Shown here: piece by piece, positions 1 through 43,792 of the stretch
Layout of the letters: the number at the start of each line of letters is the position of its first letter
Position numbering within the stretch: position 1 is the stretch's first letter
Source of the DNA: a virus
Length of the DNA: 43,792 nt
Direction: 5' to 3' (one strand)
Virus record (IMG/VR): IMGVR_UViG_3300020190_000116
Coordinates: 1-43,792 of that record
Position numbers and translations under genes: made by a program
Notes under the pieces: generated by a model
Told to the model about the DNA's origin: nothing
Database searches by the model: none
The model's input: only the letters and a program-made list of their open reading frames with translations

Positions 1-5
1 CACTC

Positions 6-188
6 ATGTGGCAGTTAGCAAGATGCAAGGGCAAGACCGAACTGTTCTTCGCCCCCTTCGGGGAGCGTGAACCCGCCCGACTCGTTCGGGAAGCGGAGGC
101 ACTCGCCCTCTGCGCCACCTGCCCGGTGCGTCAGCAGTGCGCCGACGCGAAGGGCGACAACGAGGGAATCTGGGGTGGGGTCATCTGA
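6..188 (+). CDS. WhiB-family transcriptional regulator (copy 1)
   Basis: Encodes a 60-residue protein with the four cysteines of WhiB proteins (C7, C36, C39, C45; C-x2-C-x5-C at the end of the set) followed by the G-I-W-G-G turn at 54-58. WhiB proteins bind a [4Fe-4S] cluster and act with the principal sigma factor in Actinobacteria. The protein lacks a basic C-terminal tail, so it is a minimal WhiB, as often found in phages. It is close in sequence to the second copy at 9781. The window begins 5 bp before the ATG, so its promoter and any longer start cannot be judged. Confidence 0.85.
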   Translation: MWQLARCKGKTELFFAPFGEREPARLVREAEALALCATCPVRQQCADAKGDNEGIWGGVI

Positions 189-240
189 CCCCACCCACCA
201 CCCCGGCAAGATCAAATACCCAACCCAGAAAGGAAACCCC

Positions 241-537
241 ATGAAGAGCATCACTGTCAAAGACCGTGAGTACCCGATCGAGGAGGTCGAGGTCCCGGAG
301 GGCACCCTGCGATTCGTCATCGCCACGGTGCGGTTCGACGACGACGACGAGGAGTTCGGACAAGTCCGCATCGCCCTCGGCACCGAGTTGGACGAGTTGA
401 TCACCCTCGGGGTGAATCCCGTGTCCGACGAACTCCGCCGACTGGACGAGTCCGTTTTCTTCTACTGCGAGGACGCCACCGAGTTCATCGACCTCGCCGT
501 GAACCCGGTCGCCGGTATGGAGTGGCGAATCGTCTGA
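241..537 (+). CDS. Hypothetical acidic protein, 98 aa
   Basis: ATG preceded by the phage's usual ribosome site (AGAAAGGAAA). The protein is acidic, with an Asp/Glu run near residues 34-40 and a mix of beta- and helix-forming segments. I do not recognise the family. It lies 52 bp after the WhiB gene with no promoter between them that I can see, so the two are probably co-transcribed. The stop is followed 13 bp later by the first promoter inverted repeat. Confidence 0.75.
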   Translation: MKSITVKDREYPIEEVEVPEGTLRFVIATVRFDDDDEEFGQVRIALGTELDELITLGVNPVSDELRRLDESVFFYCEDATEFIDLAVNPVAGMEWRIV

Positions 538-542
538 CCGGC

Positions 543-571
543 TGGACAGGCTCCCCTGCCACTGCTAGACT
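543..571 (+). promoter_or_regulatory. Promoter P1, class A (hairpin around -10)
   Basis: -35 TGGACA at 543-548, 17-bp spacer, -10 TAGACT at 566-571. The -10 lies in the loop between inverted arms 551-564 and 572-585 (14 pairs including two G-T wobbles). Downstream 579-596 can form a second hairpin with a GCAG loop. It drives the genes at 622 and 747. Confidence 0.7.
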
Positions 572-621
572 CAGTGGTGGGGGAGCAGTCCCCCCACCTA
601 CTACCAACAGAAAGGAACCCG

Positions 622-750
622 ATGAACCGCAAGAAGTGGAACGAGCAAGATCGATTTGCTTTCGCTACCCAGCGTCTGCGAGCATCGACGATGCCGAACA
701 AGAAAGCACAGGCTCGCAAGAGTGCCTGTCGAAAGTGGAGGGCAGAATGA
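622..750 (+). CDS. Small basic hypothetical protein, 42 aa
   Basis: ATG at 622 follows AGAAAGGAA at the usual distance and reads 42 codons to TGA at 748-750. The product is strongly basic (Lys/Arg-rich, two Trp), compatible with nucleic-acid binding, but no family is recognised. Its stop overlaps the next start (ATGA), which supports translation and coupling to the lipoprotein gene. Confidence 0.65.
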   Translation: MNRKKWNEQDRFAFATQRLRASTMPNKKAQARKSACRKWRAE

Positions 751-995
751 ACTACTACCAAATCCGGGCGCTCGTCCGAGTCGTGTTCTGGGGAGCGGTC
801 CTGTTCCTCGCCGGCACGGGGTGCGCGAAACTGGTCGAGATGGCTAGCCTCACCGCCGACAACCCGTGCGCGGTGAACGTGAACCGTGACTTCACATGGA
901 CGACAAACGCGCCACTCAACATCGACCTGTGCGATCACCCCGAGGGGATCATGCTGTTCGATGACGGCCACTGGGAATGGGACTACGAGGGATAG
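747..995 (+). CDS. Putative lipoprotein or membrane-anchored protein, 82 aa
   Basis: Starts inside the preceding stop (ATGA). The N-terminus has a short charged segment, a hydrophobic stretch at about 9-24, and a lipobox-like L-A-G-T-G-C ending at Cys25, so the mature protein is likely lipid-anchored outside the membrane. The remaining ~57 residues are acidic and aromatic-rich with two further cysteines that could form a disulphide. Phage lipoproteins expressed early are often superinfection-exclusion factors; that role is an inference only. Confidence 0.7.
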   Translation: MNYYQIRALVRVVFWGAVLFLAGTGCAKLVEMASLTADNPCAVNVNRDFTWTTNAPLNIDLCDHPEGIMLFDDGHWEWDYEG

Positions 996-1314
996 GAGGC
1001 CTCGGCCCAACCAGGGCCGGAAGCCCCGCCTCGATCATTGTAACGACACATCGAGGTCGTAAGCCCCGCTCACGCTGGTGACCAGCGGGGCTCGAGGGCC
1101 GGCAGAGAATACGGGGCTCTCGCCCACCGCGCGTATCCTCGCTCGCCGTGAGCGCGCGTATCGCCAGACCGGCGCGTATGTACGGAACCGGCTGAAACCG
1201 CGCGTATCCCACCGGCTCGTCCTGTCCTATCTATGCCCCCCAACCTAGCAGACCGAGCCACGGTAGGCACAAGAGCAGGGGTTTCGGTGCGTTTGTCCTG
1301 CTAGATGGCACGAT
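996..1314 (+). repeat. Control region M1: AGCCCCGC and GCGCGTAT repeat clusters
   Basis: Gene-free. AGCCCCGC at 1022-1029 and 1062-1069, then inverted copies at 1085-1092 and (ACGGGGCT) 1111-1118. The pair at 1062/1085 extends to a 9-bp perfect inverted repeat. Four GCGCGTAT copies follow, all in + orientation: 1129-1136, 1154-1161, 1172-1179, 1200-1207. Next comes CCTATCTATG near 1228 and the shared CCACGGTAGGCACA motif at about 1259-1272, then promoter P2. Confidence 0.85.
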
Positions 1315-1343
1315 TTGACTCGGCTCCTTAGGGCTGATAGGTT
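1315..1343 (+). promoter_or_regulatory. Promoter P2, class B
   Basis: TTGACT 1315-1320, 17 bp, TAGGTT 1338-1343. No strong inverted repeat spans the -10. Instead the presumed 5' end of the RNA holds GTCGGC (1351-1356) and GCCGAC (1363-1368), a 6-bp hairpin. Confidence 0.8.
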
Positions 1344-1386
1344 CAGGTTTGTCGGCAACACCGCCGACCGAAGCAAAGGAGCCACC

Positions 1387-1653
1387 ATGCTGTGGAGGCA
1401 GGTACTCACCACCATCCAGTCCGACGACCTGAGCGTCTGCCCGCCCGACCTGCGGGACGAGATTCGTCAGGCCTGTGACGAACTCATGGCCGTGAACGTG
1501 GGCGAACGCACCACCAGCGTCGGACTCACGACCCGTCAGGTGTTCGACCTCGCCCGTCGGTTCGCCACCTCGCCCGACCTCCGTGAGGAGTCGCTCATCT
1601 GGAAGCGGCACATCATCCGGCACTACTGCTGGGTCTACCGCCGACCGATTTGA
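1387..1653 (+). CDS. Hypothetical protein, 88 aa
   Basis: ATG at 1387 follows AAAGGAGCC. A largely helical, soluble protein ending in a basic aromatic segment (WKRHIIRHYCWVYRR). No family recognised. Its TGA stop (1651-1653) lies inside the -35 hexamer of the next promoter, so the 3' end of this gene and promoter P3 share bases. Confidence 0.75.
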   Translation: MLWRQVLTTIQSDDLSVCPPDLRDEIRQACDELMAVNVGERTTSVGLTTRQVFDLARRFATSPDLREESLIWKRHIIRHYCWVYRRPI

Positions 1654-1678
1654 CAGTCCCCTCTACCCCTGATAGGTT
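1650..1678 (+). promoter_or_regulatory. Promoter P3, class A
   Basis: TTGACA 1650-1655 (contains the upstream stop codon), 17 bp, TAGGTT 1673-1678. Inverted arms 1659-1672 and 1678-1691 form 14 pairs with one wobble, with the -10 in the loop. Confidence 0.85.
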
Positions 1679-1724
1679 CAGGGGTGGAGGGAACACCACC
1701 CACCACCAACCCCGAAAGGAAGCC

Positions 1725-1937
1725 ATGCCCACCATGCCCATGCCCACCCTGTCCCCCGAGGCCGACGCTCGGCTCGTCATGCCCCGAGCGTACCTCGCTC
1801 AGGCTCGTTCCTACTGTGCCGAGGTGTACGCCGACGCTGACTCCACGCTCACCGAGAAGTGGGAGGCCTCAGCCCTGCTCGCCACGGCGGAGAGCAACTT
1901 CCGCACCGCCCTCACTCGGGAGTTGGTGGGGCGATAA
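1725..1937 (+). CDS. Hypothetical protein, 70 aa
   Basis: Start ATG at 1725 chosen because GAAAGGA lies 5 bp upstream; three further Met codons within 5 residues make the exact start slightly uncertain. The N-terminus is Met/Pro-rich, and the rest is alanine-rich and predicted helical. Family not recognised. Confidence 0.7.
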   Translation: MPTMPMPTLSPEADARLVMPRAYLAQARSYCAEVYADADSTLTEKWEASALLATAESNFRTALTRELVGR

Positions 1938-1986
1938 GCCCCACCCACCCCGAACCCATCTCACCAACCCAGAAAGAGAGAAACCC

Positions 1987-2346
1987 ATGACCACACTCAC
2001 CCAGTCAGTCATCGACTACCTGAACGCCCGCAAGGCCTGCGAGGAAGCGGAGCAGGCGAAAGCCCGAGCCGAAGCCATGCTCCAGCAGGCCTACGCCAAA
2101 GCCGGCGTGGACTTCGCAGTCGTGGACGGCACGAAGGTCGCCATCGTCAGGGGCGAGCGTCCTAAGTACGACCCGACCCGACTGGCGGAACTCGTCACCA
2201 GCGAGGTGTTCGCCAGCGTCACGAAGCAGGAAGTGGACGGCACGAAGTGGAAGGCGGCTCTGACCCTCGGGAACATCGCCCCCGAGGTGGCGGAAGCCGT
2301 GACCACGCTGACCACCTACCAGCAGGTGCGAGTCAGCAAGGTCTGA
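1987..2346 (+). CDS. Hypothetical coiled-coil/alpha-beta protein, 119 aa (paralogue of 10686)
   Basis: ATG at 1987 after AGAAAGAGAAACCC. Residues 5-42 form an Ala/Glu-rich helix likely to coil, followed by a conserved region (V-D-G-T-K-V ... R-P ... L ... Y-Q-Q-V-R-V). The same arrangement and several of the same positions recur in the 129-aa protein at 10686-11075, so the two are paralogues within this genome. Function unknown. The gene ends 9 bp before a GNRA-loop hairpin and promoter P4. Confidence 0.8.
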   Translation: MTTLTQSVIDYLNARKACEEAEQAKARAEAMLQQAYAKAGVDFAVVDGTKVAIVRGERPKYDPTRLAELVTSEVFASVTKQEVDGTKWKAALTLGNIAPEVAEAVTTLTTYQQVRVSKV

Positions 2347-2355
2347 CCGAGGGAC

Positions 2356-2373
2356 GGGGGGCGAAAGCCCCCC
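2356..2373 (+). terminator. GAAA-loop GC hairpin
   Basis: Seven-bp stem GGGGGGC / GCCCCCC closed by a GAAA tetraloop, no T-tract. It lies after the stop at 2346 and 14 bp before promoter P4. Likely a transcript end or 3'-end protector. Confidence 0.65.
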
Positions 2374-2386
2374 ACCCTCCCCCGAT

Positions 2387-2415
2387 TTGACAGTCTCCCT
2401 TACCCCTGATAGATT
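2387..2415 (+). promoter_or_regulatory. Promoter P4, class A
   Basis: TTGACA 2387-2392, 17 bp, TAGATT 2410-2415. Arms 2397-2409 and 2415-2427 pair with one mismatch and one wobble. Confidence 0.85.
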
Positions 2416-2455
2416 CAGAGGTGAGGGGAAACCCCAACAGCAGAAAAAGGAAACC

Positions 2456-2890
2456 ATGACCACCATCACCCAGATCGCGAGCACGATCGACGAACTTGTC
2501 CACCGAGAGTTGGGCGACAACCAGTTCGACATGTACAGTCGCCTGTATGTCACCGACCCCGATGGGGCTTGGATGATCGGACAGTCGCACGACCCGTACG
2601 ACATGTTCGACGGCGACACCGCCGTCACGCGCCCCCGTGGGGCGACCGCCGTGGGCTTCGTGTGTACGGGCTGGGCGGCTCCGATCACGGACACGCCCAC
2701 GGACACGCCCCCGAGCCAGAGTCCTGATCGTATCCGAGTGCGAATCACCGTCGCCTACAACGGCTCCGAGTGGACGACCGTAATGCGTCGCGAGGGCGAG
2801 AACACGCCGGACATCATGGAGGAAGCCGGAGCAGGCCCGCTTGCCGACGCAATCGAGTTCTGGTGGGCAGAGGCCGAGGTCGCCTTCTGA
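2456..2890 (+). CDS. Hypothetical protein, 144 aa
   Basis: ATG at 2456 after AAAAAGGAAACC. Soluble alpha/beta protein with a Thr/Pro-rich segment near the middle (about 78-90) that looks like a linker between an N-terminal and a C-terminal part. Family not recognised. Followed by a GCAA-loop hairpin. Confidence 0.75.
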   Translation: MTTITQIASTIDELVHRELGDNQFDMYSRLYVTDPDGAWMIGQSHDPYDMFDGDTAVTRPRGATAVGFVCTGWAAPITDTPTDTPPSQSPDRIRVRITVAYNGSEWTTVMRREGENTPDIMEEAGAGPLADAIEFWWAEAEVAF

Positions 2891-2901
2891 CCCACTCCGA
2901 G

Positions 2902-2928
2902 GCTGGGGGGCGCAAGCCCCCTAGCCAC
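2902..2928 (+). terminator. GCAA-loop GC hairpin between genes
   Basis: GGCTGGGGGGC and GCCCCCTAGCC arms around a GCAA tetraloop. No T-tract and no promoter before the next gene at 2961, so this hairpin is intercistronic and may be a processing or stability element rather than a full terminator. Confidence 0.6.
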
Positions 2929-2960
2929 CCCAACATCAACTATCACCCCGAGAGGAACAC

Positions 2961-3167
2961 ATGAACATCACCATCACGACCACCACCGAGACCCTTCAGA
3001 ACATCGAGACCCTGCTCTGGGACTACGAGCGAGCGCTCGATGATCACCTGTACCGAATCTTCCCCGAGGCCTCGACCCGTCAGGCTCTGAACGACATCCA
3101 CACTCTGCGGGCCGACCTGAACCGAATGATCGGTCAGGCCGAGCGTCAGATTCTCGCCAAGCAGTGA
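2961..3167 (+). CDS. Hypothetical helical protein, 68 aa
   Basis: ATG after GAGAGGAACAC. Mostly alpha-helical, with a Thr-rich start and two amphipathic helices. No family recognised. It has no TTTGAC promoter of its own, so it depends on read-through past the preceding hairpin. Confidence 0.7.
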   Translation: MNITITTTTETLQNIETLLWDYERALDDHLYRIFPEASTRQALNDIHTLRADLNRMIGQAERQILAKQ

Positions 3168-3183
3168 TCGAGGTGTAGTCCCC

Positions 3184-3393
3184 TCAGGCTTGAGCGTCCC
3201 ACTTACCGAGTGGGCATCGGGCCGAGGGGACACGCACCTTGAGTGGCATCACGCACCCGCACTCACGGCACTGGCTCAGCGCATTGAGTCGATCGCAGTC
3301 CATACAGATCGCGAGCCGGCTCTCCTTGACCTCGTGTGATACGCGCACCCAGGGCAGTCGAAGAATGTCGAGTGGTGTCGCGTCGTCGTCCAT
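3184..3393 (-). CDS. Small zinc-ribbon phage protein (DUF6171-like), 69 aa
   Basis: Leftward gene convergent with the preceding one. It has the cysteine pattern C-x2-C ... C-x2-C-G-C ... C-P-L-x-K-W at about residues 30-64, typical of a small zinc-ribbon protein widespread in phages (DUF6171-like; family name from memory). The start lies 3 bp from an AGCCCCGC copy (3397-3404) in control region M2, so its transcription probably responds to whatever binds those repeats. Confidence 0.8.
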   Translation of the reverse strand: MDDDATPLDILRLPWVRVSHEVKESRLAICMDCDRLNALSQCRECGCVMPLKVRVPSARCPLGKWDAQA

Positions 3394-3615
3394 GGAAGCC
3401 CCGCTTACTACAATAGCAGCAGAGCCCCGCGTGCATTCGTTCTGCCGGGGCTGCAGCGCGCGCGATCGCGCGTATCTCAGGATCGGCGCGTATCCCTGGG
3501 GCCGACGAGATTGGCGCGTATCTCCACCCTGCCGGCCCCATCTATGAAGGGCCGGCCCGGCCCCCTATCTATGGCCGGCCCCTATCTATAGGGCCACGGT
3601 TGGCACATGGCCGGT
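3394..3615 (+). repeat. Control region M2 between divergent genes
   Basis: AGCCCCGC at 3397-3404 and 3423-3430, inverted CCGGGGCT at 3445-3452. GCGCGTAT at 3468-3475, 3486-3493 and 3514-3521, all + orientation. Then three CTATCTAT units embedded in GGCCGGCC-type palindromes (about 3536-3590) and the GCCACGGTTGGCACATG motif at 3592-3608. Confidence 0.85.
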
Positions 3616-3644
3616 TTGACACCGACCCTTGGGACTGATAGGTT
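3616..3644 (+). promoter_or_regulatory. Promoter P5, class B
   Basis: TTGACA 3616-3621, 17 bp, TAGGTT 3639-3644. Followed by a 5' hairpin GTCGGC (3652-3657) / GCCGAC (3664-3669), almost identical to that after P2. Confidence 0.85.
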
Positions 3645-3683
3645 CAGGTTTGTCGGCAACCCCGCCGACTCAGAAAGGAAACC

Positions 3684-3827
3684 ATGACCACCGACACCTG
3701 CGAACACTGCCAGGAAGAGCAAGGCCACTACAGAAAGTCGTTCGACACTGTGCTCTGCGACGAGTGCTTATGCGCTTGGGCAGACGGAGTGCGCGAGCGC
3801 GAGCGCGACCTCGACTGGGGAGACTGA
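3684..3827 (+). CDS. Small zinc-finger protein, 47 aa
   Basis: ATG at 3684 after AGAAAGGAAACC; 47 codons to TGA at 3825-3827. Two C-x2-C pairs (C6/C9 and C25/C28, with an extra C30) would bind one zinc. The tail is charged (alternating Arg/Glu). Family unknown. The next gene starts 5 bp after the stop. Confidence 0.7.
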   Translation: MTTDTCEHCQEEQGHYRKSFDTVLCDECLCAWADGVRERERDLDWGD

Positions 3828-3832
3828 CAACC

Positions 3833-3997
3833 ATGCACACCATCAACCTCCGCGCTGGCGACAACTACCTCGTCCTGACGGACGACGAGAGCAACTTCGT
3901 GGACTTGTTCTACAACTACGAGCAGGCCCAAGAAGTTGCCAACCTGATCCTGGAGGAAGGCTCCAGCAAAGTCCAGGTCATCAGGATCACCCTCTGA
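3833..3997 (+). CDS. Hypothetical protein, 54 aa
   Basis: ATG at 3833, immediately downstream of the zinc-finger gene and probably translationally coupled. Short beta-alpha-beta pattern. No family recognised. Followed by a GCAA-loop hairpin. Confidence 0.65.
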   Translation: MHTINLRAGDNYLVLTDDESNFVDLFYNYEQAQEVANLILEEGSSKVQVIRITL

Positions 3998-4006
3998 CCA
4001 ATCCCG

Positions 4007-4030
4007 GCCGGGGGCGCAAGCCCCCGGCCA
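4007..4030 (+). terminator. GCAA-loop GC hairpin between genes
   Basis: GGCCGGGGGC / GCCCCCGGCC, a 10-bp stem capped by GCAA. No T-tract and no promoter before the gene at 4050. Same design as the hairpins at 2356, 2902 and 7940. Confidence 0.65.
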
Positions 4031-4049
4031 CCAAACAGAAAGAGAAACA

Positions 4050-4334
4050 ATGGGACACCAATCAGCAACCGAGATGGCAGGAATGCCGATCAGCCTCGAA
4101 CAGCAACTCACGTGGCACCTCACGTCGAACCACTACCCGCCGGTTCCGCTCAGCATGATCGAGCCGTGCATGAAGGCCATCGACGCGATCGTCATGGACG
4201 AGCCGAACACGCTCATCGAGTTGCCGGACGGAATCACCTACCGTGACTCGACTCACGCGCCGGCGTGGGCGATCGCGGAGGGTCACCACCTCCAAGCGTT
4301 CATCGACTCCTGCTTCGACGAGTACGAAGACTGA
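4050..4334 (+). CDS. Hypothetical protein, 94 aa
   Basis: ATG after CAGAAAGAGAAACA. Soluble and acidic at the C-terminus. No recognised motif. It shares a transcript with 3684-3997 unless the hairpin between them terminates. Confidence 0.7.
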   Translation: MGHQSATEMAGMPISLEQQLTWHLTSNHYPPVPLSMIEPCMKAIDAIVMDEPNTLIELPDGITYRDSTHAPAWAIAEGHHLQAFIDSCFDEYED

Positions 4335-4335
4335 G

Positions 4336-4363
4336 TTGACAACCTCCCCTGCTACTGTAGATT
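4336..4363 (+). promoter_or_regulatory. Promoter P6, class A (perfect arms)
   Basis: TTGACA 4336-4341, 16 bp, TAGATT 4358-4363. Arms 4346-4357 (CCCCTGCTACTG) and 4364-4375 are perfectly complementary over 12 bp, so the -10 hexamer is exactly the loop. The upstream stop ends at 4334. Confidence 0.9.
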
Positions 4364-4406
4364 CAGTAGCAGGGGGCCCAACCCCATCAAACAGAAAGAA
4401 GGAATC

Positions 4407-4652
4407 ATGTCCGACCACATCCAGCGCATCCAGCCCATCCTGCCCAACGGCGCGATGTTCTCCATCGTGGAGTCGTTCGGCCGCAAAGAGGTGGCTGTTC
4501 TTCAGAACGACGAGTTCGTCTCGCCCACCGAGTGGGCCGACATCGACACCGGCGACGACATCGTACGCCTGTCCGACGTGGCCGACGAGTTGGCCGTGTA
4601 CCTCATGAAGGCCATCTCGTGGGGCCTCAACAACACGGAGGTGGCGCGATGA
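4407..4652 (+). CDS. Hypothetical protein, 81 aa
   Basis: ATG after AGAAAGAAGGAATC. Alpha/beta protein without recognisable motifs. Its stop overlaps the next start (ATGA at 4649-4652), indicating a two-gene operon. Confidence 0.75.
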   Translation: MSDHIQRIQPILPNGAMFSIVESFGRKEVAVLQNDEFVSPTEWADIDTGDDIVRLSDVADELAVYLMKAISWGLNNTEVAR

Positions 4653-4879
4653 GCCTGGGCGCGCTCGCACAGGACATCCTCGACGACAAGTGGGTTCTCT
4701 GCTCGATCACGGAGGCTCTAGAGCACGCGCTCGATGAGCACCTGATCGACAGGACCTACCTCGTCTACGACGAAGCCGGCGACAGCAGGCCCGCCACGGA
4801 CATCGAGTTTCTCATGGCGGTTCAGGAGATACTCGTCGCGCTCAATGCCGGCGCCATCGGCGACTCAGCCGTAGCATGA
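4649..4879 (+). CDS. Hypothetical protein, 76 aa
   Basis: Start chosen at 4649 because it overlaps the preceding TGA. Helical, acidic, ends in an Ala/Gly-rich tail. Family not recognised. Last gene before control region M3. Confidence 0.7.
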   Translation: MSLGALAQDILDDKWVLCSITEALEHALDEHLIDRTYLVYDEAGDSRPATDIEFLMAVQEILVALNAGAIGDSAVA

Positions 4880-5177
4880 GGTGAAGGGGGTCAGGGCAAC
4901 CTGGCCCCACTCGCCCGCCCACCATCTGGGCTAGAGCCCCGTCCCCATACGAGGGTCGAGAGCCCCGCGCACATCGCTAGATGCGGGGCTGCCGAAGCAA
5001 ATAACTAGCGGGGCTGCCGGCCAAAACCGCGCGTATCAAAACCGCGCGTATCAAAACCGCGCGTATCCCAGGATGGCGCGTATGCCGGCACAGCGCGTAT
5101 GCCCTCGCGCGTGCGCACGGTGTGCGTATGTGCGTGCGTGCGCCCGTTCCTCTCTCCCTCCACCACCTCGGCCCGAT
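4880..5177 (+). repeat. Control region M3 with five phased GCGCGTAT copies
   Basis: AGCCCCGT 4935-4942 and AGCCCCGC 4961-4968, inverted GCGGGGCT at 4983-4990 and 5008-5015. GCGCGTAT at 5029-5036, 5044-5051, 5059-5066, 5076-5083 and 5093-5100; the first three repeat with an exact 15-bp period (AAAACCGCGCGTATC). A GC-alternating stretch with GCACGGTGTGCGTATGTGC follows at about 5114-5132. Confidence 0.85.
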
Positions 5178-5206
5178 TTGACAGCGACCCCTGGGGCTGA
5201 TAGGTT
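5178..5206 (+). promoter_or_regulatory. Promoter P7, class B
   Basis: TTGACA 5178-5183, 17 bp, TAGGTT 5201-5206. The transcript start region GGGGAGAACGGCTCCCC (about 5217-5233) can form a 6-bp hairpin. Confidence 0.8.
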
Positions 5207-5252
5207 CAGGGTTGTCGGGGAGAACGGCTCCCCAACAAGAAAGGAGCGCACA

Positions 5253-5573
5253 ATGCGCTGGAACGCAAGCACTCAGGACGTGGTGGACCACCTCGTCTTC
5301 TCAGGAGCGGACACGTACGACTGGTATCGCCAGTTGGATGTGGACGGCGACGATGCCATCACCATCGGGATGGACGATCCGAACGACGAGGACGGTGCCA
5401 TCTTCACGACGATGTCGGCTACCGCCATCCGCCGGCTGGCGGAGCAGTTCGTCAAGGAGGAGAAGCCCGGCTACCGGGTTGTCGCCCGGGCGATCCAGGA
5501 CGACGACTTCGATTCGGACGCCGCCGACGTGGTCCTTCAGTGGGCTGTGTTCGGGACGCTCGTCTACGGCTGA
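5253..5573 (+). CDS. Hypothetical acidic protein, 106 aa
   Basis: ATG at 5253 after AAGAAAGGAGCGCACA. Very acidic (many Asp), possibly a DNA mimic by charge, though nothing specific supports that. No family recognised. The stop TGA is directly followed by TTTGAC of promoter P8. Confidence 0.7.
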   Translation: MRWNASTQDVVDHLVFSGADTYDWYRQLDVDGDDAITIGMDDPNDEDGAIFTTMSATAIRRLAEQFVKEEKPGYRVVARAIQDDDFDSDAADVVLQWAVFGTLVYG

Positions 5574-5574
5574 T

Positions 5575-5603
5575 TTGACTCAGCCCCCTGCCACTGATAG
5601 ATT
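5575..5603 (+). promoter_or_regulatory. Promoter P8, class A
   Basis: TTGACT 5575-5580, 17 bp, TAGATT 5598-5603. Arms 5584-5597 and 5603-5616 pair over 14 bp with two adjacent wobbles; the loop is TAGAT. Downstream GGTGGGG/CCCCACC (about 5609-5627) is an alternative 5' hairpin. Confidence 0.9.
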
Positions 5604-5646
5604 CAGTGGTGGGGGGCAACCCCACCAACAACAGAAAGGAAACCCA

Positions 5647-6006
5647 ATGAACATCCTGTTCATCCACGACGACTCCGAGCGAGGACTCGTCAATGTCCGC
5701 AACCTTGCGCCCGAGCACATCGACATCAACTCGATGGTCGGCGGTTGGTTCGACTGCGTACGGTCCCGTGACGGTGCGATCGTCGGGTACGTCAATGACA
5801 CCGGCTTGACCGATGGCATGGCGCCCAACCTCGTCGCATCGCTCCTGTTCGCTCGTCCGCTCTACGGTCCCTGCGTGGTCGTGGGCGGTCTCAACGAAGC
5901 CGGCGAGTACGACGGCGACAACCACGACGTGCCGGAGAGCGTCATCCGGGGAGTGCTCCCGCTGAACGACATCTTCCGGATGCGGCCCGAGTCCACCACG
6001 GTCTGA
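5647..6006 (+). CDS. DUF3846-like protein, 119 aa
   Basis: ATG after AGAAAGGAAACCCA. The segment from about residue 28 onward (G-G-W-F-D-C-V ... V-G-Y-V-N-D-T-G ... P-N-L-V-A ... Y-G-P-C-V-V-V-G) follows the DUF3846 pattern known from phage and plasmid proteins of unknown function. Single-gene transcript between promoters P8 and P9. Confidence 0.75.
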   Translation: MNILFIHDDSERGLVNVRNLAPEHIDINSMVGGWFDCVRSRDGAIVGYVNDTGLTDGMAPNLVASLLFARPLYGPCVVVGGLNEAGEYDGDNHDVPESVIRGVLPLNDIFRMRPESTTV

Positions 6007-6007
6007 T

Positions 6008-6036
6008 TTGACCGCTCCCCCTGCGCCTGATAGATT
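6008..6036 (+). promoter_or_regulatory. Promoter P9, class A (longest arms)
   Basis: TTGACC 6008-6013, 17 bp, TAGATT 6031-6036. Arms 6015-6030 and 6036-6051 pair over 16 positions including three wobbles. A downstream GTGGGG/CCCCAC pair (about 6041-6062) offers a competing 5' hairpin. Confidence 0.9.
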
Positions 6037-6074
6037 CAGGTGTGGGGGGAGAACAACCCCACAGAGAGGAACCC

Positions 6075-6254
6075 ATGACGAAGTTTTACATGGTCGAATA
6101 CATCGTCCGTACCTACGTCCACGCCGACGACTCAGATCAGGCGCGCGAACTGTCGGCACGAATGCTCGACGAGAAAGAAGCACGAGGCGAACTCGCCCGC
6201 GAGTGTGTCGAACTCGACTGGTTCGAGTTGGACGAAGAAGGAGAGATGATCTGA
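6075..6254 (+). CDS. Hypothetical acidic protein, 59 aa
   Basis: ATG after AGAGAGGAACCC. One beta strand then a long charged helix. Family not recognised. First of three genes apparently sharing promoter P9. Confidence 0.65.
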   Translation: MTKFYMVEYIVRTYVHADDSDQARELSARMLDEKEARGELARECVELDWFELDEEGEMI

Positions 6255-6287
6255 ACCATGTTCCGTGAACCAATCGAGGAGCCAGAG

Positions 6288-6491
6288 ATGACCAAACTCA
6301 ACCCCCAGGAGCGAGCCCTGCTCATCCTGAACAACGCCAAGCGTGACATCACCAACATCATGGCTCTCCCCATGGAGGACTACGAGGTGATCGAACGGCA
6401 ACTACGTGACTCGATCGCGTGGCTCATGTCGGGAAGCCGGCACAGGCCTCTGATCCGCGTCGCCTTGACAAAGGGCGAAGAGCCCTTCTAA
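6288..6491 (+). CDS. Hypothetical helical protein, 67 aa
   Basis: An in-frame ATG exists at 6258, but the one at 6288 is preceded by GAGGAGCCAGAG, so the shorter start is preferred. Helical protein with basic patches. No family recognised. Confidence 0.6.
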   Translation: MTKLNPQERALLILNNAKRDITNIMALPMEDYEVIERQLRDSIAWLMSGSRHRPLIRVALTKGEEPF

Positions 6492-6533
6492 CATCAACCA
6501 ACAGCAACACCCACCTATAGAAAGGAACTACAA

Positions 6534-6743
6534 GTGGAAGCAACAGAAACCAAGAAGAAGATCACCGATACGAACCTCGATGAGTTTAAGCACCGAATGG
6601 GCACCATCGACGTGGAGGGACTGATCGTCTCGATCACCGTGACGGACGCTCGATTCCGCTACGGACACATCGACCTTAAGGTCACGCCCATCTCGGGCCG
6701 TGGCGAGCGTTGGGTCGAGAGCACCAAGGTGACTCTGATCTAA
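6534..6743 (+). CDS. Hypothetical protein, 69 aa
   Basis: GTG start at 6534 after AGAAAGGAACTACAA. Lys-rich start followed by several beta strands. Family not recognised. It ends at 6743, abutting the end of the convergent gene. Confidence 0.65.
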   Translation: MEATETKKKITDTNLDEFKHRMGTIDVEGLIVSITVTDARFRYGHIDLKVTPISGRGERWVESTKVTLI

Positions 6744-6971
6744 TCAGAACAGAGTTAGAGACATGTCAGGGGGGTTGTCTTTCAGATCAACACAGGTCTG
6801 ACAGGCAACCCCGCCGATCATCTTCAGCATCTTCACATCGCCGGCATTGAGTTTGCCCTTCTTCGTGATGCGGGTATAGCCCTCGATGCGCAGCCACACG
6901 TCCTTCTCAATCCGAAGAATGTCGCGGCCACACAGGTCGCACTGATACAGCGGGGGAAGATGTCCGTCCAT
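6744..6971 (-). CDS. Zinc-finger protein with leaderless start, 75 aa
   Basis: Two C-x2-C pairs (C11/C14 and C56/C59) with basic residues between them suggest a small zinc-finger, possibly DNA-binding. The ATG lies only 6 bp after a good -10, so the mRNA should be leaderless. The promoter spacer carries an AGCCCCGC copy (6988-6995), which makes autoregulation or control by an AGCCCCGC-binding protein likely. Confidence 0.75.
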   Translation of the reverse strand: MDGHLPPLYQCDLCGRDILRIEKDVWLRIEGYTRITKKGKLNAGDVKMLKMIGGVACQTCVDLKDNPPDMSLTLF

Positions 6972-7250
6972 CGCTCAATCGTATCGAAGCCCCGCACTCA
7001 ACTCAAGACGGAAGCCCCGCTTTCCCAGGGGAGGAGTCTGTCTAGCGGGGCTGCGAATCGCTCGATCCTTACGGGGCTGCGGCGCGTAACCGAGGCCCTC
7101 GACGCCGGCCACCAACCGCGCGTATCCGACACCCGAGCACCGCGCGTATCCTGAACCGCGCGTATGCGCACGCACGGTAGGCACATGGGCGCGTATGCGC
7201 TCGCGCGCGCGTGTGCGTGTTCCTCTCTCCCCCCTCCACGGAGCGTCGAT
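6972..7250 (+). repeat. Control region M4
   Basis: AGCCCCGC 6988-6995 and 7013-7020; inverted GCGGGGCT 7045-7052 and ACGGGGCT 7071-7078. GCGCGTAT at 7118-7125, 7142-7149, 7158-7165 and 7189-7196, with GCGCGTAA at 7082. GCACGGTAGGCACATG lies at about 7171-7186 between the last two copies. Confidence 0.85.
6978..7006 (-). promoter_or_regulatory. Leftward promoter with AGCCCCGC in the spacer
   Basis: On the minus strand: TTGAGT (7006-7001), 17-bp spacer, TACGAT (6983-6978), then 6 bp to the ATG at 6971. The repeat AGCCCCGC at 6988-6995 lies wholly inside the spacer, where a bound protein would block RNA polymerase. Confidence 0.65.
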
Positions 7251-7279
7251 TTGACACGCTCACTACGGTCTGATAGGTT
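7251..7279 (+). promoter_or_regulatory. Promoter P10, class B (tandem, first)
   Basis: TTGACA 7251-7256, 17 bp, TAGGTT 7274-7279. Followed by GTCGG-GGAAA-CCGAC, a 5' hairpin. The sequence leading into it (CCTCCACGGAGCGTCGATTT) recurs 80 bp downstream. Confidence 0.8.
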
Positions 7280-7331
7280 CAGTGTTGTCGGGGAAACCGA
7301 CACCCCCGAATCCCCTCCACGGAGCGTCGAT

Positions 7332-7360
7332 TTGACACGGCACACTGTGGGTGATAGGTT
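7332..7360 (+). promoter_or_regulatory. Promoter P11, class B (tandem, second)
   Basis: TTGACA 7332-7337, 17 bp, TAGGTT 7355-7360. The shared upstream sequence with P10 shows that the promoter unit was duplicated in place. Confidence 0.8.
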
Positions 7361-7409
7361 CGGGGTTGTCGGGGAAACCTGACGCTACCTACTACAGAAA
7401 GGAATCATC

Positions 7410-7931
7410 ATGATTTGTCGTTCATGCGACACGCCCGCAGTGGGCAAGAGTGCCTACTGCTCCACTCACCGCGCCGAGGCACGGGCCGCGTGGAAGGCCA
7501 AGATCAGCGACGAGGCCGAGGCCCGCAAGGCCCGCAAGGCCGGTCACGCCGAACTCTGGTCGCGCGCCGTTCAGGCCGGTATCAAGGCGTGGCACGAAGC
7601 CATCCCCACCCCCATGCTCGTGGGCACGGCGAAGGGTCTGTTCGACGACTCGTTCGACGAGACCAAACCCGTGTACCACGTGAGCGAGGGCGTGTGCGGT
7701 TTCGCGTCGCTCGTCGTGAAGCCCGCGAACTCGTCGTTCGCTCACTGGCTCAAGGCCAACGTGCGCACGAGCAAGCACTACGGCGGTGGCCTCTCCGTGT
7801 GGTCGTCCGTCATCGTGCCGGAGGACGCGCGCAGTCAGTCCTACGAGCGCAAGGACGCGGCCATGCGCGCCGTGGCCGAGGTGCTCCGCGAGGCCGGTAT
7901 CAAGGCCTCGTGCTGGAGCAGGCTCGACTGA
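7410..7931 (+). CDS. Zinc-finger N-terminal phage protein, 173 aa
   Basis: ATG after CAGAAAGGAATCATC and the conserved CTACCTACTAC leader. Residues 1-20 hold C3-x2-C6 ... C17-x2-H20, a treble-clef-like zinc site, then a basic helix (about 21-47) and an alpha/beta body rich in aromatic and Ser residues. The body is not recognised. Sole gene behind the two tandem promoters. Confidence 0.75.
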   Translation: MICRSCDTPAVGKSAYCSTHRAEARAAWKAKISDEAEARKARKAGHAELWSRAVQAGIKAWHEAIPTPMLVGTAKGLFDDSFDETKPVYHVSEGVCGFASLVVKPANSSFAHWLKANVRTSKHYGGGLSVWSSVIVPEDARSQSYERKDAAMRAVAEVLREAGIKASCWSRLD

Positions 7932-7939
7932 GCGAGGGC

Positions 7940-7957
7940 GGGGGGCGCAAGCCCCCC
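7940..7957 (+). terminator. GCAA-loop GC hairpin
   Basis: GGGGGGC / GCCCCCC stem with GCAA loop, 9 bp after the stop and just upstream of promoter P12. Confidence 0.65.
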
Positions 7958-7970
7958 ACTCCCCCTCGAT

Positions 7971-7999
7971 TTGACAGACCCACCTACCGCTGATAGATT
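7971..7999 (+). promoter_or_regulatory. Promoter P12, class A
   Basis: TTGACA 7971-7976, 17 bp, TAGATT 7994-7999. Arms 7983-7993 and 7999-8009 pair over 11 bp with two wobbles. Confidence 0.85.
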
Positions 8000-8038
8000 C
8001 AGTGGTGGGAGCAATACCCCAACCAAGAAAGAGGAACA

Positions 8039-8404
8039 ATGACCATCACCAACATCACGGGAACCGTGCTCATCGGACACGTGGGCGTGGACTCCGGCCA
8101 ACTCATGATCTGCGACCCGTGCTACATCAAGGCCGACGACTGGGCCGACCAGCCGTACGCCCCCGCAAACGCCGTGGACGGCAAGTACCCGTTCACCTAC
8201 AACGGCGCGTGTGGCGCGACGCTCAATGAGGACAGTGCTGGGCAGTTGGGCACGTTCGATACCGGCATCGCGTTCGCATCGGGCTACGGCGACGGCACCT
8301 ACCCCGTGTACGCCACGTACGTCGATGGGCGCATCGCCAGTGTCGAGATCGTGCTCATCAGCGAGGACGAGGACGACGAGGACGAGGAGGAGTACCTCCT
8401 CTGA
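8039..8404 (+). CDS. DUF4241-like protein, 121 aa
   Basis: ATG after AAGAAAGAGGAACA. It contains the D-S-G-Q-L-M-I-C-D-P-C-Y segment near residues 18-29 and S-G-Y-G-D-G-T-Y-P-V near 81-90, both features of DUF4241-type proteins common in actinophages and bacterial genomes. The C-terminus is an acidic run (about 107-118). Function unknown. The stop is followed directly by TTTGACA of promoter P13. Confidence 0.8.
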   Translation: MTITNITGTVLIGHVGVDSGQLMICDPCYIKADDWADQPYAPANAVDGKYPFTYNGACGATLNEDSAGQLGTFDTGIAFASGYGDGTYPVYATYVDGRIASVEIVLISEDEDDEDEEEYLL

Positions 8405-8405
8405 T

Positions 8406-8434
8406 TTGACAGCGACCCCTGCCCCTGATAGATT
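8406..8434 (+). promoter_or_regulatory. Promoter P13, class A
   Basis: TTGACA 8406-8411, 17 bp, TAGATT 8429-8434. Arms 8416-8428 and 8434-8446 form 13 pairs with two wobbles. Confidence 0.9.
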
Positions 8435-8478
8435 CAGGGGTGGGGGAAGCAATACCCATCAGCAACAGAAAGGAAATC

Positions 8479-8754
8479 ATGACCACCATCACCACCATCA
8501 AGCAACGGAACATCGACGCCGGCCACTACTTCTTCGACACAAAGGCCATGCGGTTCTTCAACAGTCGCGTGAGTCGCACCACCTACGGCGACTTCTTCGT
8601 GACCAGCGAGAAAGGCCCCGACAAGGTGCGCCGGTACACGGTGCGCTACAGCGACCCCGCCACCGGCCACATCAACACGGTCGGAGAGTTCCAGCAGTTC
8701 GACACGCTGTGGGGCGCGCTCGCGGAAGCGCGACGCCTCTACCTCGCGATCTGA
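8479..8754 (+). CDS. Hypothetical phage protein, 91 aa
   Basis: ATG after CAGAAAGGAAATC. The pattern M-R-F-F-N-S-R-V ... F-F-V-T-S-E ... Y-T-V-R ... V-G-E-F-Q is one I associate with a conserved actinophage protein of unknown function; no domain name is claimed. Compact, basic, beta-rich. Confidence 0.75.
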   Translation: MTTITTIKQRNIDAGHYFFDTKAMRFFNSRVSRTTYGDFFVTSEKGPDKVRRYTVRYSDPATGHINTVGEFQQFDTLWGALAEARRLYLAI

Positions 8755-9000
8755 TCGTGCGCTCGTTGTCGGCTCCGTGGCTCTGGTCGTTCGTCGTCGT
8801 GTACGAAGGACGCCCAGAGTCGAGGTTCCGGTTTGGCTCCCCCTGCCGGCTTGTGCGTTCCGTTGATCTTGCCGTGCATGTGTTACTGCCCGAACTTCTG
8901 ACACCGCATCTTCCGATCCTGGCGTGCTACCTCCGTTCGACTTCCCCTAGATGGGGTCGAGCGTGGCGTCGCTGGTAGACCCAAATGGCCAGTTGCTGAT
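8755..9000. other. Gap without convincing gene
   Basis: 246 bp before promoter P14 (329 bp to the next ATG). A minus-strand ORF of 46 codons (8739-8879) has reasonable composition (M-H-G-K-I-N-G-T ...) but no clear ribosome site, and an in-frame stop just upstream suggests a relic. No repeat cluster, tRNA or strong hairpin is seen. Confidence 0.4.
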
Positions 9001-9030
9001 TTGACAACCTGTCCCTGCCACCACTAGGAT
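9001..9030 (+). promoter_or_regulatory. Promoter P14, class A
   Basis: TTGACA 9001-9006, 18 bp, TAGGAT 9025-9030. Arms 9013-9026 and 9031-9044 pair over 14 bp with two wobbles and a 4-base loop. The only class A promoter not close to a stop codon. Confidence 0.8.
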
Positions 9031-9083
9031 TAGTGGTGGTGGGGGCAACCCAACCAAATACCTACTACAGAAAGGAATCCCCA

Positions 9084-9548
9084 ATGGGACTCGATCAGTA
9101 CCTACACGCAAAGAAATACACCTCGCCCGCCGAATGGCGACCCGAGGCCGAGCGCAAGGCTTACGCCGACATCATGAAGGCGGTGCAAGTCAGCGAGTTC
9201 ATGGATGACCACTTGCCCTCCGCAACCGTCGAAGTGATGGTGGCCTACTGGCGCAAGCAGAACGCCATCCACAAGTGGTTCGTGGACAACCATCAGGGTG
9301 GCGAGGACGACTGCCGTGAGTCCTACGTCGGACGTCAGGGGCTGGAAAGCCTGCGCGACGTCTGTCGCGAGGTGCTGGCCGACCACTCGAAGGCCGACGA
9401 ACTCCTGCCCACGGAGTCCGGGTTCTTCTTCGGTGGCACGGAGTACGACAAGTGGTACTTCGATGGGCTGGCCTACACGGTCGAGCGTATCGAGAAGTTG
9501 CTCACCATGCCCGACGACTGGGACTTCTACTACCAGTCATCGTGGTGA
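9084..9548 (+). CDS. Conserved phage protein (MGLDxYL family), 154 aa
   Basis: ATG after CAGAAAGGAATCCCCA. Starts M-G-L-D-Q-Y-L, has N-A-I-H-x-W-F near residues 65-71 and G-F-F-F-G-G-T-x-Y-D near 112-121, the layout of a widespread phage/bacterial hypothetical family. Function unknown. First gene of a three-gene unit with 9620 and the WhiB gene. Confidence 0.8.
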   Translation: MGLDQYLHAKKYTSPAEWRPEAERKAYADIMKAVQVSEFMDDHLPSATVEVMVAYWRKQNAIHKWFVDNHQGGEDDCRESYVGRQGLESLRDVCREVLADHSKADELLPTESGFFFGGTEYDKWYFDGLAYTVERIEKLLTMPDDWDFYYQSSW

Positions 9549-9619
9549 CCCGCTCAGGGGTCGGTCTCTTCGGAGGCCGACCCCACCATCATCTACAAAC
9601 ACAGAAACAGGAGAATGAA

Positions 9620-9784
9620 ATGACACTCACCGAATGCGACGTCCAGCGGATCGAAGACCTGCTGAAGGAACTCCCCGCCATGATCGAAGAGCATGGATAC
9701 CCGTATGCGCTAGGCGGTGCTGAGTATTGGCTGAAGCGCATCGTCGAATTGTCCGCGCACCAGAAGAAAGGAATTGGGCAATGA
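9620..9784 (+). CDS. Hypothetical protein, 54 aa
   Basis: ATG after CAGGAGAATGAA. Helical and acidic. The stop overlaps the start of the second WhiB gene (ATGA), so the two are coupled. Family unknown. Confidence 0.65.
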   Translation: MTLTECDVQRIEDLLKELPAMIEEHGYPYALGGAEYWLKRIVELSAHQKKGIGQ

Positions 9785-10005
9785 ACAACGAGGAAGCCAA
9801 GTGCAAGGGCAAGGGCAAAATCTTCTTCGCCCCTCACGCAGAGCGACCCCAGGCCCGCGTCCGTCGCGAGGCCATCGCCATCGCCCTCTGCCTGTCGTGC
9901 CCACTCGTCGATGAGTGTCGAGTGGCTGGCGCGAATGAGGAGCACGGCATCTGGGGTGGCACCACCGAGCGCGACCGCGGAATGGTCAAGGAGCGAGCCC
10001 GCTAA
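9781..10005 (+). CDS. WhiB-family regulator (copy 2)
   Basis: 74 residues with C8, C37, C40, C46 and the G-I-W-G-G turn at 56-60, followed by a short basic tail (R-x-R ... K-E-R-A-R) able to contact DNA. The core closely resembles copy 1 at position 6 (same C-K-G-K ... F-F-A-P opening), suggesting duplication. It precedes the largest control region, M5. Confidence 0.9.
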   Translation: MNNEEAKCKGKGKIFFAPHAERPQARVRREAIAIALCLSCPLVDECRVAGANEEHGIWGGTTERDRGMVKERAR

Positions 10006-10394
10006 ATAGCCAGCCATTATCCGAACAAATGTTCGGGTGTTGCTGGATGACGGCCGGCGTTCTCGGTTAGGGTGTGCTCGACGCACAACCTCCATGTGTG
10101 TCCGAGAGCCCCGCCGTTTCTTTCCTCCTTTCTGGACGGCGGGGCTTCTCGTATTCTGGAGCCCCGCACACTGCGCTGCCCTGGAGCCCCGCTCGCACTC
10201 GATCCAGCGGGGCTCGCGCGGCCACGGACCAGCGGGGCTGCGGCGTTCGCGCGTATGTCTTACGCGGCCTCACGATTCGCGCGTATGTAATGGGCCGGCA
10301 GATTCGCGCGTATGTCTCCCACTTCGCGCGTATGTAGGCCACGGTAGGCACATGACGATCCACGCGCGCGTAATCTTTGTGGTGTCCCCTCGAT
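10006..10394 (+). repeat. Control region M5
   Basis: AGCCCCGC at 10107-10114, 10160-10167 and 10185-10192; inverted GCGGGGCT at 10139-10146, 10207-10214 and 10232-10239. The first pair extends to arms of 13 bases (GAGAGCCCCGCCG with its complement, one interruption). GCGCGTAT at 10249-10256, 10279-10286, 10306-10313 and 10326-10333, each within TTCGCGCGTATGT or a close variant; GCGCGTAA near 10365. GCCACGGTAGGCACATG at 10338-10354. The first 90 bp hold no recognised element. Confidence 0.85.
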
Positions 10395-10423
10395 TTGACA
10401 GAGGGTGGCAGGGCTGATAGGTT
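10395..10423 (+). promoter_or_regulatory. Promoter P15, class B (first of four tandem)
   Basis: TTGACA 10395-10400, 17 bp, TAGGTT 10418-10423. Followed by TTTGTCGGGGCAACTCGAC, a short 5' hairpin. Confidence 0.8.
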
Positions 10424-10462
10424 TGGGTTTGTCGGGGCAACTCGACACCAAGCCAACTCGAT

Positions 10463-10491
10463 TTGACCAGCCCTGTATGGTCTGATAGAGT
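10463..10491 (+). promoter_or_regulatory. Promoter P16, class B (second of four)
   Basis: TTGACC 10463-10468, 17 bp, TAGAGT 10486-10491. Followed by the same TTTGTCGGGGCAACTCG leader as P15. Confidence 0.7.
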
Positions 10492-10553
10492 TCGGTTTGT
10501 CGGGGCAACTCGGCAGGCCTGCTATGACGCACTATCTAAGTGACTCGCCCGAT

Positions 10554-10582
10554 TTGACGGTGACTCACCCACCTGATAGATT
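10554..10582 (+). promoter_or_regulatory. Promoter P17, class B (third of four)
   Basis: TTGACG 10554-10559, 17 bp, TAGATT 10577-10582. Followed by TTTGTCGAGTTCTCCCGAC. Confidence 0.75.
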
Positions 10583-10621
10583 CAGGTTTGTCGAGTTCTC
10601 CCGACACCTAGCCGATTCGAT

Positions 10622-10650
10622 TTGACAGGCTCACACCTGTCCGATAGATT
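10622..10650 (+). promoter_or_regulatory. Promoter P18 (fourth of four)
   Basis: TTGACA 10622-10627, 17 bp, TAGATT 10645-10650, with a small TCCGA/TCGGA pair around the -10. The only one of the four directly followed by the ACCTACTAC leader and ribosome site. Confidence 0.8.
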
Positions 10651-10685
10651 CGGAAACGCAATACCTACTACCGAAAGGAATACCA

Positions 10686-11075
10686 ATGTCCCTTACCATC
10701 GACCGTGCTATTGCCGATCTCTTGGTTCTCCGTGACAAGGAGAAGGAGATCGAGCAGGCCAAGCGAGACACGGAGGCTCTGCTCGTCGCCCTGTTCGACG
10801 ACGCAGGAATCGACCACTACGAGACCACCGACAAGGTGCGTGTCGCCGTGGAGAACCGTCCCCGTCGCTCATTCGACATGGACAGTCTGCTGGCGAACCT
10901 GCCGGCGACCGTCCTCAACATGGTGCTGAAGCAGACCGTCGATTCGTCGGCGTTCGACAGTGCCGTGGAGACCGGCCTCGTCCCGACCCCCGTGGTCGAG
11001 CAGGCCGTCACGATCTCGTATTCCACGCAAGTGCGTGTGTACGGGCAGAAGGGTGTTCGGGGCGACCGCTCCTGA
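10686..11075 (+). CDS. Hypothetical protein, 129 aa (paralogue of 1987)
   Basis: ATG after CCGAAAGGAATACCA. An N-terminal charged helix (about 10-40) is followed by the same domain as in the 119-aa protein at 1987 (T-D-K-V-R-V ... R-P ... V-L-K-Q-x-V-D ... T-Q-V-R-V). Function unknown. It is fed by up to four tandem promoters, more than any other gene here, so strong or finely timed expression is likely. Confidence 0.8.
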   Translation: MSLTIDRAIADLLVLRDKEKEIEQAKRDTEALLVALFDDAGIDHYETTDKVRVAVENRPRRSFDMDSLLANLPATVLNMVLKQTVDSSAFDSAVETGLVPTPVVEQAVTISYSTQVRVYGQKGVRGDRS

Positions 11076-11087
11076 CACCCCTCACAA

Positions 11088-11109
11088 CCTGACATTTGGT
11101 CATGTCAGG
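11088..11109 (+). terminator. Terminator hairpin
   Basis: CCTGACAT (11088-11095) and ATGTCAGG (11102-11109), perfect 8-bp stem with a 6-base loop, followed by CTCCTTTCC. Ends the 10686 transcript. Confidence 0.6.
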
Positions 11110-11141
11110 CTCCTTTCCGCATGACCCCTCACCCCGTCGAT

Positions 11142-11171
11142 TTGACAGGGGTGGGGGGAATGTGGGAGACT
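11142..11171 (+). promoter_or_regulatory. Degenerate promoter P19
   Basis: A clear GATTTGACA (TTGACA 11142-11147), but the -10 is poor (GAGACT at 11166-11171, 18-bp spacer). It should drive the MoxR/VWA operon and may need an activator. Confidence 0.5.
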
Positions 11172-11220
11172 TCATTCGGAGCCAACCACTCCACCTACCT
11201 ACTACCGAAAGGCAAACTCA

Positions 11221-11946
11221 ATGACCACCACCAATACCGCCATGCCTCAGTGCTGGCAAGATGTACACGACTGCCTCGCCTCGGGTGTCGATCGCCTCGT
11301 GCTGTTCGGCCCTCCGGGGACTGGCAAGACCTTCGCCGGTCTCACGATGGGCGATGTAACCACCGGAGCGTTCCGCGTCGTCTGTAACGAGGAGATGACC
11401 TCGGCCGATGTGACCGGACACTTCCAGCCCACGGGCAACGAGTGGACTTGGAACGAGGGCGCGGTTCTCCGTGCTTGGAAGGGCAACGGCTCTCACGGCG
11501 GTCGCGTCGTGGCAGACGAGATCGACCGTGCGTCGGGCGATGTGTTGTCGCTCCTGCTCGCCATGTTCGACTCGCCGGAGTCGGCCTCTTGGACGCACCC
11601 TGCGACCAAGCAGACCTTCCGTCCCCTCCCCGGATTCAGCGTCATCATGACGACGAACATCGAGGACATGAGGGAACTCCCGACCGCTCTCAGGGATCGG
11701 TTCCCCGTGGCTATTCGTATCAACCGCCCACACCCGAACGCCCTGTTGGCCCTGCCGGAGGACTTGCGTGAGGTGGCCTCAGCCAGCGTGGACGCAGACG
11801 ACGAGCGACGGTACTCGATTCGTACCTTCCAGTCATACGCCAAGTTGCGTGGAACGCTGGGTTCGGAGCGAGCCGCGACGCTGGTGTTCGGCAAGAACGC
11901 CAAGTCCATCATGGACGCCATCAAGATCGAGGAGGTCTCCAAGTGA
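11221..11946 (+). CDS. MoxR-type AAA+ ATPase, 241 aa
   Basis: ATG after CCGAAAGGCAAACTCA. Walker A G-P-P-G-T-G-K-T at 30-37, Walker B V-V-A-D-E-I-D at 96-102, sensor-1 T-T-N at 144-146 and an arginine-finger region A-L-R-D-R-F at 156-161. This is the compact MoxR/AAA_5 arrangement. MoxR ATPases act as chaperone-like remodellers with VWA-domain partners, and the next gene (overlapping ATGA) encodes such a partner. Cytoplasmic. The substrate in the phage cycle is unknown. Confidence 0.9.
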   Translation: MTTTNTAMPQCWQDVHDCLASGVDRLVLFGPPGTGKTFAGLTMGDVTTGAFRVVCNEEMTSADVTGHFQPTGNEWTWNEGAVLRAWKGNGSHGGRVVADEIDRASGDVLSLLLAMFDSPESASWTHPATKQTFRPLPGFSVIMTTNIEDMRELPTALRDRFPVAIRINRPHPNALLALPEDLREVASASVDADDERRYSIRTFQSYAKLRGTLGSERAATLVFGKNAKSIMDAIKIEEVSK

Positions 11947-13412
11947 CCACCAAGATCAACGCTGGTGTGGTCACCCCCAAGGGGGTGGCCATGCCGGAGT
12001 GGCTCACTCGTGAGGACTCCCCCCAAGGCCCGTGGACTGTCAAGGAAGGCAACGCCACTCGTGGCGAGGCGTTCACCAACCGTATCGAGCGTCTCATGAC
12101 GGTTCCCTACGGCGACGACGACCTCTCCCGTGCGGTTCGCGCCCACGAGATGATGCACGCCAAGGTGTCCCCGGAGTCGATGGCTTCGTTCGACGGGTTC
12201 TCGATTTCGCCGGAGGCCATTCGGGCTTCGGAGGAATTTCGTGTGAACACGCTCTGCTCGCTCGCCGGCTTCGACATGGACAATCTGCGTGACGGGTCGG
12301 AGTCACAGACTGGCAAGCGACTGGCCGAGAACAAGGACTGGAACAACACCGTCCTGTTCATCGCGGCTACCGCCGGAACCAAGGCCTGCAAGGATGTGCT
12401 TCGTGGTATGCGTACCGTGAGTCCCGAAATGGCTGACAAGGCCAAGCGTGTCGAGAAGGCTCTGCTCGATTCGTGGAAGTCCGAGATCAAGCGTTTCGGC
12501 CCTGTGCGTGACTCTCGTGCGGTCACCTACGCTCGTCGTGAGATGGCTAGCACCACGCCCGTGGTCTACAAGGCGGACGGCACGCCGTCTCGTCCCGTCA
12601 ATCACGACACCGTTCTTGCCGAGGGCGAGCGCATCCTCCCTGAGGGGGCGAAGTTCACGCTCAGGTTTGCTTCGCTCGTGGACGCTCTACTCAAATACGA
12701 CGACTCCGTGGACGGACACGAAGGCGACGGCGAGCCGAGCGACGAGGAACTCGACGCTGTGACCAAGACGGCCGGTGGCAAGACTTGGGCGCGACTCATC
12801 GTCGATCGTTCGGTTCCGCTGACTCGTCGAGTCAAGGGCAACCTCGGTCGTCGGCGTATGGCCACCAACATCGGTGTCTCGCCTCGTCGAATGGAGCGAC
12901 TGCTGACCGACCCCGACAAGCGTGTGTTCGACCGCACGATCAAGGGGCAGGGCGGTGTCGTTCTCATCGACCAGTCCGGCTCGATGAGGCTGAACGACGA
13001 CGATGTGATGGCTCTCGTGAACGAGGCTCCCGGCTGTGTGGTCGTGGGCTACTCGCACCGACCCAACTCGTCGGGTGTCCCGAATGTGTGGATTCTCGCC
13101 GACCGTGGCAAGGTCTGTAGCGCGGTTCGCTCCGGCAACGGTGGCAACGGCGTGGACTACCCTGCCTTGGTGTTCGCCAACAAACTTCGCAAGAAGGGCG
13201 AGCCGTTGGTGTGGGTCTGCGACGGTCATGTCACGGTGTCCGATGACGGGTTCGCACCTGCTCCGCTTCGCAAGCAGGTGGCCGGCTTCGTTCGCAAGAA
13301 TCAGGTTCACATGGTTCCGACCGTGGGTGAGGCTGTGACTGCGTTGCGACGCGCCAAGTCGGGCGTTCGTCTCACGACCAAGATCGTCGGTTCGGAACTC
13401 TCCGCGTCCTGA
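11943..13412 (+). CDS. VWA-domain protein with putative metallopeptidase motif, 489 aa
   Basis: Starts inside the stop of the MoxR gene. Residues 68-72 read H-E-M-M-H, a zinc-peptidase-type HExxH, in a helical N-terminal domain; residues 343-348 read D-Q-S-G-S-M, the MIDAS motif of a von Willebrand A domain that ends the protein. The order resembles DUF2201-type putative metallopeptidase/VWA proteins, which are typically next to MoxR ATPases. Whether the HExxH is catalytic is not shown. It ends before a strong hairpin. Confidence 0.85.
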   Translation: MTTKINAGVVTPKGVAMPEWLTREDSPQGPWTVKEGNATRGEAFTNRIERLMTVPYGDDDLSRAVRAHEMMHAKVSPESMASFDGFSISPEAIRASEEFRVNTLCSLAGFDMDNLRDGSESQTGKRLAENKDWNNTVLFIAATAGTKACKDVLRGMRTVSPEMADKAKRVEKALLDSWKSEIKRFGPVRDSRAVTYARREMASTTPVVYKADGTPSRPVNHDTVLAEGERILPEGAKFTLRFASLVDALLKYDDSVDGHEGDGEPSDEELDAVTKTAGGKTWARLIVDRSVPLTRRVKGNLGRRRMATNIGVSPRRMERLLTDPDKRVFDRTIKGQGGVVLIDQSGSMRLNDDDVMALVNEAPGCVVVGYSHRPNSSGVPNVWILADRGKVCSAVRSGNGGNGVDYPALVFANKLRKKGEPLVWVCDGHVTVSDDGFAPAPLRKQVAGFVRKNQVHMVPTVGEAVTALRRAKSGVRLTTKIVGSELSAS

Positions 13413-13420
13413 CCGCGAGA

Positions 13421-13457
13421 GGGGTGGGGCAGGGTTTGTTCTCCTTGTCCCCACCCC
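13421..13457 (+). terminator. Terminator hairpin after MoxR/VWA operon
   Basis: GGGGTGGGG (13421-13429) and CCCCACCCC (13449-13457), 9-bp perfect stem with a T-rich 19-base loop and no T-tract. Directly followed by promoter P20. Confidence 0.65.
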
Positions 13458-13467
13458 ACCCCTCGAT

Positions 13468-13496
13468 TTGACCCAGCCTCACCGCTGGTGTAGGAT
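13468..13496 (+). promoter_or_regulatory. Promoter P20, class B
   Basis: TTGACC 13468-13473, 17 bp, TAGGAT 13491-13496. Followed by GTGGG-GAAA-CCCAC, a GAAA-loop 5' hairpin (about 13504-13517). Drives the five-gene operon 13551-15307. Confidence 0.8.
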
Positions 13497-13550
13497 CGAG
13501 TTTGTGGGGAAACCCACACCTATCAAGTACCTACCTACAAAGGAGTCATC

Positions 13551-14327
13551 ATGCCGAACTGGGCATACAACTCGATGACCGTCCGCTCGACTTCCGAGTC
13601 CAAGCAGACTGCCATCCACGACCTTCAGGAGTTCCTGGAGTTCATCAAGGTCACCGACCCCGAGACTGGGGCTATCAGTTACGACCTGACCAAAGCACAC
13701 CCTATGCCCGAGGCACTCATGGGCACTCGCTCACCTGTCCCCTACTCGCCTGAACCGCACCCCAATTGGGTCGAGATGTTGGCGGAGGGACAGATGACGC
13801 AGGAGCGTTTCGACGAACTCTGTGCCGAGAACATCAAGTTCTACGAGGCTGGGCAGAAGGCATACGCCGAGACCGGCTACACCGACTGGTACGACTGGGC
13901 GAACAAGGAGTGGGGAACCAAGTGGGCACCTCGCTTCGAGCACAACGACCCCGAGTTGGACGAGGAGCACGAACAGGTCTCGATGTACTACGAGACTGCG
14001 TGGTCGCCGGCAGATGGGCTGGTTTCCAAGATGAGCGAACGCTTCCCGAACTTGGTGTTCGAGGTGTCCGTGACAGAGGAAGCAAACCTGTATGTCGGTG
14101 CGTCGCACTTCCACAACGGCGTGGCGACGATGTTCTACACCTCGTTCGATGACAAGGATTTGCCCGACCGCTACACGAAGCGGTACGCCGAGATTGTCGA
14201 ACACGAGGCGAAAGACGACATCGACTGGGATTCCTACTTCGAGAAGATGAGTGACCTCCAGTCCGATGTTCTCGAATACTGCGAGAATCAGATTGCGCTC
14301 ATGGCCTCATTTGAGGTGGGGTCATGA
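13551..14327 (+). CDS. Api92-like ferredoxin-fold protein, 258 aa
   Basis: ATG after CAAAGGAGTCATC. Opens M-P-N-W-A-Y-N-S-M-T-V and contains W-G-T-K-W near residues 122-126, hallmarks of the Api92-like (DUF1281) family found in phages and mobile elements. The function of that family is unknown. First gene of a tightly overlapping operon. Confidence 0.85.
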   Translation: MPNWAYNSMTVRSTSESKQTAIHDLQEFLEFIKVTDPETGAISYDLTKAHPMPEALMGTRSPVPYSPEPHPNWVEMLAEGQMTQERFDELCAENIKFYEAGQKAYAETGYTDWYDWANKEWGTKWAPRFEHNDPELDEEHEQVSMYYETAWSPADGLVSKMSERFPNLVFEVSVTEEANLYVGASHFHNGVATMFYTSFDDKDLPDRYTKRYAEIVEHEAKDDIDWDSYFEKMSDLQSDVLEYCENQIALMASFEVGS

Positions 14328-14689
14328 GTGCCGACCTGACTATCGCCATGGCTCCGATTGTCAAGACCAAGGACGAGGCAATCATCAAACTCAAATCCAT
14401 GGAACCCGAGGTTCTGCTCCATGTTCTATCCGAGTATTTCGCCCGTGAGTTTGATGAGGCGACCGACGAGGAGGAGTATGCCGAGGCGGTCTCCTATGTC
14501 ATCGGCAAGATCGAAGAGGTGTACTCGTACTACGAGCATGGCTCTCGTGACACGGAGGTGCGGAGGATCAACGGAACCGACTGGTTGATTACCGGAGGTT
14601 TGTCGTGGGGCGATGACCCAACGGACGCATACGAGCCGGTGTCCATCGTTTCAGGACTACAACTGACGCACGACGAGGAGAGTTCATGA
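14324..14689 (+). CDS. Hypothetical acidic protein, 121 aa
   Basis: Start overlaps the preceding stop (ATGA). Helical, with a Glu-rich centre and a W-L-I-T-G-G-L-S-W-G-D-D-P-T segment near residues 87-100, a motif seen in other small phage proteins of unknown function. Confidence 0.75.
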   Translation: MSADLTIAMAPIVKTKDEAIIKLKSMEPEVLLHVLSEYFAREFDEATDEEEYAEAVSYVIGKIEEVYSYYEHGSRDTEVRRINGTDWLITGGLSWGDDPTDAYEPVSIVSGLQLTHDEESS

Positions 14690-14808
14690 CAATCCGAGTG
14701 TTCGACCCGAACCCGACATACGACGAATGGTGCGAGGCGAACGGCCTCGACCCTGACAACGACGAGACCTACAACGCTTACTGCGAATGGAGAAGCAACA
14801 ACCGATGA
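14686..14808 (+). CDS. Small hypothetical protein, 40 aa
   Basis: Found by reading between 14324 and 14805. ATG overlaps the previous stop (ATGA) and its own stop overlaps the next start (ATGA at 14805-14808), so it is held in the operon on both sides. Acidic with two Cys and three aromatic clusters. No family recognised. Confidence 0.7.
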   Translation: MTIRVFDPNPTYDEWCEANGLDPDNDETYNAYCEWRSNNR

Positions 14809-15146
14809 CCACGCACAACTACAACTCGATTCCCGAGGAGTTCCGGATGTACGTCCAGCAACCGCTCGACGACTCCATGCTCGATGAGCGGAAATACTCA
14901 CTCAAGATCACGGACGAGATGGAACACTCCCGTGGGATCGCATGGGTGGGCAGTCTCACGGCCGGCGACAAGATCATTGCCACGGTCGAGAACGCCGGCC
15001 ACGGTGGTGCCAACGACTACATCATCGCCAACGACTCCCTGTGGGATGTGTTCGTCGAGGATGCGTACACTGCGTATGGCAATCGAGGCGAGGCCAAGGA
15101 CTCGCTCGTCCAACTGATCGACGTACTCACAGCGGTGACGGTGTGA
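14805..15146 (+). CDS. Hypothetical protein, 113 aa
   Basis: Start at 14805 is fixed by the ATGA overlap. Alpha/beta protein with an A-G-H-G-G-A-N-D-Y segment near the middle. Not recognised. Its stop overlaps the GTG of the next gene. Confidence 0.7.
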   Translation: MTTHNYNSIPEEFRMYVQQPLDDSMLDERKYSLKITDEMEHSRGIAWVGSLTAGDKIIATVENAGHGGANDYIIANDSLWDVFVEDAYTAYGNRGEAKDSLVQLIDVLTAVTV

Positions 15147-15307
15147 AACCCACGCTCGACCAAGAAGTAACAGCACTCGATTCCTTGCTGGCCAAGATCG
15201 ATTTCGCCCTGAGCGAGATCGGGCACAAGACGGTCGTGGAGGCACCAGTCATGGTGGACTTACTACTCGACATTCGCTTCTTGGCAACAACAGTCAAGGA
15301 CACCTGA
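15143..15307 (+). CDS. Small hypothetical protein, 54 aa
   Basis: GTG start in GTGA overlap with the preceding stop. Amphipathic helices throughout. Bases 15255-15271 (encoding V-D-L-L-L-D) recur exactly at 23964-23980 inside the mosaic insertion of the third WhiB gene. Confidence 0.65.
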   Translation: MKPTLDQEVTALDSLLAKIDFALSEIGHKTVVEAPVMVDLLLDIRFLATTVKDT

Positions 15308-15330
15308 TCACTGGTGGTAGGTGACGCAGA

Positions 15331-15357
15331 GGGGCGGGCCGAAAGGCTCGCCCCTTT
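15331..15357. terminator. Bidirectional terminator between convergent genes
   Basis: GGGGCGGGCC, GAAA loop, GGCTCGCCCC: 10-bp stem with one wobble, then TTT. It separates the rightward operon from the leftward repressor-like operon. Confidence 0.8.
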
Positions 15358-15362
15358 GTGCT

Positions 15363-15632
15363 TTACTTGCGTAGAAAGTTGTCGAGTGTTCGCCAGTACC
15401 GCCACGCAACGCCGGCACCGACCAATGGCAACAGCCGTGGCTGGACAGCCAGCACCTCAGCCTCGTTGAGGTTGAGGAGAATCGCGTAGGCCAGCACGCC
15501 CTCGAAGGCACCGGTCACCGCAGCGAGGATCAGTCCGACTGGCGTATTGACCCGACGCACGAACACCCGTTCATCGTCATCGTCCCACTCGTACTCGACT
15601 TCGCGCTTGTCGGTTGAACGCAACTGCTTCAC
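15363..15632 (-). CDS. Small membrane protein, 89 aa
   Basis: Two hydrophobic segments (about 31-53 and 63-78) after a charged, acidic N-terminal part. The start overlaps the stop of the DNA-binding gene at 15629 (ATGA), so it is co-expressed with a probable repressor. A membrane protein in that position could be an exclusion factor; this is inference from context. Confidence 0.75.
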   Translation of the reverse strand: MKQLRSTDKREVEYEWDDDDERVFVRRVNTPVGLILAAVTGAFEGVLAYAILLNLNEAEVLAVQPRLLPLVGAGVAWRYWRTLDNFLRK

Positions 15633-16003
15633 TGTGCCTTTCCTTTCAGGATTTGATGGACGCGCTGACGCGACAAACCTACTCGATCCGCGATCTGCTG
15701 TAGGCTCAGTCGCATCCCGCGCAGCGTGTGGACATCACGGTGCATAGCGATGTTCATCTTCGCCCCAGGCGCACGAGCCTCCCACTCCCATGAAGGGATG
15801 TGCTCGAAGGCCTGAGCCTGCTCGATGGTCAAGAGCCCCGCTCGGTAGCGACTCTTGATGTAACTGGCCCACCGGCCGATGGCGACTCGTTCGCCGGCCG
15901 CACCGCGCGTATTGTGCGACAGCGGGATATTTGTGTGGCCATTCTCTCGCGCGTATTTCTCGATCATGTGAACGCGCGTATGGAACTGTTCGTCTCGGGT
16001 CAT
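15629..16003 (-). CDS. Helicase-associated-domain/HTH DNA-binding protein, candidate repressor, 124 aa
   Basis: Residues about 10-80 match a single helicase-associated (HA) domain (G-H-T-N-I-P ... I-G-R-W ... Y-R-A-G-L-L ... I-P-S-W-E-W). Residues about 99-121 form a helix-turn-helix (L-S-L-Q-Q-I-A-D-R-V-G-L-S-R-Q-R-V-H-Q-I-L). Both parts are DNA-binding folds. The gene is divergent from the rightward small genes, has a leaderless start, and carries GCGCGTAT in its promoter spacer and three more copies inside its first 100 bp. It is the best candidate for the protein that reads the GCGCGTAT clusters. Binding has not been shown. Confidence 0.85.
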   Translation of the reverse strand: MTRDEQFHTRVHMIEKYARENGHTNIPLSHNTRGAAGERVAIGRWASYIKSRYRAGLLTIEQAQAFEHIPSWEWEARAPGAKMNIAMHRDVHTLRGMRLSLQQIADRVGLSRQRVHQILKGKAQ

Positions 16004-16032
16004 GTCAATAAGTTAGCCCACGGTGCGCGTAT
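15905..16032 (+). repeat. Control region M6: GCGCGTAT copies over the HA/HTH gene start
   Basis: GCGCGTAT at 15905-15912, 15949-15956, 15974-15981 (all inside the leftward coding sequence) and 16025-16032 (inside its promoter). One AGCCCCGC lies at 15834-15841. The partial motif CCACGGT precedes the last copy. Confidence 0.85.
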
Positions 16033-16039
16033 GTGTCAA
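16010..16039 (-). promoter_or_regulatory. Leaderless leftward promoter with GCGCGTAT in the spacer
   Basis: Minus strand: TTGACA (16039-16034), 18-bp spacer, TAACTT (16015-16010), then 6 bp to the ATG at 16003. GCGCGTAT (16025-16032) lies entirely in the spacer. Rightward promoter P21 starts 23 bp away, so one bound protein could control both. Confidence 0.75.
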
Positions 16040-16061
16040 GGTTTGCGCGGATTGTTTCGAT

Positions 16062-16090
16062 TTGACGGCCAGCCATTTATCTGATAGATT
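16062..16090 (+). promoter_or_regulatory. Promoter P21, class B, divergent from the repressor-like gene
   Basis: TTGACG 16062-16067, 17 bp, TAGATT 16085-16090. Followed by the conserved TACCTACTACC leader before the gene at 16144. Confidence 0.8.
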
Positions 16091-16143
16091 TGGCTTTGGC
16101 GGTTGAGAGATTGCCATTTAGTACCTACTACCAAAGGAGAGTT

Positions 16144-16338
16144 ATGGGAACCCCCCATGAAGATACAGAGTTGCGCAACGCCGACGGCGATAACTGTTGC
16201 GAGTGCGGTGAGGTCATGCTCGCCATGTTCGGCAATGGGCCGGTTCGTTTCGAGGATGGCTTTGCGCACGAGCAGTGCGCCCTCGATGCGGAGGCGTTCG
16301 ACGCGGATGCTTATTTCGCAAAGTTCGAGGAGGCGTGA
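16144..16338 (+). CDS. Small zinc-finger protein, 64 aa
   Basis: ATG after CAAAGGAGAGTT. C18-C19-x-C21 and H42-x2-C45 provide a zinc site. The rest is acidic and helical. Family unknown. First gene transcribed rightward from the divergent control region. Confidence 0.7.
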   Translation: MGTPHEDTELRNADGDNCCECGEVMLAMFGNGPVRFEDGFAHEQCALDAEAFDADAYFAKFEEA

Positions 16339-16340
16339 TC

Positions 16341-16622
16341 GTGGGTATCGACCCCTGCACATACTGCGGTGAGTCCACCGCCCTCGGGGCCACACGCCAC
16401 GATGGATCACTGATTGGCAAGTTCATCAACCGCATTCCCGTGGATGACGGCTGGGGCTGTGCCGAGTGTTCTGGATTCAAGTGCGACGAGTGCGAGAAGC
16501 AGATTTATCTCGACCACGAAGTCCGCGTCGATTTCACCGACCCCATCACCGGCAAGTACCGCTACGGCAACTACCACGAAGAGTGCTACTCGGCCGAGAT
16601 ACATGGGCCGTGTGAGTACTGA
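16341..16622 (+). CDS. Cysteine-rich zinc-binding protein, 93 aa
   Basis: GTG start at 16341 with AGGAGG 8 bp upstream, overlapping the end of the previous gene's ribosomal footprint. C6-x2-C9, C41-x2-C44 and C49-x2-C52 plus later Cys/His can bind at least two zinc ions, so it resembles a double zinc-ribbon adaptor. The stop TGA is followed directly by TTTGAT of promoter P22. Confidence 0.7.
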   Translation: MGIDPCTYCGESTALGATRHDGSLIGKFINRIPVDDGWGCAECSGFKCDECEKQIYLDHEVRVDFTDPITGKYRYGNYHEECYSAEIHGPCEY

Positions 16623-16623
16623 T

Positions 16624-16652
16624 TTGATCCATTCGCTTACAGGTGATAGGAT
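16624..16652 (+). promoter_or_regulatory. Promoter P22 with GCGA-loop 5' hairpin
   Basis: TTGATC 16624-16629, 17 bp, TAGGAT 16647-16652. The 5' end of the RNA would hold GTGGCAG-GCGA-CTGCCAC (16660-16677). The segment 16644-16680 is identical to 17384-17420. Confidence 0.75.
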
Positions 16653-16703
16653 TGCCTCAGTGGCAGGCGACTGCCACCACCTACTAACTACAGAGGAGTA
16701 CCA

Positions 16704-17144
16704 ATGAAGTACATCGTCCACGAAGGAACCGGCACCATCATCAGTGCCGACGAGTGCGTCATCGTCAGTGTCCCCAGGGAAATCTTGGATGCCATGAGCG
16801 GTGACGACTACTTCGACGATCAGCAGGTTCTCGACCTCGCAGTCGAAGCCGGCAAGCCCATCAACCTGACCGACATGACGTACGGCAACACCATGGCATT
16901 CTCGCCTTCCGCTCTCCGTGAGGAGGCTCGGGAGATGATCGATGCCGAGTTGTTCGGCACCGAGGAGAGTTGGCACGAAGCACTCGTGTGGTGTGCGAAC
17001 ACCGCCACCGACGACGAACTGAATGCCGTTGCGTCATACATCCTCGATGACGATGATCTGTGGAGAACCTTCCGCGTCAGCGTCACCGACGGCCTGCTTC
17101 AGGGCCTGATCTGGCACAAAGAATCACTGAAAGGAAAGTCGTGA
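16704..17144 (+). CDS. Hypothetical protein, 146 aa
   Basis: ATG after ACAGAGGAGTACCA. Acidic alpha/beta protein with an Asp-rich patch (I-L-D-D-D-D-L-W) near residue 115. No family recognised. Its stop overlaps the GTG of the next gene. Confidence 0.75.
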   Translation: MKYIVHEGTGTIISADECVIVSVPREILDAMSGDDYFDDQQVLDLAVEAGKPINLTDMTYGNTMAFSPSALREEAREMIDAELFGTEESWHEALVWCANTATDDELNAVASYILDDDDLWRTFRVSVTDGLLQGLIWHKESLKGKS

Positions 17145-17386
17145 ACTCGACACATCTCACCCACATATTCACACTCCCGGAGCGTTCGCTCACGTCGAGG
17201 ATCGAGAACGGAGAGGAAGTGATCGTTGGCATCCACATTGGTAACAACAACTTCATCACCATTCATCTCTCGGCCAACGCGAACGGCGATCTCGACTACG
17301 AGGTGGTGGAGGATGCCAACCCCGACGTTGGTTTCGCCGGCACCTATCCCGAGTTCTTCGATTTGACCGCTATCAGCACCAACTGA
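17141..17386 (+). CDS. Hypothetical protein, 81 aa, with nested promoter
   Basis: GTG start in GTGA overlap, preceded by GAAAGGAAAGTC. Beta-rich, asparagine-rich centre. The last eight codons contain the -35 of promoter P23, and the stop TGA ends at the base before its -10, so coding and promoter sequence are superimposed. Confidence 0.7.
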   Translation: MNSTHLTHIFTLPERSLTSRIENGEEVIVGIHIGNNNFITIHLSANANGDLDYEVVEDANPDVGFAGTYPEFFDLTAISTN

Positions 17387-17392
17387 TAGGAT
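17363..17392 (+). promoter_or_regulatory. Promoter P23 nested in coding sequence
   Basis: TTGACC 17363-17368, 18 bp, TAGGAT 17387-17392, then the same GCGA-loop hairpin as P22 (17400-17417). Drives 17451-18491. Confidence 0.75.
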
Positions 17393-17450
17393 TGCCTCAG
17401 TGGCAGGCGACTGCCACCACATACTTACTACCTACTACCGAAAGGCAAAC

Positions 17451-17672
17451 ATGAAACAGCATCACTTCGTGGTCTGCGCTACGTTCGATGAGAACGGCGA
17501 CCCACATTTCGAGATCACCGATTCCATCTGTGATCCCACGAAGCCCGTGTGGGACACGGAGTCAGAGATGTGGGGTCGCGTATCAGCAGGGGATGAGGAT
17601 GACGACTTCCTCCTCCTGACCGCCCTGAAGGAAGCCCTGACCGAAGCAAATCTCACAAAGGAGACATCATGA
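17451..17672 (+). CDS. Hypothetical acidic protein, 73 aa
   Basis: ATG after CCGAAAGGCAAAC and a TACCTACTACC leader. Asp/Glu-rich centre. No family recognised. The stop overlaps the next ATG. Confidence 0.7.
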   Translation: MKQHHFVVCATFDENGDPHFEITDSICDPTKPVWDTESEMWGRVSAGDEDDDFLLLTALKEALTEANLTKETS

Positions 17673-17863
17673 CCATCAGCATGGTTGAGAAGGATTACGC
17701 CGTTCTGTTCGTCGGCGATTACTTCTCCATGACAGTTCACGTACAAGGAGTTGAGGGCGACGAAGATGTCGCCATCGATCTTGCCAGCAACATCATCAAG
17801 GATTTCTATGGCTGGGATGTGCGAAGCGCATCCACCATCGATATCGAGGTAACAGAGGAATGA
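17669..17863 (+). CDS. Hypothetical protein, 64 aa
   Basis: ATGA overlap with the previous gene and AAAGGAG upstream. Short alpha/beta protein without motifs. The stop overlaps the ATG of the next gene. Confidence 0.65.
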   Translation: MTISMVEKDYAVLFVGDYFSMTVHVQGVEGDEDVAIDLASNIIKDFYGWDVRSASTIDIEVTEE

Positions 17864-18069
17864 TTATCATGGACCTACACACCTGTCCGCGTTGTTTTGG
17901 GGGAATCCCCAACAACGTACGCCGAGGCGAATACCCTGGCGCGCTCTCCCGCACCGACAACAAGACGCACGTCTGCTCGGCCTGCGGGGAACTCGAAGCA
18001 CTGGAAGATTTCCAGTTCGGATCGCCACTTCCGCAATCCCTGTGGCAAGCAGTCACCACCAACACCTGA
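17860..18069 (+). CDS. Zinc-finger protein, 69 aa
   Basis: Start ATG at 17860 (ATGA overlap); a second Met four codons on is possible. C9-x2-C12 and C39-x2-C42 form a zinc site. Family unknown. Confidence 0.7.
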   Translation: MIIMDLHTCPRCFGGIPNNVRRGEYPGALSRTDNKTHVCSACGELEALEDFQFGSPLPQSLWQAVTTNT

Positions 18070-18077
18070 GGAGAACA

Positions 18078-18491
18078 ATGTTCGATTTCGATTACAAGCC
18101 CCCGTTCGATGGGATGCACCCACTCGACACCGACAAACTGGTCTGGCTGTCAGAGGCCCGAAGCAACATGATGGCCAAGGTCATGGCTGAGGGAAAGTTC
18201 ACGCCGGCCACGCTGTCCAACATTAAGGAGTATTTGCTCCGCGTCACCGGTCTCACCCCTGAGGAGTACAACGAACTCAGCAGGATCGGGATGTGGATCG
18301 CCTGGGACCGCGAGGTTCGTGACATGAACGAAGAGGAGCGCGCTGCCTACTGGGCGAAGTATCACGCCGACGATGAGGAGCACGCGCAAGAACTCGACGC
18401 AGAGGTGTCCGAGGACTTTCGCAAGTTCATGGCCGCCCGACAGGCCGAGCGCGAAGCGTTCGACGAGATCACCAAGAACATCAACAACTGA
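18078..18491 (+). CDS. Hypothetical helical protein, 137 aa
   Basis: ATG after GAGGAGAACA, 8 bp after the previous stop. Long charged helices with Ala/Glu repeats in the second half suggest a coiled coil. Not recognised. Followed by the strong terminator at 18495. Confidence 0.75.
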   Translation: MFDFDYKPPFDGMHPLDTDKLVWLSEARSNMMAKVMAEGKFTPATLSNIKEYLLRVTGLTPEEYNELSRIGMWIAWDREVRDMNEEERAAYWAKYHADDEEHAQELDAEVSEDFRKFMAARQAEREAFDEITKNINN

Positions 18492-18494
18492 GAT

Positions 18495-18527
18495 TTATAG
18501 GGGGTAGCCTAGCGCTGCCCCCTATAA
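18495..18527 (+). terminator. Strong terminator hairpin
   Basis: TTATAGGGGG (18495-18504) pairs perfectly with CCCCCTATAA (18518-18527); the inner AGC/GCT extends it to about 14 pairs around a 5-base loop. Marks the end of the promoter-rich early region. Confidence 0.8.
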
Positions 18528-18547
18528 GCGTTTACTAGGGAACAATC

Positions 18548-18919
18548 ATGACATTCTCACTACCTGACGATGGAGTTATTTTCGAGTTGGAGTCTGGCGA
18601 ACTTTCCGCCACGGTCATCCTGGCCGGCGACATAGCAATGAAGCACGAGGCGGGCCCCATCATCCACCCTACGTTCGATAAGAAGCGCGTCATCGTGGCA
18701 TTCAACGCGCGTGCCTACAAGTGGCGGATCAAGAAGTTGATCGAACACTTTCAGGAGCGCCGGCCCTGGGAGGACAAAGACACGATCCTGAAGGGATGCG
18801 TGGACGAACTGAATCGCAAGTACTTCGAACTGACGGCGGCTGCGCTTCATGACTACTACATTCAGGAAGGCCTCGCAGGATTTGCCGATATTGATGACGA
18901 TCTCGATGACCAGTCGTGA
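18548..18919 (+). CDS. Hypothetical protein, 123 aa
   Basis: ATG at 18548, 20 bp after the terminator. N-terminal beta strands, then helices, then an acidic end (D-I-D-D-D-L-D-D). No family recognised. Its end overlaps the likely start of the next gene by 14 bp. Confidence 0.75.
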   Translation: MTFSLPDDGVIFELESGELSATVILAGDIAMKHEAGPIIHPTFDKKRVIVAFNARAYKWRIKKLIEHFQERRPWEDKDTILKGCVDELNRKYFELTAAALHDYYIQEGLAGFADIDDDLDDQS

Positions 18920-19409
18920 TAAGAATGACGGTATGCATATCGAGCCGACTACCTGGAAAGAGGCGGCCGAAACCGCAAGCGAAATCATCTTTGGATGCGT
19001 GCGTCCTCATGCGAAGGTTTCAGTGGCCGGCCTGAAGGAGCATCACGAGAAGATCATCAATGATTTCTTCGAGAGCCCGACGACCGATTTACTGATTGCT
19101 CGATGGTCCACCCTTGGATCGATGGCGATTGAATACTCAATTCAAGATGACTCCGCGATTTCGGCAAAGACCCTGGTCACCACGCTGTGCAAGAAGCAGC
19201 ACGACTATGGTCCGAACAACATCCTGCGGTTCGGGCAGAAGGGTTTAATGATTCGAGTCTGGGATAAGATTTCGCGTCTTGACAACCTCTCGACCCAGGA
19301 TTACGCCCCAGAAGTCGATGAATCCAAAATTGACACATTGCTTGACATTGCCGGGTACTCAACCATTGGTATCATGTTGAGACGAGGATGGTTCCGTCTC
19401 CCTCTCTGA
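18906..19409 (+). CDS. Nmad1/DUF1599-like protein, 167 aa
   Basis: The region H-D-Y-G-P-N-N-I-L-R-F-G-Q-K-G-L-x-I-R-V-W-D-K-I-x-R-L and the later D-T-L-L-D-I-A-G-Y-S match the DUF1599 (nucleotide-modification-associated domain 1) pattern. That domain is found in phages near DNA base modification or nucleotide metabolism genes; its activity is not established. The start is uncertain (ATG at 18906 or 18933; neither has a good ribosome site). Confidence 0.8.
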   Translation: MTSRDKNDGMHIEPTTWKEAAETASEIIFGCVRPHAKVSVAGLKEHHEKIINDFFESPTTDLLIARWSTLGSMAIEYSIQDDSAISAKTLVTTLCKKQHDYGPNNILRFGQKGLMIRVWDKISRLDNLSTQDYAPEVDESKIDTLLDIAGYSTIGIMLRRGWFRLPL

Positions 19410-19429
19410 GGGGGCTTTCCTCCACATAA

Positions 19430-19750
19430 ACGGAACAACGCTGCTCGATGCAGTGACGGAAGGAATGGGCGGGACCGCCAGCAGCCGTCGCTAGAAGAAC
19501 TGTATTGAGGACTGGTGCAACTCCAGCGCGGTCGTAAGGAAACTTAGGGACCTTACGCCTATGGACCACGCGATCCGGTGAAAACCTCGGAAGTGATCTT
19601 TAGGATATGCCCCTTAATACCTCCAGGGTTCAACACCCTTCTGGGGGTAGGGGGGCCTATTCTCCCGCTCTCCGGCTCTCCCTCAGAAGTAAGCCTGGGG
19701 TGAAGGTAAAGCGAAGATCGAGCCTGGTACGGTGTAGGGTAAGAAACCCA
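19430..19750 (+). ncRNA. Candidate structured RNA or origin region upstream of replication genes
   Basis: Gene-free 19410-19780. Visible stems: CTGC 19441-19444/GCAG 19450-19453; GTGACGG 19453-19459/CCGTCGC 19485-19491 enclosing GGCG/CGCC; CTGG 19512-19515/CCAG 19523-19526; GCGCGGTC 19526-19533/GACCACGC 19564-19571 (one mismatch) stacked on GTAAGG 19534-19539/CCTTAC 19551-19556; GGT-GAAA-ACC 19577-19586; GGGT/ACCC at 19626-19638 and 19737-19749. So many nested pairs suggest folded RNA. No known class recognised; a replication origin or a leader of the replication operon are alternatives. Confidence 0.45.
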
Positions 19751-19780
19751 AACAAACTAGAGATAGGGTGGAGGCCTACT

Positions 19781-20209
19781 GTGAATGATGAAGATGAACA
19801 ACTGACACTTTTTGACGATCCAAATGTTCAAAAGGTTGTTCCTGAATTGCCGGTACAACACACCTCCGCGGAATCGCGTGCTTATGTTGCCAAGGCAAAT
19901 AACGCTGAAGTTGTCGAACTGTTCCAACTTTGGCAGCAAACTCTTCACCAATCTGCGGCGTCCGGTGTTCTTCTCACGGAAAAGCGCTACGCGCGTATCG
20001 CTGCGGCGCTGTGCATTTACGGAATCGATACGTGCCGGCTCGCCATCAGGGGATGCGCGAAGTCCGGTTGGCATATGGGAGACAATCCCCGCGGCGCCAA
20101 GTACACCGATATCGATTTGATCTTCAGGTCCCATGACCACGTGCAACGGTTTGTTAGTCTGGCCCTGGGCGAGACCGACGCGGCCCGTGCGTTCATGGAG
20201 GAAGAGTGA
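19781..20209 (+). CDS. Replication-associated protein, 142 aa
   Basis: GTG at 19781 chosen for GGAGG 8 bp upstream; a longer frame from 19607 would enter the structured segment. The C-terminal half (G-C-A-K-S-G-W-H-M-G-D-N ... K-Y-T-D-I-D-L-I-F-R) follows a pattern I associate with the end of phage replication-initiation proteins. It precedes a helicase-loader-like and a primase-helicase gene, consistent with a role in replication start. The N-terminal DNA-binding part of typical initiators is short or missing here. Confidence 0.7.
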   Translation: MNDEDEQLTLFDDPNVQKVVPELPVQHTSAESRAYVAKANNAEVVELFQLWQQTLHQSAASGVLLTEKRYARIAAALCIYGIDTCRLAIRGCAKSGWHMGDNPRGAKYTDIDLIFRSHDHVQRFVSLALGETDAARAFMEEE

Positions 20210-20670
20210 CCAAGGAAGAGATTGTCAAAATAGTTGACAGAGTTTGTTCCGCCTGGAACCAGAACTTGGTCATGTCGGCCAAGAAGGAAATGTACGAGAC
20301 TTGGTATCACGTACTCCAGGACATCGACGGCGTCAATGTTTTGCGCGTAATTGACGATCTCATTATCGAGGATGAGCGCTTCATGCCGCGCGTAGGCACG
20401 GTGCGCAAAAGAGTCCTCATTCAGAAGATCGAAGCCCCGCTGGAGCCCATCATCGCGTGGCAGCAGTTCCGTTCGATAGCAGACTCTGCGGGAGCCGGCG
20501 TCGAAATACTTGACATGCATCCCCTGGTTCGTGTAACTTTGAACCGCCTTGGCGGCACGAGCGCGTTCGGCCTCCACACCAACGGGGATCGCGAATCGTT
20601 TCTCTCTGTGTACAGGCTCGTCGTAGCAGAATGGGAGAGGGAGCACTATGGCATCAACCGAGGTCGATAA
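20206..20670 (+). CDS. Helicase-loader-like protein, 154 aa
   Basis: GTG start in GTGA overlap with the preceding stop. Helical N-terminus and a V-I-D-D-L-I-I-E-D-E-R-F-M-P-R-V-G-T segment near residues 46-63, typical of small phage replisome proteins that bind the helicase. Its 3' end overlaps the primase-helicase start by 23 bp. The role is inferred mainly from position. Confidence 0.6.
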   Translation: MTKEEIVKIVDRVCSAWNQNLVMSAKKEMYETWYHVLQDIDGVNVLRVIDDLIIEDERFMPRVGTVRKRVLIQKIEAPLEPIIAWQQFRSIADSAGAGVEILDMHPLVRVTLNRLGGTSAFGLHTNGDRESFLSVYRLVVAEWEREHYGINRGR

Positions 20671-22354
20671 CTTCCTGGAGCGCCTCAACGGTGTGCGTAA
20701 GGACGGCTCAGGATGGATGGCCAGGTGCCCATGCCGGGATGACGACAAGAATCCCTCGATGCACATTGCCGAGGGGGGCGACGGCCGCGTGCTCGTCACG
20801 TGCCACCGGGGGACGCCCTGCTCCCTCGATCAGATTTGCGCTGCGGTGGGGCTCGATGTCAAGGACCTGATGCCGCCGCGCAAGGAGAAGGACGAAGAGC
20901 CGCGCCTTACCCTTGTCAAGGCTTACAACTACTACGACCAGAACGGGGAGATGCTGTTCCAGAAGCAGCGCTTCGTTGATCAGTTCGGCAAGAAGACATT
21001 CCGCCAGCGCAAGCCAGACGGCCGCGGCGGGTGGACATACTCACTGGGATCAACGCCCAAGGTTCTGTACAACCTGCCGGCAGTTGTCCAGGCAGCGGCC
21101 AACGGTGGGCATATATGGGTCGTTGAGGGCGAGAAGGATGCCGATGCTGTCAACGAAACCGGTGAAGTCGCAACGACGATGCCCAACGGTGCGGGCTCAT
21201 GGCAGCGGATTCACACCGAAGCCCTGGCCGGCGCATCAGTCACGATTATTGCTGACAACGATAAGACAGGACTCGAACATGCGGCTCACGTGTTTCGCGA
21301 ACTTCAGGCCGCCGGCTGCGAAGTCGAGGCATTCCGGCCGCCGGATAACGCCAAGGATGTGGCCGAACTTCTGGGAAGAGGAGAGCCACTCGCCAACCTT
21401 ATCCCCTACAACCCGCTAGAAGAATCTCCTGAACCGATCCAGGAGCGCGACGAGTTCGCAGAACTGATCGACGGTTTGCATAAGTTGCACGACAATCAGC
21501 GGCTGACAATCCAGCAGAAGTTGACCCGGGCCCGCAACGCGATCGATCGCATCCAGTTCGATGACGAAGGGTTCTACGACTCAGGGACCCTGGTCGACTG
21601 GGCGGAGTTCATCGCTGAAAGTGTTGACGAGGATTATGACTGGGTCATCCCGGGCGCGCTCGAGCGCAGCGAGCGGGTGATTGTGGTGGCGGCCGAAGGT
21701 GTAGGCAAGACGATGCTGGCCCGCCAGGTGGCGATCATGTCCGCTGCCGGCATTCAGCCATTCACCTGGGGCCGGATGAAGCCGATCAGAACTTTGACGA
21801 TTGACCTCGAAAACCCCGCACGCATCATCCGGCGCACATCATCCAAGATCATGCGGGCGGCACAAGAGCGGGCCCGCTCCACCAAGATCGAGGCGCATCT
21901 CCTCATCAAGCCCGCCGGCCTTGACCTACTCAACTCCCAGGACAGGATTCTGGTCGAGGACGTCATCGAGCGCACCAGGCCTGAACTGATCTGCCTGGGC
22001 CCGCTGTACAAAGCGTTCGTTGATCCAGGCTCACGAACCAGCGAATCGATCGCCATCGAGGTGGCGAAGTACCTGGACTCGATCCGCACGCACTACAAGT
22101 GCGCCCTATGGCTGGAACATCACGCACCTTTGGGGTCATCGGTAGGCGGAAGAGACCTGCGGCCCTTCGGCTCCGCGGTCTGGTCGCGCTGGCCTGAATT
22201 CGGATTGGCATTAGAGCCTGATCCAGTGGCTACCGAGAGGTATACTTATATTGTCAAAAACTTCCGAGGCGGGCGCGATGTTCGTAACTGGCCGCGGAGG
22301 ATGCAGCGAGACGAGTTGTTCCCCTTCAGAGTCATCGAGTTCCGGGAGCCGTAA
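20648..22354 (+). CDS. Primase-helicase (zinc/TOPRIM/RecA-like ATPase), 568 aa
   Basis: Three parts are visible. A zinc-binding segment (C27, C29, C52, H53, C58). A TOPRIM domain with E-G-E-K-D-A-D at 160-166 and D-N-D at 203-205, carrying the metal-binding acidic residues. A RepA/DnaB-like ATPase with Walker A A-A-E-G-V-G-K-T at 348-355 and hydrophobic strands T-L-T-I-D-L-E-N at 382-389. This is the bifunctional primase-helicase layout of many phages: RNA primer synthesis plus unwinding at the fork. ATG at 20648 follows GGGAGAGGGAGCACT. Confidence 0.9.
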   Translation: MASTEVDNFLERLNGVRKDGSGWMARCPCRDDDKNPSMHIAEGGDGRVLVTCHRGTPCSLDQICAAVGLDVKDLMPPRKEKDEEPRLTLVKAYNYYDQNGEMLFQKQRFVDQFGKKTFRQRKPDGRGGWTYSLGSTPKVLYNLPAVVQAAANGGHIWVVEGEKDADAVNETGEVATTMPNGAGSWQRIHTEALAGASVTIIADNDKTGLEHAAHVFRELQAAGCEVEAFRPPDNAKDVAELLGRGEPLANLIPYNPLEESPEPIQERDEFAELIDGLHKLHDNQRLTIQQKLTRARNAIDRIQFDDEGFYDSGTLVDWAEFIAESVDEDYDWVIPGALERSERVIVVAAEGVGKTMLARQVAIMSAAGIQPFTWGRMKPIRTLTIDLENPARIIRRTSSKIMRAAQERARSTKIEAHLLIKPAGLDLLNSQDRILVEDVIERTRPELICLGPLYKAFVDPGSRTSESIAIEVAKYLDSIRTHYKCALWLEHHAPLGSSVGGRDLRPFGSAVWSRWPEFGLALEPDPVATERYTYIVKNFRGGRDVRNWPRRMQRDELFPFRVIEFREP

Positions 22355-22956
22355 TGGCCGGCTTATCCAAAGAGTTCCTAGCCGAGCGCGATCTACGCAT
22401 CTTCAAGATGCGCCAAGCCGGCGTATCTGTCAACGAAATTGCACGACGGTTTGGCATATCGGTAGGCGCATGTAGCAATGCGATCCAGCGGCAACTACAG
22501 AAGTTAAACAAAGAAGCGCTCATGGCGTACCCAGAAGTGCTTCGAATGGAACTGGAGCGACTAGACGCACTGCAGCAGGCCGTCTGGCCGATGACTCAGC
22601 ACCGCAAGGTGGCCCTCAACGACGGCACGGAAACGACGGTCGAGCCTGATCTCAAGGCAATTCAACAGGTGCTGGCCATCATGGACCGGCGGAGTAAGTT
22701 GCTGGGCATGGAGCAGACGAACGTATCGCTCACGGTAGACACAAGTGACCAACCGGCCAGAGCCGCTCTGGCGGGCGCTGACGCCCCTCTGGCGGTCTCT
22801 TTGGTGTCCGCTGAGCAGGAAGCGCGTAAGTTGCTCGAACTCATGGGAGCCGCCGGCGTACTGCCTCTAGATGTCGTGCGCCAGATCACAGGGGACTCTG
22901 AAGCCCCGCGCGCGCTACCCACCGCACAGCCCCGGGAGGAGAGCGCGTATGAGTGA
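22354..22956 (+). CDS. HTH protein, terminase-small-subunit-like, 200 aa
   Basis: Start shares one base with the primase stop (TAATG). Residues about 12-44 form a helix-turn-helix (M-R-Q-A-G-V-S-V-N-E-I-A-R-R-F-G-I-S), followed by a helical region with E-L-E-R-L-D-A-L-Q-Q-A-V-W-P that is typical of phage small terminase proteins, and an Ala/Pro-rich tail. It could bind the packaging site. No large terminase gene lies beside it in this window, so the call is tentative. Confidence 0.65.
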   Translation: MAGLSKEFLAERDLRIFKMRQAGVSVNEIARRFGISVGACSNAIQRQLQKLNKEALMAYPEVLRMELERLDALQQAVWPMTQHRKVALNDGTETTVEPDLKAIQQVLAIMDRRSKLLGMEQTNVSLTVDTSDQPARAALAGADAPLAVSLVSAEQEARKLLELMGAAGVLPLDVVRQITGDSEAPRALPTAQPREESAYE

Positions 22957-23260
22957 AGAGGACAATTTGAACTCTGCGGTAGACCATGTTGCGGAAACGA
23001 TGAAACTTTCGCGCGTATCCAATATCGGTTCAAAGCCTGGAGCGCCGGCCTCGAAACAAGTTCTGATACGCGCCATCGAGGGGGATCACCTCCGGTGGAA
23101 GGAAGCCGCAGAGAAGTCAGGCGTAACGCTGAGCGAGTTTATCCGCGAGGCTCTGAATGCCGCCGCCAAAGACCTGCTCGAATGTTCCCATCCCTTGGAA
23201 TACAGGAGATGGAATCTTCGCGGAGAACGCTGTCTAAAATGTGGGATGAAAATCCGCTAA
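22949..23260 (+). CDS. Ribbon-helix-helix protein with C-terminal zinc ribbon, 103 aa
   Basis: ATG at 22949 after GGGAGGAGAGCG, overlapping the previous gene by 8 bp. Residues about 38-72 (V-L-I-R-A-I-E-G-D-H ... G-V-T-L-S-E-F-I-R-E-A-L) look like an RHH DNA-binding fold; the end has C-S-H-P ... C-L-K-C-G zinc ligands. A GCGCGTAT copy covers the start codon (22943-22950), another lies at 23011-23018 and an inverted one at 23066-23073, which may mean control by the same repeat-binding factor. Confidence 0.75.
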   Translation: MSEEDNLNSAVDHVAETMKLSRVSNIGSKPGAPASKQVLIRAIEGDHLRWKEAAEKSGVTLSEFIREALNAAAKDLLECSHPLEYRRWNLRGERCLKCGMKIR

Positions 23261-23299
23261 ATTCCTGGGAAAAACTGTAGAAAAATGTAGGTAAAAAAT

Positions 23300-23368
23300 A
23301 TGGATGTTTTACTTCTAACAATCTTTTGCATCGCCTCCTTCCTTATCGTTGACAGGATCACCAAATGA
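23300..23368 (+). CDS. Possible 22-residue membrane microprotein
   Basis: ATG at 23300, 22 codons ending TGA 23366-23368. Almost entirely hydrophobic (residues 3-17) with a charged C-terminus. The stop overlaps the next start (ATGA at 23365-23368), the kind of coupling seen for real genes here. The ribosome site is weak. Confidence 0.4.
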   Translation: MDVLLLTIFCIASFLIVDRITK

Positions 23369-23529
23369 ATCGCCCCGGCCGCAAGCCAACCAACAACCCA
23401 ACGCTGACAATCAAACTGACGCCGAAGATTAAGCGACATCTTATTGAGGTTGCCAGCCTTAACGACATGTCGATCACCGAGTACCTGGTGACGCTGATCG
23501 AGCGCGACGCCGGCCAGTCACTACAGTAA
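23365..23529 (+). CDS. Small ribbon-helix-helix protein, 54 aa
   Basis: ATG at 23365 in ATGA overlap; 54 codons to TAA 23527-23529. N-terminal basic arm (R-P-G-R-K-P), beta strand T-L-T-I-K-L-T, then two helices with N-D-M-S-I-T-E-Y-L, the CopG/Arc-like RHH layout. Probably a dimeric DNA-binding regulator. Second of three consecutive RHH-type genes. Confidence 0.7.
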   Translation: MNRPGRKPTNNPTLTIKLTPKIKRHLIEVASLNDMSITEYLVTLIERDAGQSLQ

Positions 23530-23549
23530 GTAGTTGTAAAGTAATAACT

Positions 23550-23903
23550 ATGGGTAGGCAGCCACAAGTAGCCACCACAACTGGGACTGTCTACTTACAG
23601 TTACGAGTCCCAGGCTGGATGAAGAACAAGATCATCGAGCGGGCGGACGAACTCGACACGAGTGTGAACGCTGTGCTCCTGTCCGCGGTGAAGAAGTGGC
23701 TCGAAGAGGACGGAGCGCTGCCGGCCCCACCCGTAGCGACGAGGCCACTACCGACGACGGCTGACCAGATTCGAGCCTGGGCCACCGGTGAGAAGATCAC
23801 CGGCCCCTGCGGTCAGACGAAGTGCCCCGCGCTGGACGAAGAAGGCCGCTGGCAGTCAGACGGAATGGGCTTCTGTACGCACTGCGGAATCCGGGTGCAA
23901 TAG
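23550..23903 (+). CDS. RHH protein with C-terminal zinc finger, 117 aa
   Basis: ATG at 23550. Residues about 14-50 give an Arc-like strand and two helices (L-Q-L-R-V-P-G-W-M-K-N-K-I-I-E-R-A ... T-S-V-N-A-V-L-L-S-A-V); the C-terminus has C86-x4-C91 and C108-x2-C111 as zinc ligands. Same two-part design as the protein at 22949, so the two may be diverged copies. Confidence 0.7.
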   Translation: MGRQPQVATTTGTVYLQLRVPGWMKNKIIERADELDTSVNAVLLSAVKKWLEEDGALPAPPVATRPLPTTADQIRAWATGEKITGPCGQTKCPALDEEGRWQSDGMGFCTHCGIRVQ

Positions 23904-23914
23904 AATCAGTCGCC

Positions 23915-23998
23915 CCACATTTGCGCGATCGTCATCCACCAATTTCTGTTGAATGAGTTCCAATGGACTTACTACTCGACCACATTTGCGCGATCGTC
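23915..23998. repeat. Mosaic insertion: 19-bp repeat, two imported pieces, 19-bp repeat
   Basis: CCACATTTGCGCGATCGTC occurs at 23915-23933 and again at 23980-23998. Between them, 23935-23965 (31 bp) is identical to 35553-35583 in the halogenase gene and 23964-23980 (17 bp) is identical to 15255-15271. Only base 23934 is unexplained. The 65-bp net insertion changed the C-terminus of the WhiB gene. Confidence 0.9.
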
Positions 23999-24285
23999 GG
24001 GCGGATCGGTGTGATCCCCCTCTTGCGCTGCTCGGCGGCCAACTGTCGCGGTGTCAGCCCTGCCCACACCCCATGCATATCCGCAGGTGGGAACTCCAGC
24101 GCGTAGTCCAGGCACAGGTCCTTCACCGGACAATGCTTACATATCTGGCGCGCTTTGGTGATGTACGTAATGTCCTTATACTCCTTCGGGAACATAAGGT
24201 CCGTCTTACCTCGGCAGTTAGCAAGGTGAGTCCATGTGGGTCTTTGTGGGAGCATGTGGTGGCCGGTGGGGGGTGGTGGTGACAA
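23932..24285 (-). CDS. WhiB-family regulator (copy 3) with altered C-terminus
   Basis: 117 residues from a TTG at 24285; an ATG ten codons in (24255) is the alternative start. C24, C49, C52, C58 and H-G-V-W-A-G at 71-76 (Ala for the usual second Gly) identify a WhiB protein, here with a longer basic region after it (Q-L-A-A-E-Q-R-K-R-G). The last 15 residues are encoded by the mosaic insertion; without it the protein would have ended a few residues after T-I-A-Q-M-W, at Gly-Asp. Leftward, unlike the other two copies. Confidence 0.85.
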   Translation of the reverse strand: MSPPPPTGHHMLPQRPTWTHLANCRGKTDLMFPKEYKDITYITKARQICKHCPVKDLCLDYALEFPPADMHGVWAGLTPRQLAAEQRKRGITPIRPTIAQMWSSSKSIGTHSTEIGG

Positions 24286-24322
24286 ATGGGGATTGCGTGT
24301 ATATCTATTTTACGTATATTCC

Positions 24323-24643
24323 CTAGTTCATTCTAATTTGTTTGATTTTCTTGATCCAAGGTTTGGGGATGGTGATCCCATGCGCTAGGTGTGAGTCGTT
24401 GATGAGCGCCACAATCGTGATGTACGTATCCGTTTCGTGCCACAGGTATCCCAATGAAACAGACTTCGCCGGGGTCTGCTGTGTGGCTTCCTCCGGCGTA
24501 GCCCAATCATTCCCACCCACCGATACGGCGTCCTCCCACAGAATCTCGACAATCGGGAGTTTGCTCTTGTTCTCCCAGATGCTTACGAGAATCTCCTCTA
24601 GGTCTTGCTCCTTCTGGACCAGATTGCGTTTGGCGCGCTTCAT
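24323..24643 (-). CDS. Conserved hypothetical phage protein, 106 aa
   Basis: ATG after AGGAGAACCG on the minus strand. The segments I-L-W-E-D-A-V-S-V-G-G-N-D-W and Y-L-W-H-E-T-D-T-Y-I-T-I-V form a compact beta-rich protein of a kind I have seen in phages; no function known. Last-but-one gene of a leftward group. Confidence 0.7.
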   Translation of the reverse strand: MKRAKRNLVQKEQDLEEILVSIWENKSKLPIVEILWEDAVSVGGNDWATPEEATQQTPAKSVSLGYLWHETDTYITIVALINDSHLAHGITIPKPWIKKIKQIRMN

Positions 24644-24651
24644 CGGTTCTC

Positions 24652-25080
24652 CTATGCCAGCGGTTGATTCAGTGCGATGTATTCAGCCTTCTCTCCTTGA
24701 GAGGGGCAGAGATTGGTGATTCCTGCTAGGACGATGGCGAAGTGTTGCCGGCGATCGAAGTCGTCAGTTCCCCCCTCGTTGATGCGCTCCACCACATCGG
24801 TGTCGCCCATTCCCTCGACCATCAACTCGCACCAGAGTTCTCCGTACCAGAGTTCGTCCTCGTCTGTGAGATTCGTGGGCCCGTCGTTGTAGTACACGAC
24901 ATCGTCGAAGAAGGCGAACTGTTCAGCCGTGTAGGTGACAGTCTCCTCGGGGAGGGTGATAACAACCGTTCTAGGTACGTCTGGATTTAACGGAACTAGG
25001 GTGGTCGTCGCCGGCGTTCGCTCGATCGCGCAGGCCGTGAGGGCCAGCATGGATAATCCGAGTAATGTTTTTCTGTACAC
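24652..25080 (-). CDS. Putative lipoprotein, 142 aa
   Basis: Signal sequence with lipobox L-A-L-T-A-C (Cys16), then a Thr-rich linker and an acidic domain ending with a conserved-looking I-V-L-A-G-I-T-N-L-C-P. Exported and lipid-anchored. Possible exclusion protein or host-surface factor, by analogy only. Confidence 0.75.
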   Translation of the reverse strand: MYRKTLLGLSMLALTACAIERTPATTTLVPLNPDVPRTVVITLPEETVTYTAEQFAFFDDVVYYNDGPTNLTDEDELWYGELWCELMVEGMGDTDVVERINEGGTDDFDRRQHFAIVLAGITNLCPSQGEKAEYIALNQPLA

Positions 25081-25095
25081 AGTTTTTCTTTCTGG

Positions 25096-26316
25096 TTAGA
25101 GGATGTGTAGGTTTCCCCACCCATCGGGATGGACCGTGAAGGAGAGTGTCCCTGGTCGGGTCTTTACTCCCTTTGCGTCGGCGTAGTAATCTCCCACATT
25201 TGTGAGAGATGGACAAATTAACAGCGCTCGTCCTTCTTGCTCTTTTACATTGAGGTGGTGATAATGGCCAGTTACCAGGATATCTGCGTCTGCGATTCCT
25301 GGATATCCCCGGCCCATCGACTGGTCTTTCCACCAGTTCCATACGCCGTTAGCGGCGCCGCCCGCTGGTCGAGTGACGTGCCCGTGCGTCAACCCCAAAA
25401 TAGTTCCGTTCAGATTTAACGAAAGGGCGACCTCATCGCGGGAGAGTCTGAATCCCACATGCCCGTAAGCATCAGGATTAACTGACAGAATCTCGGCTAC
25501 CTGCTCGAATACCGCCACATCGTCGTTGTCGTGGACTGATGTGATGTTCTTACCGTTTTGCCGGTTCTCCCCGTGGTTCCCTGGCACCGCGGCGACCAGC
25601 ACCTTTTCGGCGTGGGGGGCCACACTCATGATGATGTCGCGCACACCCCGGCGAACCAGTTTGATCTGGTCGCGTCGGTCGAGTTGTACCCGGAATTGCT
25701 GGGCCGCGTAGTGCCCGCAGGTTCCCTCTACGAGGTCTCCAAGTCCAAGAATCGCCACTTGCCCGATGTCGCATCCAATACGACGTAAATCAGCGAGGCG
25801 CTGGGGCACGGACGATACGAGATCAGCAATTCGTCGGGCCTGCTCTTCGATGCCTCCACCGTCGCAGTTGCCGATCTGCCAATCTGACAAAGCAACGACA
25901 AAAGTGCCTGCCCCGGTTGGGGCTGGTTTGGCCGGCTTCTTGGCCTTACGAACCTCGCGATATACATCCTCGGGGATGACCCCGCCCGCTGATACCTTGC
26001 GGCGAATCTGAGCCTTAAACGAGTACAGAATGGCGCTATACGCTGACTCGCCCGGCGCATCTCGTTTCCAGCCGTCATACGAACACCAGCGAAGAGTGTC
26101 GCCAACGACTTCGAAAAGGTCGGGATCGAGGCCTCGGGCCCGGAGGATATCGTCCCACTCCGAGGGAGGGGAGTCGAGGGGGTCAGTTGTGATCTCTCCC
26201 GTGCTCCCGTCCCATACGACGCCAGGCTGCCAGCCCGCTGGGTACTGCTTGTCCTTGCGTCCATCCGGTTCTTCATCGCGTCCCTCTAGTGCGGCTAGCC
26301 TGTCGTGCAAACTCAT
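25096..26316 (-). CDS. Calcineurin-like metallophosphatase, 406 aa
   Basis: Start at 26316 (M-S-L-H-D-R-L) preferred because AGGAGAACCA lies just upstream; a longer frame starts at 26340. Metallophosphatase motifs in order: S-D-W-Q-I-G, G-L-G-D-L-V-E-G, P-G-N-H-G-E-N, T-H-G-H-V, and G-H-Y-H-H, supplying the metal-binding Asp, Asn and His residues. Such enzymes are phosphodiesterases or nucleases (Mre11-like) in phages. The N-terminal ~120 residues are a separate region. Its first seven residues match those of the neighbouring protein at 26313. Confidence 0.85.
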   Translation of the reverse strand: MSLHDRLAALEGRDEEPDGRKDKQYPAGWQPGVVWDGSTGEITTDPLDSPPSEWDDILRARGLDPDLFEVVGDTLRWCSYDGWKRDAPGESAYSAILYSFKAQIRRKVSAGGVIPEDVYREVRKAKKPAKPAPTGAGTFVVALSDWQIGNCDGGGIEEQARRIADLVSSVPQRLADLRRIGCDIGQVAILGLGDLVEGTCGHYAAQQFRVQLDRRDQIKLVRRGVRDIIMSVAPHAEKVLVAAVPGNHGENRQNGKNITSVHDNDDVAVFEQVAEILSVNPDAYGHVGFRLSRDEVALSLNLNGTILGLTHGHVTRPAGGAANGVWNWWKDQSMGRGYPGIADADILVTGHYHHLNVKEQEGRALLICPSLTNVGDYYADAKGVKTRPGTLSFTVHPDGWGNLHIL

Positions 26317-26555
26317 TGGTTCTCCTTGCAAGCGCACCATCCACTACGGTGTGCGGTTAGTGATTCCCTGGCGATGCGGAATCCGGCGCCTCTCAGTTCC
26401 AAATGGATTTGTCTGATTGAGGCGCGCCCGGCGAGCAAACGCTTGAGAAGTTCGGCGGTCTGCTCATCCATCGAGTCGAGGATTCGCTTGACCGGACATA
26501 CGTTCGGTTTACCGACACGTTCTTCGATGGCCTGAAGCCTGTCGTGCAAAGACAT
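26313..26555 (-). CDS. Small HTH protein, 80 aa
   Basis: Start M-S-L-H-D-R-L at 26555 follows GAGGGGAAAT; an upstream in-frame Met exists at 26603. The C-terminal half (L-L-A-G-R-A-S-I-R-Q-I-H-L-E-L-R-G-A-G-F ... H-R-S-G-W-C-A-C) resembles a helix-turn-helix of the type in small phage DNA-binding or terminase-like proteins. Its stop overlaps the metallophosphatase start (ATGA). Confidence 0.7.
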   Translation of the reverse strand: MSLHDRLQAIEERVGKPNVCPVKRILDSMDEQTAELLKRLLAGRASIRQIHLELRGAGFRIARESLTAHRSGWCACKENQ

Positions 26556-26618
26556 ATTTCCCCTCACTGTGCGGAAACTGGCCGCGTCCACGGTCGTCTC
26601 CATTATAGTCTATGAACT

Positions 26619-27056
26619 ATGAGTGACGCTGTCCAGCAAGACCCTAACAATGAAAGCAACACAGGAAAGCGCGATCATGTTTTGCGCAACTCTATTGAAA
26701 TTGCTGTTAGCGGAGTCGGCTCGCCGGAAGAGATCGCCGAAAGAATGTTGCGGTTGCTCGATGAGCGCAAACTGATTCAGTATGCGCCTAAGGAAACCCT
26801 GGCCCTGCTATCCGCCGCCGGTCGAGTGTTGCTCTGCCTGATCGAGAATCCTGGCTCAACGATCCGCGAAATCTCTGTTCGTCTGGGGATCACCGAAGCA
26901 AACGTCGGGAAAAGCATCGCTACGCTGGCAGAACATAAGATCATAGCAAGAACAAAAGTTAAGAACAAATACACCTACAATTTCAACGTCGAGGTCATGC
27001 TGAATCACCCTGATATACGCAGGTTCTACGAGGCGATTTCGCCCTTCTTCAAGTAG
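26619..27056 (+). CDS. Winged-helix transcription factor, 145 aa
   Basis: Divergent from the HTH gene. Residues about 60-125 fit a MarR/ArsR-like winged helix (L-L-C-L-I-E-N-P-G-S-T-I-R-E-I-S-V-R-L-G-I-T ... S-I-A-T-L-A-E-H-K-I-I-A-R). TATAGT at about 26604-26609, 9 bp before the ATG, may be its -10. May control its own divergent promoter region. Confidence 0.75.
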   Translation: MSDAVQQDPNNESNTGKRDHVLRNSIEIAVSGVGSPEEIAERMLRLLDERKLIQYAPKETLALLSAAGRVLLCLIENPGSTIREISVRLGITEANVGKSIATLAEHKIIARTKVKNKYTYNFNVEVMLNHPDIRRFYEAISPFFK

Positions 27057-27069
27057 ACCGATTGGCGCC

Positions 27070-27450
27070 ATGGGTGATTACGTGCGTATGCTGAGCGGTA
27101 TGAACACAGATTTTCATAACCATTCTCGCGATATCATCCCCAGCGGCCTCACCCCGCCCAAGCCATACCAGCCCAGGAACCTGACGGACCGCCTGACGCC
27201 GGCCGCTCAGATGTATCGGGACGAGACCATCAGCGAGAACCAGCACGTCATTCAGCATGTCATGAGCCAGATTGCGTCGGTGATGGAGAACTTCGAGCAT
27301 TTAGTCAATGAGCGCTACGAGTTGGACATGTTGCTGATGAAGTCCTGCGACATCATTGGGGAACTGCTACACGCCGTCAAGACTGGCGTTTCCGTGAGCG
27401 AGGACAAGGTCACCGCCGCCCAAGATTACCTGGAGATTTTTGGGTACTGA
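27070..27450 (+). CDS. Hypothetical protein, 126 aa
   Basis: Start at 27070 or at the Met ten codons later (27100). A Pro-rich segment near residues 28-40 is followed by long helices. No family recognised. Probably co-transcribed with the winged-helix gene. Confidence 0.65.
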   Translation: MGDYVRMLSGMNTDFHNHSRDIIPSGLTPPKPYQPRNLTDRLTPAAQMYRDETISENQHVIQHVMSQIASVMENFEHLVNERYELDMLLMKSCDIIGELLHAVKTGVSVSEDKVTAAQDYLEIFGY

Positions 27451-27476
27451 CAGCCACTGAGTTGTATGCTTGATGC

Positions 27477-27989
27477 ATGCCACAAGGACCAGGCAATCGC
27501 CCATGTTTTGGCTCCGAAAAGACCTGCGCTGATTGTGATGGCACCCCTCAGAATTGTTCGCTGAACTTTTGCACTGATCTGGGCATTCCCCCGGACATGG
27601 TGCCCAAGGTTGGGGAAACCGACAAGGTACATCTGAACCATGTTCAGGTTCTATCTGAATGGTTCCGTCAGCAGTATGGGTACACCAGTAAGAGCGAGTT
27701 GCTCCAACAGATTCCTGACATCACTCTCAGCAGCAAAAAAACCACTCGTAATGATTACAGGGCTTTTCTCACTGAATGTGCATGGCAAATCGCTCATCTG
27801 GAGTTCATCATCCAGCGGATGTCGGAAGACTTTGCCGATCTCAGTATTCTGGCCGAGCGGATGGGGGATGCCCTGATGTCTGTGCAAATGACATCGCGCA
27901 CCGAGGTTACAAACGCCCTTGCCGAGTGGACTGCCTTCCGCGAGTGGCTGTACGATGATCAAGGTGACGACGATCAAGACGAAGATTAA
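27477..27989 (+). CDS. Cysteine-rich N-terminal hypothetical protein, 170 aa
   Basis: Residues 10-32 hold five Cys (C10, C17, C20, C27, C32), likely a zinc site. The remainder is helical with R-M-S-E-D-F-A-D-L and an acidic tail. Its end overlaps the next gene by 35 bp. Function unknown. Confidence 0.7.
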   Translation: MPQGPGNRPCFGSEKTCADCDGTPQNCSLNFCTDLGIPPDMVPKVGETDKVHLNHVQVLSEWFRQQYGYTSKSELLQQIPDITLSSKKTTRNDYRAFLTECAWQIAHLEFIIQRMSEDFADLSILAERMGDALMSVQMTSRTEVTNALAEWTAFREWLYDDQGDDDQDED

Positions 27990-28257
27990 GCGCCCCAATC
28001 GAACCAAGATTGCCTACGGGTCGCGCAACCACACTTGTTTGATCTTTGCGCAGGTCATGCGCTTCGGGACATTCACGCCGGCCCAAGCCTGGAATTGTTT
28101 TCCGGAGTTGAAGAAGGACACCTACGAGACCCGGCGCTCGCTACAGAACCTGGTACGTCTGGGCCTCATTACTGAAACTGGCGACGAGGTATACAAGATC
28201 ACTGCGCTGGGCCGGAACACCCTGCAGGATGTAGCCGCTACTAAGCGCAAACTGTAG
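27955..28257 (+). CDS. Winged-helix-like protein, 100 aa
   Basis: ATG at 27955 chosen as the first Met before a basic arm (K-T-K-I-K-R-P-N-R-T-K). A helical core with L-Q-N-L-V-R-L-G-L-I-T-E-T-G-D-E-V-Y-K-I-T is the recognition helix and wing of a winged-helix fold. DNA-binding by inference. Confidence 0.65.
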   Translation: MIKVTTIKTKIKRPNRTKIAYGSRNHTCLIFAQVMRFGTFTPAQAWNCFPELKKDTYETRRSLQNLVRLGLITETGDEVYKITALGRNTLQDVAATKRKL

Positions 28258-28261
28258 CCCG

Positions 28262-28594
28262 CTAACCCTGAGTTGCCCTCCATGAGGCGTACATGTCGTC
28301 CGTGACAGGGATGACCCACACCTGGCATTCGTCAATGTGTTTGAGGGAGCCCTGAACCGACCAGGCGATTCCTAGTTCTTCCTGTGGCGCACAACTACCG
28401 ACATTGCAGTCGAGGCCATAGTTGTTCAGGAAGTAGGTAACGATGCACCCGCCGGCGTCCTCGTGGAAGCAGTCACTGTCTGGCGCCCCATTTGCGGGAC
28501 AGTAAACCATGGTGATGTTCAGGTCTGCACCTGACAGTGTTAAATGTAGTACGTGGCCGTCGTCGTGCCACAGGTATTCGAGTTCACCGGCCAT
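28262..28594 (-). CDS. Hypothetical protein, 110 aa
   Basis: Leftward, at the downstream end of the lysis-region transcript. Beta-rich with six Cys that could form disulphides or a metal site. Its opening (L-E-Y-L-W-H-D-D-G-H) loosely recalls the protein at 24323. Not recognised. Confidence 0.65.
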   Translation of the reverse strand: MAGELEYLWHDDGHVLHLTLSGADLNITMVYCPANGAPDSDCFHEDAGGCIVTYFLNNYGLDCNVGSCAPQEELGIAWSVQGSLKHIDECQVWVIPVTDDMYASWRATQG

Positions 28595-28603
28595 ACCGGA
28601 ATA

Positions 28604-28990
28604 CTACTTGGTATCGAACCAGCCGCCGCGAGCCTCGCCGTTGTATTTGCGGGCCAGGCCGGCGTCGATGATGTCCTCATTTAGGCAAGCGGTCTTTTTC
28701 TCGTCAGAGTAAATCTCTGCCAGAATGCGTCCGAACTTTTCCTTCTTATCTTTGACAGTCTTTACAAATACAGTGGGATGTCGGACTGTCCAGTCTTTGG
28801 TGTACGCCTTAGCCTGAAGGCCTAGTTCTTTCTCAGCCTTATTGCTTGTTCTGGATTCTGGGGTGTTGATTCCGTGTAAGCGCACCCGCACCTGAAAGTG
28901 AACGTCGAATCCAAGGTCAACACTCAGGTCGAGGGTATCCCCATCGATGACGTCGAGAACTTTTGCGCTGTAAAAGAATCTATCCGACAT
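28604..28990 (-). CDS. Thermonuclease-like (SNase) nuclease, 128 aa
   Basis: V-I-D-G-D-T-L at 14-20, V-R-L-H-G-I-N-T-P-E at 36-45 and K-F-G-R at 85-88 supply the catalytic Asp, Arg, Glu and second Arg of staphylococcal-nuclease-type enzymes. No signal peptide, so it acts inside the cell, perhaps degrading host nucleic acid. It begins 4 bp after the endolysin stop. Confidence 0.9.
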   Translation of the reverse strand: MSDRFFYSAKVLDVIDGDTLDLSVDLGFDVHFQVRVRLHGINTPESRTSNKAEKELGLQAKAYTKDWTVRHPTVFVKTVKDKKEKFGRILAEIYSDEKKTACLNEDIIDAGLARKYNGEARGGWFDTK

Positions 28991-28994
28991 TAGG

Positions 28995-29810
28995 TCAGCC
29001 GAACATCTTCTTCCAGGTCACCGGCCCAACAATACCGTCATCCTTGAGGCCGTTCGCTCGCTGCCAAGCCTTCAGGGCCTCGGCCGACTTGGGGCCGAAA
29101 TCTCCGTCTGGCTTAGCGCCGATGATGGCTTGAACCAGTTTGGCGGCATCGCCCTTGGAGCCCTGCTTGACGGGGGTTCCGGGGTAGTCAAACCTCATAC
29201 CCCCGCCGCCACCGGCAGGAGCAGCAGCAGCAGCAGCGGCGGGAGCAGGTGCGGCAGAGCCGTCGGGCGAAGCATCACCGAGCGCGTACTGCCAGTGCCA
29301 AGCCTCAAATTCCTTTGAGTTGCGGTCAGCGGTCTGGAGGTAGAAGCCGTACTTGGGAGCGTTGGCACACATCCAGTCGAAGCATGCGCCGCCCATCCCG
29401 GTCAGTTTCCCACCAACGTCGTAGCCGAGGTCGATGGCCAGGCCCCATCCATGGTTCGAGCCCTTCACCCCGGTGGGGTCTGGAGCCGCCGAAGGAGCCT
29501 TGCCCGGCTTGAGGTACCAGGTTTTCCCCTCATACTGACGGGTAACCTGAGGCTTGCGTCCTTGGTCAGTTGTGGTGTAGCGGTCCATGAACATCTTCAA
29601 CTGCCCATCGAACGAACGGTAGTCACCGACATTCTTCAGTTTGAAGCCGGCAGCCATCGCTGCGTCGTACATCTTGTCGAACTGAGCGGCCACAGGGGCA
29701 TACATCAGTCCACCGGTCTTGATCTTGGCTAGCAAGTTTTGGGGCAACTGCCCGTTCTTGTGGGCCTTGAGCGCGGTAGGGACAACGAGTTTTACGAAGG
29801 GCAGGTTCAT
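28995..29810 (-). CDS. Endolysin: VanY-type peptidase plus peptidoglycan-binding domain, 271 aa
   Basis: Residues 118-127 read S-N-H-G-W-G-L-A-I-D and 169-172 E-A-W-H, the zinc ligands and catalytic Glu of D-Ala-D-Ala carboxypeptidase/L-Ala-D-Glu peptidase lysins (VanY/peptidase M15). A poly-Ala/Gly linker (185-204) leads to a C-terminal peptidoglycan-binding repeat (D-G-D-F-G-P-K-S ... D-G-I-V-G-P-V-T-W) at about 213-270. No signal peptide, so it needs the holin encoded next. Confidence 0.9.
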   Translation of the reverse strand: MNLPFVKLVVPTALKAHKNGQLPQNLLAKIKTGGLMYAPVAAQFDKMYDAAMAAGFKLKNVGDYRSFDGQLKMFMDRYTTTDQGRKPQVTRQYEGKTWYLKPGKAPSAAPDPTGVKGSNHGWGLAIDLGYDVGGKLTGMGGACFDWMCANAPKYGFYLQTADRNSKEFEAWHWQYALGDASPDGSAAPAPAAAAAAAPAGGGGGMRFDYPGTPVKQGSKGDAAKLVQAIIGAKPDGDFGPKSAEALKAWQRANGLKDDGIVGPVTWKKMFG

Positions 29811-29812
29811 GA

Positions 29813-30016
29813 TTACTCCTCTGAGGTCTCCTCCATTGTACTATTTTCCTCCTTCTCCCCGGTGAAGGCCACGCTCAGGATGTGAACAGCCAGGGCCGCG
29901 ACAGAAATCCAAAACGCCTGAGCCTGAACCTTTCCCGAGAGAGTGATGATGACGACGGCCGTTCCTGCGAGGGTCCACGAGAGAGCGCCGGCTTCTGAGA
30001 GCAATTTCTTCAACAT
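29813..30016 (-). CDS. Holin candidate, 67 aa
   Basis: Two hydrophobic segments (about 13-26 and 34-50) and a charged, Glu-rich C-terminus, directly upstream of the endolysin gene with 2 bp between them. Size, topology and position fit a two-helix holin. Confidence 0.75.
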   Translation of the reverse strand: MLKKLLSEAGALSWTLAGTAVVIITLSGKVQAQAFWISVAALAVHILSVAFTGEKEENSTMEETSEE

Positions 30017-30088
30017 TTATTTTTCCTTCCGTGTCCGTGCGATTCGTACAATTACTACACCTAATAGCCCCAATAGTGCTGCGACCAC
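30017..30088 (-). CDS. Possible 23-residue membrane peptide
   Basis: GTG start overlapping the stop of the ORF at 30088-30138 by one base, ending TAA right before the holin ATG. A hydrophobic helix (V-A-A-L-L-G-L-L-G-V-V-I-V) with a basic tail. Could be a lysis accessory peptide. Low confidence because of its length. Confidence 0.35.
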   Translation of the reverse strand: MVAALLGLLGVVIVRIARTRKEK

Positions 30089-30138
30089 TACGGTTCCTGT
30101 GTCGCCGCCATGACAATCCCGTATTTGATGAGTTTCAT
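30088..30138 (-). CDS. Possible 16-residue leader peptide
   Basis: ATG at 30138 has a strong AAGGAG site, better than any other in the lysis cassette, yet reads only 16 codons to TAG. May serve to load ribosomes for the overlapping membrane-peptide and holin frames, or mark a frameshift between the two. Confidence 0.35.
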   Translation of the reverse strand: MKLIKYGIVMAATQEP

Positions 30139-32048
30139 TACCTTCTCCTTGAAGAAACTGTTATTGGGGCCGCTGCGATGATTGCTCCAGCAGCGACAAC
30201 TACTCGACGTTCCCCTACCGAAATCACAGAGTTGGCAGGGACATAGGTATCGAACTGACCACCAAAGACGTTGATTTCTTCTTCGAAGGCTTCCTTCACT
30301 TCTGCCGGCGCTTCGGATAGGGCGGCCGCGAGAACCTCAGCCTGCTCGTCGGTTAGTTCGGCGGAGGCGATTTCTGTGATTAGCGCGTCCACCTGCTCGG
30401 TGCTTAGTTCGGACAGAACTTCCTCAGAAAAGATGGCGGCGATTGCCTCAACTGATGTCGACGAGATGTCGAGTTCCTCGATGAGTTCAGCCAACTGTTC
30501 TGGCTCAAGGTCCAGGATTTCTTCAATAATTGCTTCGCTCGACCCTGACTCAAGGGGCGGTTCTGGGACCGCGGTTGTAGTCGGTTGATTAGTTGTCGGC
30601 GGAATCGTCGTCGTCGGCGGAACCGTCGTCGATGTTGTAGTTGTAGTGGGAGGGAGCGTCGTTACAGGGACAGTCGTTGCGGGGACAGTAGTAGTAGTCG
30701 TTGTCGCTGGAACTGTGGATGTTGTTGTAGGAACCCATGTCGTCGTCGTTTCTGGAACAGTCGTTTCCGGGATCGTAGTCGTAGTTGTCGTGGTTGTAGT
30801 GCTAGTAGTTGTAGTTGTTGTAGTGGGCGGAGTGGGGTCAATCACCACAGTGTCAATAGTGGTTTCGGGTCCGTACATACAAGACCCTTCGCCCTCTCCG
30901 ACACATGGCGCTGTCCCTGCCTGAATCTTGAATCTCACTGGTCCGTATCCAGTTGTTCCAGGCCACATCCACGGACCGAGACTGTATGAAGTGTTCGTGG
31001 CGTATGTCCATATTCCCCAACCACCAGTTTCCGCTTCGTCAACGAGGTCAACAAACGAAATGTTGTACATGTATGGAGCAGTGTTGCCTGCTGTTGGGGC
31101 ATCCCAATTTAGAACAACATTTCCATCGGTGTCCGCTACTGCGGTGAGATTTTGAACAGGGTTAAAGTATGGGGCTATCGTTGTGGTTGTAGTGGGGGAA
31201 GAAGAATACTGAGTAACAATGGCTAGCCGCTTTCCGATGCCGGGACATGGGTCGCCAAAGATGTGGTTGAACGCCCCAATTTCGAGGGTTGCCTGTCCAA
31301 GGTATTGGCTGAGTTGCTCTTCGCTTAGGGTTGCGTGGCACCCAGGGTTGATGGTGTATTGCCCGTTCTCCCCGTCTGGAAGGCCGTAGGAAATGAAACT
31401 GATTCCGGTGAATGTTGATCCTTCTGGGGCAGTCAAAAGGACTGACTGGTTCTCCCAGACCTTCTGCCAAACAGAGTTTTCTGGGATTGCTGGTACGGTT
31501 GGTTCGCCAATCAGGGAGGCATTCTTGATCGATGGCCCGTAACAGCCGGCCCAAAAGAGACCATCCTTCCCACTGAAGGTGACAGTCACTAATTCATTTG
31601 GTGATGTAGTCGTGATAGAGAGCGTCTGGTTCTGAGGGGGCATTGACGCTGTGGATACTCCAGTGCTTTGCACTTCGTCGCTATCTGCCAGGGTCGCCTG
31701 GTATGTCCCGCCCCAGACTCCGGCCACCGTGTAGGAGAGGGTTAGGCTCGATGGCTCAGGAACTACGATTTGTTGATTGACCGAGCCTTGGACATAACTG
31801 AAGAACAGTCCGTTCTGACCATCCCACCCGCCAACAGCGGGCATACCATTCGAGCATGAGGCTCCGCCGGTCGGGCCACTCCACCCACCCTGATCAAGAA
31901 CAAATGATCCGTTCGATAAGTATTGACTGGAGGCGATGACCGACGTGGCCGGTGCAAAGAAGGCCAGCACTGACACTGGAATAAAGATAAAAGCCCTAGT
32001 TAGGCGCAGCAATCCCCTCACCACACACCCCAAGAAAAAGTGTACCAC
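30138..32048 (-). CDS. Large secreted lectin-like surface protein, 636 aa
   Basis: Signal sequence (about 10-40), then a beta-rich N-terminal domain, a segment near residues 205-290 ending F-G-D-P-C-P-G-I-G-K-R-L that matches the end of SUEL-type galactose/rhamnose-binding lectin domains, a fibronectin-III-like domain (about 303-380), a long Thr/Pro mucin-like linker (about 415-500), an acidic helical domain, and a C-terminal hydrophobic helix followed by Arg-Arg-Arg. This is a cell-surface architecture. It lies upstream of the holin and endolysin. Starts at GTG 32048, with other GTG/TTG codons possible. Role unknown. Confidence 0.75.
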   Translation of the reverse strand: MVHFFLGCVVRGLLRLTRAFIFIPVSVLAFFAPATSVIASSQYLSNGSFVLDQGGWSGPTGGASCSNGMPAVGGWDGQNGLFFSYVQGSVNQQIVVPEPSSLTLSYTVAGVWGGTYQATLADSDEVQSTGVSTASMPPQNQTLSITTTSPNELVTVTFSGKDGLFWAGCYGPSIKNASLIGEPTVPAIPENSVWQKVWENQSVLLTAPEGSTFTGISFISYGLPDGENGQYTINPGCHATLSEEQLSQYLGQATLEIGAFNHIFGDPCPGIGKRLAIVTQYSSSPTTTTTIAPYFNPVQNLTAVADTDGNVVLNWDAPTAGNTAPYMYNISFVDLVDEAETGGWGIWTYATNTSYSLGPWMWPGTTGYGPVRFKIQAGTAPCVGEGEGSCMYGPETTIDTVVIDPTPPTTTTTTTSTTTTTTTTTIPETTVPETTTTWVPTTTSTVPATTTTTTVPATTVPVTTLPPTTTTTSTTVPPTTTIPPTTNQPTTTAVPEPPLESGSSEAIIEEILDLEPEQLAELIEELDISSTSVEAIAAIFSEEVLSELSTEQVDALITEIASAELTDEQAEVLAAALSEAPAEVKEAFEEEINVFGGQFDTYVPANSVISVGERRVVVAAGAIIAAAPITVSSRRR

Positions 32049-32098
32049 TAATGGGTATACTTAAATGGGAGGTAGTTTTTATGGAGGAGTGATGGTTG

Positions 32099-32893
32099 TC
32101 AGGCTTCTGCGTAAAGCCCCAACTCCTCAAGCCGAGCAGTAATTTGACTTTCGTACTTTGAGGCAATCCCGGCAACTAACACCTGGATAAGGTCATTGCG
32201 CTGGCGCTGGGCGGTGCCTGGCCCAATGTGTTGCTTGTACAACAATTGCGGGATGTGGTGCATGCGGGTCTTGAGAAACGTGCGAACGATCAGTTCGTAA
32301 TCATCGGCTACGGGATAGGACGGATCATGCCCGTTTAGTTCTCGATACACATCAGCCCGCCAAGCCCGCACATGATTGGGGGCGGAAACAATGTGCCGGA
32401 TGGTTGCGTTGTTGATGGCCGGCGCGCTCATCACCCATACGCCATGAGCGTCCGACCAATACTCCGAACCATAGCCGAACGCCCAGCCTTCTGGATAAAT
32501 ACCAGATTCCCCGGAGGACAGAATTTCGCACCAGTCTGAATACACAAAGCCGACATCGCTATTATCAGAAAACGCAGAACTGATAATAGCGAGGGCGTCT
32601 GGTGTCAGTTCATCGTCGTGGTCAAGTTCAACGAGAATGTCGCCTTTAGCAACCATAAAACCTTTTCTTTTTACGTCGCCGATTGAGCCTGAGTGAACGT
32701 GGGAGCGATGCATCTGGATTTTGTATCTCTCATCAGCGCAAAATCCGTATAGTTGTCTCCAGGTTTCGTTGTCGGTTGAGTCATCCCAGATAACCCACTC
32801 CCAGTCTGTGAATGTTTGTGATTTTAGGGAAGCCCAAGTGCGGGCAAGAATTTCCTGGGGGGTGTTATGTGTGGGCGTAATGACGGAAATCAT
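32099..32893 (-). CDS. Family 2 glycosyltransferase, 264 aa
   Basis: Start at 32893 chosen because the ATG overlaps the preceding stop (ATGA) and opens directly with the GT2 strand M-I-S-V-I-T-P-T-H-N. The metal/sugar-binding motif is V-E-L-D-H-D-D-E-L. GT-A-fold enzymes transfer a sugar from a nucleotide-sugar; the acceptor here is unknown. Cytoplasmic. Co-transcribed with oxygenase genes downstream of fibre genes. Confidence 0.85.
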   Translation of the reverse strand: MISVITPTHNTPQEILARTWASLKSQTFTDWEWVIWDDSTDNETWRQLYGFCADERYKIQMHRSHVHSGSIGDVKRKGFMVAKGDILVELDHDDELTPDALAIISSAFSDNSDVGFVYSDWCEILSSGESGIYPEGWAFGYGSEYWSDAHGVWVMSAPAINNATIRHIVSAPNHVRAWRADVYRELNGHDPSYPVADDYELIVRTFLKTRMHHIPQLLYKQHIGPGTAQRQRNDLIQVLVAGIASKYESQITARLEELGLYAEA

Positions 32894-33186
32894 AAGAAGT
32901 GTTTCAGGATTGCTGATGTTGCCAGCCCAATCCAAGCAACATTAAAGAGGATAATAGTCGGGAGTGTTTTGTGGGTCGATGACCAAATAAGCGCAACACT
33001 TGAGGCGATGGCAAAAATGTATAGCCACCACCATTGGGTACCGAAAAGTAATCCTGGGAAAATGATTATTAGTTTTGTTACGAATCCCCACGCCTCAACA
33101 ATGTTGGGTCGGCTCCAATATTGTTTCTGAGACATTGCCTTGATGGCATCATGTATCTTTTTGTAAAATTCGACGATGTGATTCAT
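32890..33186 (-). CDS. Small membrane protein, 98 aa
   Basis: Basic, amphipathic N-terminal 30 residues followed by two or three hydrophobic segments (about 34-50, 52-67, 76-93). ATGA overlaps on both sides link it to the oxygenase gene before and the glycosyltransferase gene after, so it may anchor the glycosyltransferase or its product. Confidence 0.75.
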   Translation of the reverse strand: MNHIVEFYKKIHDAIKAMSQKQYWSRPNIVEAWGFVTKLIIIFPGLLFGTQWWWLYIFAIASSVALIWSSTHKTLPTIILFNVAWIGLATSAILKHFL

Positions 33187-33803
33187 TCTATCGATAATCC
33201 ATTTTGTCTCTCATGCTCTCGTCTGGCGCGGACAATTTCATTCAAGTGGGATGGCCCTTTGGTGAAGTACCAATGTTCTGGTTCAGCAAAATGAAAGAAA
33301 ATCATCTGCACTTGATTATTCGCCGGGTCGGGAAACTTTTCGCGCCAGTGGTACTGGTCTTCGCCGTAATAACACACTGCTTGGTTTTGCTCAAGGTGCA
33401 TCTCCTGCCCCTCAACATAGATGGGCCATTGAGTTTTATGGGAAAGACATAAATCAATCGTGTAGGTACAGGCGTTATCGTCCACATGGCGCGGAAGTCG
33501 GGCCTTGAATCCGCGATAGATAACCCACATACAGTAGGTGGGTTTTAATGTTGGGGTAAAAATGGCTCGGGCTTTATCTAATAGCACCTCATGATATCGC
33601 TCCAATGCTTTCTTTTGGTCTGCCGCATCTAAATGGAATCTGCCCAAGAACGGCTCATAGGGAATAATCCGAGTTTCGTTGATTAGGGACAGTTCATTAT
33701 TTAATTGGGTGAATATATGCGGCTCAAAAACTTCATCAATGATGAATGCCGGAGGCCTTGTAAGCAAAGTTCGATTGGTCAATGGGTCATAGTAGGTGCT
33801 CAT
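33183..33803 (-). CDS. 2OG-Fe(II) oxygenase, 206 aa
   Basis: The H-x-D pair lies in L-P-R-H-V-D-D, with the distal His in Q-Y-H-W-R-E-K-F, in a double-stranded beta-helix context of a 2-oxoglutarate/Fe(II) dioxygenase. Start at 33803 (M-S-T-Y-Y) or 33824; both overlap the previous gene. Such enzymes hydroxylate amino-acid side chains or other substrates. The target here is unknown. Confidence 0.75.
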   Translation of the reverse strand: MSTYYDPLTNRTLLTRPPAFIIDEVFEPHIFTQLNNELSLINETRIIPYEPFLGRFHLDAADQKKALERYHEVLLDKARAIFTPTLKPTYCMWVIYRGFKARLPRHVDDNACTYTIDLCLSHKTQWPIYVEGQEMHLEQNQAVCYYGEDQYHWREKFPDPANNQVQMIFFHFAEPEHWYFTKGPSHLNEIVRARREHERQNGLSIE

Positions 33804-34470
33804 TGGCCAAGGGCTTTCCGTCATCAGGTGCGTCCGTGGGGTGACTGTTGCTTTGTTGTATTATGAATGTACTGACAATCCATTTGTCACTTGAAATAGG
33901 CATACAGCCCTGATGTGGGTGCGTCCAGTACGCAGGGAACAGTGCTATTGAACCTACTCGTGCAGGCACAAAAACATCCTGATGACGAAAATATGTTTCT
34001 CCGCCGACATCAACTGTATTCAGGTAAACAACAGCACCAAGAACACGCTCCGGAACAGTCGCGGGGAGCGGCCCTCCATCAATGTGCTCACGGTAGTACC
34101 CACCGCCCTTTATGTATCTTTGCACCCTGAAGCCAGTATCAGACATTCCTGGCCAATCCCAGAGCCATGTAAATTGTTCTTGGTAGTAACCAACACAAGA
34201 AAATAGTACTTGAGTAACTTCATTCTCATAAGATGAAAGTGGTTCTGGCGGAACGCCGCTGTTTATCAAATTAGGGGATGACCAACTCATGTCCATGCTG
34301 TTTTTAACGTATGGCATTAAGCCGCCCATGACCGGCCCTGGAGAAAATAATTTTTCGTAATATGTTGATAATTCCCGAATCACCGAGGAACATAATTCTT
34401 CGCTCAAAGCATTTTCGGCAACCATAATGGCCGAGGACTTTCCCGCAGGCCATGAAAATTTGATAGTCAT
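33787..34470 (-). CDS. Prolyl-4-hydroxylase-like 2OG-Fe(II) oxygenase, 227 aa
   Basis: H129-x-D131 (Y-R-E-H-I-D), G-G-E-T-Y-F at 156-161, and F-P-A-Y-W-T-H ... K-W-I near 178-198 form the iron site and 2OG-binding basic residue of the P4H family. The gene just upstream encodes a small helical protein (34486), a pairing repeated at 38090/38682. Confidence 0.9.
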   Translation of the reverse strand: MTIKFSWPAGKSSAIMVAENALSEELCSSVIRELSTYYEKLFSPGPVMGGLMPYVKNSMDMSWSSPNLINSGVPPEPLSSYENEVTQVLFSCVGYYQEQFTWLWDWPGMSDTGFRVQRYIKGGGYYREHIDGGPLPATVPERVLGAVVYLNTVDVGGETYFRHQDVFVPARVGSIALFPAYWTHPHQGCMPISSDKWIVSTFIIQQSNSHPTDAPDDGKPLANEHLL

Positions 34471-34485
34471 AGATAGTATCTCGTT

Positions 34486-34725
34486 TCAGGCGTACGACAG
34501 AAATTTTTCGTAGACATTAAGGATGTCTCGCAAGTGAAGTTGAGCGCTGTCACTGTAGGCGGCGTTCGAAAAATTAGGTTGCCAGGTGAAGGAGCCATCT
34601 ACCAACTCTAGGTCGTCCGGGTCCACTCCCGCAAGTAGCGCAGCAGTAAATAATTCTGTTTCCAACCGGCGACGCGCAATTTCTCGTGCAGTAGTTTTTT
34701 GACTTTCCGTAATGATGAATTCCAT
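34486..34725 (-). CDS. Small helical partner protein, 79 aa (family of three)
   Basis: The core L-E-T-E-L-F-T-A-A-L-L-A-G-V-D-P-D-D-L closely matches the 82-aa protein at 38682. Both sit immediately upstream of a P4H-like oxygenase gene, suggesting a chaperone or substrate-presenting partner. Function not known. Confidence 0.75.
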   Translation of the reverse strand: MEFIITESQKTTAREIARRRLETELFTAALLAGVDPDDLELVDGSFTWQPNFSNAAYSDSAQLHLRDILNVYEKFLSYA

Positions 34726-34737
34726 ATCAAACCCCTA

Positions 34738-35550
34738 TCAATCTCGTCTCATGATTTTAAACAAAGATGTTTTTTCTGGTTTGGCTAATTCAGAGTCTAC
34801 ATCTCTTTGCAATTTTTTGTATTTACTTTTCTGGTTGAGCGGCATGAATGCCCCGCCGAACCCTCTGTGCTTGAGGAGGTCGTAAGACCTTGAATTGCCC
34901 CACAGGATTTCCGATTCCTTGCTTCTCTTAAATGGAATAACGTGCCACATGGGGCGCCCTATTTCAAGTTCGAAAGGCTCGTCCCCCAGCACACTAATGA
35001 CCATATGGGCGGAGTGATAGTAGTCTGTATTGACCACCGCCGGAAGCATTGTGTAATTTGGATCGGGGTCCCAGAGCGGGGGCAGAAACAGGGATGACCA
35101 ACCCGGTGGAGTTTTTATTTTCCAGGGATTGATGACCTTGATGTAGTTTGATTGTTGAAGTTTACGTGCCCTGGAAACAGGGCATTCTCCTGTTTGCGAA
35201 TATGAGAAACCCTCAATCAAAAATTGTTGACAGTCGCGCGTCAGGTCAAACTGTGCTTCCCAATTCCTGCCGTTCAATGACGGACGAATCATCAATTTGG
35301 CCCACAGTGGAATGGTAAAGCCTGTTGCAAGATAATCAGACGTGCCGGAGCACCGCTTGATGCTTCCCTCGGCGCCGCTGAGTTCCTTCCACCACTGAGG
35401 CCAATTTCCTGTATTGACGTATGGGCGACATGAGTCGTCCATTAAATTAGGGTCAGGACAAGACAGCAACACTTGATTCTTTTTTAATTTAGGCAAATCA
35501 TCAAAAACTTCTGGATTAACTATTTGCAGTTGCTTTGAGCGCCTGGGCAT
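34738..35550 (-). CDS. DUF6065-like protein, 270 aa
   Basis: Central segment K-I-K-T-P-P-G-W-S-S-L-F-L-P-P-L-W followed by V-V-N-T-D-Y-Y and P-F-K-R fits a family (DUF6065-like, named from memory) seen in marine and freshwater phages and bacterial biosynthetic neighbourhoods. Activity unknown. It overlaps the end of the halogenase gene by 35 bp. Confidence 0.65.
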   Translation of the reverse strand: MPRRSKQLQIVNPEVFDDLPKLKKNQVLLSCPDPNLMDDSCRPYVNTGNWPQWWKELSGAEGSIKRCSGTSDYLATGFTIPLWAKLMIRPSLNGRNWEAQFDLTRDCQQFLIEGFSYSQTGECPVSRARKLQQSNYIKVINPWKIKTPPGWSSLFLPPLWDPDPNYTMLPAVVNTDYYHSAHMVISVLGDEPFELEIGRPMWHVIPFKRSKESEILWGNSRSYDLLKHRGFGGAFMPLNQKSKYKKLQRDVDSELAKPEKTSLFKIMRRD

Positions 35551-36991
35551 GGTCCACCAATTTCTGTTGAATGAGTTCCAATGATATTTGTGAAATATTC
35601 TTTCTAGAGGACTGACGAGAATTGTATGCGTCTAGTTGTATTGATGCAATCTCCTTGTTGAGCACCCCCTGGCCCTGGGCCACATGCCACAAATGTGCTG
35701 CACCAAATAATTCAAATCCCGTTGAGGGTATGTCGTGATGCTCAGGGCACCTGGTGTTCCACAATTCAAGAAGGTGCGCCAACAACTCCGGTTTTTCTGC
35801 CTTTTGCTGTTCCGCCCACATCGGTGTGTCGTCTCTGTCTGAAATATAGTGGAGTGAAATCATGCATAGAATATTTTCCATAATAGAATCCATGACACGG
35901 TGATATTCCTTGACTCCGTATGTTTTCTCACGCGAGAATGTTGGAAGGTATGAGCAAATAAGCCTGGCCTGTTGAATCGTAGTAGAAATTGATGTTGCCT
36001 CAAGCGGTTCAACAAATCCTGCAGCCAATCCAACTGCGACACAATTGTTTTTCCAAGTTGTTTTGAAGTACCCCGATTTGAAAGAAAGCGTTTTCGCTGG
36101 CTCTATTTCAAACCCGTGAGTGTCTGAAGCCTCTTTAACCGCCTCATCGACCGAGCAGAAATCTGATGAAAAAACATAACCATTACCGCGGCGTTTCTGG
36201 GTTGGAATTTCCCACATCCAACCATTTTTTAATGCCCTAGCGCGTGTATATGGGCGTATCTGACCCGACGGGCACGATGGCGTTGGGAACGCGACTGCGC
36301 TATCACATGGGAGATACTTGCGATATGAAACAAAATTATTTTCCGAAATTGTGCTCAATATTTCACGACTGAACCCTGTTGCGTCGATAAAAAAGTCACC
36401 CTCAATTACACCCGGGTGCGAATCAATTTGTATGTGCTGAATAAACCCATGCTCATCTGCTCTGACATCTGTTACATTCGCATCAATAAAATAAATCTGC
36501 CTCTGTTTTGCAATCTGCGTCAGAAACAAGTTCAGTTTAAATGTATCGAAATGATATTGATTTGTTCCGAGATGCGTCTTGTCTCCGGCATCAATAATTT
36601 TGTTATCTATCAAACCGCGCCACGAGAATACGCTCGTTAGGGGCCAGCCATTCTCTAGCGCATGGGCGTAGCCGCCCCAGAAAGTCCCCGCACTTAAGCC
36701 CGTCCCACCCACGCTATGGAAATAGTCTGGCGTATGATTCGTCCAATTTTCGTATCTGATGCCGTACTTGTGCGTAATGTCGGCATTTCTTATCATGTCA
36801 TGAACATCGATGCCGATGATTTCTTGAAAAAGACGCCAATGCTCTGTGGAGCCCTCGCCCACGCCCACGATGCCTATCGCGCTAGAGGAAACAACAACAA
36901 CCTTATAGTCTGTAAAAAGAGTTTTTATTATAAGTGCGGTTACTAATCCTGCGGTCCCCGAACCAGCGACCACTATTGTCTTGTTTTTCAT
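35516..36991 (-). CDS. Tryptophan-halogenase-like flavoprotein, 491 aa
   Basis: FAD-binding G-S-G-T-A-G at 10-15, the lysine in T-H-K-Y-G-I-R-Y-E-N-W (K75) where flavin-dependent halogenases place their catalytic Lys, and the W-M-W-E-I-P signature at 258-263 (WxWxIP). Length is close to the usual ~500-540. These enzymes chlorinate or brominate tryptophan or larger substrates and need reduced flavin; no flavin reductase is visible. Related genes are known in marine cyanophages near structural genes. A 31-bp piece of its 3' end is copied at 23935-23965. Confidence 0.9.
   Translation of the reverse strand: MKNKTIVVAGSGTAGLVTALIIKTLFTDYKVVVVSSSAIGIVGVGEGSTEHWRLFQEIIGIDVHDMIRNADITHKYGIRYENWTNHTPDYFHSVGGTGLSAGTFWGGYAHALENGWPLTSVFSWRGLIDNKIIDAGDKTHLGTNQYHFDTFKLNLFLTQIAKQRQIYFIDANVTDVRADEHGFIQHIQIDSHPGVIEGDFFIDATGFSREILSTISENNFVSYRKYLPCDSAVAFPTPSCPSGQIRPYTRARALKNGWMWEIPTQKRRGNGYVFSSDFCSVDEAVKEASDTHGFEIEPAKTLSFKSGYFKTTWKNNCVAVGLAAGFVEPLEATSISTTIQQARLICSYLPTFSREKTYGVKEYHRVMDSIMENILCMISLHYISDRDDTPMWAEQQKAEKPELLAHLLELWNTRCPEHHDIPSTGFELFGAAHLWHVAQGQGVLNKEIASIQLDAYNSRQSSRKNISQISLELIQQKLVDHAQALKATANS
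35553..35583 (+). repeat. 31-bp segment duplicated at 23935-23965
   Basis: Coding here (minus strand, near the halogenase C-terminus). The identical copy is part of the mosaic insertion in the third WhiB gene, about 11.6 kb away and in the same orientation. Confidence 0.95.
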
Positions 36992-37680
36992 TTTTTGACC
37001 ACAAATGTGAAGCCTGTTGCTAGGGGAACATGAAATAGATACTTGTCGTCGTCCTCGGTCAGGCGCGACAGATACTGGAAATAGGGGTGCCTCTCCTTCA
37101 GCGCATACAGTGCCCCAAAATCATTGACGGTATTGAGAATCATAAGTGAGTTCTGCGCAAGTTTTTCCCAGGCACTGTCAATAATTGAGAAATCATGGCT
37201 CATCATCTCGGTGTCAACAAAAAACACATCATAGTCAGTATCAATCACCCCACTCGCAAAATCTTGCATAGAGATGATGTGATCGTCCGGAATTTGCGCA
37301 CCTATATATTGCTCCAAATAATCAATACTTGTTGTATTGACATAGTCTACGCGGGGAACAATTTCATTGAGCGTTGCAGCAAGAACATAATTCATGCCAC
37401 AGAATAATAATTTAGAAGGATTTTTAATCCTTACGATTATTTCCACAATGGAGCGACTCAAAATTTCTATATCCATTGTTGAGCCCGTGAGATTACCTGG
37501 GTCAAGCCAATTTAGTTGGACGGAAAATCCAATAGCAGAACGACTTCTGTCCACGCCTGTTTCAACTTCTGACTGCAGAAACTGCGCATTTTTTGCGACA
37601 ACAAGTGCCTTGTCTATTTCTGAGGAAGCCGTATGAGATAGCAGGTTTGCAAATTGGAAAACACCATAATTATCACTCAT
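36988..37680 (-). CDS. Possible methyltransferase-fold protein, 230 aa
   Basis: From about residue 90 an alternating strand/helix pattern (K-L-L-F-C-G-M-N-Y-V ... V-D-Y-V-N-T ... Y-D-V-F-F-V-D-T) resembles a Rossmann-like SAM-binding domain, but the glycine-rich motif is not canonical. Overlaps the halogenase start by 4 bp (ATGA). Listed as possible only. Confidence 0.5.
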   Translation of the reverse strand: MSDNYGVFQFANLLSHTASSEIDKALVVAKNAQFLQSEVETGVDRSRSAIGFSVQLNWLDPGNLTGSTMDIEILSRSIVEIIVRIKNPSKLLFCGMNYVLAATLNEIVPRVDYVNTTSIDYLEQYIGAQIPDDHIISMQDFASGVIDTDYDVFFVDTEMMSHDFSIIDSAWEKLAQNSLMILNTVNDFGALYALKERHPYFQYLSRLTEDDDKYLFHVPLATGFTFVVKK

Positions 37681-37942
37681 TTTCTATTCTCCATTTGAGA
37701 ACATGAAACAGGTACCAAAAGCGCCTCAATGACATTTGATTTCTGCGCAATTCGGCGTGCCGTTCGATTGCTATGGGTGAATTTTGGTCATGACCGGCCG
37801 CCCCATATACATTGCTACAGGCTTCCTGTAGGTCGTTTAGGGTAACATCAGCAATGTCTTCAAGGTCAAAACCGAGTGTTGCAAAAACTATTGCTAGTTG
37901 CTCCTGGGCATAATTGAAATCGTCTTGCAAGTTATAGCCCAT
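37673..37942 (-). CDS. Small helical protein, 89 aa (third member of partner family)
   Basis: Start M-G-Y-N-L at 37942 after GAGGACGAGAACA. Contains E-Q-L-A-I-V-F-A-T-L-G-F-D-L-E-D-I, aligned with the L-F-T-x-x-L-x-A-G-x-D-P-D core of 34486 and 38682 though more diverged. Located between an oxygenase gene and the putative methyltransferase gene. Confidence 0.7.
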   Translation of the reverse strand: MGYNLQDDFNYAQEQLAIVFATLGFDLEDIADVTLNDLQEACSNVYGAAGHDQNSPIAIERHAELRRNQMSLRRFWYLFHVLKWRIENE

Positions 37943-38093
37943 TGTTCTCGTCCTCAATTACAAAAACTATAGGTTGGTCAAGCATTGCGCAGGAAATAAT
38001 GATTTCATCAGGTGTTTTGTAGCGACTCGTAATCGGGTCAAAATCAAAATCACCAAATTGCTCAGCGTTTGGGTCCCTGGGTTCTGGTGTCAT
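37932..38093 (-). CDS. Small hypothetical protein, 53 aa
   Basis: Found between 37942 and 38090: ATG at 38093 overlaps the stop of the oxygenase gene (ATGA) and reads 53 codons to TAA at 37932-37934. Acidic start, then I-I-I-S-C-A-M-L-D-Q-P-I-V-F-V-I-E-D. No family recognised. Confidence 0.65.
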   Translation of the reverse strand: MTPEPRDPNAEQFGDFDFDPITSRYKTPDEIIISCAMLDQPIVFVIEDENNGL

Positions 38094-38680
38094 CGGAACC
38101 ACGTCACCAGAGAATATTTTACGGTTTCATCTTTTTCGCCTACGGGCTCAGCGATGTGTAGATACGGATAATTTGATGGGAACATAATTACACTCCCTGC
38201 TCGTGGCTCAATATTTACATTAAAGCGGGGGAATACTAGATTGCCTCCAGTGAAATTGTCGTTCAGAAAAGCAACCAGACTCAAACTTCGTGCGTTGCTT
38301 CTGAAGTGGTCATGGTGGGCGTGATACTCGGCGCCGCCGCCATACTTGAGCACGCGATACCCTTCGTCTGCTTCTAGGCTCAACTCAAAGATATTTCTGT
38401 AGTCCCATACAATCGGGTCAATTTTTTCCCAGATTTTCCGCCACTCGGAAACAAGAGGAATCATTCGTTCGACGCGGACCTCATCAGAGCCCAGGGGTGC
38501 TAATTCGCAGCCCAATGATGTTCTCATGTTGGAAATCTGCCCTTCACCAGTGGCGGACTTTTCCCATCGCACATATCCCCAAGTCTGGGAGCACTCTTCT
38601 TCAAGGAGTTTAATGAAATTATCAGCGTCAAAAATATTGTCATACTGGCAAATTGCGACGGCGTGCTCTTTAAATTTCAT
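38090..38680 (-). CDS. 2OG-Fe(II) oxygenase, P4H-like, 196 aa
   Basis: Start at 38680, one base after the stop of 38682; a longer frame to 38713 overlaps that gene. Iron ligands lie in Y-H-A-H-H-D-H-F; G-G-N-L-V-F-P and P-Y-L-H-I-A-E-P ... K-Y-S-L-V-T-W-F supply the distal His and the 2OG-binding basic residue. Third oxygenase of the cassette and the second with a dedicated small partner gene. Confidence 0.85.
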   Translation of the reverse strand: MKFKEHAVAICQYDNIFDADNFIKLLEEECSQTWGYVRWEKSATGEGQISNMRTSLGCELAPLGSDEVRVERMIPLVSEWRKIWEKIDPIVWDYRNIFELSLEADEGYRVLKYGGGAEYHAHHDHFRSNARSLSLVAFLNDNFTGGNLVFPRFNVNIEPRAGSVIMFPSNYPYLHIAEPVGEKDETVKYSLVTWFR

Positions 38681-38681
38681 G

Positions 38682-38930
38682 TCACTCAGCGATTCTCGCG
38701 CGAATTTGTTCAAGTTTTTCCAATGCCTCTAGAATATTGACGAACTGTTCACGCAAACCCAAGTTTTCCTCGGAGATGTCCGTCAGTGGATTAAGGGTCT
38801 CCATATCAACTGAATCTGGGTCCAATCCGGCGATGATAAGGCATGTAAACAACTGCTCCTTAAGACCCCCTACCCGTAGGTCAATTGCTGCCAACTTACG
38901 CTCTTGACTCAGTGTGTCAAAAAATCCCAT
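38682..38930 (-). CDS. Small helical partner protein, 82 aa
   Basis: Core L-K-E-Q-L-F-T-C-L-I-I-A-G-L-D-P-D-S-V is shared with 34486. The C-terminal helix is rich in Glu/Leu/Arg (likely coiled coil). Directly upstream of an oxygenase gene, as 34486 is. Confidence 0.75.
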   Translation of the reverse strand: MGFFDTLSQERKLAAIDLRVGGLKEQLFTCLIIAGLDPDSVDMETLNPLTDISEENLGLREQFVNILEALEKLEQIRARIAE

Positions 38931-38934
38931 TATT

Positions 38935-39381
38935 TTATCTCCTTGGTTCGTCCTGTACTGTAACTACATTCTTGCACATCTCAGCACCGTTCCGCGTACT
39001 TATAACGACATAGTTGCCGGGTTTGGGAAATCTGTGTTTCACAACAATCCGATGCTCTTCTATAATGTCCGGCACCATCTCACCCACGACCCGCTCAATG
39101 TCGTCATCATCATCTATTTCCATAAGAATCAATTTTATTTCTTTACACGATTCAAAATCATCTACCATAGTAAAAACAAACAATTGATTTACGCCAATCG
39201 GGGAGTTACACTCAACATATTTTTCGACGGGGATAGAAAGCAAGGTCACCCGAGAATCATCAAAATCTAAAGTTTTTGTTCTGGGGGAATGCCCATTTAG
39301 TATTGGCAAAACCCATAGACGAGCAAGTTTTGACGCCTCTTCAGCCATTGAATCGTCTGGACAAAAAATGACTCGGTCCAT
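38935..39381 (-). CDS. Hypothetical protein, 148 aa
   Basis: ATG at 39381 shares one base with the stop of the fibre gene. Beta-rich, with an acidic D-D-D-D-D run near residue 92 and a C-terminal G-N-Y-V-V-I-S-T-R-N-G that resembles an Ig-like strand pair. Possibly a tail-fibre accessory or chaperone by position only. Confidence 0.65.
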   Translation of the reverse strand: MDRVIFCPDDSMAEEASKLARLWVLPILNGHSPRTKTLDFDDSRVTLLSIPVEKYVECNSPIGVNQLFVFTMVDDFESCKEIKLILMEIDDDDDIERVVGEMVPDIIEEHRIVVKHRFPKPGNYVVISTRNGAEMCKNVVTVQDEPRR

Positions 39382-41063
39382 TAGATATCAACGACTTTTG
39401 TAAAGGGGAAGTTGCTGTGGCTCATCTGCGTGTTGGCTGTTCCGGCGTTGCGCGCAATAACTATAACGCCTCCATCCTTGCCGGTCTCTCCAGTTGAGCC
39501 GGAACTTGCTGTGCCTGCCGTTCCCCCGGCACCCCCAGGGCCACCCGGCCAATTTGGATGCGGAGTCGCGGACGGATTCGCAAAGGGATTGCTGCCCGTT
39601 GAGCCAGCAGGATGGTTTGACGCGGGGTGAGGGAAAACACCTGCGTTGTGTCCTGAGTTCCCGGGGTGCGCCGCAACATAATTAAGTCCGTGACCCGCGT
39701 TGTGGTGCCCAGGGTGAGAGCCCGGGCCGTGGGCGTGGTGGCCGTGCCCAGAGTTGTGATTACCGGCGTGATGCCCAGAGGGGTGATGATGTGAACCGTG
39801 CCCAGGGTTGTGAGTACCGCCGTGATGTCCAGGCCCATGAGGATGTGTACCGTGCCCAGCGTTGTGCCCTTTGCCCTGCGGATTGGCATTGTGGTTAGTA
39901 TGAGCGCTATGGGGTCCATTCGCAGGGTGGGGGCCAACATTATATCCAGGCCCATGATGAATGGCATTGCTGTGTCCGTTGTGGTTAGTAGTAATATTAT
40001 GGGGCCCATTCGAAGGGTGAGAGGCATGATGCGTTCCACTCGGATGATGATGAGCATTGCTGGTTGCGTTGTGTTGCAGGTGAAAGCCAGTTCCATTGGG
40101 ACCATGAGACCCGGTGGTATGTCCAGGCCCATGATTTACATGGTTGTGGTTCGCGTTGTGAATCGCTGGGAGAGGTCCGCCCGCATTGTGAGCGACGCCG
40201 GGGTGTGACTCTGGAATTGAGTTATTAAATGGGGTTCCGGTGTGGGCATTAAAACTATGAGGACCATTCGCCGGGTGAGGCACACTCCCTGCGGGGTGTC
40301 CTCCAGCATTGTGGCTTGCGGGCCGAGTCGGCGCGGATGTTCCTGGGTTGCCAGCAGAACCAGCAGTGGCGGCGCTTCCCGCTGAACCCGCCAAACCCCT
40401 ACTTACAATCGTGCCGGACCCAGCGAGAGTCTTGGTAACTACGATGACTAGACCACCGCCAAGACCGCCTGAGCCTCCAGCCCCTGCGGTGGCTGCAGTT
40501 CCAGGGTTCCCGGCGTTTCCGATACCACCGGGCTCACCCGCGCTCGCGCCAGGAAAAACACCCAAAGGACCAGCGCTACCAGCACTACCAGAACCCGCGT
40601 TAGAAATAATTGCTCCAGCACTGCCTGCTGCCCCAAGTGAACCAGAACCAATTTTAGTTATAGTGCCGGCTGCGGTAATAAACCATCCAGCAAGTGCGTC
40701 GTCCAAATCGTTCAGCGCAGAAGTATCAATAGAATTTGTACTATCCCCCCAAGCGCTGTTCGGATTGAGTGAGCCTTGTCTGCCAGCAATAGTGCCGCTA
40801 CCATCAGAAATGTTTGCCGCCGTAGCCGTGGGGAAACCGATTACTCCATTATTAGTTAATGTTCCTTGTACGAAAATACGAAAACCGTTAGTAACAAGCA
40901 CTCCACCGGAATCAACGGTCAGAGAGGAGTAGTACATATCCCGTATGAGGTGTACTGTTGTGCCATTAGTAATGGTGACAGAGCCGTCTAGTCCTGTGCC
41001 AAAAATGGAGTCTCCGCCAGTTCTCTGAACTAATGATTTATTTATTTTTCTGACCGCGCCCAT
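39381..41063 (-). CDS. Tail adhesin with long histidine-rich insert, 560 aa
   Basis: Residues 1-135 are beta-rich and resemble the 256-aa neighbour at 41066. From 136 to 250 a Gly/Ala-rich stretch suggests polyglycine-type helices. Residues about 251-500 are a low-complexity His/Gly/Asn/Pro region with more than 50 histidines. The Gly-rich fold then resumes (500-560: G-G-P-G-G-A-G-G ... D-G-G-V-I-V-I-A). Probably a fibre-tip adhesin. The His-rich part could bind metal ions. Confidence 0.8.
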   Translation of the reverse strand: MGAVRKINKSLVQRTGGDSIFGTGLDGSVTITNGTTVHLIRDMYYSSLTVDSGGVLVTNGFRIFVQGTLTNNGVIGFPTATAANISDGSGTIAGRQGSLNPNSAWGDSTNSIDTSALNDLDDALAGWFITAAGTITKIGSGSLGAAGSAGAIISNAGSGSAGSAGPLGVFPGASAGEPGGIGNAGNPGTAATAGAGGSGGLGGGLVIVVTKTLAGSGTIVSRGLAGSAGSAATAGSAGNPGTSAPTRPASHNAGGHPAGSVPHPANGPHSFNAHTGTPFNNSIPESHPGVAHNAGGPLPAIHNANHNHVNHGPGHTTGSHGPNGTGFHLQHNATSNAHHHPSGTHHASHPSNGPHNITTNHNGHSNAIHHGPGYNVGPHPANGPHSAHTNHNANPQGKGHNAGHGTHPHGPGHHGGTHNPGHGSHHHPSGHHAGNHNSGHGHHAHGPGSHPGHHNAGHGLNYVAAHPGNSGHNAGVFPHPASNHPAGSTGSNPFANPSATPHPNWPGGPGGAGGTAGTASSGSTGETGKDGGVIVIARNAGTANTQMSHSNFPFTKVVDI

Positions 41064-41065
41064 CG

Positions 41066-41836
41066 CTAAACAACCTGTGAATAAATTACGGTTCCCGAGT
41101 TGCAGCCAGTTCCGCCAGTAACATCCGTCGATACGCTGGGATGTATGACAGAAGCGGAAGAGATAACAATAATTACTCCTCCCCCGCCCCCGCCCGAGCC
41201 AGGAGTTCCGGGCGCTCTAATTTGTGCCGTTCCTCCGGCAACACTGATGTACCTCGCGGCGAGAATTACGACACCACCACCTATGCCAGCAAAACCGCCG
41301 GCCCCTCCGCGCAAAAAAGTAGGTGTAGTTGATGTGCCGGTAACGGAATATCCACGAACAGACTGATTTGGTTGGTAGTAGAAGTTTGTTCCCCCCGTAG
41401 CCGCGGTCGGAGCGGTGGCGGTCTGCGTTGCACTTGAGCCCCCAAGACTGTGAGTCACCGCAGTCGCAATTCCGCCACCCTGTTGTATTGAGCCAGCAGT
41501 GGAAAACCCTATTGTATAACCGATGGTTGAACCATTATTCAATGTCAGAAGATTTTGAACGAAGATGCGGTATCCGCCGGGGTTAAGTCGAACGCTTGCA
41601 GAAAGAGTTAGATTGTAAAAAAACAGGTCCCTTGTTGCCGTGTAAATGGATGACGCTGGAGCCATACCAAGGACAGTAGTTGACCCATCTAGCGTCTGGC
41701 TGCCGTCAACAGATGAGCCGTATACGGAGTCGGGGGCGTCAAGGAATGCACTTAAATTAGAGTTCGCTTTTGATGTTGTTGATGGTCCAGAGACGACGCT
41801 CAAACCACCTCCATTGACAAAAAAGAACTTACCCAT
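41066..41836 (-). CDS. Tail adhesin-like Gly-rich protein, 256 aa
   Basis: Paralogue of 39381: shared pattern of a D-G-S start, F-R/Y-R-I-F-V-Q near residue 94 and a Gly-rich end (G-G-G-V-V-I-L ... P-G-S-G-G-G-G-G-G-V-I-I-V-I). It lacks the His-rich region, having only a short Gly loop at the equivalent place. Likely virion surface protein. Confidence 0.75.
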   Translation of the reverse strand: MGKFFFVNGGGLSVVSGPSTTSKANSNLSAFLDAPDSVYGSSVDGSQTLDGSTTVLGMAPASSIYTATRDLFFYNLTLSASVRLNPGGYRIFVQNLLTLNNGSTIGYTIGFSTAGSIQQGGGIATAVTHSLGGSSATQTATAPTAATGGTNFYYQPNQSVRGYSVTGTSTTPTFLRGGAGGFAGIGGGVVILAARYISVAGGTAQIRAPGTPGSGGGGGGVIIVISSASVIHPSVSTDVTGGTGCNSGTVIYSQVV

Positions 41837-41837
41837 T

Positions 41838-42218
41838 TTAGTATTCCTCGTATCCGTTCAAAATTACATTTACGGTTGTTCCTGCGCTTGCCGAGCCAAG
41901 TATTTGGTCGGAGGTCGTGGCGCTTGCTGCGGAAGCGCCACCCTCATTAGTCAAGACCAGCGATGTCGACAGCGTGATTGTTTCGTTGGCTGCGAGGGAA
42001 AAACCGCTGAGAAAGTTATTGGATGTTCCAACAGAAACATTTTTTACCTTCAATGACATGGTTACGGTAACCGCGCTACCAGACGTATTGCATAAAACAA
42101 TTTCCTTGATAACCGCAGTGGTTCCCCCGGTGCTTGAGTTGGGCACTGTATATATTGATGAGTTGGCAGTATTTGACAACTGCGCTGGACCTGCTAGTCG
42201 TTTTACTAAAACTGGCAT
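41838..42218 (-). CDS. Tail-associated beta protein, 126 aa
   Basis: Ser/Thr/Asn-rich, beta-strand-dominated, with V-I-K-E-I-V-L-C-N-T-S-G-S-A-V-T-V near the middle, as in small phage structural proteins. It starts at the stop of the next upstream gene (1-bp overlap) and lies within the fibre operon. Confidence 0.7.
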   Translation of the reverse strand: MPVLVKRLAGPAQLSNTANSSIYTVPNSSTGGTTAVIKEIVLCNTSGSAVTVTMSLKVKNVSVGTSNNFLSGFSLAANETITLSTSLVLTNEGGASAASATTSDQILGSASAGTTVNVILNGYEEY

Positions 42219-42403
42219 TAGATTACCTCCATAATGAATCTACGATTATCAGTAGTTTCACGACGAACTTCTACTGACGCGGTTACATAGGTTGATGTGT
42301 TCGTCGAATCTTGCGAGTCTTGTGCCGCTTCTTCCCCGGCCGTAAAATTGGCGGTTGAAGCCGTTTCCGTTGACCCGTCATATGTGTAGCGTACTCTTGT
42401 CAT
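42218..42403 (-). CDS. Small tail-region protein, 61 aa
   Basis: Acidic, Thr/Ser-rich, ending with R-R-F-I-M-E-V-I. ATG after GAGAGGTGAATA on the minus strand. No family recognised. Confidence 0.65.
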   Translation of the reverse strand: MTRVRYTYDGSTETASTANFTAGEEAAQDSQDSTNTSTYVTASVEVRRETTDNRRFIMEVI

Positions 42404-42416
42404 TATTCACCTCTCA

Positions 42417-43792
42417 CTAGTTGGTATATCCGTAAAGTTTCCAGGACCCAGATAAGTTGACTGCAGAAGAACCCAGTCTAAAACTTTGAAATTGTATCCC
42501 ATTATAGGCATTTGCCGTAGTGTGCTGAACGGTCCCCGTATAGTTGCCAAATGTCGATGCGCAGTGTGCTGAAATTATTGTTCTGTCAGCAACATTGGGG
42601 CGAGAAATATCCATAACTATGTGGCTGTCTGCGTTGGCTATTACTCCACAAATACCGAGAGATGAGTTTTGCCCGAAGAAATTGTCACTGCTTCCGCCAT
42701 AAGTTAGGCCCTGAACTGCGTAGTAGTAACTTGTTGTAGCAGCCGTGCTGCCCGATAGTAGATTTATAAAAAATAAATATGTATTTGAACTATTGGCCTG
42801 TAGGTCACTGATTATCAATCGATAATTGTCATAAGTGGCCGAAAAAACAGATTGTAAATTAACCTGCGTAGCGCCAGAAAATGTTCCGCTTGATAGATAT
42901 ACAAGCCCAATATTTCCTGTGGTGGCAATGGTTCCGTTCGCATTGGGGAGTGTTAGGGTCCTGTCTGCAGAGAGCGTTGTCGGCGTAAGCGTTACTTCGT
43001 AAGTTCCGGAGCCTCCAGCGCGACCCCGAAGTGCTACACCATCTTCGGTGGCTACTTCTCTTGCGGTGATAGAACCAATGACATCTAGTGATGTTGCTGG
43101 CGATGAGGTATTGACACCGACGCGGTTATTTGTTGCGTCAACATAAAGCACATTTGTGTCGACTGATAGCGCTGCCGCAGAGAGCCTCGTTCCGTCAAAT
43201 GTGAGATTCGCACTACCTGCGGCTGCGTTTGAACCATCTTTGTATACAACTTGGTTAGCACTGCCAGCGACTGGGCCAGTTGCGCCCTGCGCGCCCTGAC
43301 TTCCAGTTGCGCCTTGCGCGCCTTGCGCTCCGGTTGCTCCAGTAGAACCCTGCGGTCCGGTGTCCCCCTGCGGACCCGTTGCGCCTTGTGGGCCCGTTGC
43401 CCCCTGTGCTCCTGTCGCCCCCTGTGCGCCCTGAGGACCAGTTGCCCCAGTCGCACCAGTATCACCCGTGGCTCCCGTGGCTCCCTGTGCGCCAGTTGCC
43501 CCCTGCGGACCCTGTGACCCTGCTGCTCCCTGAGGACCCGTGGCTCCTTGGGGTCCTGCATCGCCCTGAGCGCCCTGAGGGCCGGTCGAACCCTGGGGTC
43601 CTTGCGCACCAGTTGCTCCCGTCGCACCCTGAGCACCCGTTGAGCCCTGTGGCCCCACATCACCCTGTGGTCCTTGTGCACCAGTTGCGCCGGTTGCCCC
43701 TTGGGTACCTGTCGCACCTTGCGGTCCCTGTGCCCCCGTTGCTCCGGTTGCCCCCTGTGCACCCGTAGCACCAGCGTCTCCTTGTGGACCCT
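42417..43792 (-). CDS. Collagen-like tail fibre (partial, N-terminus outside window)
   Basis: Open to the right edge, at least 458 residues. The visible N-terminal part is a long run of Gly-X-Y triplets ([12 protein letters not shown]), i.e. a collagen-like stalk, ending near 43270. The C-terminal ~280 residues have a phage tail-fibre layout: a connector with T-S-P-A-T-S-L-D-V and a beta-rich tip. The inner Met at 43658 is not the true start. Few or no lysines in the triplet region. Confidence 0.85.

Follow-up and report, generated by a model that had tools for sequence, protein, structure and literature searches.

The early promoters of phage N4 use, and require, a DNA hairpin. In phage T7, intergenic RNase III site hairpins stand by serial promoters that serve the phage polymerase and are located outside the hairpin loop, and late leaders begin with a stem-loop. 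For the early region of phage phiC31, Ingham and others are said to have described in 1995 early promoters together with hairpin terminators that lack a poly-U. Cluster K mycobacteriophages carry the ESAS, which the available excerpts of three reports describe as SigA-like promoter copies that stand upstream of small non-structural genes and have an imperfect inverted repeat of 15–17 bp (PMC3203893, PMC11373665, PMC12699233) and whose departures from the repeat, in the excerpt of the first report, do not support RNA pairing (PMC3203893). Between genes 90 and 91 of Adephagia, a post-gene hairpin adjoins an ESAS promoter and lysogen transcription ends there, as far as the available text goes (PMC11373665). 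The available parts of the literature on U-less hairpins describe a partial, orientation-dependent effect in mycobacteria (PMC5335608), work by others in which the mycobacterial polymerase required a U-tract in vitro (cited in PMC5335608), and a survey that holds the U-trail to be unnecessary (PMC8355165).

Here, we analysed a 43,792-nt stretch of DNA from an uncultivated bacterial virus (IMG/VR record IMGVR_UViG_3300020190_000116), referred to in its entirety as the window. Its early region carries 22 + strand copies of one putative promoter with both hexamers (variants allowed) and a consensus of approximately TTGAC, 17 bp, TGATAG. The initial annotation had counted at least 23 copies, and the 23rd, at 11139, has a −35 only. 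The motif GATTTGAC occurs 19 times, exclusively on the + strand, where 1.58 occurrences are expected and 19 were reached in 0 of 100 shuffles. Exact matches to GATTTGAC-N15..20-TGATAG numbered 15 forward, 0 reverse, and 0 with a reversed-pattern control. A scan of positions 1–19000 for sigma-70 type promoters (TTGACA- and TATAAT-like hexamers, 16–18 nt spacing) yielded 17 matches against 4.2 expected; 14 of these are copies of the GATTTGAC repeat, and TG precedes the second hexamer in 10. We infer promoter activity and start sites for these copies from their sequence.

In nine of the 22 copies, termed class A, the −10 forms the loop (4–7 nt) of a hairpin of 11–17 bp, with one or two bases of the hexamer paired at some sites. 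All nine sites that the initial annotation had named fold in this way:

543–586, + strand: class A unit 1; −35 TGGACA, hairpin at about 550–586, −10 TAGACT in loop
1650–1694, + strand: class A unit 2; −35 overlaps upstream stop codon, hairpin 1656–1694, −10 TAGGTT at loop
2387–2429, + strand: class A unit 3; hairpin at about 2394–2429, single A-C mismatch
4336–4376, + strand: class A unit 4; hairpin 4345–4376
5575–5617, + strand: class A unit 5; hairpin 5583–5617, 15 bp
6008–6051, + strand: class A unit 6; hairpin 6015–6051, 16 bp, inner 13 pairs include three G-U
7971–8009, + strand: class A unit 7; hairpin 7983–8009
8406–8450, + strand: class A unit 8; hairpin 8412–8450
9001–9047, + strand: class A unit 9; hairpin 9010–9047, 17 bp, loop GGAT, first two −10 bases paired

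Folding energies range from −19.0 to −32.6 kcal/mol at these nine sites and from −7.2 to −16.0 kcal/mol at the other 13 copies. Against a background of dinucleotide-shuffled sequence (the 75 nt preceding the start codon), class A z-scores are −3.7 to −8.7, and the native stability was matched by 0 of 40 shuffles at each site. The placement described in the initial annotation also holds: a gene or post-gene hairpin precedes eight of the nine sites, the exception being unit 9 (9001), 256 nt beyond the preceding stop codon, and a −10 hairpin is absent from all 10 promoters that follow GCGCGTAT/AGCCCCGC clusters. Class A hairpins accompany 8 of 11 post-gene promoters versus 1 of 11 other promoters, as assigned by the analyst (Fisher P = 0.004).

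Arm sequences vary among the nine copies while pairing is kept. Across ten outer positions at each site, 86 of 90 pair (69 Watson-Crick, 17 G-U), with one A-C and three other combinations. Among all 362,880 re-pairings of the arms, 86 pairs were reached by the true pairing alone (mean 73.8), which was likewise best by folding energy. This covariation check had been proposed along with the claim that pairing rather than sequence is conserved, and its outcome bears that claim out. At all nine sites the sense RNA folds more stably than its antisense, and G-U pairs exceed A-C combinations modestly when swapped arms are the reference (P = 0.04).

The other 13 copies comprise class B and two post-gene promoters:

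1315–1377, + strand: class B promoter with 5' terminal hairpin, behind repeat cluster, no −10 hairpin
3616–3672, + strand: class B promoter with 5' terminal hairpin
5178–5237, + strand: class B promoter with 5' terminal hairpin
7251–7395, + strand: two class B promoters in tandem (7251, 7332)
10395–10650, + strand: four class B promoters in tandem (10395, 10463, 10554, 10622), the last without 5' hairpin
13468–13520, + strand: class B promoter abutting a separate hairpin at about 13423–13463 (read by eye)
16062–16110, + strand: class B promoter with 5' hairpin; other arms in L076 (alignment, pairing by eye)
16624–16670, + strand: post-gene promoter, no strong overlapping hairpin, 5' hairpin GTGGCAG..CTGCCAC
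17363–17417, + strand: post-gene promoter, no strong overlapping hairpin, 5' hairpin GTGGCAG..CTGCCAC

At 21 of the 22 promoters, a leader hairpin begins between −3 and +4 of the predicted +1, in a search that started at −3. Covariation is seen in the leader hairpins of class B (1 of 20,000 permutations was as good, with halves cut by the native fold, which favours native pairs). Taken singly, the leader hairpins of both classes are modest relative to shuffles (z +0.5 to −2.4 at the 17 of 22 sites covered). At class A sites, the segment that pairs with the 5' arm (arm 1) in read-through RNA, arm 2, can also pair with arm 3 in the new leader. This pairing is predicted at all nine sites (−4.5 to −16.3 kcal/mol) and is, in sum, stronger than with shuffled arm 3 (0 of 200 as good). 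Arms 2 and 3 show no covariation among the nine sites (9,124 of 20,000 permutations were as good). Predicted ribosome-site accessibility is 0.67 in read-through RNA, 0.67 with arm 1 scrambled, and 0.70 in the new leader.

Hairpins of the same kind occur at seven junctions that lack the promoter repeat, five of them clear relative to shuffles, and at six of these seven the sigma-70 type scan of positions 1–19000 found no promoter-like match. These are listed with further hairpins near stop codons:

173–194, + strand: junction hairpin without promoter repeat, overlaps stop codon, weak (z −1.8)
1925–1945, + strand: junction hairpin without promoter repeat, stop codon TAA in loop (z −6.8)
2901–2926, + strand: junction hairpin without promoter repeat (z −3.4)
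4006–4029, + strand: junction hairpin without promoter repeat (z −3.2)
6471–6487, + strand: weak junction hairpin without promoter repeat (z −1.9), in spacer of generic promoter-like match 6465–6494
9557–9584, + strand: junction hairpin without promoter repeat, TTCG loop (z −4.8)
18496–18526, + strand: junction hairpin without promoter repeat (z −4.8), also in L076 and L048
2349–2379, + strand: additional hairpin after the stop codon, loop GCGAAAGC, upstream of class A unit 3
7933–7968, + strand: additional hairpin after the stop codon, loop GCGCAAGC, upstream of class A unit 7
11088–11110, + strand: post-stop hairpin followed by CTCCTTTCC; same loop and other arms in L102
11124–11159, + strand: variant hairpin with −35 (GATTTGAC) at tip (loop and upper 3' stem), −27.8 kcal/mol, z −4.7

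The variant hairpin at 11124–11159 precedes a MoxR-like ATPase gene and has no clear −10; it and the junction hairpins without the promoter repeat had been overlooked in the initial annotation. Among the 21 window hairpins listed, whose coordinates were partly entered by hand, 17 begin in the interval from 20 nt upstream to 16 nt downstream of a stop codon. In the early region, 12 of 19 gaps contain a hairpin with an energy below −18 kcal/mol, versus 0 of 57 shuffled gaps. At units 3 and 7, the second hairpin is the one closer to the stop codon.

The suggested search of relatives gave a mixed outcome, with superposition of hairpin and promoter in some (L102, L202, and L203) and absence of the hairpin/promoter layout from the scanned parts of five isolates. 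In L102, the closest diverged relative, the gap upstream of the MoxR-like gene holds two hairpins, as in the window, with different arms. Their own energies (window/L102) are −11.1/−8.8 for the first and −27.8/−23.3 for the second, and weaken to −3.1/−3.5 and −10.0/−16.3, respectively, when arms are exchanged. In both phages the second hairpin carries the −35 at its tip, and the first is slightly more stable as antisense than as sense RNA. One L102 unit, at −35 kcal/mol, has the −10 as its tip, with a 3 nt loop and most of the hexamer paired; L102 gaps show no general excess of hairpins (1 of 9 versus 1 of 27 shuffled). In the more distant L202 and L203, hairpins cover the −35 and spacer. A hairpin below −20 kcal/mol overlaps 5 of 21 + strand promoter matches in L203, in differing registers, and in the two widest of its gaps that contain a hairpin below −18 kcal/mol, promoter and hairpin are separate. 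A hand-picked set of L202/L203 hairpins, some of them orthologous to each other, favours sense over antisense RNA in 11 of 11 cases, one of them marginal. In L153, 11 short hairpins of differing sequence lie directly before ribosome sites (2 of 50,000 permutations were as good, with halves again cut by the native fold).

The hairpins resemble canonical intrinsic terminators in being GC-rich RNA hairpins after genes. A scan of positions 1–19000 for U-tract terminators did not pick out any class A or other junction hairpin on the + strand; its strongest + strand match (15325–15360) lies apparently between convergent genes. Moreover, efficient termination at the seven junctions without the promoter repeat would silence the genes behind them.

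Collectively, we consider it about an even bet (probability roughly 0.5) that these elements are post-gene RNA hairpins superimposed, where gaps are short, on the promoter of the next gene, and that they punctuate the transcript. At crowded early-region junctions, hairpin and promoter would share the same 40 bp. The arms would pair in RNA transcribed from the upstream gene, and the hairpin would most likely end a share of transcripts through leaky, U-less termination and shield their 3' ends. Polymerase from the superimposed promoter would begin inside the 3' arm, so that the hairpin would form in read-through RNA only and not in the new mRNA, in whose leader the same G-rich segment could find a C-rich partner further downstream. 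We propose that the −10 or −35 lies in a loop or arm because the gap is short. Counted against this reading are the lack of a U-tract, the U-tract dependence in vitro reported for the mycobacterial polymerase (cited in PMC5335608), the junctions without the promoter repeat, L102 without an excess, the second hairpin at units 3 and 7, unit 9 at 256 nt, the modest G-U excess, the antisense-favoured first MoxR-gap hairpin, and the missing arm 2:3 covariation.

The pairing kept on sense RNA and the superposition in some relatives make it plausible that the unit ends one transcript and starts the next, as the initial annotation had proposed; its emphasis on the −10 in the loop does not stand, because the register varies both inside the window and from one relative to another. 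A fuller version is rather unlikely: a read-through-only hairpin would end upstream transcripts without a U-tract, the same DNA would start the next mRNA, and half the hairpin would be reused in an alternative leader stem, with termination perhaps helped by polymerase engaged at the inner promoter.

It is somewhat unlikely that the hairpin instead belongs to the gene downstream, lying 20–40 nt before each early start codon in whatever RNA covers the gene (arm 1:2 in read-through RNA, arm 2:3 in newly started RNA) and guarding or defining the mRNA 5' end, after processing or initiation, or insulating the ribosome site. This would account for the hairpins at junctions without the promoter repeat, which end 20–55 nt before the start codon, for class A hairpins, which end at 23–36 nt, and for unit 9, which fits this distance and breaks the post-stop rule; the leader hairpins at 21 of 22 promoters, class B covariation, and the L153 hairpins also agree with it. 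However, single leader hairpins are modest and their permuted halves favour native pairs, wide-gap hairpins in the window and L203 remain near the stop codon, L202 and L203 leaders mostly lack such a hairpin (by eye), and predicted ribosome-site access hardly changes. The same unchanged access, the lack of arm 2:3 covariation, and the absence of a switch in L202 and L203 (by eye) make improbable a two-state RNA switch, in which arm 2 would pair with arm 1 in read-through RNA or arm 3 in new RNA and the next gene's two transcripts would behave differently, although arm 2:3 pairing occurs at all nine sites and exceeds that with shuffled arm 3 in sum.

A DNA-level element, either the −10-opening cruciform that the initial annotation had offered as an alternative or a palindromic repressor operator, would explain why the −10 is central in nine palindromes, and the DNA hairpins of N4 early promoters speak for it. 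We consider it very improbable, given that such a hairpin is missing from 13 of the 22 promoters that share these hexamers, G-U outnumbers A-C 17 to 1, sense RNA is favoured at nine of nine sites, and the register differs in the window and relatives; an operator would also need a shared arm sequence, which the nine sites lack. Chance is less probable still: C-rich spacers ahead of the −10 and G-rich leaders behind it give much of the pairing, as the 73.8 of 90 pairs averaged by swapped arms indicates, but the permutation and shuffle tests and the joint replacement of orthologous arms argue against composition as the explanation.

If the superimposed hairpins do end transcripts, they would provide compact, U-less punctuation that insulates neighbouring genes, by a mechanism that is disputed for actinobacteria; a dual-use unit, if true, would offer general, independently tuned insulation of neighbouring phage genes in about 70 bp. 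The naturally occurring variants, in which the tip carries the −10 or the −35 or the hairpin lies immediately upstream of the −10, make this a question for reporters. They also caution that a palindrome around a −10 need not be an operator.

Among known systems, N4-type promoters differ in that 13 of the 22 copies here lack the −10 hairpin. The window shares with T7 junction hairpins beside serial phage promoters and leaders starting with a stem-loop, and with phiC31 actinophage early genes, reportedly serial promoters, and U-less intergenic hairpins. On the phiC31 + strand, only two sites match the promoter pattern, which makes the comparison a weak one, and none has its −10 in a hairpin loop; one strong hairpin with a −10-like hexamer in its loop lies at 38381, near the integrase gene. 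Like the ESAS in the available accounts, the repeat comprises several SigA-like promoter copies with an inverted repeat before small non-structural genes of an actinobacterial phage. In seven Adephagia copies, however, whose arms are similar in sequence, the left arm contains the −35 and the −10 is located at the right arm, whereas in the window the −10 is at the loop, arms vary, and no sequence-conserved inverted repeat holds the −35 and −10 in its arms. The ESAS-linked SAS (GGGATAGGAGCCC, 13 bp, located at the ribosome site) does not recur here, with 2 matches at ≤2 mismatches in the whole window and 1.06 expected. Mycobacterial I-shaped (U-less) hairpins are similarly strong and post-gene, with an orientation-dependent drop in downstream expression; the available text differs in concerning a host gene and one tested element, notes no inner promoter, and leaves the mechanism disputed (PMC5335608). 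At Adephagia genes 90–91, a post-gene hairpin with a 17-base stem marks the end of lysogen transcription just before the next promoter (PMC11373665, available text), and there hairpin and promoter are adjacent, whereas in the window they are superimposed.

The early region of the window, a linear virus record of 43,792 bp, contains 22 sites between 0.5 and 17.4 kb with both hexamers of one promoter (approximately TTGAC, 17 bp, TGATAG). A further -35 at 11139, with no clear -10, brings the tally into agreement with the initial annotation, which had described about 23 copies of a single + strand promoter design. The sequence GATTTGAC occurs 19 times in the window, in all cases on the + strand, against an expectation of 1.58. 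Near-identical contigs were identified (IMGVR_UViG_3300021424_000234, 3300020197_000316, and 3300020578_000040), the last of which is 81 kb long and encodes one more such + strand promoter to the left of the window and, further left, three similar promoters on the - strand. Hairpins compared between the 81 kb contig and the window were identical, except those before the genes at 241 and 622. When positions 5-5475 of the window were aligned with this contig, 105 of 106 differences fell in the first 610 bases, a distribution suggestive of a recombination edge. Features of the window that bear on the analysis are as follows.

1129-1207, 3468-3521, 5029-5100, 7118-7196, 10249-10333, and 15905-16032: clusters of GCGCGTAT, upstream of promoters that lack a strong hairpin at the -10 (class B)
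9781-10005: WhiB-type protein (PF02467, E 4e-11)
11221-13412: MoxR-like AAA ATPase (phrog_16448), then a larger VWA-like protein (phrog_33218, function unassigned)
35516-36991, - strand (late half of the record): match to phrog_2928, a tryptophan halogenase family (E 8e-96)

The WhiB-type protein points to an actinobacterial host; by eye, the ORF at 6-188 also resembles a WhiB-type protein. MoxR-like and VWA-like are our own labels for the two phrog matches, and this gene pair is common to many IMG/VR contigs. GCGCGTAT is present in 27 copies on the + strand of the window and 2 on the - strand, and its clusters are often accompanied by AGCCCCGC in both orientations (13 and 7 copies). These clusters are possible regulator sites or iterons.

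At nine promoters (class A), the -10 lies at the loop of a predicted hairpin of -19.0 to -32.6 kcal/mol; the 13 class B promoters lack a hairpin with the -10 in its loop (-7.2 to -16.0 kcal/mol). One or two hexamer bases are paired at some class A sites, the clearest case being 9025 with its GGAT loop. With the arms set in one register and the three innermost pairs excluded, pairing was observed at 86 of 90 positions. Among the 362,880 possible re-pairings of the arms, only the true pairing reached 86, although the mean of 73.8 indicates that composition gives much of the pairing and, since the nine sites are paralogs in one genome, the 1-in-362,880 figure is not a phylogenetic test. Arm energy was likewise best for the true pairing (-223.6 versus a mean of -165.2). 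Arm column 4 varies among A-T, C-G, and G-T, and either C-G or T-A is present in columns 5, 9, and 10, such that the changes in the arms are compensatory. The earlier claim that pairing is kept while arm sequence varies is confirmed, and the observation is statistically strong. The sense RNA fold was more stable than the antisense fold at all nine sites, and class A arms contain 17 G-U pairs and 1 A-C mismatch as compared to 142 and 48 in swapped arms, a modest excess (P = 0.04). Together, the sense bias and the G-U excess favor RNA pairing over a DNA cruciform. An Rfam search of positions 1-20000 (E up to 1) returned three matches, all under the gathering score, one of which was a match of the hairpin of class A unit 6 to a microRNA family. 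Two hairpins each are present at units 3 and 7 and at the junction before the MoxR-like gene. The 240 bp before unit 9 (8755-8997) contain no obvious + strand gene and feature short - strand open stretches.

Hairpins are also present at seven gene junctions without the promoter repeat. Those before the genes at 241, 1987, 2961, 4050, 9620, and 18548 lack a U-tract and are mostly of similar strength; the one before the gene at 6534 is weak and falls between the hexamers of a generic promoter-like match at 6465. Five of the seven have z-scores of -3.2 or lower versus shuffled sequences, while those before 241 and 6534 have z-scores of -1.8 and -1.9, and three of the seven lie across or directly beside the stop codon. 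In a crude survey of gaps, based on a crude ORF caller, 12 of 19 early gaps but none of 57 shuffled gaps had a hairpin below -18 kcal/mol; the late region offered only two testable gaps.

Scanning IMG/VR with the promoter yielded 90 stretches, and the 80 listed comprised pieces of near-identical contigs, relatives with approximately 80% DNA identity (L076 and L048), and otherwise single matches. A scan with CTGATAGNNTCAG recovered 22 stretches (6 from near-identical contigs and 16 single matches), and 2 single matches are in bacterial genomes. Loci were also compiled in two sets (76 and 30, some sharing a contig), of which 31, L102 and L153 among them, were included in the gap survey. Across 138 de-duplicated loci, with near-identical contigs excluded, 113 strong hairpins with a -10-like loop were identified, and 4 of these have TTGAC 17-19 nt upstream, one of which (L179) resembles a lac-type operator by eye. 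The promoter repeat was absent from L178, a 47% relative of one early protein. At L129 14584 (-) and L167 12880 (-), a TTGACG-containing promoter-like match has its -10, TATATT, within a 17 bp hairpin with TTTT after it. In this other phage group, the promoter-like loop belongs to a U-tailed hairpin.

The relative L102 (3300005805_000452), whose VWA-like protein is 59% identical to that of the window, shares the promoter consensus: GATTTGA is present in 9 of 12 listed + strand sites and TGATAG in 6 of those 9, with three in tandem. Its tandem promoters are preceded by GCGCGTAGATT repeats. In one L102 unit, the -10 sits at the tip of a 17 bp hairpin (about -35 kcal/mol); with a loop of 3 nt, the hexamer is mostly paired, and the unit fails the stricter loop rule of the 138-locus scan. 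A second match, at 18677, has a weak energy of -18.3. In the gap before the MoxR-like gene, the window and L102 each have two hairpins in the same places with different arms, and every hairpin is weakened once arms are exchanged between the two phages. The second hairpin of both phages has the -35 across its loop and upper 3' stem, and in both the antisense fold of the first hairpin is slightly more stable.

More distant relatives, L202 and L203 (MoxR-like protein 65%), have a different promoter consensus (TTGnnn, 17, TATAAT or TATACT). L203 has 21 + strand and 5 - strand matches, and 5 of the 21 overlap a hairpin below -20 kcal/mol, at -59 to -18, -36 to -4, -35 to -3, -39 to +7, and -38 to +9 relative to the -10. 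In three further gaps, TATACT or TATAAT with no TTG -35 lies within about 4-6 nt downstream of a strong hairpin. Of the L203 gaps that contain a hairpin below -18, the two widest have promoter and hairpin apart. Hairpins below -18 kcal/mol were detected in 5 of 15 L202 gaps (0 of 45 shuffled) and 7 of 17 L203 gaps (0 of 51), with some excess in the isolate Tank (6 of 23; 4 of 69) and none in L102 (1 of 9; 1 of 27) or L153 (1 of 14; 3 of 42). L153 has 11 short, sequence-diverse hairpins directly before GAGAAAGCAAGG-like ribosome sites (2239-16240), the stems of which covary (equaled by 2 of 50,000 permutations). It also has two promoter-like sites whose -10 is in a loop.

With transcript start taken as 12 nt past the first -10 base and the stem-loop search limited to -3, a leader stem-loop beginning between -3 and +4 of the predicted start was identified at 21 of 22 promoters, the exception being 10645. 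Individually these are modest versus shuffles (z +0.5 to -2.4; 17 of 22 sites covered). Because leader halves were cut by the native fold, permutation tests are biased toward native pairs; under such tests, own halves were equaled by 1 of 20,000 permutations for class B (n = 12), by 0 of 20,000 for all 21 leaders, and by 9,124 of 20,000 for class A (n = 9), which shows no own-half signal. Summed class A leaders were more stable than those with shuffled downstream arms (0 of 200 as good). At site 16062, the leader hairpin has other arms in L076 (alignment, with pairing by eye).

The constant element would be a strong RNA hairpin, formed by read-through RNA between a stop codon and the next gene, over which a promoter would be laid, in whichever register fits, where space is short; overlay in any fitting register implies no special role for the -10 in the loop. 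A hairpin close to the stop codon suggests a role at the 3' end of the upstream message, and one ahead of the ribosome site suggests a role at the 5' end of the message downstream. Gaps of 50-75 bp satisfy both positions, wide gaps favor the stop codon, and unit 9 favors the start. We judge a leaky 3'-end role most likely, followed by a 5'-end role. The initial annotation had proposed a unit that ends one transcript and starts the next; such a function is plausible and in part supported by the relatives. No hairpin of the set qualifies as a terminator by a U-tract definition. Cruciform opening of the -10, its alternative, and an operator were rejected as unlikely, given variable arms, sense bias, and variable register. 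A translational switch was rejected, as predicted ribosome-site access does not differ between read-through and new RNA.

No close isolates were found by DNA for positions 1-25000, and the 560 aa product of the minus-strand ORF at 39381-41063 returned 0 isolate records by protein. The MoxR-like ATPase matched 2 Microbacterium phages at about 32%, and the primase/helicase matched 106 records, the 15 listed being at 30-33% and mostly from Arthrobacter. A search of relatives for the layout recovered superposition in L102, L202, and L203 and 0 promoter-like sites with the -10 in a loop in phiC31, Adephagia (25-60 kb), Pointis (25-69 kb), Tank (20-68 kb), and Dardanus (all), a weak negative given the few pattern matches per isolate (2, 8, 5, 10, and 7, respectively). 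The one strong hairpin of Adephagia that has a -10-like loop is within gene 33.

By title and abstract opening, no description of a promoter inside an intergenic hairpin was found among the open-licence papers listed. The closest published element by count and setting is the extended start-associated sequence (ESAS) of cluster K mycobacteriophages; in seven Adephagia copies compared, the -35 and -10 are inside similar arms, and the departures do not support RNA pairing according to PMC3203893. In Microbacterium cluster EF phages, the ESAS is centered on GTAGAG (PMC7302621). We remark that the cluster K start-associated sequence GGGATAGGAGCCC and the EF motif GGGAAAGGACCCC, as given in these two papers, could fold GGG..CCC with the ribosome site in the loop. 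The 17 bp palindrome of cluster O was set aside because its arms are invariant (PMC4351075). Among U-less hairpins, the nearest published case is TtsaD of M. tuberculosis, which lowered downstream expression in one orientation; the same paper (PMC5335608) cites experiments from other groups in which a U-tract was required by mycobacterial polymerase in vitro. The known kind to which this layout belongs is serial early promoters with intergenic hairpins, and here the two are superimposed.
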